Assembly: GCA_914767715.1 (NCBI GenBank)
Contig: OU612075.1
Coordinates: forward strand, 18,476,001 to 18,540,000
From: Membranipora membranacea
Lineage: Eukaryota > Bryozoa > Gymnolaemata > Cheilostomatida > Membraniporidae
Length of the DNA stretch: 64,000 bases
Direction: 5' to 3'
The notes under the pieces were generated by a model, which made no database searches, was not told the DNA's origin, and saw only the letters and a list, made by a program, of their open reading frames with translations. Made by a program: the position numbers and the translations under genes. Below, piece by piece: positions 1 through 64,000 of the stretch. Numbering within the stretch: position 1 is the first letter of the stretch; each line of letters opens with the position of its first letter.

Positions 1-2057
1 TTACCTTTTAGTATGATTACTATGAATGAAGTGATGCCCTAGGCTGGTAGATACTGTAAACCAAAAATTCCAAAATAATGAATAAAAAGTTAAATGAAAC
101 ATGAAATTTGAATGGAGAATGCCAATGGCCAGCACAAGAGGTAGATGGGAGATAACTCCAGTTTACCCATAAGGCTATGTGTTTCTACAGACCAGTTCAT
201 TTCAGGGCTGAATTCTAAACTCTTTGCTACTGCTGTGAACTAGATTTGCTGTCATAGAAGAAGGGTATTACTGTCATATAGATACTAATGGAAACATATA
301 TAAAGCAATTGGGGGACCGAACGCATGATACTTTTGGGAATAAGTCCTTGCTATCACTATGCTCTAGTCATATCAGGGAGAATTCTCCCTGCTCTAATCC
401 CCCATACATTCAGTCTTTTGGCTAGTGAAATTTGTTTCCAAATAACTCACTGAGAGTATCTTTAGTTCAGTTCAGAAAAATATATGTTCCCTTAGCAAAG
501 GCGGTTAGAAAATCAATTACGGAACTTTTTATTCCTTGCTTTCAGACTGAAGAATCCCTCCCCCAGGCTGCCTGGTGAAACCTTGAGCCGCAAGGCTGTG
601 TGAAATAAGCTATAATGAGCTTCATACTATAAAAAGCTCAGTTTGACCAGTCTTTTTAAGTTGGAGTGAGAAAAAATTTGGGCAGCTGGTCATACATAAT
701 CTAACAGTTTGATTAGGATCAGATTTAGGAAAAATGTGCACACCTGCTAAATCCTAGACAGATTTTATTTGTTACGGAAACCCATGTGTTCGATTAGATT
801 ATCACAATGTGTCGGCAGTATCCAGGCTAGATATAATCTTGGTATTGGGGAAGGTTTTCAGACAAGCACCTAAAACACCCTAGGATATTCTCGCCAGGTA
901 CAATAGATTGTGTTTTAAACTATCAATGACCTTTGTTTTTGTTGGCTCAAGTAAACATTTTGGCATCAGTTATGTTATTGAATATCAAATGGTGTAAATT
1001 TTGACAGCATTTGTCACGGTAGAATTTGTAAAGCGATCATGTTCTATGCATTGCTACATTGTGGGAGGTGGCGAGATTGAAAAGATTGATTTCTCATTTT
1101 TCTGCAAGATAAATTTCGTTGAGCAATTACCAACTGAAAACTGAAATGACATTGAAACTTGCTTATTAAACTTGTTTCAATTATAGTTTTTATTTGATCG
1201 TTAGTTTTAAATTTCTTTTTCTTTCTTGAGCTTGAAGCGATGCAGTGTCATTATTAGAAACGGCCATCCATCTTTGATGACCTTTCTTCTTGAAAGTTTT
1301 CTCCCAGAAGACTATTTGCAGAATGGCCAATGACAAAGGCTGTATCCGATTTGATATCATTTGATAAATTAAAATCAACATCAATAACAGCTTGCTAACA
1401 TAAATCAATTTCATTTCAATTTCAATTTAATAGAGTGCTGAAGTAATATTACAGTTTTGACTTGGGGTTACATTATTTCAATTGTTGGACTGGCAGAGAA
1501 GAAAAGTGCCAAGTGTTTCTCTTCTCTTGCTGAGTAAGTGTTGATATAGTGAGCTATTTGACATCTGGAGAAGGTGGCACTCGCTGCTGCTTCATACAGA
1601 AAGATTGTAAACAGACCCGAGTGTAAGTCCGCCGTTTGAGCTAGGGACCAACAATAAGTCTAGTTTTATGAAATTGTAGATATTCTGTCGTAACTATGTT
1701 TGCAAGAGTAGCAGTTTTAGTCATCTATAGTGGATGTTTTTATGTGATCAGTCTACCTACCATCTACAGCATTCATTTTTCAGATAATTAAAAAACTACT
1801 ATCAGCTCAATGCATGTTTTCTAATTGTATTTTAATTGCGTTTTTTTTTATCACAGCCACAAAGTGATATTTGACAGCATATGGTGAGACAGATATACAG
1901 GGTATTTATTTGCAGTGGACAGGGAGAAGCATCAAAGGCGTTGGGCTGAGAACTCTCTCTATACGCTATCAAGAAATCTATATCAAAACCCAACCAAACA
2001 GACAATTATAAGATATAGGATAAAGCAGCGCGGCATCACCTGGCGACCGGCAGCATA
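1..2057. other. Upstream non-coding DNA of the CARD gene
   Basis: No coding exon with good codon content and splice sites was recognised here. The last 150 bases before the ATG at 2058 presumably contain the 5' untranslated region of the CARD gene. No convincing TATA box was identified. Short open frames at 1190-1414 look incidental. Confidence 0.4.
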
Positions 2058-5000
2058 ATGACGACTTTAGAGAGAAGCCATAGAGAGATAGTGGAGTGCT
2101 ACCACGGTCTGCTGACTAAGAACCTCATACTCACTGAAGACTTTTACCGAACTCTCATCACCCACGGAGTATTCTCTGAACATCTAGTCAACGACATCAA
2201 GGTAACCTGGCAGCATGGAAACAGACAAAATAAAAAGCGAATTCACCGCCAATCTCAGAGTGTTGATAGGCTCCGATTCATACCAAAAGATACTTTGCCA
2301 TTCTCAAAAGTTCAGACCAAAATAATGTGCACGTTAGTAGAGGTCAGATAGCGTCAGATGAAGGGTGGGGAAGTGGGTAGACGATCTAAAGGAGTAAAGT
2401 AAAGTAAAATATTTTGCACTTAACTGTTCCTGGATTGATATTTGGATGGTTCTTCTTAACGTAAATAATCTGATTGCGAAACCTTGTTAAAAATTCTAAG
2501 ACTCCATTTTGGCTCTCAACTGTGATAGCGTGTAGGTAAAAAACTGAATTTAAAATATTATCCCTTGTGGAGTTCTATTCAAATTTGCAGTACAAGTTCT
2601 GCGAAGAGATTTGGTCTTGGAAATGTCCCAGTACATGTGATAGAGCATTTGTCTGAAGGTATGGTGCATTGGAAATGGAGTTGAAAGTCGACAATGTGAA
2701 AACTTGTTTTGATCCTACAGAAAGTTGGTCAAGACTTAGAACAGAATGATTTGTTTGAAATCTTAATGATCAACCTCCTGGTAATATTTTGATCTGTTTT
2801 GTTGATAATGAAGTCTTCTATTTGATTTGTAGAAAGCACCCAGTAATGATAGAGCGGCAAAGCTAATAGAGCTACTGTTGACGAGGACGGTGGCTGGCTT
2901 TAGGAAGTTTGTGGATGTTCTTGCCGTGACAGGTCACCATTTCCTGTCTGACTGCCTACGGGAAGCTGGTAAGTTCAGCAATAAGAGGTAACATAATCTG
3001 TGCTCCATAAAAAGATGTCAAACTGCCCAACCAAGTTTTCTCAGTGTCTTCGGTTCTCAGAAAGGGGGTCGTAAGGTTGGACAGCGCAAAGCCCTGGAAA
3101 TCGTCAAAGTCATGCTCCACTATGAGTAAAGCTAAGGCCACATGAGGCTGTTTTCTCACGATTCGTATAAATTATTCACGAATAATTTCGTATGAATAGG
3201 GATTTCCACGAATTCGTGAAATGTTGGATATTCATGATGCACGAATCCGAATCGTGTAAATTTTCACGAAATGTGATTTGATTGGGTGTCAGATTTGAAT
3301 TGATCGGCTGTCTGATTTGATTGATATGTCAAGGCCATATCTATGTAAACAACTTTGGTTAAAAAGATGGAATGGTTGATGAATATGTGGAGCTTCTTAT
3401 TGATTTGGACCTGGAGCAAGAGGGAGAAGGGATACAATGACTAATGGGGTATCAAATTGAATAAATATGAGGAGATAGTTGAGCCTAAGCATATCCAGAA
3501 GCTGAATCACTGGACTGGTTGGTATAATAAACAAGTAGAAACAGCTTCTCCTTGGTTTAATTTTTTATTTATCACTGTAGGCCTATGGTTTAGATTGGCT
3601 GACGAGGATTACAGTAGGATTACACCCATAAATCATTAGTACGAATTTGGGAAATGACAATCATGTGTGGCAGGCTGATATTCGTCTGAAATTTAATTTG
3701 CAAGAATTAGTGGAAATTTGCACGAGCATGTGGCCTCTGCTAAAGTGTAGAGCACTTCAGGGAAATTGTATTGCAAAGTGTAGTTTCACTCTCAATCTTC
3801 CCTATCGGCCATGTTGGTCATTACTGAGACATGGTTTTCACAGTTTTCCCTCCGATATCCTTCAAAGTCACGAACAGAATCTTATAATTCTATACCTTTG
3901 TACGAACACATATGTCTAAAATGTTTGTAGAAACCTCATCCATAGCAGAAATTGAAAGCGGCTTTGAAAATATCCACAAATTGGAAAATTTTGAAATAAA
4001 GCTTGAAACAGAGCAGTATTTGAAGCCTGGTTTGTAATTATCTATCGGCGACAAATTACACAAATTCACTGTGCTTTGCATGCAGCGTGAAAAAACACTC
4101 GAACAGCTAAAGTATGACCGAATGTCTCGTATTTCATGACAGCCGTCCCACTGATGCCATTTTTAGAATGTCTCATGAACATGGGTCTGGTTCATGGCTC
4201 TGTAGTGTAAGCAAAGTTCATGTTGCCAAAAACAACAAACTTTAAGGTTCGTATTTTTGTCCGTCTCAGACAATACAAACTATTTATGATTCGCATGCGA
4301 AAGATGAGCGACTCAACTCATTCCTTAGTACTAAATATTCGAGGTCAGTGAACAAACATCCTAATATGACGCTGACTTTCACTGTGTGACCTCACTTAGC
4401 CAGCAGCTGTTTATTGTCCAGTCTTGGACACTCTTCGATGCTATTTTTACCATCACCAATCCAAGAAAATGCGACAGATGGTTATACATTTCCTCAAACT
4501 CCATCGATAATTGCACTTATGATTGGCCAATATCTGATTCAACGCATTTTGATTGGTTAATCCCGGTGATATTTAGAAATCCAGCCTTGGAATTTAATAT
4601 CATCATAGGTTGTAGCTATAGTAAATTTAGAAATATCTAGCTAATTTGTTTTTTTGTTCACAGAGAATTATGAACCCATCAGAGATGTCGATGTGACAGA
4701 CTTAGGAAATAAACTTCCGTTTATCAATAAAACTGTCAAGACTGAGCAGCAGCGAAGCGCTGTCAGGCAATTCTTCAGGGAGGCGGTAAGAGTATTGACT
4801 TTTAAATGATTTGTATCTTCACAAAACTGTCAGTTAAATCCGGTCAAATTTCATCTGTTTTGTACTTATCGTGATGTTTTTGCTTTTTTTGTGGATGTCT
4901 AGAGAATATCAATGGGTAAATGTTGCACTGGCTGTAAAAGTGCGTAGTTTCAGGGTCCGGGGAATCAAGCACTTTGCAAACAATGCAGAGAACAAAATCA

Positions 5001-8000
5001 TAGGAAATTCTGCAAAAGCATGAGTTAGTCTCCTTTTAGCAAAGTCGCGTAATGATTCCCAGGGCCAGGTCTTGAACTATGAATATTCTGAATCAAGATG
5101 ATTAAGATTGAACAATGCTGATAGGTCTATGCAGCAGTAGATCAAACTACTCATGCCAAAGCCCTAATCTTTTGTTTCAGTGAAATGCAGGTTTAACCCT
5201 TCCACATGCTTCATCCAACAGTCTTTACAGTCTGCTTAGTATAGTAATGCTTATTCCAAGGAGGATCGTCTTAGTTTCTCCTAGCGAATTATTTGTATCA
5301 TAGACAGTTAGAGTCGTCTGTAGCTGGCATATGAGTGGATAATTCCACAGTGTGATTAAATTTAAACATTTTTATTTATATGAATGCATATTTTTGTAGA
5401 TCCAAAAAGAGGTTGTCAAGCATACATGGAAAGGAGACATCAGCACTAAAGAGCAGCTGATTATGGCCAGGCAGAAGAATATAGATCAGCTGTGGCATTT
5501 TGAAGAGGGAGAGAAAATCAAGGAAAAATCTCTTCAGGTAATTCTTATTAAATAAAATAAGCTTTAATTATGAATATGATAAGCAGAATGCATGATATAC
5601 TTCAGGTGTGCCCTTCATCAGCAAGTTTGGGATATGCCATCTCACTCTAGCCTTGCTTGGTGTTAATAGGGCCTTTCTATATCATTACTGCTCTTACAAT
5701 ATGGGCAATTCTGATGAAATGATTCATCCAGAGAACACATACATGTTCTGGAAGCTGAAAATTGACATTTCAGTTTGTTTGCTGCAAATCACAAAAACAG
5801 TTAGGTGTTCAAAAATGAGTAAATCAATAATTTTGATGTCTGGCTAAGAAGTTATGTTAATTTGGCTTGATAGGATGTTATTGATGTGATGGGATGTCAT
5901 TTTCCAGATTCTAGTAGATAGGGTGAGGTATAAGCAAAGTAACAATTTTTTCTTCTCCGCCTACATAAAAATTGTGTTGGTGACTGAAGTTCCGTTACAA
6001 TTAAAGGTATGAAAGTTGTGCATTTTGTTTTTGATGTTATAAACCTTAAATAGCATAAACCTGGGTTTTCTACCATGCTAAATATTACGGAATATCATGG
6101 AATAAAAAAATGATAAACATGTAACGGAACAGGAATCAGCAGTTTTTATTCCTGAGTTAATATCTTTACATGAGCTGCTCATGGATGGCAACCTGCAAGC
6201 AAGACTCTTGGTGTGTAGGTGAGCGAAATTTAATAATAGGCAAAGAATCTGTGAAACAAGTCTCACCCAAATTAACTAAGATTAGCCATATTCATATTAG
6301 CGACAAATTTAGTTTACAAAAGAACAATAGGAAGGTATTGTGTGGTGAGTTAATACTTTTATACCAGCAATTCATAGATGGCACCAGAAAATTCGGCTAG
6401 CTTGTGAGCAAAGAGTGAGGTAGATGAGTCTTTATAACAAATCTCACTCAGATTATATTTGAGAAACTTGAATATTGGGTGGAAGAAACAGTAAGGTCCA
6501 CTGTGTGATAAGCTTTGAATCCGATAAGATGCCTGCCAGCGCAGCAGAGAGAATGCGTAAATATCGACAGAGGTGTAAGGAGAATGCGGATAAAAACAAG
6601 GAAATATTAGAAAAGGATAGAAAGAGAAAAGCCTCAGCTAAGGAGAGGATGTCGGAGGCTCAGCTGGCGGAGCACCGAAAACGAACCAAGTTAGCTGTCC
6701 AACAGCATAGAAACTCAAGAAGACAACAAGTGTTAGCTGTAACCAAGGAGGAAGCCCTGTTACTCCTCGCTGTGTAACCAAGGAGGAAGCCCTGTTACTC
6801 CTCGCTGTGTAACCAAGGAGGAAGCCCTGTTACTCCTCGCTGTGTAACCAAGGAGGAAGCCCTGTTACTCCTCGCTGTGTAACCAAGGAGGAAGCCCTGT
6901 TACTCCTCGCTGTGTAACCAAGGAGGAAGCCCTGTTACTCCTCGCTGTGTAACCAGGGAGGAAGCCCTGTTACTCCTCGCTGTGTAACCAAGGAGGAAGC
7001 CCTGTTACTCCTTGCTGAAACTGAAACACCAGAGAATACCCAGGTTTACTCAAGAGTCTCATCACTTACTAGATTGAAATACTCAAACTATTATATAAAG
7101 CACTGGACACAAGTGCAAGTGAAAGATGGTGGCAGTTGTGCCATGGTGTGGTAGGATTGCTGCATTTTCGTTGCAGGTTAAAAACTTGCAGTCTAATTAC
7201 ACAGGTGCTGCATGTGACATGTCTATGAACATGCACAAAATTGAGACATATTTGCATACTTGCAGGTGTCTTTGAGCCTGGGCGTGCCTTAACTTAACGA
7301 TGCTGCAACTATGTCGTTTGTGATGTGAGGGGCCTCAGGAAGGGAGGTTGAAACCAAATATATTTTCGCGTGCAAATCACAGGCTGTACTTTGGCAGATA
7401 TGATTTTCACAAGGTTGATATTGCCCCTCTACTATGATGTTGTGTTTTTTTTTGTTATACCAGGATCTGCAGGAGCAGTATTTGAGTCTACAGGCTTACT
7501 CTGATGATCTGAGACGAGAAGTCAAGTCACTAGAGAAACATATCGATGACCTCACAAGGAAACACAGAGATGATCTTAAAGCTCAGGTAAGCTCTATTAA
7601 ATGTGATCGAGCAGAACTTCCTTCCTCGTGTAGATGATGCTTCAAGGCTTGTAGGTTTGGATTTGTACCACAGATGATTCAGACTTTGAAGCACATAGAT
7701 ACCTTGTTAAGCCCTAACGACTTCGGTCCATGTTTATAACATACTTATATATATGAAAACCTCAATAAAAACACATAATAATAATAGTGCTCCCAATTAA
7801 ACACATAATCATATCAATAATATATTATACAGACTTACCTATTATTCTACCATAAAACATGTTATGCATATGCTAGAACTGAATAAGTTCGTTTTTCAAT
7901 CAACACTTTTTGATAGAGGCGAAAACTCCGCTTTACTTTTTTGTTCTGTTTTACATACTTGTGCGGAGTCCCGTTATGTAAAATCGCACAAATTATTTTA

Positions 8001-11000
8001 CGCAGTGTTCTGTACTTTTTCACAGTCTAGATGTTGAACCTTAATTGGATACGAATATTTACGGACTTGCTATGAAATTTAACTCCAATGAGTAATCAAT
8101 TCAAATATTTATCTTGTTAAGAAGGAAATTCTTTTCATTATCACTCATACAACTTTACGTTGTGCTACTTTTGTTTTTTGTTGGTTTTTTTTTACCTTGA
8201 TATTACATATGACGGATATAATACATCTTTAATGTTTGCCACATATCAAAAGTTTATTAGGACTATCTGACGATTTGTAGGTTGATTATAATATGGCCAA
8301 TGATAGACACCTGACGCGACTGAATGAGAAGGCAGAGGATGCTGGCACTATTCTAGAAGGATTACACGATATACTCCGGGATACTATGGACTCAGAATAC
8401 CAGTCAAGACAAACAATCACCAGCTACCAAAACCTTCAAAACAATTTTGAGGTCTTCTGCACCCAATACAGGTAAATATACAGAATATCAAATCTGAAAT
8501 ATCCTACCCAAATAATTCTGTGTTTTGACTTATAAGGTCGATTTTCGCTAAGAGAAATAAATAGTCAGGTGTCATTCTAGATCAAGTTTGATCAATTTTT
8601 CCCACGTTGGAGTTGCCCCCATCTACTGACACGCCGAAGGCAAAAAGAGGTAGAGGCGTCAGTAGAGGGGGGCAACTCCAACGCTGCAAAATGGATTAAA
8701 CTTGTATGTGGCCTAATGTCTTTTTGCTAAAAATATATTGGGCCATTGACAAGGCCAGTCTTGGCCTTCATGTCAACCTTGACATTTCCTTAATTGTAAA
8801 TCTACCTCACCTTATCTCAGTCTCTCCGGGAAGGTAGCAGCAGCAGTATTGTTGAGTCAGTAGTTTGCAGCGTCCTGATCAGGTCCTAGTATCAGGTCCC
8901 TTGTAGAACTAAAAGAAACAAAGTTCGAGTGAACTCATGGATGCGTTCCTCAAGGCTTTCTATGGTAGTCATATTCACAAACTAACAATCAAACTTTACA
9001 TTTTTAACACTTACTGACAGTAAAGGATTTGACCTAGTGGCTCATGTTTTTATGAATAATCACAAAAGATTGATACTGTCCCGCTTTGCAATTCTTTGCG
9101 AACTCATTTGTACCACTGCTCATTAAATTTTCTGCAGAGAGATGTCGAACCTGGTAGAACATTTCCGGGATGAGAGACACTATTTGTCCAATCAGGTCTC
9201 TGGTAACACGATCACCGATAAGTCAGATCTCAAATCAGAATATCGTAACTACATGTTGAGGAATGAAGAGGAACTGAATAACATGAGACTGGAGATAAAT
9301 AAACTGCAAGACTGCCTGTCACAGAAATCTGAGAAAATCATGGTGAGTGTACTTTTTAAGAGAAAAGTGTGAATCGCTGTTGATCATCTGCATGAAAATG
9401 CAAGTGAAAGCAACTCCAAACTATCCATTGCTGATCTGAGATATTATTTGATAGAGTGTTGTTGGTAAGCTTTCCTATTCAAATACAACCACATTGATGA
9501 ATGCGTACAACAGAAAGCTAGTTTGAGCCTCTCTGCAAAGGATTCTGATGGGGTCATTCAATGCAATCAAAGTGTGTAATGCAATGTAAGGTGTTGTCTC
9601 TTCAGCGAAGGAGACTGCCTATTTAAACAATCATGGAAACTTTTGGTACAGTAAAAGCAATATGGATTTTTGTTATATAGGAACTTGAACTAGCAAGAGG
9701 AAGAATTGAAAGTGGTGATAGACTAATAGACTCAAACATGATCAAGCTTGAGACTGTACGGAGAGAGCTAGAGGAAAATAAACACAGAATAATAAGCAGG
9801 GATGACAAAATATTGGTAAGGCATTCACAAGACTCTTGCCAATATAAAACATCATCTCCTGAATCATCTATATTTCATCTGGCATAAATTTTTATTTATT
9901 ACCTCAATGACTAACAAGACAACTGGGGGTGGCCCTTTAGAAGGGGTGGCGACTAATATGCCGTTTCCTTGTTAACCCCCTACATAGACTTAATATACTA
10001 GTATATTAAGTCTATGACCCCGCTATGAGTTATGGCCAGGTTAAAGTTAGTAACATTACAAAGTGCTGCCTTATCAGCGTAACTGAACCTTGTCACATCG
10101 CTTTTTGGAACTTTGGTGTAGAAATCTCTGCATATTTTCTTCATAATAATCTAGTTGAATGGGAAGAACAAGTTTTTGCTAGATCACTGAGAATTCATTT
10201 TAGCCTGAAAGTGAATTAAGTTGTATATCAATCAAATAAACTTAGTAATCCTTCCTATAATTTTTTTTTCTTTTCGCTCACATTTTAGTCATTAGAGAAA
10301 CAGTCCAAAGTGTTGAATGAGAAAATAAGAAGTTTGGAAGACTCTCTCCTACTAAGTCAACAGAACGAGCAGCACCTAAAAGATGCAGTGGCTGCTGCAG
10401 CAGAATCCAAGATCCAAGAAACCAAGATGATAAAAGCCAACCAAACCCAGATGGTGACATTGCAAGGTGTCATCAGTGAAACGCCCAAACAGCATAACAA
10501 CTCACCAGAGAAGACAATTTCTCAGTCCCAGTATCCAACAATGTTACAACCTAACAGTCAAAACAAGGCGAGTAGCAAGCCACCAGCTGTTACCAGCGCA
10601 ACAGAAAGGAAGACAATTACAGTGAGCAGAACTAGAAGTCCTCCTATCATGACTACGCATAAGAGAGCAGCCAGTCCGATGGTGATAAGCCCAGAACTAC
10701 AGCAAAGCGAGGAACCCAGAAGTGCGGTGGAATCCGTTGAAAAGTTTCCAGGACCTCCACCGCCGACTCAGCATCACAAAACACCCAGCAAGCTGAGGTG
10801 AGTGAACTTAGGCATATCTGATAGAACAGCATTTCCTACAATCCAGTTTTACGTATTAGGAGTTATTCCTTTCCAGAAACCAGGGGGAGCAACTCCATAC
10901 TGAAATGTTTCCTAAACTACTACACGTAGACCCCAAACTGTCTCAGACAAAGTTGATCTTGTTCAGGGATGCGTCCATAAATATTAGCATTTTAAAAGAA

Positions 11001-12296
11001 GTTTGAGTTCAGCATTCAGCATGTTTACAAATCTTGAAGCATTTGAACGCAGGTTATGGAACATTCAAAATTCAGCTGAGGCTGTGATGAAGTGCGAACA
11101 CATTCTCCAAAGCGGCTGTTGAAGAACTTACTCTATGTAGATCCCAACTTTGAGCAGGGGGCCACCAGTTGCCCTCTTTGGGCTAGACAAGATAAGGAAC
11201 ATCAACTTTTAACTTCATTTTTTAATACAGGAACAGAACACAACCAGTTGATCCTAACAATGCATATTTACTGAAGAAGACAAGTCAAGGAGGTGCATCA
11301 GTGTTTCTTATGGATGATTCAAACCAGCAAGTCGCAATAAACCAGAAATCTACAGATCATTTCAGCAAGTAAGTTATTGTCTGGTCAGTGGTAATATGAA
11401 CATGTGTAAAGTGAGAACAAGTACAGACTTCTGAAACAGGGATTTCAAAATACAACAAAAAAGAGCTACTGTAGTTGTCACACAACTGATGATCACCAAT
11501 AATGATTAAAATTTCAGGCAACAAAGAGCAAAGATAAGCCCTCGAAAGGTTTGCAATGAACAAATTTGGTTGATTCCCCTCCGAATGAACACCAAACCTA
11601 CCTTAACCCTATACATCCCCTTGATTAAGACACCACATCAGTGAGGCTTTATCAAATTGATACATTCATTAGGACATCCCATTCACATCATTTTAATCTC
11701 AATTTGGAACCTAACCGCACACTCCCTAACCCAGCATTTCTCACCGAGCTCACCGCGTGTCAATAAGTGCAAAGCAGGTATTTTGAGTTGTTCCCTTCCA
11801 AAGAGCAGGGAGAGCAACTCCATACTTCAATTCTTCCAAAATTATCATCAGAACAAATCCTTCCCTAATTACTCACGTTGGTTTGATATGTCGTTTGAGG
11901 TTCCTGTCATAGCGCACAAGCCTGATTCCAAATGCCAATCTTCGGTGTTGCCTTCATTATCAATTGTCTACGATTAGATCAACAAAGGACATAAATTCAA
12001 AGGTAGCTTCCACCCTCCCTGCTTCCACAAAACTTCCCAAATAACTTCTCATACTTTTCTCGACAAAATACAACATGGATCTCGGTTCATCATTGGATCA
12101 TCTTATTTTTCACATTCTTTTGCATTTCAGATCAGGCGTGACGGAGTCCATCCATTTCAAACAAGCCCCGGCGATGCCAACAAAAACTAAGACTACTAAC
12201 ATGACAAACTACAGTAAAAGACTGGCAGCTACAAAAGCTCTCAAACAGAGTAAAGCTAACAACGCCCTACCCTCTACACTGCTGTGGTCAAAATGA
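2058..12296 (+). CDS. CARD and coiled-coil protein, 11 exons, 668 aa
   Basis: Exons: 2058-2201, 2833-2968, 4664-4785, 5400-5537, 7464-7586, 8281-8471, 9138-9342, 9681-9815, 10289-10797, 11231-11368, 12131-12296 (TGA). All junctions are GT-AG and phases match; the CDS is 2007 nt. Residues about 5-93 (exons 1-2) look like a six-helix CARD of the caspase-2/CRADD kind (LTEDFYRTLITHGVFSEHLV, then TVAGFRKFVDVLAVTGHHFL). Residues about 130-450 are charged and heptad-rich, with segments such as SDDLRREVKSLEKHIDDL, and predict coiled coils. Exon 9 ends in a Pro/Ser/Thr-rich stretch (PGPPPPTQHH) and the C-terminus is Lys/Thr-rich. CARDs mediate homotypic binding in apoptotic or innate immune complexes; a CARD joined to coiled coil resembles scaffold proteins of the CARD9/CARD11 type in layout only. 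There is no caspase, kinase or NACHT domain. Partner and function are unknown. The ATG chosen opens the CARD directly and has an in-frame exon end. Confidence 0.82.
2969..4663. other. Long intron 2 of the CARD gene, no gene seen
   Basis: It contains short open frames only. The stretch at about 3170-3260 is rich in near-palindromes of the ACGAAT/ATTCGT type, which may mark an old repeat insertion. No domain was recognised in the frames at 3457-3639, 3647-3919 or 4386-4640. Confidence 0.4.
6529..6777 (+). pseudogene. Transposon-type basic ORF broken by a minisatellite
   Basis: A frame starting at the ATG at 6529 encodes a strongly basic helical segment (RMRKYRQRCKENADKNKEIL, then KAVQ-type helices and HRNSRRQQ). 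Arg/Lys/Glu-rich openings of this kind are common in repetitive invertebrate ORFs; I could not name the family. The frame ends at a TAA created by the second copy of a 35-bp repeat (6741-7020). After the last repeat copy the reading can resume (ETETPENTQVYSRV) for about 45 codons, so the unexpanded ancestor was longer. It lies inside intron 4 of the CARD gene, in the same orientation, and its phase and position do not fit as an exon of that gene. Confidence 0.4.
6741..7020 (+). repeat. 35-bp minisatellite, 8 copies
   Basis: The unit begins AACCAAGGAGGAAGCCCTGT and repeats at 6741, 6776, 6811, 6846, 6881, 6916, 6951 and 6986. Copies are nearly identical (one A-to-G in the seventh, CTTGCTG ending in the last), so the expansion is recent. 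The period is not a multiple of three and every junction brings GTGTAACC, which puts a stop in the ORF it interrupts. Confidence 0.9.
7735..7792 (+). repeat. 3' end of a dispersed retroposon with TAA tail
   Basis: Contains the block ATAACATACTTATATATATG-AAAACCTCAATAAAAACACA followed by an ATAATAATA tail. The same block is found at 32283-32435 and 63757-63875 in the same orientation. A shared 3' end plus (TAA)n tail is typical of LINE or SINE copies. Confidence 0.6.
8578..8705. repeat. Hairpin (MITE-like) element
   Basis: The arms TTGGAGTTGCCCCCATCTAC at about 8611 and GTAGAGGGGGGCAACTCCAA at about 8663 are inverted complements around a short loop containing CACGCCGAAGG. Flanking sequence resembles TCAAGTTTGATC. 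Fragments of the same family occur elsewhere in the window (see findings). Confidence 0.6.
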
Positions 12297-13333
12297 AGAA
12301 GACTTATGTAAACAAACCTCCTGACAGGATTTTTTTATTTTTACAGGCCAAACTATCAGCAAGTTCATTAATGGCATTTTTCGAACTTGATAACCATGAC
12401 GCATCGCAACGCAAATGTATCAGGCAGAATCAATATAGAAGCAAAGGGAAAGCAGTGTGTTTTCCATGCCTGTCAGTCAGGCGTGATAGTTGTTGTTGAC
12501 AACGAAACTTCTGGTGTATTAGAGATGGTTGTTTATTTTCATATTACCACCTTCATAGCAGTATTAATTAGTTATATTTATACAGTTTCACAATGAGCTG
12601 AAACTGAGGGAACATGTTTCATTTTTCTTTGGTTTTAAAAATGCAGGATTAGTCTGCAATCAATAATTGGATTCTTCTTTATTCAGTGACAAAATTAAAG
12701 TTTAATTTTCTTTTTGTTGGAATTAAAATACTGAAAATCAGTGACTTAAAGTTGTTATTAATAAGTTGTATTCAATCATTTTTTGGTTTATATGCTATTG
12801 AATTATATGTATATTTCTTGCAAACACAACACCATCAACTCACTCACTATTCGGTAATGTATGCATAAGCTAACGGTAAAATATCTGACAAATTATAAAT
12901 ACTATAAAATATGGGAGCACCAAGTAAAAAATTCAGCATTATAAGTTTGGAATGCAAGATACTGAGACTTTGTCGTAACTTGTAATACAGCATAATAGTG
13001 TACGATATTTCTCCTAAATAATCACCATTCGATACATGGGAAATGAATAGAAGTCTTTGCAATATCTTTATTACTACGAATAACATAATATTTAAAGAAG
13101 AGCCTTTTGTTCTTGCATTAAATGATTTCTCGGCCTTCTATACCCGCTCGTACAAATTGAGCTTTTGGGAGGCTAAGCCGTGCGATTCCTGATAAAAAAC
13201 TGTCACAGCTATGTAGGTTGAGATTCTTGACATTAGTAGATTGTCCTTTCTAAGGGCTGCAGAGATTTTTATCGCACCGCAATTCACTAAGCCTGAGTTC
13301 CAACTGCTAGTAACTAATCTATATACGATAGGT
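12297..13333. other. Convergent 3' intergenic region
   Basis: Holds the 3' UTRs of the CARD gene (plus) and the Ig gene (minus). For the minus-strand gene an AATAAA lies at complement 13067-13072, about 260 nt after its stop. On the plus strand the nearest hexamer is the weaker ATTAAA at about 12688. No other gene seen. Confidence 0.5.
13067..13072 (-). terminator. Candidate polyadenylation signal of the Ig gene
   Basis: AATAAA on the minus strand, about 260 nt downstream of the stop codon at 13334-13336. Chosen by position only. Confidence 0.4.
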
Positions 13334-16300
13334 CTATTCGTCATCTCCACTTCCCACATCACCACCAATAGAATAAGCAGGCAGGCTAGGGTAGGAGTTT
13401 GATGAGGTTTGACTTCTGCAAGGTTGTCCGCCCTTACATTTTACTATTCTGAGTTGTCCTCTTCGTCCTGTCAGTGCAGCTCTGTTGATATCTTCATCAT
13501 CACTTTGCACAGAGTCTTGCTCATCTTCTGATCCTGATAGAATAAAATGTAATTTCAAATTATTAAAGCTGCAAACTTTCAATTCATTCATTGTTTTCAT
13601 TTTCATTTTCAAAATCAGTTTACCGCCTATAGCTGTAGACAAGACAATGTATTATAGGAGGGAGTTTGGGATAAACTCCAAACTCCCTAATTATAGTATT
13701 ATACAACATACTGCAGCTATACCGGGAGTTGTTCTCTTTTATACAATGGGGAGGCAACTACTTCAAAATAACATACGATTATTACCTTGGATGTTGAAGT
13801 CCTGTTGTTGGCTTCCAGCCTCATTTTCAGCCTTGCAGGAATATTCTCCTTCATCGTACCTCTGGAAGTTTCTGATTGAAAGCTTAGAGACCACTGAGTT
13901 CACTCTATATGATGGTTCGTAGGACTGAAAAATAAATATGGCATAATATAAACATCACACTAAAGTATAACCCATACCTCCCTAGTTGTCACATGACTAT
14001 TGCCTTTGGTTTATGTATTCATATTCACTGATTTATCTTCATCTCACCATGGTAACTTTAGAACTCAACTCAACTCATATTGACGAGTCAATTAATGACA
14101 CTTACGCTGACGGAGTACTTGTAGGAGTTGCTGATTTGTCGGCCATCTTTGTACCATGTGACCTCGGGTATAGGCTCACCGCCGGTATCACATCTCAGAT
14201 GTACATCATCTCCGTACACAGGTGACTTAGCGTGCTGTGAGATAATAGAAGTGAGCTGGAATCCACCAATGAAGGCTTGGATCTCCCAGGGCCTCTCTGT
14301 AAAACACAAAACCAGGATATGATTAAATTATTGATTAGTTTGTTTGAAGAAGAAACACGTTACCTTTGCAACTTATCTTTTTAAAAAATAATGAAATGAA
14401 GCTGTTGAAGTTTTAAAAGGTGTCCATTCTTCTTAGATAAAATCGTTGAGGACTTTTTCTGAAGGAAGATTGCTTGATTGACCTTGCAATGGTTTCTAAA
14501 AATGATGGCCAGTTTTGCAGTTTAAAAATAGGCTGTTCTAACTTTTCCACACCTGAGAGGCAATAAGCCATTGGTCAGCAGATAAAAGATTATTCAAAAG
14601 ATCAAGTGCGAAATAAATTGAATTATGCTCCTCCCTCAAAGGCATCTAAATTTGTACCTCTTAGATCTATTTACAAATCATTTAACATTTTAATACTATG
14701 CAATACTGTTAATGTCTATGGAAATACCGATAGTTTATTGAATTATTAAATTATCGAAAAACTCAAAACCGGATCCTAAGCGATCGATGCCACAGGCATC
14801 CACAAATCAAGGAATTCAGGTGTTGATGGGCATTGAATATTTGCTACCTAATTGTTTTCATTAGAGTAGCTGCTCAATATTTTGCGGTTTTTTGGTACGA
14901 ATCTTTGTTCTTACGAATTTGCCTCCTCAAACTTTCACTGATTAAGGATATGGTTTTTGGTTATGCCATCAATTTATCGGCCCTGGAGCACTTCCCTGAT
15001 CTGTAGTCAATAGACACTTGTGCAATGCCCTCAAGATCAAAAACAGTGGATATTCCTTTTATATATGAAAAAATGGAGACCATTAGCAGTTAACAATGTA
15101 CCTGATCACAGGTGTAAAGTGGCGCGAGCAAGGTAATCAAAACCAGGGGCTAAAATAGCCAATTTTTGGCAAGCTGCCCCAACCTGAAAACATGCTCTCA
15201 ATCTACTCAATACTATCTGATGCGATGTAATTAGTTAATCTAATATTGAGTAATCATACAAAGGAAATTTAACTGGTCATTAACATCAATATTTGATGTA
15301 ATGTTTTAAAGGAATGTTACACAACTCTTTTGTGTCCAAAAAAATTCCTTCGATTCAAACATGCATAGCAACAGGTTAATCAAAGTTGAACTTGATTGTT
15401 AGGAAAGATCAAGGGTGTATATCCAAACACCTGCTCTTAAAGATTAATCCACAAATTAACCCTCTATATGAGAAAAAAAAAAAAATATCCTATCCTATAT
15501 TTTGAAATTTAAATCATATTTCATTCACTCAAGGGTCAATTAAACATATTCTGATATTAGCTATCTGCCTACCTTTCACAGTGACGGTGAAGTGACGTCT
15601 GACAGGGGAACCAACTCCCTCCTCGACATGACAAGTGAATATACCAGCCTGGTTCCTCTGGATGTTAGGGATGGTCAATGTTCGTCCCTGTAATTGTTAA
15701 GAACAGCTATTATGTATCCAAGTCTTTTCGCATGAGACATGAAACCATATAGATAGTAATATCTAAGTCAAAGAAAAGCTGAAACTGGAGTTGTCATGAG
15801 TCAACAATGGAGATATCTCTGTGGTATTGCATCAATGGATATATTTCTGTTGCATTGTGGGAAAATGTAAACTTACAGCGACACGGTCGAAGCCTCGGGT
15901 GACATCAATGTTGTTGCCATCAGCGTCCTTTGCTGTCCACCAGACGTTGATTCTGGGATTCTGTGGCTTACAGAAGAGGTTGAGGGTATCGCCTGAGCTA
16001 AGTGAGGTCTCCTTGGCTGAGATTGAGATGGTATCGCCTTGAGGGGCTGAAAAAGTAAAGGTAAGAAAGTGAAAGGTGGGCACGGTCTGTGTGTGATTAG
16101 TATGACGCAGGAGTGATTTAACAAATTAAGCCTTAATTAGTATCATGCGCTGCTTTTATCTGACGTAATGTGAACAGGAACCCGGTCTTGAGTCTCAATT
16201 ACTGTTGAAAATCATCATAATTCAATCATATAAGATAAATCAGGGATGGAATCATGTGCTGTCATGAGTTTTTTTACATCCCTTTGTACTCAAATGTCTA

Positions 16301-19300
16301 ATATACAAGCACTTAGTAATGAGATAATTGGAGGAGGGATAACTTAAACAATACAGAAAGACCCAAGTCCTATAGCCTTATATGGTCCAACTGAGTCCTG
16401 AAGATGACTTTAAAAATTATTTGGCCACCTATCATGCCCTCACAGGTGTGCCCTAGTTATCAATACTCACCATCGACTTGCAGTGTGGTGAATCGTGTAA
16501 CAGTTCCTGTCACAGTAGGCAGACTACACTTATACTCCCCAGCGTCTTCGGGCAGGGCGTCTTTGATGATGAGAATTGAGAAGGAGTTATCGGGGAAAGT
16601 CACAACTCTAAGTCTGTCGTCTGGAAGTCGCACCTGGGTACCAGCGGCCATTATAACTGGTCGAGCCTGGCTGGATTCTGAAAGCTTGGTCCACCAGATC
16701 TGTGTGGAATAAGAGGAATCATGGTTATTAAATGTCTATTGTGTATTGTCCATTAGTTTGACCATCATTAAGACAACCTATAATTCCAAAGTTTTTAAAT
16801 ATGGAAGCAGGTCAAATTTAAATAATTGGAGCTAGTGTGTTGTAATGTTATGAATGCCAATTAAGTGAAGTTTGAAAAAAATTGAGCATCCAAAATAATT
16901 AAGACGGCAAAGTAATTGCACTGGCGGCGGTATAATATTGCAAAAGCGCCCGAGGCGGCGGGACGAGAGCCTCTTTTGGGTCTGACCTGATGTTGCCATG
17001 GGGTAAATGAGTAAGAAAACATTTGGTGGAATTCCACATGATTTCTCACAGAAAATGGCCACACAAGTTACATGATAAAATTTATGTTCCAGGTTAGCTA
17101 TATCTAGCCCGATCCTGTTACGTGTTGTTTGGCAAGTACATCGATAAGATTTCACTTCTATCGAGTTTCGTATTTGTTTGTTTCTTATGAGAAAATTGAG
17201 ATGGTTATGTCATGAGAATGTTTTTATTTATACATAATCTAGGGCCCGATACCCCCAAGGTACCCTAATATCCCCAATGGCCAATTAACAGCCCTGGATC
17301 TGCCAAGTCAAGCCTTTGTGGCCATTCAATTGTCCTTAGCCACAGTGAAATTCACAAGCATTTTTCGTAACAATAGAATTGTTGTCGCTTGATAATTAGT
17401 CTCAAGACTTGTTTTTACCGAAACAGGTAAACAATAGATGCAAGCACACATTGCTTATGGAGGCCGACTTCATCACAATACAGTCAAGTTTTTAAACATG
17501 AAAGCAAAATAAAAACACATGATACCCTCTGACAGGATAAATTGAGAATTATTAGCTAATCATATCGTGTTAGTTTTTCTGTAAGTGTTTGCCTTTTTCA
17601 ATGAGCTCCTAAATGATCTTGATTGGGCATCCAATTACATTAGCTTACGCGAACCACTTGTACCTGTTTCAATGTATGCACTATCACTCACAAATTTATA
17701 ACGCAATACACAGGTGAATTACACTACCAGCATGTTTTTTGGCCAAAATCATGATTGATGCAATTGCATTAAAGTCATGTACCTCCTGAAGCCTAGCCTA
17801 AGATCTCTAAATGAAACACCCTAAAACCACACAAAAGTATAAGCAGTTGGACATTGGGTAGAAGGTTTCAAAGGAGCTAAGGCTACTATAAACTTACCTT
17901 TGCCTGGGTGTAGGCGCCGATTTGGTCCACATCATCAAAGGTACAATGGATAATGGCAGTATCTCCGATGTTCACTCGCTCGGTAGCAGCGTCATCGTTC
18001 TCCTGTGTGGCCGCTGGCGTCAGCCTTGTCTCAATGTTTATTTTGTTAGAATCAGCAGTGGCGACAGCGGGTCTCACTGGTTTGGTGGGCTTATCTGTCA
18101 ACAACAAAGAAAGTTAAAAGTGAGCGATTTTTTGGAAGAAAATCGCTGATCGAGTCAAATCATTAAAACAAACAAACGTAATACTTTTAGGTGCCACTTG
18201 ACTTTAGACTCAGTGACTTTGGGATCATGATTGTGATTGACCAACTTAAATTATGGTGGAAAAGTTAAGGATGCCTCAGGGAGAGGTTGGTGCCAACGTG
18301 TTGTCTAAATTCAGTGACGTTGGGTGCTCACTAAATTGGTCATACACCCAATTAGGGCTGACTTGTTTTATCGCTGTTGTTTACAACCAAGCAGCAAGTT
18401 TTGCCTTCCATTCAGGCGGCTTTCGGCAGAACATAAGATTGAACTGTAGAGATTTAGAGATAACGATCTAGGAGAATGCTGCTGGTGCACGCTACGTCAA
18501 GACCACCCGTATCGGGAGAAGTCAACCTTAAACAGTGCAGCGTTGCCTGGGGCCAAAACAAAAGAGCAGCAATACTATAATTACGCGCTCAGAAAGGCTC
18601 CAATGCAAGGAGGCGAAGTCCTTTTAAAAAGGATTTCAATGACAGCAATACTTATTCAAATTAAAAATAGGGCTGCCCTATCGTTGATCTGTACAAATGG
18701 ATCGATATGTTTGTTGTGGCTATTATAAATTTGAATTTTTGAAACGATAAAATGATGAATCAGCCAGTTGGGTGCATATATTCGCAAAGAAATTTCGTTG
18801 TCAAATAATTAAATTTGCCGAGAAGATTTCAAATTAGTGTTGCCTTGCCATGAGTAATCATCTTGTTAGTCTTTTATGGGAATCTATGAGATTGGGATGT
18901 GTGTTGAAAAGTTAGCATTTAAACTGTGTCATACCAACAGTCTTTATATATAACTTTAGGGTTATACCTTGGAGGTCTGAAACACCTGGGGTGAAAGATT
19001 TTCAAAATTTGAAGAAAATATGGCGCTCTCGGTGGTCTGAGACCAGGGACCTATATCTGCTGACATTTGGCTTGTTGTGTTTCCAGCCCCTTTTATATTT
19101 TATTTGTGTCAATAGGAGAAGTATGAATATTATTATCAGCGGTCCTATTTACGATGCATTATGATTGGTCATAAAATTACGATTGGAGATAAGAAAGTGA
19201 GAATTTCTAAGACCCAGCTGGGTGACATTGTGCCCCCTGGTTATAAACGAATTGGCCTGGTAGGGTCTGGCAATTTCATGAACACTAATAATACCCGCAG

Positions 19301-20946
19301 AATACACGTTTCTAAACTAAATCCATGGTGCATGAAAATATTCCGACATTCCACCACAATCGACAAAGTCTGATATCATGAGAGAGGTAGAGAACTTTAG
19401 ACCGTTGAACATTGAATAATAGACAAACTCATGGTAAATTTCCTCATTAATCTCAAATCTTTTATATAAGCTTATAGACCCGTCTGGGACCCTGGAAAAG
19501 TGAACACGTTTCCATTAGATCAAACCGTACAGGCTTAGCCCTAATGCATACCGTGCGCTCATTCGCAGACACAGTCGACTAGAAAATCACAAAAGAAGTT
19601 ACATATTCACACACTCTAATTTGTTTTTGCAGACAAAGAAACAAACAAAAAACGTTTGAGAATTTGCTATAGAACAGCCCGCCCAAGACTGAAATGCCCT
19701 TACAAATTTCATCATAGCTCCGAAGGCTAGCTCACGTTAATGAGCAGCTGAGGTAAGTTAACCCCAGTCATATTAAAAAACAATGCTAACTCACAAACAA
19801 ATTTATGATGTGATCAATAATTGGTTTATTAATTGTGATCAAATATAAGACAATGTAGAATTTCTCCGGTGACCACAGTCAAAATATGGCTGGGGTAAGC
19901 ATACCAAGTGACCAGTGGATACAATTGCAAAACGTAAGCAGAAATGTCTGGGTATTTTTGACTGGGTGCATGGAGTGCTATATTTTACGAGGTGCCTCGA
20001 AATCTGATTGATTTTCCCATGTTGAACAATGCCAATCGCACTCATTGAATCCGAGGCATGTATACAACTTATTGATCCAATGACTAATATGCATTCAGGA
20101 TGTCATCAACAACATAGACAGATAGTCATGGTTTATTGCATGGGAGTTGTGCAACTATGTTCAATTGGTAAACTGGCAAGCAAATGTTTAATTCATTGTT
20201 AAAATGATGGCTTTGTAATATGTAACAATATAATTAAATGACGAAATTGTAATACATGACTGCATAATCAGGTTAAAAAATGCTGAAAGTATGTGAGCGA
20301 TTTGTTCAATTTGAAAATGTGATGATGATAAAACTCACTGAATTTCTTGTCAGGGGTGATGGCGTTGTGCTGGTCTGTGAAGTCGTAGGATCCCTCTCGG
20401 CCGGCCTTGAGTGCAGATGCTGGTCCGATGACATCATTAGTGGTTTCAGCTTTCTCCTCTGGTCGTCGGACGACTTTGATCAGTTTCCTTCTGGGACCTC
20501 TTCCTCTTTGGACTGGTCGGACATTGCCTCCGAACCCGGGAGCATTGATCAGATATCTGTAAAGAAGAACAAAATTTAAATTTACACATTGAGCAAGATG
20601 GACACAACTCACAGCCGAACATTGAGTCAACCCTTACAACAACATCAGCATACCGTATTCAATTAAATTTTAAACCAATGCAGTAATGAATGTAGTAATG
20701 AATTGAATTAAGTGTTAAACATAATTCAAGAAAAAAATTTCAAAATAAATAAATATATAAATATGACAAAAGCTGTGTTTTAGCATTAGAAAAATAAATA
20801 ATTTCTTACCCAGGACGCCCCCTGCGCCTTCCTCCTCCCTGTACAGGATTCAGCCTATTCGTATTGAATCTGTAACTCCCGCTGCCGACTTGTGCTGCCA
20901 CAGCACACACCACGGCAGCAAACAAAATTATCACCTCTGTCCTCAT
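13334..20946 (-). CDS. Secreted three-Ig-domain protein, 9 exons, 531 aa
   Basis: Exons in transcript order: 20946-20810, 20556-20339, 18094-17898, 16699-16471, 16046-15877, 15687-15573, 14296-14106, 13924-13786, 13533-13334. All are GT-AG with matching phases; the CDS is 1596 nt. A signal peptide is clear (MRTEVIILFAAVVCAVAA). Residues about 20-90 are basic (GGGRRRGRPG, RGRGPRRKLIKVVRR). Ig1 is about 130-260 (IIHC ... DAGEYKC), Ig2 about 261-355 (NLFC, VWWTAKD, AGIFTC) and Ig3 about 360-465 (HLRC, VTWYKDG, DEGEYSC), each with its Cys pair and Trp. Ig domains are split between exons. The tail after Ig3 is acidic (SEDEQDSVQSDDED) and ends GSGDDE, without membrane or GPI segment, so secretion is expected. 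The layout recalls lachesin/IgLON-like adhesion proteins, but the basic N-terminus and the lack of an anchor differ. Role in adhesion or signalling is inferred from the fold only. Confidence 0.85.
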
Positions 20947-21050
20947 TTTCAAAAATGATTTTCCAACTTTTCTAGTTTTCAAAGATTTGTTTGTGCGTTG
21001 GTCAAATCAGTTCAGGATTTGTATTGAAATTTTTGCCAATGCACCCGCTA

Positions 21051-21057
21051 TTTTATA
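21051..21057 (-). promoter_or_regulatory. Candidate TATA box of the Ig gene
   Basis: TATAAAA on the minus strand, about 105 bases upstream of the ATG at 20946, with GC-containing sequence just after it (TAGCGGGTGC). This would place transcription start near 21020 with a short 5' UTR. Position-based inference. Confidence 0.4.
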
Positions 21058-21227
21058 TCATTTCGTATAATCAGACTTGCCATATAAATGTTTTGGATAG
21101 CTTGATTCAGACCTGCCCTGAATAAAGCATTCATAGTCGCTGTTGATAAATAATTCATCAGTTGATAATTTATTCCAATAATTCACTACATGAACCTTAA
21201 AGCCTGGTCATTGCCCTGCAAGGAGTG

Positions 21228-21391
21228 CAGGGGGGGGGGAGGGAGAGCAGGGAATGAGGTGGGGGAGCAAAGAAGAGGTGGAGGAGCAGGGAAGGGGTGG
21301 GGGAGCAGAAAACGGGTGGGGAAGCAGAGAACGGGTGGGGAAGCAGAGGACGGGTGGGGAAGCAAGGGGAGTAGGGAAGGGGTGGGGGAGA
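21228..21391 (+). repeat. G-rich minisatellite with runs of G
   Basis: Imperfect tandem copies of a unit of about 19 bp resembling ACGGGTGGGGAAGCAGAGA, preceded by a run of nine Gs. Repeated GGG/GGGG blocks on the plus strand could form quadruplexes. It creates spurious open frames on both strands. Confidence 0.75.
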
Positions 21392-22959
21392 ATGAGGGAG
21401 CAATGTACGTGCTTTATCAAGAGTTTGACATCTTAGCACAAGTCGCCATTCTAACTATAATACATTTATCTCAAACCAGATACTAACTCAGTGAGGGAGT
21501 GTGAACAGTAAGATGTTTATAAGCATTTTCAACAACGTACCAACTGTTTTTCCAAAAATATTTAAGCACACACAAGTTTTGTTCACTTAAATTTGAAACT
21601 TTTTACGCCCATCGATTGTCTAGCATCGAGAGACAACTGATGGATCAGAGGAAAAACAAGAGTAACTGCACTCCCAGACAACTTTAAATTCCTATGTCTT
21701 CAGTGCTCAGTTTCATTTACATAATAGTGAGAAAGTCTTTGTCGCAGTGCAGTCGTCACTTATGTAACACGAGAAAAATATTACGAACGATGAATGTGTG
21801 ACCATTTTTTTGAAAGCCCACACAGAGAGCAAACATGGGTTATGATAGAATAAGGCCTACTATACAAACAATACCAGGTAATGCAACAGGAACTTTGCGC
21901 TCAAATTTCATGTACAAGGTTGAATAAATAAATAAAGATGGTCATTTTGGAACCTAACATAATAAACTAAAACTGAGTAGAGGTCTTTATAAATGACACA
22001 CCGTAATTGAGGTATTTAATGAAAACTGATGAGAAAGACCCTTAAAATATGATAGTTGAATAAGAAAGGCGCTGCTAAGGTTTGTGAGATTAGATGGAGA
22101 CAGAGCAGCCAAAGCCACCGTCAGAGCTGCGGTTAAAGAATATTTATCAACGGTGAAAATGGCGCATGATACCCCAAGTTTTCTCTTAGAATAAACTTAG
22201 ATGACAATTGTGGAAACTTTGGTTAAAAGAAGATGCCCCTGGCATGAAGCTGTGAAGTGCTTAGATATGATCCATTACGAATTATCAGCTCTAATTGACG
22301 CCACCAACCAGATAAACATGCCCAAGTATTTTCTCTGGTATTTTTCATATATGAGAATTGACAGTAGGTAGGATCTATTCCAAGGGAATTGAGACAAATC
22401 TTTCAGGAAAAAAGGGATAAAGCTATTGTTGAAAAGAGGTGGAAAAAGAAGTTTTCCATAGCATACCAAGAAATTAAGACAATAATGTTGTTGAGAGAGA
22501 GGGGAGATAGCAATGGAGAAAAGGGGAAACAGGAAGAAAAATGATATAAGGTATGCATTTATTATACAGACCATCATCAGTATTGAGAAAAAGATTAATG
22601 AATGAATATATAGATTTGCTAGCAAATCAAAATCTTCACTTATAATGAAAGAGTTACATTTCGAAGAATTCCATGCTTCCGCTCCCGATCATAATGGATT
22701 TTTCTGACGGCAAAGGCCGGGAGCCGGTATGCTGACCGACTTCATATCAGAGCTGTTTTTAATAATTGTAGGAGGAACGTATTTAAAAAATGAAGATATG
22801 ACGTCAGTATTGGTAGCTGTTTGTGCGTTGTATCTGTATTTGGACCATTTATCTGTATCACCATTATTAGCTGGGCTTGTATACTTTTTTCATTAAATAG
22901 AGACAACTAAACGGATACGAACCAATATATGTCAGGCCCGTAGTTCTAGGGGAGGCAGA

Positions 22960-23190
22960 GATGTTCTCCTAGTTTGCTCAATATTGTGGCCTTAAAATGC
23001 TAGAATTGAATATATCATGTCAGAATCAGCTCAGTTGGGACTTCCATTTGCTTTTTATATCATTAAAACGCTTTGGAGGCAGGGGATTAACCCCAGACCC
23101 CTCAGGAGGAGCTTACAATACTTAACCTAGTGTTACTTCACACCCTCAAGGAATTCCACTTCCCTTACCATATTTCGTACACTACAGCCC
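22960..23190 (+). repeat. Dispersed repeat, copy 1
   Basis: The minus strand of 57020-57225 matches this interval over about 200 bases, with blocks such as TGTCAGAATCAGCTCA, AAACGCTTTGGAGGC and GGGGATTAACCC. The two copies have diverged by scattered substitutions and small gaps. Class unknown. Confidence 0.6.
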
Positions 23191-24451
23191 TGTATGTTTG
23201 CGTTTTACCATCTGGTCGTCGATGAAAATATGCTGTTGCCATGCGTCATTTGCGCGAGATCCTGTTCATAACAATTTCCATGTAAATATTTGGAAATCTC
23301 ATTGAAAGGCAGCAATTTAAGCAATATCTGCCATTAATTATCGAGAACTAAAAAAACTGTACTGCGTCATACTCCCTAACAGTGCTAGTTTGTTGCTAAA
23401 TGTTTTTTAACAAATTGCTTATTTGATTTTGCTGCCTTCTTGACTGCTTGTGCACATTAGTAACCTCCAAATGCACCAAATAATATCAAATAGCTTTTAT
23501 TGCCCATTGATTCTTGATTTGCTATGCAGTGCCGAAAAGTCTACTGAGCATTTCAATGCGTTATGAAATCAGTGATTAGGAATGCGACATTCAGAAGCCA
23601 AATTTTTCAGCCTAATTGGTTGCGAGGTGTAAAAAAGTAAACAAATAGTCAGGTTATCGGCACCCGCATATTGAATAACACTTTCACAATATTGGATGAC
23701 ATCAGGTACAAATGCTTGACATTACACATTAGAACAACAGACCCACTTGTTAGAACTTTTCTCAAGCATACCAAAGCTTTTGATATCAAGGATCAGTACT
23801 AACTTTGGCACCAAGGTCAAAATGGGTGCATAGCGACTCCATGTACTGGCTAGTCAAAATGAATTAAAATCATTTTAATGATTTATTGAAAAAGTTCAAA
23901 TTCGGTCAACTTCAATTTTTGAGGCATTGCTGCAATGCCAATCATCTCAAAGTTTCTCATAATAAAGAGAAACTGCATCTTTCACATAAGGGCGAAAAAA
24001 AAAACAAGATAAGAGGTCAACAAAAATCATCTATCTCAGATTCAAGGGGTTGCAACAAGCTAAGGTGATTAAGGCACTGATGCTGCAGTATAAAAGATCT
24101 CAATATTGAGATGAATAACCTAATCAACTATCGATTATTATCTAGTGTTAAAATTAAAATATTTTTTAAGCAGAGCAGCAAACTGTACCAAATAGCAGAG
24201 TTGACTTGATTGAGAACTATTTGTGCTCCAAAACCACCTTAATTCTGTTTATGATTTACAAAGCAACTATTGTGTATTACAACCACCACAATCTTGATAC
24301 TTTCTACATGTATTTTTCCATTTTGATGATAATGCGTTTGATTTTAAATTGGACATACACACATATGAAACTAATAAATATATAACGAACTACAACAGCT
24401 CAGCTGCGGACACATAATAATATGAACAATGTGGAGGCCCAAATAAATGCA

Positions 24452-27400
24452 TTATCTCACAACAGAAAACCTGCGTCCATTGCGGCCAAGGCCAGAGGTG
24501 TAATCATGATCATCATACATGTATGCCGCCCCCCTCCTCCCTCCTGAATATTTCGAAGACCTTGGCCTTTCTTCTTCCTCATCCTCATCAGAATAGCGAC
24601 TGTGACGTCCACGCGAGCGAGACCGAGGTCTGTAACTGTAATCCTCATCCTCCGAGCCTGTCGATAATCTGTCGTGTGTGCTCTTTGTCCATTTTACCGA
24701 TTTCTTTCTGCTCTCAGAGCATGGGCGATCAAATGATCTTGTTAGGGAATTGTCCTCACTTATAGAGTTTATAGGACTCAATGTTCTACTCCTCTGACGA
24801 CTGTTCCTCCCATTGCAACACCTGCAATATCCAATTAATGCTTTCAAATTAAAATTTACAACATTACATTACCTACTATAGAGGAGCGCTTATAGACTTG
24901 AGTTAAGATTGGTATTGACTCAATGTTAGCAAGTACCAAATTTTGCTGTATGAGCTACGAGTTCATATAAAAAATTGAGCTTGAGTAAATATTAGTTAGT
25001 CATAAATTTAGGTTATTCAAAACTGAGCAAAACAGCCAAAACTTTGCTCCTGCACTTCTAGGGATAATAATGGCTTTTTCCTTTGGTTAATCAAGGATAT
25101 CGCTAGCAGGCCTCCGAAAAATGTAACCAACAACATTGGAAAATTTCTTCTGAGCATAATTTATGACCTCAAAGCTGTTTTCCTCAAATACCCTTACCTC
25201 TTGGAGCTGCATTGGAAAGGATGGTTAAGTCGATTGGAGAGTAGCAAATTATGTGTTCTTTGTTTCTTTTAAACCTACCGTTAAAAAAAATTCTTCTCGT
25301 CTAGAATTATTGAGAGACACAGATTATCTCAGAACAGCCATTTTTCATATCACTCCAATAATAGTGTTAGAAGATTGTTGCATGTTAAATAAGCGCGCCC
25401 TAGTGTCATGTACTCAACTTCTGAACACACACAGCTACTATAAATGATTTAATATAGGTTTACCTGCTACTTCTCTTGGAGTTATCAGCAGGAGGAGATA
25501 AGTCTTCGTCTTGGTCGTCTAGTTTTGCTGCTAGTGAAGGATGTTCTCTGTTAAACTTTTCAATGATCTCTTCAAGTTGTCGGCGATCTCTATTTTCTTT
25601 CTCCTTATCAAAGTTGAAGCGCTTCTCAACAAGTTTTGTTATGTATGTCTGGCGTCGAGGTCTGTCGTAGAAGTCTGGTTCTACTATCGTTGGGGCAAAT
25701 GGATTGTCTTGTTGCGGGAAAGCTGTCATCCTCTTTGGAAAGATAAGTAAAATTGATTAACATATGAATAATTATATTCAGGGGAAAAACCGATATGATT
25801 TTTATGCGTTTTTGGTAGTAGCTGACTCAAACATTTGGGCCATTGTGACTAAAGTGGAGATATCAGTTATTAAAAAACAAGAAGAAAACTGGTGTATCGA
25901 ATGCAATACAAAGCCTAATCTCAAATATGACAACTGGTGTTATTACAATAATGAATGCACATCACTGGTCTTTGGTTGGAATTTCTTGCTATCACGACGC
26001 ATGACAGCATGAGGCAATATAATTGCAGGGAAGGTAAGGAAACTGCAAACGTATGGTTCATTCTATAATAATTCAGTCACATAAGATCCAACAACTTTAA
26101 AGCAGTTAAATATATTACGTGCAGCTTTGAGTAGGAAAAGAAAACCAATGTCACATTATTTGAAAGGGCACAGAGTTAGCACTCTAGAAGATTACCATGT
26201 GGAGGACACAAACCTAGCTAAAATGTCAGGAATTTTTGTAGATCAAGTATTGATCCAATTTTGCCTTCATCATATGCTGCTCCCTTCTACTGAATGGGCA
26301 GAATGTTTATCAGAGGGAGAGCAACTCCAATTTCAAGCAAATTGGATAAATTTGATGGTTCGCGACAGGTGTTATACCAGTGACACCTTATAAAGGTGAT
26401 GTTTAGGCTTGATGGCTTACAGGTAACTTACTCTGAATGAGTCTGGATGAACAGGTCTGGTATTTAATAAGGTGTGTACAATGATCAACACCATTGCAGT
26501 GCCAAGCAAGGTACCCCCTATTATGGCAACATATAACCAGAACCCAAGAGTTGGTGGCACCCCAGCCTGGGCGGCCGTGGGTTGTCCAGCAGCAAAGCCT
26601 TGGATGCCCGGTGGTATGTACTCCAGCCCCGTACAGCCACGAGCTTGCATCACCAACCCATAGTCACAGACACAAATGCCTTAAAAAGTGGGAGATCATG
26701 ATCATCTGTCATCATAGGCCACAGCAATCAGCACATAAACTCATGTGGATTTGAGCAGTTACTAGCGAGGGAACTCAAAATAAAAGTTCTCAAAGTCTAG
26801 ACATGATCATCCAGGACTACACAACAGGCTATTTACGGTGAAGCAAAAAAATACAGTATTGTACAATTATGGTAAGGGATAAACTGACACTCTAATAAAT
26901 AATTTAGCTAATATACTCTTAGAAATAAAAATCTATCCCCTTATACTTAGCTATCCTAATACAATTGACAGATCCATTGATATCTAGTCAAATTTCTACA
27001 CATTTGTATTCCTACCTGAGACACATCTGGCGTTAACATGGCGACAGTCTGGGCTGATAGAGCAAGCTGCCATACAGCGATTACCGATACAAGTCTCCCT
27101 CAGAGGTGATATACCCGGCTCACACTCGGAATTCTGTATACACCTGGAAAAGCCAACTTTTGCTTACATTTGTGACGTATGCATTGCGCTACAAGGTTAA
27201 ATTGTTGTTTTGAAATCATTTATCTGTGCTATAATTATTATACCATTTTTATTTGGCAGACAATATTATCCTGGTAGGATGTTTTACATAACATGTCAAA
27301 GAAAAAAGTTTGGAAAAAGGTGGGGGGAAGGAGAAGGTACAGGTAGGGTGGGTGTTTGGTGACGAGTTGCCAGTGTTGATATCATGGTGAACCCCTTTCT

Positions 27401-27754
27401 GATATCATTCATTGCCTTGAATTGTCATCACTATTTTAGCATTTATAAATAATATAATATGTATTATACTAAGCTCTGAGAGAAACATTTATTAAGTTAA
27501 CCTCCTCTTTGCACAGACCAATTTTCGAGACTTCTGTGTAGAGGTGGTAAAGTGATTTGGGCAAAGAGTTGTAAGTCCCTGATCAGGGTCACACATATTA
27601 TATCTTACCTTTGGAGTGGGACGGTACGGATCGCACTACCGTCACATCTTCTGCTGCTGTTATACCATAGTGAGTTCTCACAAAGACACAGGTTCTGAAT
27701 GCATACAGCAGCTCCCGTGTTGATAGGGCATAGCACACCCCCGCAATTTGTCAT
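24452..27754 (-). CDS. Single-pass membrane protein, cysteine-rich ectodomain
   Basis: Exons in transcript order: 27754-27609, 27143-27016, 26679-26432, 25732-25464, 24821-24452 (TAA). Phases match throughout (1161 nt, 386 aa from the ATG used). The ectodomain has short Cys-rich repeats (CGGVLC, CIQNLCLCE; CIQNSECEPG, CIGNRCMAAC; ICVCDYG), similar in spacing to EB modules of invertebrate receptors. A transmembrane helix follows in exon 3 (FWLYVAIIGG through VLIIVHTLL). The cytoplasmic part has a charged helix (KEKENRDRRQLEEIIEKFNR) and then an Arg/Ser and acidic tail (RPRSRSRGRHSRYSDEDEEE), finishing with RFSVVR. The first exon is uncertain: no signal peptide precedes the ATG at 27754, and a weak acceptor (AACCTAAG) lies just upstream, so an upstream signal-peptide exon is likely. 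Function not recognised; an adhesion or pattern-recognition role is only a guess from EB-like repeats. Confidence 0.65.
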
Positions 27755-28376
27755 TGCACTTAGGTTATGTTTTTTGTTTTTTTCTTGGTTAGAGAAGATA
27801 AGTTTGCAGCTGATTCACTGCTATTGTAAATAGACTTAGACTTGCGTTACTCTCAAGAAATGTTTTACGAAATGAAGTAAGTGCAGCTAACCGGAAGGAC
27901 GTGACTAGACAATGGTATCAGTAGTAGTAGATACATAGCCAGAACACACACTACTAGCTGTCATTACATTGGGATGGGAGACAGTTTTGCCTACTTTTTA
28001 TTATGATCTCTTTCTTTTCGTTTTATTATCTATATCATTATTTTTATGTTATCGATTTATACAGCAGGCAGGCACGCTGCAGTGGGGGGGGGGGGGGGGG
28101 GGCAAGTCCGAATGCAGGCAAATAGAGCAAACTTGATCTACATGCAGATGGGCTTCCAGTTTTCTTATTCATACCACTATCTCTATGGTTCACACCTCTT
28201 TTTACCAACGTTGGTTGTCCACAGACCTATGAAATGAGCTCACCAACACAAACATACAGTGGCTAGATTTCAACTACAACTGACTGAAAATGAACCTTGA
28301 GAAAGACTAGCTGATATTGTCAAATTTCTATGAACCTATGAGGAGCATTTAAAAGTGTGGATTACATTTCATACAT
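27755..28376. other. Gap between membrane-protein gene and RGM gene
   Basis: I searched for a minus-strand signal-peptide exon here and found none convincing. The stretch includes an 18-base G run at about 28085 and a fragment related to the hairpin family (GCAAGTCCGAATGCAGGCAA at about 28103). Confidence 0.4.
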
Positions 28377-28382
28377 TTTATT
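28377..28382 (-). terminator. Candidate polyadenylation signal of the RGM-like gene
   Basis: AATAAA on the minus strand, about 252 nt after the TAA/TGA-type stop that closes the terminal exon at 28634. Position-based. Confidence 0.45.
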
Positions 28383-28633
28383 TGGCGAAAGTTAGGTTAT
28401 TAGATTTCGAATAAGGAAGGAGAGGACGGGACAAAATGACAGATATGAAGAGACTGTTTAACAAAGTGAGGTAAAGAAAGTCGCAGCATGACAATTTAAG
28501 ATATGATAGGATTTACACGAAATGGTTTAACAATTGAACAAAGTTAAAAAAGCGATGTCTTCCAAATCAGTGTTCTCACTCAATATAATAGTTTCGAAAA
28601 GTAAATTAGAAAGAAACGAAGTGTAGAAGAGGT

Positions 28634-29274
28634 TTATGAGCAGAGAGTCAGTGTGATTGATAGTAGGATGATGAAGTATGATACGACTACATGACCAGCT
28701 TTACTCTGCTTCTGCATAGAAAACGCTGTAGTCTCCCCTATTGGATCAAGAGGATTACCTGCATCTTCAGGAGCATCTGGTGCACCGTCTCCCCCTCCTG
28801 GCGTGTCTGGTTCACCATCTCCTGCTCCTTCTGGAGTATCTGGTTTACCATCACCTCCTCCTTCTCCTTCTTGTGGCGTTTCTGGTTCGCCATTTTCTCC
28901 TTGTGGTGTTTCTGGTTTATTATTTTCTCCTCCTTGGGTTTCCGGATTATTATTCTCTCCTCCTTGTGGCGTTTCTGGCTTTGTTTTCTCTGGTCGTGCC
29001 ACTTCTGGTCTATCTTCACGTTCCTCCAGTTCTGGTAAGGTAGTTGTAGCTAACTCTTCTGGTGTAGTCTCAGCTGTTATTGCATCATCCTCAATTGTGG
29101 TTGTTTCTATTTCTGGAGGGTTAGAGCTCTCTGTCTCGCCCCTAGCTTCTGTTGTCGAGGCTTCGGTTATCAGCACACTTTCTGTGGTAGTCGTTGGAGG
29201 TTCTTCTGTTGTGGTTGGTGGAAGGATAGAGTTTTCCACCTCAGCTTCCATTAACGCCGCCACCATCATTTCAG
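28634..29274 (-). other. Terminal exon: Thr/Pro stalk and GPI signal
   Basis: Encodes a Thr/Ser/Glu-rich stalk (PPTTTEEPPTTTTE), then acidic Pro/Gly repeats of the form PETPQ-GGENN and PDTPEGAGDG, and finally SKAG followed by a hydrophobic stretch ending at the stop. A small-residue site followed by a hydrophobic C-terminal end is the usual GPI-attachment signal, which RGM proteins carry. The Pro/Gly part is degenerate tandem sequence and opens false frames on the plus strand. Confidence 0.7.
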
Positions 29275-32200
29275 CTGATACTGGAATACAATGTGGGTAC
29301 AAAGGTTATACAGAAATTAATCGCTAATATTTACCCCTCAAGGGTAAGCATGCTTAAGATTCCACTCTGAAGTCATCATCAACAGGACTAGAAGGTGTAT
29401 GGAATACATAGCTGTTCAATTACCATTATTGTCCTAATTCCAAAATCAATCAGAACAGACATGATATTTGAGCAAATTGTTTGTGACTGTTGGTTACTCG
29501 ACCATCAACCAGGCAATAACAACCAAGCAATGAGAGTATTGACGCTCTGAAAATTCCCTCACCATTAACAAAGTGGCCAATGTGCTGGCTCTTATTTTAT
29601 TGGATTGGTGGGGAGAGAGCCAATGCTGGTCACACACACTGCTACCTATTCAGATATTGTGAAAGTGAATCGATCTGATTTAGACTGTCAATAAAAAAAT
29701 AGGTACTGCCACTGACTTTACCTCCATACACCCTGGCTATCAATCAAGGTATGATAATAAAGTAGAGGATGCTTACCTGGCTCCGCTCCTCCCGAAGCCT
29801 CTATATCCTCTACACTTGGTGGAGTTGATTGCACTACAGGTACATCTGGCTCTTCCGCAGCAGCTATGAGTATAGCTGCCTCCAAAATTGGGTTCTCAAC
29901 GACTTCAGCCATAACAGCGTCAACTTCCTCATATACAGTCGCAATCTTAAATAAAAAAGTGAAAAAAGCTAGCCAGGTGATCACAATATGGACAATCATA
30001 AATGCTGAGTTTGAAACCGTTGCAGACTCATGTTTGCTTGTTATTTGTCTTAACAACATGTTTGATATAAGGTGCAAACTGAGACAGCTTCTCACAGGTA
30101 TTTGTAGTATTATATTGCTGCGTAATCTTCAAAGTGACGCCCCTTCAATTTATAAATTCAACTTATGAATTCAATTAATCAATTTATTATCTAGGTAAAA
30201 CTTGGAAAATCAGTTAAGAGACTTTGTACTGATGAAGCACTTGTGAAAGTGTGGCTCAAAGCAGTTCCTGCTACCACAGCATCCGTCAGGAATTGGACAC
30301 GGGACCTCTCATTTAATCGTCTTACCCACCCAGTATGTTAAATATATTAGCCAAATTCATGCAAAACTAGGACTATATTGAAGCCTACGAAATTGAATAA
30401 TCATTAATAAAAATAATTCGATAAATGATAAATAATAAATAAATAATAATAAATAAGTAATAAATGATAATAAATAAATAATAACAAATGACAATTAATG
30501 AATGATCATAAGTAAATAATAAATAAATACTAATAAATAAATAATAATAAATAAATAATAACAAATAAATAATAATATATAAATCATAAATAAATGATAA
30601 TAAATAAACCATTAATGAATAATTATAAATAAATGATAGTAAATAAATGATAATAAATAAATAATAATGAAAAAAGAAAATTAATAAAAACAATCAAATA
30701 ATAGAAAAAAAATTAACTCACCTCAGCAGCCGCTCCTGATATGTCAGCGGACACACAGTCATATTTACAGAGCTCCCCGTAGTGACCTTCTCCACATATA
30801 GCCTCACAGTCGAGTGATCGTCTCCTTCTGCTGGCAGCCTCTGCCTCAGTCTCTCCCTCACGGCCCTCACCTGCCGCGGACCTGTCAGCTGCATCAGGAC
30901 AACCCTCTATTAGCAGACCAGTGGAGATCTCAAATAAGGCTCGAGAAGATCTCACCATTACGTTCACCATCCCGCTGAAACATTACAGTACACATAATTA
31001 GCCTAAACAACATTTGATTCACATACTTTGAAATGGCTCATTCAATTTTGTATTTTTGAATTGATACAGCTATACTCCGTGTTAGAGCTGTCGACATGGA
31101 TAAAAGAATGATATATTATATTATCACAATGAACATAGTTTATGTACATATATTATTCTATGGTATAACAGGCCTTTTGTGTCGTCAAACAAACCTTGCA
31201 GGACTACTCAGCGTGATTAATGTTCCAGTGTTCTGTTCTCTGAATAGCGTCATGTTCTGTCCAGAGACTTCTTTGAACTCTTTCACCAACACTGCTGTCA
31301 TCTGTCCATCCTCTCTCTTAGAAATAAAAATATTATACACTATTTTATTACGGAGACAATATCATCCTGGACGCATGTTTTCCATAACGTGCTAAAGAAA
31401 TAACATGCCAAAAATACATGCAATATATGATATATGCACTAAAATCATGTTCTGAAAGCATGAGGGAATACATTGTGATTAGTTCCTGTACGAAAGATCT
31501 ATAAGGTGATGTCTTTGACGGATGTAGGTGACACATACTGGTTATATAAATTCAAAATTTTATTATTATCAAGTCGATAGATAACATTTCTATTGGTCAA
31601 AGGCATCACCGTTTATTATGGATATAATGGGACTGGTGTTAATAGCATTCCCACAATGCCACTTGAATCTGAAATCACTGGGAGTTCCAGAAAATTGCAT
31701 GAGCCAGTATCTACAATTACTGTAGTTGAAGATGAAAATTCTCTCAAATTCTTGCAGTGTTGCCAGAATGTTGGACCTCAACATCATCAGCATCAACCCA
31801 CTAGAGCTAGGAAAGTCTATTATGTGTCAAGTTACAAAAACTCTTTGCTTCGGAGAGACACTGCTGAAAAAAATTGAAAATGACAAAAGCAGCACTCAAA
31901 CCCAACTTACATTGATTTCGATCTCATCTCCATCCAGCTCTTCGAAAGTCGTGTCATTTCCATTGACTTTGGTCTCTATAAAGGCTGGTAGAGTGTTGTT
32001 GTGGTCTGGTGTAAATGTTAAGCTGACGGTAGCTTCGTCCGGTGTACCAATCTCTTCCACAACACTCAGCGTGACCTGTAGGATTGAAAAAGATGTAACC
32101 TTAATCAAAGCTTGATTCTATTTATACAAACTCAATGGAATCTGAATAGCTTGCGGAAAACAAACCAAACAGAATTGTCCCCTCTTAGCACACATCCACT

Positions 32201-35200
32201 TTTTAATACCGTACAGGATTGGAACTTTATATAATAAATATCAATCAATCACATACAGTAAAACTTGTTCTCCCAACTAATTATTATTTCCATACATTTC
32301 TATTTATATTTTTCTTTTCTTTTTTGTTTTTTGTTTATGAAGTCAAAAATTGTTATTTTCTTTTGTTTATAACATACTTGCATATATGAAAACGTTTATA
32401 AAAACACATTATAATAATAATAATAATAATAATATTTCAGTTAATTCACTAGTTAAATGTTGTTGAATATCAGGTTAGCAAGCTGCTACATTTCAATTAT
32501 CTTATCAATGATAGCTCAAAATAATTAAATTTGGAAATGTTTTTGCCAACACATAACTTATTTATTCTCTTGTGGTTCGAGAGCACTATTTATTTTGCCC
32601 TTTTGTTTTTTATTACAAGCCAACGACGCCATTGAATGTTTTTTTTTACGAATATAGCCTATGAATAAGTGGATTAAAACCAAAACAAATTTAGTGGCCA
32701 CCATATAGATAATTAATTTACCAGTGACCATACTTTGTAGTCAGTGATTCTATGTAAGGGATGCTTGTTGGGCATGGGTGATGCCCTGATACAAAATACT
32801 GCCAAAAAAATGGTGCACTGAGTCTAACCACAAAAATGGTCAATTATTTGTCACTTACTGAAGTGAGGAAGGTACCATTCACATCAGTTGACCATCTAGC
32901 CAGCGTTCCAACAAGCCTGAACATTTCATTGACCAGCAGTATGGTTGGTTCCTTGGCCAGCGTTCCATTTAGAATTCTCCCGTCTGTTATCACTTCTTCC
33001 TCTTCTTTCTCGTCCTCCTCTTCCTCATCCTCATAGTAATCCTCTTCGGTTTGATGCATAAAATGCTCCAGACCATCACATGTCTGCATGACTTGTGGGT
33101 AATCTAAACTCTGTACATGAGGGTCTCCTAATACCATTAGTGTCACTCGGTCCTTACTGTTGAAGTTCTGTAAGTGTGAAAATATGCAGAAAAAACCATA
33201 CTGAGTTATAGGATTAAAGGAAGCTTTTTTTTTATAGGGTATATATCTTTAAATATTCAGCCCACTGCAGAATTGATCATGATTCCTTGTATCGGGTATC
33301 AAGAGGGATAGAATAAAATTTTTAAACATCAAAGCAAGGATCAAGATGATAATATCATCTTAATCCTTGCAATGGTGTTTTAGAATGTCTCAAAATTTAA
33401 TAGGGTTTTTGTTTTATTATTTATTGTGCTATGCTGTTGTTGGCAACTTCATGAAGTGCACCAAAGTGTTTCAGCTTTACCTGGATCAAGTTGGTCGATT
33501 ATCAAGCACCCCAATAATAGTGTAATTATCAGAAATCCAAATAAAGTTAGGGCACTTGAACTTACTGGAACATGGTGCTCAAAACTCGAGATTGAACATT
33601 ATCACTTGTAGTCATCAGATCGTATGATGGCTTCAGCTATGGTACTTACTATCTTTTGCCTATAGTCGACTAGTTCACCGGGTATGTCAACCATCCCCAT
33701 TGTCAAAATCTTAATAATTGGCAAGTTCTGGGCCAATGCTTCAGCAATATCAATGTTCTTTTCAGAGCAAAAGAAGTGGAAACTCTTGGCCACGCATCTC
33801 AAGGGCGCAGTCGTCAGCCTGAATCACAAAATATAATGAAACATTTATTGCCATGATAGAAAAGGACAAGGATCAATGATGAAAATCGTTAATATTTATC
33901 TTCACAACTCAATAGTTTTGTTCAATTAATCAGTCTGGCATTCTCTGTGAGGGAGTGAACAATCATTTTCATTCTCTGCAATTCCAAGAGGCATGTCAGC
34001 AATTATATTACTCAATATATTTTAATTATATTTTGTGGCATTGCAATGGTAACTTCTGCTGACTCAAAGAAATAATTATAATGATTACCTGACAACTTGT
34101 GAAATGAGCTTTACAATCTCCATAACGTCGGGTGTAGTTTTCTCAAACTTTCTCATCATTTTTCCAACCAGACCTCCTATTGTTGCTCCCACTTCTCCCA
34201 GATCGCACTTCATCATGGCTTTATGCATTGTCATCATCATTTCAATCTTCCTATTTGACGGAGAGTTCACTGGAGAAAAAAACCAATATTTATATTATTA
34301 TAACGCATTTTTATTGAGGATTTCATAAATGTATGTTATAAACAAACTCTTATATTTAGATGTTGTGCTTTAAGGGTCTAATTAATTATTTTTAAAAACT
34401 ACAGAATGACCAAAGCAATATAAAGTCTGGCACCTAGTTCTCCAGTAGTTATGCAATATTTCCATCTAGGAAATGATCAGAGGTATGATACTTACTGTTG
34501 GTGAAATCTGGAAAGGAACCATCATCCTCAAGTGCACATTCAAGGAAGTTAGACACATATCCAAAGTTTGATCCCAGTACTGAAAACAACAAGAATATTG
34601 CAATTTACTTATTTGTAGGTTAAAAAAAGAGAAAAAATAAAGAGGTAATTATGACCACCACACAACTCAGATCAACAGTAAATCATTTGGGATAGGAAGG
34701 TGCCCTTCACCCTCAACGGGTGAGCTATCCCTGAGAGCTGAATTCCTAATTCCATTTGAAGAGCATGCGACGTTGTCAAAATACAGAATTTCACAAACAA
34801 ACTATTTCTAGCCCTTAATGCATTGCTATACATATTAAAGTGAGGCTAAACAGGCTATTGGACGTCATAAACTTTGTGTTGGATGTAATACATGTGACCA
34901 GAAAATGGAATGAGAACATTAGCAATAGGTGAGACAAATGATGCACATATTACAATTTATTTCTGAAATTTCGCCGCCCATGCTTCAGGGTGTGGTGTGT
35001 GGTATGACAACTTGATTATTTTGATCAAGAAGTAGCATTTTCCCAAATAATACTGTAATATAATGCAGGGCTCACTTACGTTCCAGTAAAGGTTTACTAG
35101 CGTGGTAGGTGATGCTACCATCTTGATGCACGTTTCCAGCGCACATTGAGGTTGGCAGATTGAAGAACCATTTCCTCATACCATTTTCCCAGCGCACCCC

Positions 35201-38200
35201 ACAAGGTTGTACCATTGCTTTTTCACTGGTAAGCATTTTGTCCATACAAGACAGCATTCTTTCTGCAAACCTGAAATTAAACCGAGCCAAAAAAATATGA
35301 ATACCAATGCAGGTCAGTTCAGTCGTAAGTCACACGCAATGTGGTCAAGTTTTCCTATGAGTTTTCCAATGAGTTTTCTTAAGAGTTTGCCTTTTAGTTT
35401 TCCTCTGAATTTCTAAACTTCAGATAAATCTTAGTTACAAAAAGAGACTAAGAGCCATACAATGGGTCATTCTAGGTCTTCTTGTAACATATGTCTTCTC
35501 ACCTTCATGCTTTAAAAGACATAGAGATGAGATGAATACAATGACATACATAGACTCACTTGCAGAAGTTGTTCATTGAGGGAGGGACCTTATCAAAAGT
35601 GAAATCTGTTCCATTTCCCACCATATCCTTATAATCAACTCCCATTCCGGCGGCCATATGTGTGAGAATTCCTGTCATCTGCTGATGAAGCACACTCTCA
35701 GGCTTAACAAACTTTCTCATTATTGCATTCTTGTAGTAGAGCAATATCGGGTGTGTAATCAGCTGCAACAAAAAGAGAGAGAATTTAAAGTTTGTTGATG
35801 TCGGAGTAACCACTAGATCGCGTTTGCTTCTTAGCATTAGGAGTTGCTTCCATTCTACTTAAAGGCTGATGCAATTCTGGCTCATGAGTAGGAAAAGAGC
35901 AACTTCATATCCTGAAAATTTGGATCAAACTTGTATCCATAAAAAAAGCTTACTATAGCTGCGATAACACAAATTTTTCTTACTGTTGCTACCTGACATT
36001 TTAACTCAGGTGAATGCAGACATGCTTGTCGATTCACATTTACTCAGAGTTGAACCATAGCTTGATCTGATTGATAGTCACGATAAGGCTTAAAACAATG
36101 GTGAATTTGGGCCTGTATAGCTCTGTGGCTATTTGATTTAAGTACATCAACTAATGAGTATCAACCCTGATTCGACCCTAAATTTTCCTATAAGGATGCT
36201 TAGGCTTTATGATTTGATTGATACATTATATCATTTGACCAGTATGAACTTAGGAGCAAGTTTCCAACAAATAATGTGGAAAGGTAAATAGTCGTGAACT
36301 TGAAAAGAACAATAGAACAGAAAAGTTTATTGAGACTAAAAGCTACCCAAAGACCAATGCAATGCATGGTATAATCAGGCAGTTACATATGATAAAATTG
36401 TCAGATTTGCATCGTAAAAAATAATAATCAATAATTCATATCAAGAAGAGCATCGAATTTTTCACAATGCAAATCTGACAACTTTATCATAGTAATAACT
36501 GCCTGACTTTAACATGCATTGGTCTTTGGGTGGCCAGTCTTTAAGTTTTTACAACCTGTATCATGTACTAATTTAAGAATCTAAGTTACATCGGACCTGC
36601 CTTCGAAAATAAAGAGCTTGACAGAGCTATGGATAAAACCTACTGCAAATTCTGATCAGTGAAACTTGTAAAAAAATAGTAAATATTGAATTTTCCTAAC
36701 CTCAGATGAAATAAAGATCATGTTAGATATGTTATTCCCCCATTCAGAATGGCTCCCCTCTGCTAAAAAGCTGCCAGTAGAGGGGGAGCAAGTCTGAATG
36801 CAGGCAAACTCGATCTAGATCAAATCCAAATTGGAGGGAGGTACACTCTTCCTATCAGAACAACTCAAAAATAGCGATATATATCTGGTAACTTTTGCTC
36901 TGTTGACAGAGCTTGACTTGATTGAGATATAGATAGAAATAAAGCAAAACTCATGAAACTGGCCATATTCATCTCAGTTCCTCGTGCAAAATTTCCATTG
37001 ATAGCCTTACAAATATACACGCTTACAATAATTTAAAAAACTTGTAGATTTAGTAAACTTACATGATCAATAGTGTTCATAGTCATAACATTATCTAGGA
37101 AATTGTATTCTTCTCCTGGTTCAACACAAGCAGAGACTGAAACAAATCATAAAGATAGTTGCATTACGGTTTGGTATGGTTCAAATAATTTCTAAGCAAC
37201 AAGAAGCTGTTGATAATCAATTTTAATTTTTCGTTGACAGATAATAATAATAATGAGTTTTTTTGTATACCGCTTGATGTAAGCCACAATGGGTACTTCT
37301 AAGCGGTGAACAGTACATCATTAAGGTCACTGGGTCCAGGCACTCCATAGCCAACCCTGACTAATGAGAATCTACATCGCATGAAGCGCTGGTACTCATT
37401 GGAACACCCTACCGAACTCGGCTTCTCAGGTAACACCAGTGGACATGCACGGGAATCGAACCCTGGTTGTCAGATCGATGATCCAACCCACTAACCACTA
37501 GGCTAACCTGATATTGGCAAATATTGTAATCCCAATCTAAAGTGTATAAAGTTTAGCACTAACCATTGACCAGTTTCTTTTGTATGAATTTCCTTATAAT
37601 GCCTTGCATTGTTAAGTTCTGATCAGCTTGTTCAGTCTCGTTCTGATCAGCTCGTCTTCTTTCTCTTGCACCCTGTAAATGATACATTATTACCATAGAG
37701 GCTAATCATTCCATCGACCAAAGAATTATTGGCATAACATGCGATCCAGCAAAACTGTATGCAAGGAAGCAAAGTTATTAACATACATAAAAAAAACAGC
37801 ATTGCAAATGAGGAAGAATGGCACATCTCAGTTTGGATAACTAAGAAAGGCTTTAAAGATACCAATATATTGTTTAATCAGGAGCTATCTCCCCACGACA
37901 AAAACAAAGAAAAACCCCCAAATTCTCTTCCAACTCTTTTAAGCAATACTGCCCATTACAGTTGTTAGTGAAGAAGTTGATTGATTGAATTTATGTTTAG
38001 ATATTATTGCCACAATTGACAAAGTCGGTTGTACAAGAACAATCAACAAAATGAAAAACACATGTTGCGGACTGGGTCAATCACACAGCTTATCTATTAT
38101 TGATGTAAACATATTTTAATTAGGTGACCAAATATCATGCTGCTGTAAAACACTTTAGATAGCATCATGATGAGAGGTGTTGTGAAAAAATGATTCCGTT

Positions 38201-38896
38201 AGAGGTTTCTTGTCGGCAATATGAATATCTTGGTCAATAAGCCAGGCTGTGATCGGCTGTTGGTTACCAGCTAACAGCCAATCAGAGGCATCACCTTGGC
38301 TCACTATTATATCATTGACATTATTTTCTGTTCTGTTCAAGTTCTGTTACTATAATCAGTCTAAGGAATACAGCTGAACGACTCCTAGCGGTAATATTGC
38401 AATTTCTTGATGAGCATGTGTTGACTGCAACTAAAGAAAAAGCTTGAGAGATTACCAAGAAACAAACCTGACTGCCTTGCAACTAAAAGTCTACAAATTA
38501 CAAACCTCAGAATTCCTAGGGATGAAGGGTTTGCTGTCAGCGAATCTGTGCTCCTTTTCATCGTATCTTGATAATAACTCCGTGAGTGCATCTCTGTAAG
38601 CGTTGTGCAAGTAATTGTATTTGGTAGGAACACCACCCTAAAATGACCAAAGCCTCAGTGTACTACAACTATGTTGAAAATGGGTCAGGTTAAAACTTTT
38701 GCCATTGATTGGCCGGTCAGAATGACAATGTGTGACATATTCTTGCATGCAAGGCAACGACACTATTTTCACAAGCACAGAGTATCAGCAACCTTTTATT
38801 CACAACTTTTACAGTTAGTGTTGATATGATCAATCAATCGATGGATGGATCGATGGATGGATGGATCGATGGATCGATGGATCGATCGATGGATCG

Positions 38897-38972
<76 letters not shown>

Positions 38973-41900
38973 TGTGCTTTAGAACCCAACAAGAGCCAAT
39001 ACAATATCGGCTAAGACTCCAGACCTAGCGCAGCAAACAGTTTAATCAGAGTGAGCATCTATCACACATCTTTATTTTGCTATTCACGGTATTCAATTTA
39101 GGGAATGTTTTTAGATGAGCCAACTTGTCAATCGGAAGTACAATGATCACAGATTATATGACCGCGCCTATACTCAACTTGTATGGGAGTCAAAGCAGAA
39201 AAATATTGTTATGACAAAATCGTACCGCAGATCGTTTGTTTTGAAACGCAACGTTTCCTACTGTCACGTTTCCTTCTGTCACGTTCCGTTCTGTTACGTT
39301 TCCTTCTGTCACGTTTCCTTCTGTCACAGTTTCTTCTGTCACGGTTTCTTCTTTCACGTTTCCTACTGTCACGTTTCCTTCTGTCACGTTTCCTTCTGTC
39401 ACGTTTCCTTCTGTCACGTTTCCTTCTGTCACGTTTCCTTCTGTCACGTTTCCTTCTGTCACGTTTCGTTCTGTCACAGTTTCTCCTGTCACGGTTTCTT
39501 CTGTCACGGTTTCTTCTGTCACGGTTTCTTCTGTCGTGCTCTCTTCTGTTGTGCTCTCTTCTGTTGTGCTCCCTTCTGTCGTGCTCTCTTCTGTCACGTT
39601 TCCTTCTGTCACGTTTCCTTGTGTCACATTTCCTTCTGTCATGTTTCCTTCTGTCACAGTTTCTTCTGTCACGATTTTTTCTGTCGTGCTCTCTTTTGTT
39701 GTGCTCTCTTCTGTTGTGCTCCCTTCTGTCGTGCTCTCTTCTGTCACGGTTTCATCTGTCACAGTTTCTTTTGTCACGCTCTCTTCTGTCATATTTTCTT
39801 TACCATCTATCAATGAAGGTGTTTGTAAAAATATGATGATCATAATCGGTCGTCACAGTAATCAGGTGATCCGTGGTAAATCTTCAAGTTTGTCAGTTTA
39901 CAAAGTACCCCCTTATGGACATTAATAGAACTTGGAAATGAAGAAAATAAAATAAAATTAGAATGAATGTCACTTCTGTTAATCTTGCCATCAAAATCAA
40001 AGATGAACAACTGCAAAGTGATGTATCAGAGATGTTGTGTATACAAACTCTTCTCAAGTAGCTCAGATAATAGAGTCAATATAAGTGGTGGAAGGTGGAA
40101 AATACTGCCCTCTGTTCTAACTTTTGTAGCTAGGGTTCTGAGGCTAGAAGCTTAAATCAGATGATTGGGCGGAAGGCCACCAATTGAAGGTAACTATACC
40201 AAAAAAATTTCAATAACTTTGGTACATTATCTTACTGTGAATAATCTACGCTCTAAATAACTCACTTCTCATATTCATAATCATGATTTCCTGCATCATC
40301 ACCATGAAATCTTTGTCATTCATCAACCCTGACCAATCACCAGAGTTAAGAGCATACATCAGATCTCCTATAAAGTCCATCGGCATCGCATGCAAACATC
40401 CCTCAGGTCCTAGTAATTTCAGAGGCAAATGTAAATGACATTTCACTAGCTGACTAAGCTTTATAGCTCTGTATAATTTGCGTCACTCATTCCAAATGAA
40501 ACACCCCCAAGTATTATTTCTTTCACCGCAATACATCTACTACCTGTGTAATCAGGTTAAAGACATTCCAGAGTTGTCGAAGTTTTTGCAACAGGGTGGC
40601 CTTCACTATTGTCTCTTCTCATCTGGCATGGACCGACAGACCACATTGTATGCAAACAATTACAAGTCTAAATAATAATTTAGAGCTGAAACCGATAACA
40701 AAATGCAAGATTTTCAAAGCAAAGCTTATCAAAGTAAAGATGAGCCATTTATAAGACATAAAGCTGAGTGCATAACTTACTGGTAGCTCTATAAGAATCC
40801 CAGAAGACACTGAGAGCATAAGGGAAACACGGAGCCACCATCCCTCCTAAAGATGACATTGTGCACGGCACTCCGCCATGATTCAATGGTATACTTTTTG
40901 CCAGCAAACCCCCTCTTCCAAGGTTCTTGACTACAGCAAAGGTGTAAAGAAACATTTATATATATATAAATATATATATCATATTAGCACCTGGAAATAT
41001 CAATATGATTTTAATTTTGTGATTGGGTGTGTATGTGGTTAAGGCTGAGTGACAGGGTTGATGGTTTTGTATAATAATGGTGGCCCGTATGTCTACACCC
41101 TAGGATCAGGGGGTTGGTGAGGTCCAGATGAAATGTATCTCATATTCTTTTCTGATATTGTTTAGTTAGGCATGTCCTGTTTATTGAAGTGTTTGTCACC
41201 AATGAAGTCATAGACTTAGTTGTCTACCAGTTCTACTAGAATGGACACTACAAAAGTGTTTCTCCACCATCGAGTAATGCACAACAGCTACCAAGGTAGA
41301 ATCAGTGTGATGATTTTGAGCTACAAATAAAAAGGAAGTGATTCATGTTTGGGTTTATACTAGCCTGCTTCTTTCTTTTTCTCCGCAGGTGTCAGTTTCT
41401 CAGTGGTTGTTGCAATTGTTGTAGTAGTTAAAACTGTTACAACCTGCTCTGTAGTGTATGTGATGTTCAAATCCAATGTTCCGTTAACTTCAGCTGTAGA
41501 ATAAGAATAAGATAACCCAAAATCAACATATCTAGCTACTACTCATTCCAAGTCGTATCACCTTATCACAAACTCAAAAAGTGTGATCTTTCGAATTGAT
41601 CCGATCAGGGCAAAAGAGAATGGCTTAATGTAGATTACCATTCAGTGTCACTAGGGGGGGGGGATGGTTTAACACCAGCTCTGGTGCTTGTCTAAGCTTT
41701 CCTTGAGGATCAATCAAGCTAAGAAAAGATGACCAAGAAGTCTTTCTTCGCTTTTCCCACTCCTGGATTTATAACTTAAAAGGCTGTGAAATACTCTTGG
41801 AACTAGAGCACTAGCACCCAGCCTCCGTAACTTGAATACAATAAACTAAGATCAATCTATGCAACTATAAAATGACTCAATTACATAAAGTCAAGAAGAA

Positions 41901-44900
41901 TAATAATTTTTTGTTTTAAATACTATATACATCTGTTTTTTAGGGTTTGGATATTGCTGCTATAATGTCGGTTCACGGATATCCCCTTGTCTATTTTTGT
42001 GGGATTTATGATTGTGACCTAGGAGAGTGGCACACTGGTATGATTGTCATTGAAAAGTCCAAAAATTATTCTAGAAACTGAAAGTAAGGAAATAACCCTA
42101 AGCTTGAGGGGCAAGGAGTAGGGAGATAACATTAGGATTGTAATGTGAACAATTCTTACCTTGTTCAATGGCCTCCGTTGTGATTACTATTTGACCAGGG
42201 TCAGCTGTAGTCGTGTTTGTTGGCTCTTTAGTAGTAATTGGCTCTGGCGTCGTTGTCGCGGTGGTTTCAGTAGTTGGCCGCTCACTGGTTGAGAAATACT
42301 CTGTTGTGGTTGTGGGTTCTTTTGGCTCAGTTGTTGTTGTTGGGGCAACTGTTGTTGTTGTGATGACTGTGGTTGTCTCAATTTCTTCCTCTATAAGAAA
42401 TGAAAACTCACTGTATCTCTTCATCTTAAAGCTGTACAGAATCGTTATTTTTTTAGCGGGCCAACCACGGCAAGGTGTAGTTAGAAATGGTGATTGGGCT
42501 ATGACACACACGTAATACTTACAATACATATACATGTAATGTAACTGGCTATCATTCTATTCCTGTGTAACCCTGTCACAGTATATGACAGTGTAAAATA
42601 ACAAAAGAAAAAATATGGGGCACCTTTTTGGGCGAGTTCCCAGTTTGTTCAATGCAGGTCACCAAATAAGCGTAACTGATTATACACTTGAGCCTATTTG
42701 AAGTTATAATCACTTGATATGATTGTTAATGCAATTTAATTGATATTTTCACCAAGTAGAGGATTTTAAAATTGTGTAGGTTTGAAGGAGTATGTAGAGT
42801 AGGCCACTGCCTTCGAAAATTATTCTTTTCATTATCACCGGTCATCACAGCAGCGAAAGCAACAGGGTACGTCATCATTAACAACTGTGGTTAAAATATC
42901 ATTAGCCTATGTGTTGGCTCTGATCGGATTGGTTGTTGAGTGGTAAAAAGAGCCAAATAGATATAGTACCTATAGATATAGTGAAAGTGAAACTGTGTTA
43001 CTTTCAAGTTGGCTATCAATAGGAACTTTCAGAAAAGTACCATCTGACCTGACATTGGCACTACAATCCCCAACCAGCCTATCAGGGCCAACACATCCGG
43101 TAGAATATCATAATATGAGAGACCTTGGTTTTGAAAATATGCACACCTTTACATTTATAGGGCATGGATTTGTCTAAATGTCTGCCTGGCTATTTAATGC
43201 TGGTCTGCAGTGTATTAAAGATTCTATTAGCATAATATTGTTATTTTAAAGTTTTCAATGCATTGAACACAAATTACTCACAAATCAAGGCTACATTGGA
43301 ATTGTCTGGTGAAATACAAAGACTGTGCAAAACGCATGTGCTGACAAGCATAAATTCTTGCTGAGCATAAGCATATTGCATTGAAGTTGGCACATAGGCA
43401 TATGCAGATTCATTGAAATGGCATTGCACATATGCATTGCACATATGTATTGCACATATGCATTGTACATATGCATTACAAATATGCATTACACATATGC
43501 ATTGCACATATGAATTACACATACGCATCGAAGTTAATGGCACAACACTCACCCTCTTCGATGTCATTCATTTCTTCTTCACCTGCTTCACTGATAAGGG
43601 CTTCTTCAGTGTCATTATCCTCGACAACTTGTAGAATGACATTATCTATTGTGTCATAGTTGCCTGCCATCTGAGGTAAAAAGAAATTGAATATACTACT
43701 TGCCAAAACACGGATGGGTTTAGGAAGGAGTATAGAATATGTTAACACACTTTGGTGATGTAGACGATCCATCATTGTCTGCCCTGGACTCAAAATACAG
43801 ATTCATTTAGATAAAAAAGATCATGGTTTACGCCTTATTGCCACTGCTGCAATCTATGGTCATAATTTTCAGGTTCAATCAAAGCCAGGGAAAAAATTTG
43901 TAGACACTGGTCTATCTTAACGCTTTTATACATGAATGTTAATTTCCTAACAGCATGTATCTTGCTATTGCAGTCCAAAGAGGGGATATAGTGCAGGCTA
44001 TGGTTGTAAACCTGCATATTTACAAAGTTGTGATCTCATTATAAAGCATGGAAAACCAAGTCTCATATCATACCCCGATATCAAGCCCGGACTCATTAAC
44101 TGCAAAGCAATCAAAGATACACAGGTCGCTGTATGTGGTACTCAAGCAGCTTAATTCACATTCACTCAATGCACGTGCTGTAGTTGTAATATAATCTGTC
44201 GTGGTTTCAGTAGTAAGTGAAGATCCATTGGCTGTTGTGGTGTTACCAGTATCTAAAGCTCCATCCGTTACATTGGATTGAGTATCACTTGTAGATTCTG
44301 TGGCTACAGTGGTTTGATTATCACTTGTAGATTCCTCGGCTACACTGGTGTTACCATTAGTAGGAGATTCCGTGGCTACAGTGGTTTGATTATCACTTGT
44401 AGGTTCCTCAGCTACACTGGTGTTACCAGTAGTAGGAGATTCCGTGGCTACAGTTGTTTGATTATCACTGGTAGGTTGCTCGGCTACACTGGTATTACCA
44501 GTAGTAGCAGATTCCGTGGCTACAGTGGTTTGATTATCACTTGTAGGTTCCTCAGCTACACTGGTGTTACCAGTAGTAGAAGACTCCGTGGCTACAGTGG
44601 TTTGATTATCACTTGTAGACTCCTCGGCTACACTGGTGTTACCATTAGTAGTAGATTCCGTGGCTACAGTGGTTTGATTATCACTGGATGGTTCCCCGCT
44701 CGCATCTCTCCTTTTTCTTGCATTAGGATCTGTAGTAGTGGATTCTTCGGCTACAGTTGATTGATTTACTTGAACTGTAGTAGTTTCAGAATCACTGATT
44801 TGTCTTTCTCCAGTAAAATTGCTTCTTCTCTCGTATACGGTGCTTCTATCCACGTTGTCTGGACAGCCCTCAATCAGCAAGCCAGAGGATATCTCCAGCA

Positions 44901-47900
44901 AGTCTCTACCAGATCTCACCATGATATTTACCATACCACTGTGGTACATTGAATGAATAATGTAACAACTTATATAACATTTGTGATTGATCTGATCAAG
45001 ATTGCAACAAGTATGATTGAAAATGTGACATTTGAGGTTCATTGCGACAATTGTGAAAATTGCGACATTTGTAGTCAAGACATACATCTATTATTATTGA
45101 ATATGGTATATAATAATCATTTTCCTGGTCAGACGAAAATAAAATATACCTTTACAATCCTTTTATATCTGCTTGCAATGTCTCCACACAAATTTAAATA
45201 TCGCTTAAACTTAAGATTACTGCTTGGCAAGCAACAGGAATCCTGCCAACAAGATGCTTTCTTGCGATGTAATGAGGACTATTACAGATACAAGATTGAC
45301 CAGTCACTTTTTCACAACTCGAATTGTCTTAAATCATCCGACAAAATTCAAATCAGCCAGTCAGTAAAAGTTAGAAATTGAAAACTGTTTGCCCTTTCCA
45401 ATATTGTGGTACAGCCCTGCTCCTTCCTTTTCTAGACACCTTTAAAGATTTCTTAGTTGATCTAAGAAAAGTTAAAATTTTTTATAAATGGGATGGTTTG
45501 AATTTTGTTGACATTCTGGTTAACCTCACCATCTGCAAACTGATTTCAGAGTGTCTGTGTGTTCAGTGAAGGCACTATTATACAATTGAGTTGAATTGCA
45601 TAATTTTCATATTGTGCCCTGACTGGGGATAGAACCAATACCTCTTAAGCTAGGCGTTCGAGCAACTGCGCTACCATAGTAGATTACAAAATGATATACA
45701 ATCTAATTGATCATTACATACAAGAACAAATTGTTGCAGCCTCAGCCAATCACATAAGTTGCTTAGTGACATCATTTTCAGGGTATGGGAGTTACCTTCC
45801 CTGGTGGAGCCAACTCTTAACACCATCCATAATTTTCGACCGCTCAAGAGCTTTGGAATTTTTCTCTGAGCAAATGTTACATAACATGATCATAAGTAAC
45901 TACCTGACTATATCGAGCATTGATCCATGTGTGGCTTTAAACATGTATTTATGTCAACTGTGATAGTGAGTGTCAAATGAACATAACCGATACAGGCTGT
46001 GATGTTAGGTTACACAACCACACCATATATCTCAGTCTTCATTAACTGGTTATCATAACAGGAAGCAACCTCACATGGCTAGGAGTTTAGACAGACACTC
46101 TGAAATTAGACACCCTACTGACAGGTAGCCATCTTGATACTGGTGTGTCTTTTCTGACAACTATTTCCTTTCTCCATAACTACACTAAATAAGTAAGCAA
46201 AGAAAGGTTTTTGAATTGAATTCCTCTTATCAATCTCCACATGTGGAAACCAGAGACTGATCAAGGTTTGTTAATCAACCTCCGAACGAAGATTTGTTCT
46301 TACAGAAATTGAATATAACAAAAACTCACCGTGCAAGGTTGCAGAAAGTCATGGTTGTCCCAGACTTCTTTTCTTTGATAATGGTGCAATTCACACCTTC
46401 CACTTCTTTGATGGACTTCTCGAGTTTAGCTCCTGCTACCAGCAAACCTTGTGCCTGAGAAAAACATTGGTATTGCAGTTTGGAGTTCATTTCATACTAT
46501 TACTTCACCAATAGGGTTGTCTCATGAGTTGTCCCTCATTATAAGGGGGCACTGAACAGAACAGAAAAGATTAGGAGTGACACCAGCAGCACCACCAACA
46601 CTGCTCATTCATTTTACTCCAACGGTAACCACACTGAGTCTTCTAAATCTCACTTCCTCATGTTAATGATATTATCACAATACAATCTTTTAAACTTCTG
46701 ATTAGAAAAGGTCAGGGTTGCATATCATATTATTTAAATTGACCTGTTTGTCATATATTACATTAAGGCCTTCAAGTATAATATAGCAAATGCAATATCA
46801 GGACGCTCAACCAGGATTTGCGTGTAATCAAGAAAGGCAATTCATCGTAATCAGCTTAATTCATTCATAGACAAAGACGTAAGCTGTTACTGGTCTGGAT
46901 TTTTGGTTGAAACACAACCTTAACCAATCAGTGCCTATCATCTCAGTCAAACTGGTAACCTTTTCACATCATTGCCCTTATCTCATATTTTTAAATTTTA
47001 ATCCGAGTAGCAAGATATAAAGAGCAGCCCTCTATACGACCGAGCATCATAACTTCAACCTACCTCAATGTCTACGCTGTCCCCTGAAATGTCTTCAATC
47101 GTCGTATTAAGTTCGCCATCACCAGAATGTTTAGTACAATTTAGCCGTTGAAATGGAGCCTCATTATTTTCTTGGCTATAGTCAAAGGTTATAAACGATT
47201 CTTCCTCATCGTCAAACTTCTCCAGAACCTTCAAGCTGACCTGTGTGGTAAATTATTGCAAATTGTAAATCGCTTGAATCTGACAACAATGGGGTATATC
47301 AGTGTGTGTTCTGAAAACCCCAAAAGAACTTGGTAAACAACACCAGATAGCCTTTTGTAGGACATTGGTGGGCGTTGCTGATGTCTGTCTGCAACCAATT
47401 TGACCATACTTAAAACTTGATTAAAACCCAAATGAGAATGTATTTGAGAGGACATCTTCATGAATCATGACACTTAATTTTTGTAAATGAAAGACCCTCC
47501 CTCATACATTCTCATTTGAAATAAGTAGGACTACATCAAACTCATGCATGTCACCCAATGTAGGTCACCTTATGATATAACTTTGCAATTATTTGCTCTG
47601 TTCTGATTGGCCAGTCTAATCAATGTCATCGCAACATTTGCAGTGTACACAATAGTTATAGCTGATAACATGCAATAAAAAAAAGAAGCTTTTGGGGAAG
47701 GGCCTGGTCTATGTGGGCTTTGACTTGGTGGGAATACAACGACATTATTAACCCTGAGACATGCAAGAGTGGTTAAATAAAAAAAAAACTTGCATCAAGA
47801 AGGTTTGATCAACAGACTTTATACATACGCTTGTAAAATAGGTCCCCTCCACATAAGTTGACCATCTAGCCAATGTACCTTCAAGACTAAACATTTCATT

Positions 47901-50900
47901 GGCTATCAGCAAAGTCGGTTCTGCCGCCAGAGTGCCTTCGATAATTCTTTCATCTGTATCGTTTTCTTGTTCAACTTGAGTGTTGAAATAATCCAAAGCA
48001 TTGCATGTAACAAACTCCTCATGGAAATCAAGGCTCTTCACGTGTGGGTCTCCGACGACCATCACAGTTACCCGATCACGACCGTTGAATTTCTGGAAAG
48101 AGGCATTGATTGATCCTTGTTAGTGGGTGTCCATGTATAAAAATATTTGGCAAATATCACGAAATTAAAATGATATATTGTGCGAATAAAATTGTTATAA
48201 GATAGTCATAAGGTTCATCACACTTTCATCAAGTAGGTTAGTTAGTCTAAGTACCTCGCTACCCCTTATTCTTTAGGATGGTACTTAAGCTACATGAATT
48301 AATTTATGCTCCATCAATCAGAGATGTACATGCAATAGTACATCACACGATTAGCCCGTCTTGTTGTGGGGGTGAGGGAGCAACCCCCACAAATAAGCTT
48401 GTCAAGACAGGCTTATCACCTGATCAGTAAACGGGTATGCATTACGGTTATGTACACTCACTCTTCCACTGTCGTATTTAGTAATATCCATCGGAATATC
48501 AATTAGACCAAGTGTGGCCCTTTTTATCATCGGCAAGTTAGATCTGATCCCTCTGATTAGGCTCACATTTTTTTCCGCGCACATAGGATGGAAGGCTTTG
48601 GCCACACATCTCAGAGGAGCACCAAACGACCTGTTTGGAGAAATAAGAGCGGTAATAAACGATAAGTGAATGCTGTCTCTTTCATGATTTATCCTACAAC
48701 AATCACAGTTCCACCATAAGTCACTTAAAACTCAATTAAACTCTGATCAAAGTTTTCACTTAATGACAGATTTCCAATAATGGATTTGTGATTCTATTTG
48801 TCAGGTTTTTGCTAAAATTCAAAATTATCCTACTGAGACTATGTTATTGGTCGGTTTCTGTGTCCCTTGATACATAATTTACAGACAATTTTCTTGTGTC
48901 GCTCTGGGACCTTATTGATTTCCATACATAAACAACCTCAAATAATAATCCTATCCCCTACCCCCTACAAATCTTCTCCCTTTAGTATCCCCATCCCCTT
49001 TAATCTTACAACTCCAGGTTTGGGGCCTGCAAACGATTACCTATCATGCAAAAGTTACACAGGTAATAACTACAGCTTTACAACAACAAGGACTAGTCTA
49101 TGTTTTCACCATACCTTACAATCTCCTTGAAAAACTTAACCATGTCAATCACATCTGTTGACCCTCGACGGAGCATACGCCAAGCTTTCTCCAATTTCTT
49201 GGCTATTCTTATTCCTGTTGGCTCCAAGTCACATTTTGTGGTGGCAAGGCGGGCATAGTGCTTCATCTCTAGTATTCCAGGACTCTCAGCTGATATAAAT
49301 GGAAAGAGAAATGCTTGATTATTCAAGCAAGTCTATCAACGGTATAGAACTGCTTAGGCCGCCTATGAATAAAGAGGTAACAGCCGCACATGCGACCCAT
49401 TTCAATGAGAGTTCATAAGCTATATCAGCCATTTAGATTTTGTGTCACTTCAAACATGAATATGAATATGAATATGAATATGAACATGAATATTACTGGT
49501 ACAAGCTATGTGATCTTTTGCCTCCTGGCTACCTAAATGCAACCATTGACCACACAAAGTTTGAGCATTTCCCGATTTGTGAACACTTTATATAAAGCAG
49601 CTGCATGTTGAGTTGTCAAGAATTTACCGATCATTCACTCAAGCTGTTGATCATCATAAGTACCACCCTTTACCACCCTTTACCACCCTTTACCACCCTT
49701 TACCACAACTTCAAATTTCAGTCTACTTTCTGACCATATAATGTTAGCTTCTTACTTTGTGGCCATTTTTTATTTTGACAATGTATCAAGCATCACACTT
49801 ACACAGATCACGTGATATACTATTGCATGTATATCTCTGATCGATAGAGAGTGAATTAATTCATTTAGTAAGAGTACCATCACAAGGAATTTGGTGTGAC
49901 AACCCATGTATAATTTTATTAATTAGGGGTGGGTACACGTTAGGTACTGCTACTAAATTGACTCTAACAATCAGATATACATATGTGATCTCGATGTCAG
50001 TGTGCATCACACTAGCAACACTGGTTGCTGATTGGTCAATTTTACCATGTTGTTGTTCCTGAGGGAGAGGGAGTTCATTGATGTGAGTGCGTTATCTCAC
50101 AGTCGTTAACTTTTGCTGTTCTAAAAGCTTACGTTTTGTGAAGTCAGGGAACTTGCCATCTTCATCCAGAAAGCAGTCTAGGATATCCAGATGATCTTTT
50201 CTATTATATCTGAAGGCTACACATAAAATAGAAGTAATAATATTATTCTACTTCTGCTCGGCTGACCACTTAATATAGATATATAGATTTCCGAATAGTG
50301 CCGAAAAATAAAGAGGAAAAGGAAAAAAGAAAGCTTGAGAATATAGATAATTTATATTTGATATCCTCAATTAATATTGTTTGATCAAAGCACAGTAACG
50401 TACACACTGCTGATTTCTTACAACCAATCAGACTCTGACCTTCATATTAATATTTACAGCAATTTTTACCTCATCTCTTTGTTAGAACAACACCAAGCAT
50501 ACACTGATTGATCATTGACTGCTGCCAGTCAGTCAAGTAAATATGTACCTATTGAATTTGTACAGCTCAAATATAACTATTGAATTGTTAGCTAATGGGC
50601 AATTAATTTGCACATAATGATTGTCAAAATCAGGGTATGAAATCAATGAACTAGATAAAATAGAGAGTACTTACTATTATAATAGATATACTATAATGAT
50701 TTATATAATAGAACATCATCACTTGGTCCATAAATTTCACTCCCAGACTTTGAGAATCAGATTAATCAAATAATTTGCCCAATAGGTGAAAATTCTGAGA
50801 TTTACGCCTGAATTAGTTATCTTTGATTTCCCTTACAAGTCATGACAGGCAACAGACTGTTACATACTTACCCTTTTTTATGTTCAAACTAGGCCTATAG

Positions 50901-53900
50901 ACGCTCAGATTGGTTTCAAGCTCTGTGCACAAGTTAGTAGGAAGTCTCAAGAGCCATTCGGCCATATCTTCATTTTCAAACCGTTTAGCACATGACGAAT
51001 TATTCATCTCATCAATGACAGTAGGTAACAGCTCCTGAGCAAAACTAAAAGAGCAAACCAAAAAATCATTGATACCTACTCATGAATCACTATAATATAA
51101 CATTTCTGAATGGACCCATGTGCTTGTGTTTTGGTTCTGTTTTGATTGGCTTGGTTTGGGTTTATTAATGTATTGAGTAGATAACTCAAAACTGTTGGAC
51201 TGAATCCCAGTCTAGTTGATTATATCATCTGATGATCTGATGCACTGCATTATCCATGATGATCACACAAACTTCAATATAAAAAACAAGCAACACTGTG
51301 AATTTGGATGGCAATAAAAACATACTGCTAGTAGGGTCGGCCAAATTCAAACTTACTTGCAATATCCTTTTACCATCTTAATCATGCCTCCTGAGGTGTA
51401 TTCTTTGACGTCTGTGAACAAGTCATAATACTGTAGGCCAAACAGTTCAAACCCGTCACGGAGGAATTGAGTGACCTGATCGTTCACAGGGTTGTCTGTC
51501 TTCATGTACTTGTTGATGAGGGCGTTTTTATAGTACACCAGAACCGGGCTTACATCTCCCAAGAGCTATAAAAAATAAGACAACATCAGAATATTTTAAC
51601 ATTGCTTTTCACTGTAACATTTATGACTATTTTTTGCTTTCCCCTTTTACTCGACAATATTTGGAAAATATGAAATGACATGACCGAAAAGTGAAAAAAA
51701 GTAGATTCATCAAAGTTATGGTTAATGGGGGAGGGGAGGGGCTTTGGAAAAAAAGTCATAATAATTTATGCATCCATATCACAAAGAACTGAAATACATT
51801 TCTCAAAAGATCAGATACTCAACTTGTAACGATGTTAGATAGCGCTGGCGTTAGGGGTCGGTAAACGGTGTTGTAGTTTGTGCAAGGGACATTTCTGTTG
51901 CTATTTTTAGCAGATAATACAATTTAAATACTCTATAAATGGACTATAAGCCTTTGATCTGACATTTCTAACAATAGAATGAAGTCCTCTTATCTTGTCA
52001 CGCAGACCAAACCTATCTGTGACAGAAATCATAATATTCACTAGTCATCGAGTTTGCGTACTGTTTACATCACAGCTAAGAGCACTCAGTTAACCTGTAA
52101 GTGTTTTTTTCTACAACTCTTTTTACAGTGCATACACACAACACAAATCTCATATTTCTCATGTTATTGAATTGTTATCCCTTACATTCATTCGTTCATG
52201 TGTAGTGTGCAACGTGTCAATGTATAAATATGTCCTTATAATCAATTATTATTTACAGTTGATGTACACAGGACTAGTCACCTATGCTCATAATTATTAT
52301 ATTGGATCGCTATTATATCCGCTCATAATGTGTGAGTTTTTCTTCGTGTACTATTTAGAATCATGTACATTTTTCCTTTGGTTAATGACGTAACCGTTCA
52401 TTCAATTGAGGAATTAATTATAACAAGAGAGTTTTTCATTGTTTGATGCTTGTCAGCATCACACCAGCTATTTCTCGTAGCACACTCATTCGCTCATTCG
52501 TTTTTCTCTCTTACACATATTATTAATTCATTTTACCTTTCCACAGGTTTACCAGTAAATCAGTAAAACAATACACTGCGTCATACACACGGAATTCAAA
52601 ATAGCCTTCGCAATACACAACTAGATACTTACTTTTTCTACGTGAGGTACTAGGTCCCATATACCATTTTCTCCACACCCCTCCTCTAAAATAAATAAGA
52701 GGGTGACATCATAAACAAGGTGCTTCTGGTGATTGAATGAAAACCCTAAAGGGCACATCAACAACACTCCAATAAATAACCTTAGCATTGAAACCCCATG
52801 TGTTTCAAATCAAACTCTAGTTTATCTGATAGCAGATTGAGAGAGAGAGAGAGAGATCTCATGTTGCCATATATCAGTTCTCATTGTGGTTACTCGAGTA
52901 AATTGAGTTGCAGACACACATTAGCACACCTAATAACTGATCACTAGTTTCACCATTGCCAGTTCTGTTTAGAAATCCCGTTATTGTTGGGAAAGGTGAT
53001 CGAAAGTTGTGAGATAGATTTATTCTGATTCAGTGTGCCTGCATTTGGATTATCTCCCCTCCACTGATAAGCATCATGCAAAAAGGCCTGCAGCGGCAAA
53101 CTGGATCGAACTGGAGGGATATGACTACCTTGAGTACAAGTTATTGAAATGGCGTGCATTCATTTGAGTGATTTCAATGAGTATAACCTCAAAGCTGACG
53201 TATTGTCTTAAGATTTTCACTCATTGAGAAAAAGTTGACATTTTCACAAAACCTGCCACAAATTTTATATAATACACCTTATTATGCTGTTCATAACTTA
53301 AGACCAATGTGGACATTCAACATCGAGATTAAGGTTATACTTATACTTATACTTATCAAGGTCAAAATATATTTACAAAATTCTACCTAAAAATGTTGGT
53401 CTGGTCAGGTTACAATGGATAAATTGTCTTCGTTCTCAACTTGAATCTTGTCACTCACCTTTGAATATCACTTCTTTTTTGATGCCCTCAACAACTATTT
53501 TGGTCTGCTGCACAGGTAATTTCTTCATCCAGCGTGGGAGTTTGCTGTATTTGAAATACCTTTGTATATGTGTATAGCATTGTGCCTCATCCTCTTCAAC
53601 TAGAAAATAACTGACAGTTAAAATCAGGGCGGCTGTAAAATTCATACATGTAGATATTGGCAAATCTTGTTTCGTCATGTAGTTTATTGCTGTATAGGAT
53701 CTCAAGGAAGTTAACAGATGTAATGAATTCAACTCAATTTCATAACTGGCAAAAATGATACTTCAATGGGAATGTTCTTATGTTTTGTTGTATGAATAAA
53801 TAATGTCTCAATGTTTTGCAATTGTGAGGTAAGTCGATAAACAAATTCACCAAATCAGAATGGCTCACGAATTCACAAGTCAAACTCAAGAAGTCTTATC

Positions 53901-56900
53901 TAATGAGCGTTAAATTTCGGATTAAACTGCATGACAATCCAACAAAACGTAGTCACATGTCATTTTAACATGAAGATCACGCTTATACAACCTCTAGAGG
54001 GGTAAAATGTCTGGTTAGGCATTCTGAAGACTCACTCATAGTTGGATATAAGCCTTCACTTATAAGATAGATTATCTCCTCCGGGTGCTCACCATCATCA
54101 CCATCCATCATTATGTGGGTCTCATTTATAATATGCAAGAAGCCCATCTCACTAAAATACTTTAGAAATAACTTGCAATGAATACGCAGCGAATACAGAG
54201 GCTCACAAGATAGTCCAGCAGATATAAAAGCTTAGCAAGACATATTGTAAATAAGGAAATCGAATGCAGTCATAAGCCGTTTTACAGGTATGAGCCTCAA
54301 TTTGCTTTTACCGAATAGTATGGCACTGACTGACAGTGACTTATAGGGCGTATATAGCTTATAGTTAATAATGGTCGCTAACTTCTATTTAGACAGCTAT
54401 GGCAATATTGTATGTTGTTGGTTCGAGGTTGAAACCCCCTAATCTCGGAATGCAGATCAGAGTTCAGTTCTCATTAGGTCTAAACTTTGAGCTGCACACC
54501 ATGTATTTATTATAAGGTTAGGGAGACATACAGGGATGATTATCAATAACTGTTTGATTTGTTGGGAGTTGTCCCCTCTTTTTATTTACAGCAACTAAAT
54601 AATGTGGATCTAACATAGACTCTATAATAAACTTATTATCGAGTCTATGAGGTCTATTAAATAGACTTAATAATAAAATTATCAAATCTATGGTTTAACC
54701 AGGGACCTTCTACATGGTCTAAGTCAGGAGACTACTAGACCAGCTTCAAATTTAGAGATCTTATTCCTTTCCATATTATCCCTTGATAACTTTTTGGCAG
54801 CAGTCACATCTAGTTCCCATTGCAAAATAAAACTGTGGAAATCGAAACCTTCAATAACAAAAAGAGAGGCTATTTTCACAAGCAATATCACTTTGTTGCA
54901 ACAACTACATATATAATGCTGTAAGACATGGATATATAAAAAAACACATACCTCAAAGTTCTCTTTTAGTATCCATCTAAGGAATGGCAGAGAGCGAGCT
55001 ATATCTTCCTCAGTTAGGCGTATAGGCGGAGGAGGAGCTGTTTCTTCCATTGCTGCCGTTGTGCTCTGATACTGAGTGGTTGCTGCATCAGTCTGATTTA
55101 CAGCAACGATTGTGGTCTGATTTTCATTTGATGTTGTACCGTCTTCAGAAAGTGTTGTGTTGGTCTCAGACATTGTTGTGTTCTGAGACATTGTTGTGGT
55201 CTCGGATAATGTTGTGGTGTTAAATCCAGTTGTTGTTTCAGTTGATGCTGATGTGGTCCCCTGTATCGACTCTGTCCAATTCTTCCAGTTCACCTATAAA
55301 AGCAAAGGTCCTCTCATTTCAGCTAGCCAAAACTTGGTGCTAGCTAACATTAAATCAGCCAAGAACTAGCTAAAATAAACTAGATAGCTTAGATAAGAGT
55401 AGACCAATCAAGAGGTAAATTGGGGGTGGTGACCAGCTTCAATTTTGTAATTGTGCATCAATGGCGGTCGAATATTAAACTCCACCATTGTGTGCTGATT
55501 TGAGCTTATTATTTGTATTAAAGTTTTTGTATGAAGAAATATTCCAAATATAAAAAAGACGCTCTGAAGAAACGAATAGAGTTGTCTTCTTTTAATGCTA
55601 CCATTCTAATAAAGAACCCTCTTACAACAATTATGAACGCAGCCTAAATGTTACAAATATGCTCATCAGAAGCAAGACAACTTGGGATAAATTTAATTCT
55701 TACCAAGCACAGTTTAGCCAAAGGCTCCTTGGCCATCAACTGCCTCTCAAGTTGCAGAGTCATGGAGCGAATCAGATCAATACCCGACTTCAAAAATGGC
55801 ATCTTCTTCTCATCATCGTCATTACCTTCATCACCGCCTCCAGCTTCACCGCGGCCTCCAGCTCCACCGCGGCCTCCAGCTCCACCGCCACCTCTAGCAC
55901 CACCACCGCGGGCACCACCGCCACGGGCACCACCGCCACCCTGGGCTCTAGGTGTAGTGACGTTTGTATCTGGAGGTAGAGTTGCGTTTTTGTCTATAAT
56001 TGGCCAATCTACATCCTCTAGAATTGTCTCTTGGGAGGCTTCTATTATCCATTCTTTTAAACTCTCGGCAGATTCCAACAGCTGATCTACAAGCTCTGTC
56101 GCATCTTCTGACTCCGCCTCCTCAATAGATTGTTCTATGACTGACAGTTCAGCTCGCATGTTAGTAATGTTTGTAAGGATAGTTTGGTTTGAAGCTTCAA
56201 ATTCAGGCTCAGTGGACTAGAAAGCAATATAATATACTCATAGATAATCACGGCAAGCGATGTGGTGTGTTACCATTGTTGTGAAATAAAACACTATACG
56301 GCCATGATAACAGACACTGGATTTACAACATAATTCCAAAAATTATCAAAAAGTCACATCAATATAGAATATAGATGTTGTCCAACTACAAGGCCTGGGC
56401 CACAAAGGGGTGACTGAACTCAAATGAACCCACACAAAATGTGATAATGCGACAACACATCACATGACGAGTAGAGACAAAAAAGAAAGGCTTATTAAAC
56501 CTTACACGCCATAGCCAGACCCAGATATTAGAATATCCAGTAATTTTCTTTGTGTTCTTTGGGAACTCTCATATTCAGGGCACATACAAAGAGTATCTCA
56601 TTGAGACAGCTGATTGCAGTGTGACAAACAATTTTGGAAAGTTAATCCCCATAGCTAGTCTCGCGAATATCTCAATTCTAAAAATTACTAGTTGTTGGTC
56701 TGAAAATCTCACAGTCAGTACTGATTTTTATATATCTATTCATTTATTTTACATTTTGCATTTACCTTTTTAAGGGGGATTCTTTTTAGCAATTTTATGC
56801 ACCCAGTAAAAAGTTTTTATTTTATGTAAACATCTCTGGAGAGAGGGTCTTAAAATTAAACAAACAAACATTATACTCTCATAACTCACATTATCCTCAT

Positions 56901-59088
56901 TGCTTCTTTGGACTTTGGTACGACGATGCGCACAACTGAGGCTGTCGAAAAACATGTTAACCTGTCGTTCGATCCAACCAGTGCCTCTTCCTTTTCCTAC
57001 AAAGACCAAAAAAAGTATTTTCACAGTGCTGTAGTTTAGGAAAAACGGTAGGGGAGGCAGAAATACTTGAGAGTGTGAAATAACACCAAGTTGGGTGTTG
57101 TAAGCTCCTCATGTGGTGTCTAGGGTTAATCCCCAGCCTCCAAAGCGTTTTAAATGATATAAATAGCGTATTATAGTTCCAAATGAGCTGATTCTGACAT
57201 GGAATATTCAATCATAGCATCAGTATTCAATGTGATGATGATCCCTCACCCTTCCTGAATACTTTGTAACTGAAACTAACTCTACATTGTAGAGTCTACG
57301 TCTGAGCCACGCTGACATCAAGACTACACTAATATCATGTGTATCTCTGATCGTGAGAGTCAATTAAGTACAAGTAGTCAACTACCTAATATGTACCTGC
57401 CCCTAATTAGTTAAATTGAACTCAGGACGTCACACCGAATTCCTTGTGATGGTACTCATGCTAAGTGAATTAGTACACTCTCTATCGATCAGAGATATAC
57501 ATGTACTAGTATATCACGTGAGCAGTGAGTGTCTGAGTACTACTCTGCTGGTGGTCTTCTAACCCTTATATGGACGGGTGGAGGGGGCAGGGTCCAAATG
57601 TTCAACAAATCGAATATGATCAAGCTGGGTCACCAACCTTTTGTAGCTTACCTTGCTACCAGAGCGAGCTACAACTAGCAAGTTATTATACTTTTCTGCT
57701 TCTGCTCTTTTGCTTTCTAAATTTTGACCTTATGCACATAGCATACTCAAGTAACAGAATGTCTAAACTCTCCATATCAACAAGTGCCGAGTGCCAACCC
57801 AAGTGCCGAGTGCCAACCCAAGTGCGGACTAGCAAGTTAATAATTTTCAGACTGAATGCTTGGTCAACCCAAATGACTCATGAGACCATCATTTATGTCA
57901 GATTAAGGATTGGCTGTTATTTTTATGATAACATTGAGACTAACCTTCCTTCCTGTCATCTTTCTTTCTCTCGACATTTAGGTTGGCTTTGTTAATTTTT
58001 CTAATCTTGTCCATCACAGAGACAGCAGTCTCCAGATCATCATCCCGTCTCATAGCCTTGAATGTACCCTCCTGATAATGCTTTACAAGCTTTGTTAAGA
58101 GATCTTTTGGATACTTCTCAAGGCAGGCGAAAGGTGCTGCAAGTATACAAAAAGTCATCACAACTATGGCTAACACTGTTAAAACAGCGCCAATAAAAAA
58201 GAAAAGCCAATAATTGGTCACAGACAAAACAATCAATGAGGGAGTTCATTGATAATATGGATGGGACTAGACAAGGTGATATGTCAGAAAAAAATTATTC
58301 TCTATGTTCTACAATCTACAGGATGGGTACATACAATCATAAAAAAATTTTCCCTCGCTATTAGTGGCACATAGCCATTATACAAGGTGCATCGAAGGCA
58401 CTGCTTCCATACTATGATTACTAACAGTTAATCATGCTGTTGTCCTTGCAAATTGGCCAGTGAGCCCCGGTCATGTTAAGTACAAATACGTTCAAATTTA
58501 AGCATCTTTAAATCCGTTCTCATCATGGGAAATCTTTGGCTTGGAACATACATTTGCATGTAACTACTACGACTTTAACTTACTTTGTTTTTTAAATGCC
58601 ATATATTCATTTCCATGAGTTTGTACCAGATGTTCTAACACGTGTAGCCCAAGGGCCTTAGGAGAGCAACTTTTCTCATCGCGTCTTTTAATGGGTAGAC
58701 TATCCCTTAGTACAGCACCACGTCCCGATAGTTTCTCCTTCTCTGCAAAGCAGGAAAACAACTAAAATCAGCTAGCAATAGATGAAGGTCACAGTTCAGT
58801 TTAGTTTGTGTATAGAAGAAGATCCGTTCCAGCTGCAACTTCAGTCACTCTTTGTAAGCTAAGGTGGCTAAACTAAGTCGGCAAATAATTATTATACTGT
58901 TTCAATGTAAGCTTATAGATGATGGTAGCATGACAAATCGAGGTAAGTAAGTTAAGACCTATCGATAACTAAAGAACAATGAGAAAAAACAATAACGACT
59001 TACCAGCTTTAGAGTTTGGTGTTTCTCCGATAACAACGAAATGTAAGGTATAGAGAAATACACACAGGAGAATAGGTCGGATACCCAT
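28634..59088 (-). CDS. Tandem double RGM-like GPI-anchored protein, 38 exons
   Basis: Transcript-order exons, unit A: 59088-59004, 58742-58584, 58136-57945, 56996-56890, 56216-55704, 55293-54952, 54147-54036 (weak acceptor), 53599-53459, 52685-52633, 51565-51357, 51044-50872, 50216-50133, 49289-49115, 48630-48462, 48092-47829, 47240-47064, 46454-46330, 44938-44074, 43670-43553, 42390-42160, 41493-41365. Unit B: 40930-40781, 40409-40266, 39806-39226, 38637-38506, 37672-37564, 37136-37063, 35762-35560, 35270-35080, 34579-34496, 34269-34089, 33818-33650, 33167-32859, 32075-31911, 31316-31195, 30974-30722, 29945-29777, 29274-28634. Phases agree at every junction; the sum is 8100 nt, 2699 aa. Signal peptide MGIRPILLCVFLYTLHFVVIG; GPI-type tail VVSYFIILLSITLTLCS. 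Each unit ends in an RGM C-terminal-type region. RGMs bind BMPs and neogenin at the cell surface; that role is inferred. The A-to-B join uses a GC donor; two separate genes remain possible, but no signal exon for unit B was found. Confidence 0.72.
30380..30705. repeat. AT-rich (AATAAATA)n tract
   Basis: More than 300 bases of degenerate AATAAT/AAATAAAT repeats in the intron just after the exon at 30722. It generates a spurious 102-codon frame on the minus strand. Confidence 0.85.
32283..32435 (+). repeat. Retroposon copy with TAA tail
   Basis: A T-rich body (TTTTCTTTTCTTTTTTGTTT), TTTATGAAGTCAAAAATTGT, then ATAACATACTTGCATATATG and a (TAA)n tail at 32405-32435. Matches 63757-63875 along its length and 7735-7792 at the 3' end. 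Intronic, opposite strand to the host gene. Confidence 0.65.
36344..36531. repeat. Foldback element with 65-bp inverted arms
   Basis: Left arm begins CTACCCAAAGACCAATGCA and runs through CAGGCAGTTAC and TTGTCAGATTTGCAT to about 36412. The right arm (about 36466-36531) is its inverted complement, from ATGCAAATCTGACAA to TGCATTGGTCTTTGGGT. The arms match with few differences around a spacer of about 55 bases. Typical of a MITE or other foldback element. Confidence 0.75.
37242..37508 (-). mobile_element. tRNA-derived SINE
   Basis: On the minus strand it starts AGGTTAGCCTAGTGGTTAGT (box A-like) and has GGTTCGATTCCC (box B) at about 37451-37462, then a body of about 190 bases and a (TTA)n tail at the 37242 end. 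Correct spacing of the two pol III promoter boxes followed by a non-tRNA body and short-repeat tail identifies a SINE. It lies in the intron between exons 37564 and 37136 of the RGM-like gene, same strand. Confidence 0.8.
38829..38970. repeat. Tetranucleotide microsatellite (ATCA/ATCG/ATGG)n
   Basis: A block of GATGGATGGATC variants passes into a clean run of AATC repeats of about 90 bases. Located in an intron of the RGM-like gene. Confidence 0.95.
39226..39806 (-). other. Unit B exon: N-glycan-sequon pentapeptide repeat
   Basis: A 581-nt exon of the RGM-like gene made almost wholly of a 15-bp tandem repeat encoding TEGNV, TEETV and TEEST variants, about 37 copies. About 15 copies give N-V-T or N-M-T sequons, so the segment may be densely N-glycosylated as well as O-glycosylated. 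Acceptor TTGATAG and donor GCG-GTACGA fit phases of both neighbouring exons, which supports it as a real exon. The 15-bp period keeps all six frames open, which explains large false frames here on both strands. Confidence 0.6.
40266..42390 (-). other. Junction of unit A and unit B
   Basis: Unit A finishes with two Thr-rich exons (TTTVAPTTTTEPKEPTTTTE; TTTTIATTTEKLTPAEKKKE). The second would splice through AAGCAG-GCTAGT, a GC donor, into the exon VKNLGRGGLLAKSIP that starts unit B. This exon and the next (GCLHAMPMDFIGDLMYAL) are paralogous to unit A exons 2 and 3 (LSGRGAVLRDSLPIK; CLEKYPKDLLTKLVKHY). If the GC donor fails, translation stops at TAG (41360-41362), and an AATAAA lies about 180 nt beyond, near 41178. 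I found no signal-peptide exon for unit B between 41365 and 40931. Confidence 0.6.
43421..43530. repeat. 12-bp tandem repeat, about 9 copies
   Basis: Units of the form CATATGCATTGC with small variations (TTACA, TGTAC). Intronic, between exons 43553 and 42390 of the RGM-like gene. Self-complementary ATGCAT and CATATG cores recur in every unit. Confidence 0.85.
44290..44700 (-). repeat. 72-bp coding minisatellite, 24-residue mucin-like repeat
   Basis: Inside the 865-nt exon of unit A. Five full units and a partial one start with SDNQTTVATES and continue to GNTSVAEE-T. Each has two N-glycosylation sequons (NQT, NTS) and many Thr/Ser. The corresponding unit B exon is only 253 nt and lacks the repeat, so the expansion came after duplication. 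It sits between the furin-type site and the C-terminal CELSC segment. Confidence 0.85.
45612..45682 (-). repeat. tRNA-like SINE head fragment
   Basis: Minus strand TGGTAGCGCAGTTGC resembles a tRNA box A and GGTTCTATCCCC a box B, at proper spacing. The putative acceptor-stem ends do not pair, so this is a tRNA-derived repeat fragment and not a working tRNA gene. Intronic. Confidence 0.55.
48235..48360. repeat. Fragment of a palindromic MITE family
   Basis: Shares GATGGTACTTAAGCTACATG-AATTAATTTATG and CAATCAGAGATGTACATGCA-type blocks with the elements at 49800-50010 and 57300-57535. More diverged than those two. Confidence 0.45.
49660..49706. repeat. 10-bp tandem repeat
   Basis: Four to five copies of TACCACCCTT in an intron. 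A second short array, of GAATAT units, lies at about 49455-49492. Confidence 0.8.
49800..50010 (+). repeat. Palindromic MITE, copy 1
   Basis: Begins near ATCACGTGATATACTA, contains TATATCTCTGATCGATAGAG and AGAGTACCATCACAAGGAAT, and ends with an inverted version of the start. The minus strand of 57300-57535 matches it across the full length. Confidence 0.7.
57020..57225 (-). repeat. Dispersed repeat, copy 2
   Basis: Inverted relative to the copy at 22960-23190, with about 200 alignable bases. Located in the intron between the exons at 57945 and 56996 of the RGM-like gene. Confidence 0.6.
57300..57535 (-). repeat. Palindromic MITE, copy 2
   Basis: Its minus strand contains ATCACGTGATATACTA, TATATCTCTGATCGATAGAG and GAGTACCATCACAAGGAATT in the order seen at 49800-50010. 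The ends are inverted repeats of each other around ATCTCTGATCG. Both copies are in introns of the same gene in opposite orientation. Confidence 0.7.
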
Positions 59089-59320
59089 TATCTGGGAGAA
59101 TTCCAGAAGGGAAAACTGACCAAACCTTTACTCAAAGTGCATACATACTGGGTACCACTATGAATTGTTACTTAAACTGTGACAATGACAGCTCTAGAGC
59201 GAATTGCTCAGAAAGTGGCTTCTCATGTTACTATGGAGCAATGAACAATGATGTCAGAGGGACACAACTTCAAAATGTTCAGTGTAATAAATTTATTATG
59301 AAGCTAGAGGATTAAAGTAT
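59089..59320. other. Upstream region of the RGM-like gene
   Basis: Only about 230 bases separate the start codon at 59088 from the LINE remnant. No clear TATA box or other core promoter motif was seen. The promoter may lie here or beyond the LINE. Confidence 0.3.
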
Positions 59321-61697
59321 TTGCAGGAGAAGACTAAAAGCACGAAAAATTACATAACTCAACACATACAAGAATTTGAGGGTAAATATCCAAATGCTGC
59401 AATCCTCGTGATGGGCGATTTCAACACATTACCACTAAAACTGTCAAAGTATCGACAAGTAGTGACTAAAACGACTAGAGCCGAAAAAACTCTAGATAAA
59501 TGTTTTGTAAATGTCAAGAATGCCTACAAATACTGCCAGAAGCTGAGCACCTTGGGCAAGTCGGGATCACAATATTATTCATCTGATTCCGTCTTACAAG
59601 CCGAAATCACTGTACAGACCTAAAGTGATTGACAAACGTGCATTCTCAGATGACAACTGTGAGATATTACAAGGCTGCTTCGATTGCACAGATTGGGAAG
59701 TGTTGATCGATGCCAATGACAATATCAACCAGCAAGTTGAAGTTCTTACCGGATATATTAATTTCTGCACCGATTTGGGTATACCCTCAGTAAAGAAAAA
59801 GCTACATCAAAACAGCAAACCTTGGGTTAATGAACATGTTTCAAAACTTCTGCATGACAAGCTTGCAGCAACACGGAATGGTGACACCAAAACTGCAAGC
59901 CATCTACAATGATCCATTTCTAAAGAGCTCATCAAATCTAAAAAACAATACACTCAGAATATAGAAGAAAAATTATCAAAAAACCCAGCTAAAGCTTGGC
60001 GTGATGTTAAGAAAATGGGAGGGCTGACAACCGATCCACCAACAACCACACCTATACCATTATTCTCTGCAGATCAGCTGAACACCTTCTTCTCGAGATT
60101 TGAAAAGGACTCCACTGAACCACATAAGTTAGCATCGAATAATGAAGCAGACGAAAATCACATCAAACCACTCATAGCAGACTTTCAAGTCCCGACGGTG
60201 CAGAAACTGTTGAAAAACATTAACGGCAGAAAAGGAGCAGGACCAGATAAAATCATTCCCAGAGTCATCAAAATATGCTCAACCCCAGCTTGCACCGATC
60301 ATCACACAGGTCTTTAACACCAGCATTGAGCAGACAACTACACCAAATCTTTGGAAGTCTGCCATCATCAAACCCCTGCCTAAAGTACAATCACCAAGTC
60401 AGCCTAAAGATTATCGCCCGATAGCAATCACCAGTGTTTTGGGCAAAATACTCGAAAAACTGATCAAGTGGTATGTATGCCAACACACAGATCTAGATCC
60501 GTTGCAGTTTGCTTACAGATCCAATAGATCCACACAAGATGCTGTTCTTCAGCTGATCACCACTGTGACTACGTGTATTGACGCCAAGGCTACTAATTTA
60601 TCTCGATGTTTGTTCTTAGATTTTTCCTCCGCTTTTAATACCATAAACGCGAGTCTTTTGATTGATAGCTACAACATTTGGATTTAAGAGTTACAAAGTT
60701 TTTTATCTAACAGAATTCAATATACACAAGTAGATGGCAAATTATCTGAAAAATTAGTCACAAATACTGGAACACCACAGGGCACAGTCTTAAGCCCCCT
60801 TGTGTTTTCAATCTACACGGATGGTATCAGATCAGAAAAACAAAATGTCACTGTTATAATTGGAAACATAGCCGCTGATGCAGATTTTGCAAACTATTTA
60901 GATCAGATCAGTATGATAAGTCTTTTGTGCAAACCCAGTGATTTACTGCTAAACCCAACCAAGACAAATGTAATGCTTTTCACTACCCAGCGTAACCCCC
61001 CAGATTTTGAACAGCTCTCTCTAGATGGCACAGTGATTACTCCCAGCACCAGTGTCAAATATCTTGGCGTAACAATGGACAATAAACTGCGTTTTGAGAC
61101 ACACATCGCAGATATAATATCAAGTGCTAAACAACGCCTGTATCTAGCCAAGCAGTTTAAGTTTTTAGGGGCCAGCAATCAGTTTCTCAATTAGATTTTT
61201 AGTAGTTTCGTTGAATCCTGTTTTTTCTATTGTTTACTAGTCATTTATACCAATTTATATGATAGAGACATCAAGTCAATCCGTAAAGTATACAAAACTG
61301 CAAGCAGCTATGGCCTAGATAACTGTGGTTTTGACTGCATTGTCAAAGATAGAATGAACTCCTTTATTAGCCACATACAGAAGGACGAACACCATCCATT
61401 CCACTCATTCTTGACTAAACTCCGAGCTAGAAGGCTGCAATCATACAAACATCGAGCAGCAATCGGTAGTGACAGCTTTATACGGTATTTTATAAATGTC
61501 TGCAATAATTCCAGTAAACGCTAATACAATACTTCTATTCTAGTTTGTATTTGTGCTATTTTTTTTATTTTCAATTACTTTTTATCATTTGAACCTTTTA
61601 GTTTTTTAGTCATCAGCGGCAAATCCATATATCATTTCACTATATTATGTATGTACATGTATATATGTGACAACAAATTAAACCAAACCAAAAGAAT
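59321..61697 (+). mobile_element. Degenerate non-LTR retrotransposon (LINE), 5' truncated
   Basis: Fragments in order: the end of an apurinic-type endonuclease (ILVMGDFNTLPLK), a linker (WRDVKKMGGL), and reverse transcriptase blocks RKGAGPDKI, PKDYRPIAITS, LDPLQFAYRSNRSTQDAV, FLDFSSAFNTI, GTPQGTVLSPLVF and VKYLGVTMDNKL. A C-terminal tail follows (SYGLDNCGFDCIVKDRM). The order fits a CR1/jockey-type element. Lesions: frame changes near 59600 and 60285, in-frame TGA at about 59910, TAA at about 60685, TAG at about 61192, and no YxDD active-site motif where it is expected after GTPQG. It ends AAATTAAACCAAACC. It is a dead copy between the RGM-like and peptidase genes, opposite in strand to both. 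Confidence 0.85.
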
Positions 61698-62725
61698 GAT
61701 ATGGTTGGCAAGTAAAAAGCTTACATGTACCACCTGATGAAAAACTATTTTGACCAATTAACAGGTGACACAAAAATATATACTGACTTACATGAGGATC
61801 ACATCAATACATTTTTTACCTGTCAGAAAATGATCTGATATGCATACTCAAAGAGCAGCCGTACCAAGGAAGACACATTCATCAATCGGGGAGGCAAATT
61901 TTATTGCCAATTAGAGAGAGGGTAAACTATCTAGTCTGGCCGGTCGCAACCCTAAAAACTCTTCAAACACCTTTTTTGAGTTGACTGACACGGTGCTTAT
62001 AAACTGTTTTTTTAATTTTTACCTGGCAAGATAGGTTTACTCACAGATAAAAGATTTTATAGTCAGGTAGGCAGTACTGCTGAGTGATGCTGAAATCTTG
62101 CAACATTCTGGTTAAAGATCATGCAAAACCAGCTGCCAGACTAAATAAACCTTTGGTCTGTGGATAGTGTTTAACGTCTTGAAGTGAGAGATAGAACTCA
62201 AAAGTACCTTGGAATGAACATAGGTTTATTCATCACTTGGTTTGCAAACGCTCCATGTGTGTTGTAGTGCCTCTAAAAGAGGTCTTGGAGCAACTAAATG
62301 TCATACTGTTTTTCTCCAATATCTTGTGTGTATGTAGAAGATGGAGAAGAAAAAGAGTAAAATCAAGCAAAAACACAACATTAATCATTGATTAGATTTT
62401 AGTCAAACAGTGAGCATAGAAAGAACATAGAGGATTTTTGGATTTTGAACAGTGAAATTAGTATAGAACATTGAGAATCAATAGAGAGAGAAATCAATAA
62501 CCACAGGTCTCTGTCAATGTAAGTTATCGTTAATTGTAAATCTTTTTAATAGGCGAAAGCATAGATTTTAGCTTCATTTTATGGCATTTGTGCCTTTCAA
62601 TTTACCTATCTAAATCCATGGCTGTTGAAAGCTGCCCTAAACTTTGAGAATAATTTTTTCTAAGCGTCCAGTTTAGATTAAGTCTGGAAAAACCATGTGC
62701 TGAGTTACCCACTGCGTGAGTGAAC
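61698..62725. other. Region downstream of the S28 peptidase
   Basis: Probably includes the 3' UTR of the peptidase (minus strand). No further exon with splice support and no recognisable repeat was found. Confidence 0.35.
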
Positions 62726-63518
62726 TTAGTTTTCTTTTAACCAGTCTCCAATAGTGGTCCTTATCACCAGCCTGGCAGCCTTCAGACCAGGAAGGTCATT
62801 AGGGCTCTCTGGATACATGTTAGCGCAGTGGGCTGTTCCTACAATAATATACAATGTCCACTTGTTCATCTGATGTTTATCAGTATTCACATGCTAATTC
62901 ATGTTAGCTGTATGTATGGATATGGATGGACAAACAGACAGAAAGACAGACGGATAGATGGATAGACAGAAAAAGAGGGGAAGGGGGGTCTTTCAATTAG
63001 GCATTGCCAAATACTCAGCCGGACCTTTCATGAGCAAGGTTTATTGGAGATTTTGTGCCCAAATTTGTCTGATTGAAAGGTTAAGAAGGGCTTAGAGTGA
63101 GGTTATTGAAAGAAGAACACCCCTAGAAAGCCAGAAAAACTTTACATTATCTCTCTGATACCTACCAAGTCCTACATCAGTACAGCTTACAATCCAAAGG
63201 ATTGCTGTGTTGTACATTTTACCTAGCATTGTCACGCGGCCACTTTTTGTATCAGTTTTACCAACGAAAAAGTGGCCACCTGACAAGGCTACTGGAACTT
63301 GAAACTTACCATTGATGAAAATTGCTTTGGCATCTGGAGATATATCTTTAGTGATTCCGAGAGCATGCCATGGATCTATACTACCATTAGGGAAGAGAAT
63401 ACGAGTGACCTTCACCCCAAGGCCGCCATAGTTGGCGTTAGTAAAAGCTATTGAGCTGTTAAGGACGGCCTCATTGATTGATGGTCCAAATATATCCGAG
63501 CACTGCTGTGTCCAGAAC
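62726..63518 (-). CDS. Peptidase family S28 (PRSS16/prolylcarboxypeptidase-like), 3' part
   Basis: Two exons in transcript order, 63518-63310 and 62838-62726 (TAA), joined in phase 1. The first encodes [21 protein letters not shown] and [16 protein letters not shown], the last containing the catalytic Asp of the S28 family (NGxxDPW). The second encodes [10 protein letters not shown], with the catalytic His, and ends DWLKEN. The nucleophile Ser and signal peptide would be in exons beyond the right edge. S28 enzymes cleave after proline or trim peptides in lysosomes or extracellularly; the motif spacing is closest to thymus-specific serine protease. The partial first exon begins at a TTTCTGCAG acceptor in phase 2, so the gene continues past 64000. 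Confidence 0.88.
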
Positions 63519-63756
63519 CTGCAGAAACAAAATGAACAAATTATTGTAAATGATTTGATGTAATAAAAAAATATATATATACCTTATAGTATAGCAATAT
63601 TGAGAGTGATAAAATATTAGCTCTATACTGAAAAGGTACACTCAAAGCAGTGAATACACTGCTTGACTTATACCCTATAAGATTATGTCAGCGGTATTCT
63701 CACAGAAAACACTCTCAATAGCGTGGAACTATTCATTGATCAATCTATAAATATCT

Positions 63757-63875
63757 ATAAATATTTTTCTTTCTTTTTTGTTTTGTTTATGAGGTCAAAA
63801 AGTTGTTATTTTCCTTTGTTTATGACATACTTATACATATGAAAACCTCAATAAAAACATGATAATAATAATAAA
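63757..63875 (+). repeat. Retroposon copy with TAA tail
   Basis: Same sequence order as 32283-32435: T-rich start, TTTATGAGGTCAAAAAGTTG, ATGACATACTTATACATATG, AAAACCTCAATAAAAACATG and an ATAATAATAATA tail. Lies in an intron of the peptidase gene. Confidence 0.65.
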
Positions 63876-64000
63876 AAAAGAATCAACTGACCACACGGAT
63901 AACATTCCATTGATGTATATGGCACAGTGTGAATACAGCCTCACTTTGATTCACTTACACCAAGGAGTTAGTCTCTAACTCCTTGCTTACACATAGAGGT

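Follow-up and report, generated by a model that had tools for sequence, protein, structure and literature searches.

Two old, well-preserved surface-protein units of approximately 1,300 residues each lie back to back in one large gene of Membranipora membranacea, within the 64-kb stretch of DNA analyzed here (the window). The gene was modeled by hand-checking on the minus strand as a chain of GT-AG exons running from an ATG at 59088 to a stop at 28634, with no internal stops and no phase conflicts (Table 1). The preliminary description of this locus had counted 38 exons and 8,100 nt; our recount gives 37 exons and 7,950 nt (predicted chain of 2,649 residues) and recovers the conflict-free chaining. 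As the best overall explanation, we tentatively propose, at slightly less than even confidence, that tandem exon duplication gave rise to a two-unit anchored protein whose core is probably RGM-related.

Internal duplication of a multi-exon unit

Units A and B share 39% identity over 517 residues (blastp, E 2e-104), with two more collinear blocks, one at either end of this alignment, and a two-sequence comparison of A2-A3 with B2-B3 gave an E value of 1.4e-8. Intron phases were identical at 14 out of 14 comparable positions, an agreement that is not fully independent because some boundaries were set by hand, partly guided by A/B homology; none of 200,000 shuffles of unit B's phases equaled the observed match. 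All 12 exon pairs agreed. Seven of these (209/203, 84/84, 175/181, 169/169, 264/309, 177/165 and 125/122 nt) had been described previously and were all recovered, corresponding to A9/B9 and A11-A16/B11-B16 in the present numbering, and five were added (A2/B2, A3/B3, A10/B10, A17/B17 and A18/B18). The alignment, collinear blocks and common phases strongly support the earlier proposal of two complete tandem units. An unaided gene finder produced a model of 45 exons and 7,722 nt, from which 27 of our 37 exons (16 of the 24 paired exons) were retained unchanged, the rest being altered or discarded by hand.

Both copies are under selective constraint. Identity between them by codon position was 0.548/0.684/0.347 over 484 codons, and 26 of 80 fourfold sites were identical (chance, 0.25). 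Silent sites are near saturation and second codon positions are conserved; hence, the copies are old and both constrained. Exons A2-A19 form a phase 1-1 block of 4,089 nt, which is divisible by three, and no unit copies beyond A and B were found within the window at E ≤1e-3.

Table 1 Exons and motifs of the gene model, with positions in the window
Feature	Position	Strand	Remarks
Exon A1	59004..59088	-	ATG and signal-peptide-like segment (hydropathy 2.33); leaves phase 1
Exon A2	58584..58742	-	N-terminal Cys module; partner B2
Exon A3	57945..58136	-	Partner B3
Exon A4	56890..56996	-	No clear B partner
Exon A5	55704..56216	-	Gly-rich repeats; no clear B partner
Exon A6	54952..55293	-	Ser/Thr-rich (34%)
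Exon A7	53459..53591	-	Weakest acceptor; signal-peptide-like ORF starting at 53645
Exon A8	52633..52685	-	
Exon A9	51357..51565	-	209 nt; partner B9
Exon A10	50872..51044	-	173 nt; partner B10
Exon A11	50133..50216	-	84 nt; partner B11
Exon A12	49115..49289	-	175 nt; partner B12
Exon A13	48462..48630	-	169 nt; partner B13
Exon A14	47829..48092	-	264 nt; vWD/RGM-like core of unit A begins
GDPH motif, unit A	48042..48053	-	Residue 812
Exon A15	47064..47240	-	177 nt; partner B15
Exon A16	46330..46454	-	125 nt; partner B16
Exon A17	44074..44938	-	GCP core end, N-glycosylation-sequon-rich stalk, CELSC..YSDLCIFDC; partner B17
72-nt tandem array	44293-44685	-	In exon A17 stalk
RKRR, unit A	44707..44718	-	Furin-like site
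Exon A18	43553..43670	-	Partner B18
Exon A19	42160..42390	-	Thr-rich linker; leaves phase 1
Alternative terminal exon, unit A	41360..41493	-	Contains stop; AATAAA at 41185
Exon B2	40781..40930	-	Opens unit B; entered in phase 1
Exon B3	40266..40409	-	
Exon B4	39226..39806	-	Thr-rich stalk, 16 N-x-S/T sequons, 15-nt tandem array
Exon B5	38506..38637	-	
Exon B6	37564..37672	-	
Exon B7	37063..37136	-	
Exon B8	36701..36793	-	
Exon B9	35560..35762	-	203 nt
Exon B10	35080..35270	-	191 nt
Exon B11	34496..34579	-	84 nt
Exon B12	34089..34269	-	181 nt
Exon B13	33650..33818	-	169 nt
Exon B14	32859..33167	-	309 nt; unit B core begins
GDPH motif, unit B	33117..33128	-	Residue 2109
Exon B15	31911..32075	-	165 nt
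Exon B16	31195..31316	-	122 nt
Exon B17	30722..30974	-	GCP core end and CEAIC..YGELCKYDC
RRRR, unit B	30818..30829	-	Furin-like site
Exon B18	29777..29945	-	
Exon B19	28634..29280	-	Pro/Thr/Glu-rich stalk, hydrophobic GPI-like tail, stop

Relationship of the cores to RGM and VWD domains

GDPH is present in both units. Against vertebrate RGM profiles, unit A and a combined A+B profile each show weak, collinear similarity, which points to, without establishing, membership of the RGM family. The RGM core HMM scored the cleaned unit A core at 12.1 bits (0 of 1,000 shuffles as high) and unit A with its native stalk at 3.4 bits (3 of 1,000), and a full-length RGM profile ranked unit A first among 1,002 sequences, 1,000 of them shuffles (5.8 bits); the RGM hypothesis had been fixed beforehand by the preliminary description, which introduces a selection effect into these shuffle figures. 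Unit B alone gave no signal with either the core HMM (-0.9 bits, 58 of 1,000 shuffles as high) or the full-length profile (-2.1 bits). In a profile-profile comparison, A+B scored 30.5 against the RGM core, with the GDPH and GCP-to-Cys parts aligned in order. None of 300 column shuffles reached 30.5 outside GDPH, but shuffles with GDPH held in place scored up to 30.4 outside GDPH, against 30.5, which tells against the link. Conversely, the A+B profile had a median of 6.7 bits on 43 RGM sequences and a maximum of 4.7 bits on shuffled sequences (among 615 reported of 1,075). Exon A14 folded by itself gave an uninformative pLDDT of 45.8.

Library-scale searches returned no such link. The Pfam search yielded none of RGM_C, RGM_N and VWD at E ≤10, an outcome that the preliminary description had named as refuting its reading, and the PDB search yielded no RGM chain at the same threshold. 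A protein-database search with residues 690-1022 of unit A retrieved no relative, nor was there one among the matches listed in a first search, the sensitivity of which was weakened by an acidic query stretch. The RGM N-domain (N-RGM) likewise had no Pfam match, and neither N-terminal segment gave a profile-profile signal. The earlier term "RGM-like" is weakly supported, by unit A and A+B in targeted comparisons; unit B alone and the N-terminal segments gave no signal.

A non-RGM surface-protein family, in which GDPH, GCP, the basic site and the GPI-like tail arose by convergence or remote vWD descent, is consistent with these library-scale results, with the absence of N-RGM and with the lack of signal in unit B, and is quite possible, if somewhat short of probable. 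GDPH-bearing vWD domains are also described in MUC4 and FCGBP (PMC10880436). Against it, RGM core scores exceeded those of VWD for unit A, both cleaned (12.1 vs -0.2 bits) and native (3.4 vs -0.8 bits), and for A+B (30.5 vs 20.6, the latter covering the GDPH part only). Moreover, TFDG and CGLCG, which are marks of classical VWD and were also visible in the classical VWD chains inspected, are absent from the whole predicted chain, and the order of features corresponds to that of RGMs. VWD HMM scores fell within shuffles (315 of 1,000 as high for unit A; 0.2 bits and 130 of 1,000 for unit B), and for unit B, VWD was slightly above the RGM core, both being within shuffles. A classical VWD or mucin D domain was rejected in view of these scores and the two missing motifs.

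Our preferred reading, based on sequence comparison, is that the putative vWD-type core is probably related to the RGM core, with very great divergence between the two. RGMs are described as comprising a signal peptide, N-RGM, a partial vWD domain with GDPH, and a GPI anchor (PMC6370684), and the feature order fits this family. Features in common with it (C. elegans DRAG-1 included) are the predicted signal peptide, a Cys-bearing N part, a putative vWD-type core that opens with GDPH and closes with GCP, the pattern C...Y..C.(F/Y)D beyond the core, a predicted GPI-like tail and the weak collinear profile match; a basic furin-like site is shared with hemojuvelin, for which RNRR is reported (PMC4395201). 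Unlike RGMs, the bryozoan gene has two cores in one frame (provided that A19 is spliced to B2), a predicted length of 2,649 residues as opposed to the 426 and 458 given for RGMC and RGMA, respectively (PMC6370684), Thr-rich stalks, no detectable N-RGM and no Pfam RGM_C match, and its units miss one of the two Cys in the LC..GCP motif. GDPH is also shared with classical VWD proteins (VWF, mucins and FCGBP) and BMPER. BMPER is known to undergo cleavage; to our knowledge, none of these proteins are GPI-anchored tandem units. MUC4-like mucins, which carry a transmembrane and EGF part, similarly join a Ser/Thr-rich stalk to a GDPH vWD domain, whereas the bryozoan protein has a GPI-like tail and Cys-bearing repeated units.

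One protein or separate products

Units A and B probably reside in one protein, as previously proposed, with moderate confidence. The phase 1-1 block and the poor quality of rival start and tail exons favor this, although a stop exon with a better acceptor (41493-41360) weakens it. Based on hydropathy, A1 is the sole credible signal-peptide exon (2.33), serving the chain as a whole and not unit B by itself, and the clearest GPI-like tail, scored by hydropathy rather than a trained predictor, is that of B19, following a stalk (2.67). The earlier statement that only unit A has a signal peptide and only unit B a GPI tail therefore stands for the clearest candidates, and weaker ones exist.

It is somewhat unlikely that there are instead two adjacent genes, or a single locus giving distinct products, namely a secreted A ending at 41493-41360 and a GPI-anchored B with its own start or an A1 to B2 splice. 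The stop exon has an acceptor of 3.2 (vs just 0.4 for B2) and coding-like composition (0.35 log-odds per codon, within the stalk-exon range), and is followed by AATAAA; an A-only transcript ending at 41360 is plausible for these reasons. Like A19, A1 exits in phase 1, which also keeps a direct A1-B2 splice in frame. Unit A has two in-phase candidate tail exons, one at 41044 with an acceptor of 2.0 and a tail hydropathy of 2.07, the other at 41531 (-2.9 and 2.97). Nonetheless, no convincing signal-peptide start exon for unit B was found by hydropathy in 46329-40931: a candidate at 45087 runs into exon A17, and the sole in-phase hydrophobic start exon within 42159-40931, at 42132, has a donor of -0.1. 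In addition, no tail candidate matches that of B19 save the one at 41531, whose acceptor is very poor.

Start of the gene and integrity of the model

At -2.6, the A7 acceptor makes for a weak A6-A7 junction, and a search for an additional intervening exon suited to the stronger acceptor yielded one poor 37-nt candidate only. The weak A7 acceptor and the signal-peptide-like open frame at 53645 (MNFTAALILTVSYFL...) would suit a unit A gene beginning there, with A1-A6 as a separate upstream gene. We consider this improbable, given that A2-A3 match B2-B3, which are in frame with B4-B19, and that signal-peptide-like reads over polypyrimidine tracts also occur at A3 (58158) and B18 (29999). An artifact, chance or a pseudogene is very remote for a gene known here from DNA alone, considering that its 37 exons keep a frame of 2,649 residues open, that second codon positions are constrained and that A and B have all 14 comparable phases in common. 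Scans for tRNAs and Rfam families gave no matches, nor did tblastn of the unit A core ORF against phage records.

Proposed origin and mode of action

In a single-unit ancestor, exons 2 to the stalk exon would have been duplicated in tandem via phase-1 introns. The resulting chain would consist of a signal peptide, unit A, a Thr-rich glycosylated linker, unit B, a stalk and a GPI-type tail, each unit having a predicted N-terminal Cys module, stalk region and second Cys region of helical appearance, followed by a putative vWD-type core (GDPH to GCP), furin-type basic site and paired-Cys tail. The product is thus probably a two-headed, stalk-linked protein derived from internal duplication, with a probable GPI anchor and possible self-cleavage at its two GDPH motifs. 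Cleavage between Asp and Pro of GDPH is reported for many VWD domains, MUC4 among them (PMC10880436), and each core could self-cleave at this bond; furin-type cleavage might additionally shed or separate the units. Unit A forms a phase 1-1 block, and the locus could therefore also give A-only soluble and B-only anchored forms.

Two NEO1 receptors are described as stapled by two RGMs (PMC8063088), and a single anchor presenting two equivalent binding heads would be the covalent counterpart of such a pair. A bivalent RGM function, and the ligands it would engage, are what we infer from this arrangement. The fullest version, in which one locus encodes a two-headed GPI-anchored RGM-type co-receptor and one chain replaces the two RGMs of vertebrates, is unlikely. 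Should the RGM link prove false, the locus would still encode a large surface protein with GDPH motifs, duplicated internally long ago and kept under constraint, for which the collections searched gave no relative. If it is true, the protein would amount to a ready-made dimer of a co-receptor whose molecules usually act in pairs, would test whether RGM-core pairing is what signals, and would stretch the RGM family far past the reach of current profiles.

Gene model and the two tandem units

Exons were predicted with a self-trained simple gene finder and then fixed by hand on the basis of the sequence and of homology between the tandem units A (exons A1-A19) and B (B2-B19). The final minus-strand model (59088 to 28634) comprises 37 exons and 7,950 nt, with one terminal stop and no phase conflicts. 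A preliminary description had proposed a conflict-free chain of 38 exons and 8,100 nt; the continuity of that chain was retained here with altered counts, and all seven exon-size pairs that it quoted were reproduced exactly in the hand-checked model. The unaided gene finder returned 45 exons (7,722 nt), and 27 of the 37 final exons, including 16 of the 24 paired ones, are identical in both models. Because paired exons were partly adjusted by hand (A13, A14, A15, A17, B2, B3, B9 and B10), agreement between A and B is not fully independent evidence. All but three of the 36 acceptors and all but one of the 36 donors scored positive under our own splice scoring; the weakest site was the A7 acceptor (-2.6), where a search for a good extra exon found none. 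A signal-peptide-like open frame running into A7 probably represents a frame read through a polypyrimidine tract, with an alternative start being possible.

The presence of two tandem units, as suggested previously, is strongly supported by three collinear alignment blocks between unit A and unit B (counted from B2) and by shared intron phases. Two other alignment rows were at chance level (E 5) and not collinear, and the N-terminal block alone reached E 1.4e-8 in a two-sequence comparison. With A4-A8 and B4-B8 left out (pairing unclear), phases were the same on both sides in 12 of 12 exon pairs and intron phases were equal in 14 of 14, a match not equalled when the B phases were shuffled 200,000 times. 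Across 484 aligned codons, identity at positions 1, 2 and 3 was 0.548, 0.684 and 0.347, and 26 of 80 fourfold sites were identical (versus 0.25 expected). From these values we infer that A and B are old copies, with silent sites nearly saturated and both held by protein-level selection. A tblastn search of the window with both units detected no copy beyond A and B themselves at E<=1e-3.

Features of the gene and its surroundings (window positions)
Feature	Position	Strand	Description
A/B block 1			99 residues, near N-terminal end, E 2e-5
A/B block 2			517 residues, middle, 39% identity, E 2e-104
A/B block 3			48 residues, C-terminal Cys motif, E 2e-6
Coding tandem array	39251-39800	-	36.7 copies of 15 nt, in frame, sequon-dense
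Coding tandem array	44293-44685	-	5.5 copies of 72 nt, in frame, sequon-dense
Signal-peptide-like open frame	53645-53459	-	runs into A7
Microsatellite arrays	38837-38970		four-base, B4-B5 intron
Reverse transcriptase domain (RVT_1)	60214-61194	+	split across two ORFs, upstream of gene start
Immunoglobulin-like ORFs	16460-16735, 15832-16125	-	V-set match (E 1.1e-6), weak second Ig-like match
Serine carboxypeptidase S28 ORF	63092-63583	-	Pfam E 5e-17

One protein or two

A plausible alternative to a joint product is that unit A is expressed alone, ending at an exon at 41493-41360. This exon has a coding-like composition, a stop, an acceptor score of 3.2 (versus 0.4 for B2) and an AATAAA at 41185, which, like the A-tail candidates below, count against a single protein. 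The stretch between A19 (42160) and B2 (40930) was scanned for a B start exon and an A tail exon. The only in-phase hydrophobic start exon there, at 42132, is followed by a donor scoring -0.1, and extending the search back to 46329 added one candidate, 45087, which runs into A17. No clear A tail emerged: the in-phase candidate at 41531 has a tail hydropathy of 2.97 (B19, 2.67) and an acceptor of -2.9, that at 41044 combines a moderate tail hydropathy (2.07) with a good acceptor score (2.0), and five rows in other phases (42623 to 41287) have tails passing 2.3. The earlier proposal of a signal peptide only in A and a GPI tail only in B is partly supported, in that B has no convincing start and B19 has the clearest GPI-like tail, but must accommodate the weaker A-tail candidates.

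Both A1 and A19 leave phase 1, and three products are therefore possible: A alone, B alone (A1 to B2) and A-B. A unit B without a signal exon and a unit A without a clear tail would fit best with internal duplication via phase-1 introns, and we lean towards one double A-B protein.

Possible relationship to RGM

Library searches gave no indication of RGM kinship. The Pfam search proposed in the preliminary description returned no RGM_C, RGM_N or VWD match at E<=10, either for six pieces or for both cleaned cores (with stalk and acidic stretch removed), the latter matching only chance-level families (best E 0.098). Single-sequence PDB searches gave nothing relevant, and the best rows for a two-sequence A+B profile (E 0.15 and above) were neither RGM nor VWD. 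Two protein database searches relying on shared exact words, and so missing distant kin, found no relative of the units; RGMs are present in that database, as an RGM query gave 978 matches.

Targeted profiles were built from 42 diverse RGM proteins among the best 120 of these 978 matches plus RGMB from the PDB, and from 13 VWD domains. With all filters off, the full-length RGM profile scored cleaned unit A at 5.8 bits (rank 1 of 1,002, with 1,000 shuffles) and unit B at -2.1. The RGM core profile gave 12.1 bits for the cleaned A core (0 of 1,000 shuffles as high) and -0.9 for cleaned B (58 of 1,000), and the VWD profile -0.2 (315) and 0.2 (130), respectively; for B, neither value rises above noise, the VWD one being slightly the higher. 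When the stalk and the acidic stretch were left in place, the RGM core values were 3.4 (3 of 1,000) and -1.1 (77), and the VWD values -0.8 (884) and 0.1 (171). In profile-profile comparison, A+B scored 30.5 against the RGM core over columns 154-280, which span the GCP-to-Cys part; the GDPH part gave a separate match, in the correct order. VWD scored 20.6 on GDPH (second row 13.0), and reversed controls 12.9 and 12.5. None of 300 full column shuffles reached 30.5 (maximum 25.8). When GDPH was fixed, 50 of 300 did so via matches starting at the GDPH end and 0 of 300 elsewhere (one at 30.4). Scored with the A+B profile, 43 RGM sequences ranged from 0.5 to 14.8 bits (median 6.7); of 1,075 shuffled sequences 615 were reported, the highest of them at 4.7. 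Neither N-terminal segment matched the RGM N-domain. Judged from sequence comparison, the core appears to carry a real but weak RGM-leaning signal, insufficient for RGM membership; in unit A and in the joint profile it is stronger than the signal for an ordinary VWD. The RGM-like reading previously advanced is weakly supported for the core of A and for A+B, and finds no backing in the libraries, the N-domain or unit B alone.

Rgm is described as single-copy in selected invertebrates of a chordate study (PMC10605842), and C. elegans as having one RGM gene, DRAG-1 (PMC8595726). Among the matches listed, titles and abstract openings of the open-licence RGM literature describe no double RGM; where PMC13025143 mentions RGM and Amphimedon, both words occur in other contexts only.

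Domain anatomy and potential function

A1 encodes a hydrophobic start and B19 a hydrophobic, GPI-signal-like C-terminus, both judged by hydropathy only. In each unit, a small Cys module at the N-terminal end (A2-A3, B2-B3) is separated by a stalk region peculiar to that unit from a further Cys region (A7-A13, B7-B13), called helical from inspection alone. The core comes next, running from GDPH (residue 812 in A, 2109 in B) to EGCPD (1010 in A, 2317 in B). Beyond it lie a basic site (RKRR at 1061, RRRR at 2343) and, after that, paired cysteines in the pattern CELSC..YSDLCIFDC (A) or CEAIC..YGELCKYDC (B); an additional basic site, RERR, lies at residue 1730 within B6. Nine Cys are common to A and B across the aligned part. 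The chain has 64 N-x-S/T sequons, 17 of them in A17 and 16 in B4; the stalks are rich in these and in Thr, and several consist of tandem arrays; the length of the two coding arrays may vary between individuals.

GDPH VWD domains are reported to be cleaved between Asp and Pro, with cleaved GDPH observed in RGMB (PMC10880436). In hemojuvelin, the halves produced by GDPH cleavage are disulfide-joined, and the soluble form derives from furin cleavage at RNRR (PMC4395201). RGM precursors comprise a signal peptide, N-RGM, C-RGM with a partial vWD and a GPI sequence (PMC6370684); pairs of NEO1 receptors are joined by two RGM molecules acting as staples, and BMP is linked to NEO1 through RGM (PMC8063088). 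By analogy only, the double unit might serve as such a staple in one chain, carrying its two heads on a long, glycosylated stalk; cleavage at the basic site in A could then separate the heads, and cleavage at the one in B could release the ectodomain.

Elsewhere in the window, the RVT_1 ORFs have the look of a decayed non-LTR-type element, and the immunoglobulin-like ORFs probably belong to another minus-strand gene.
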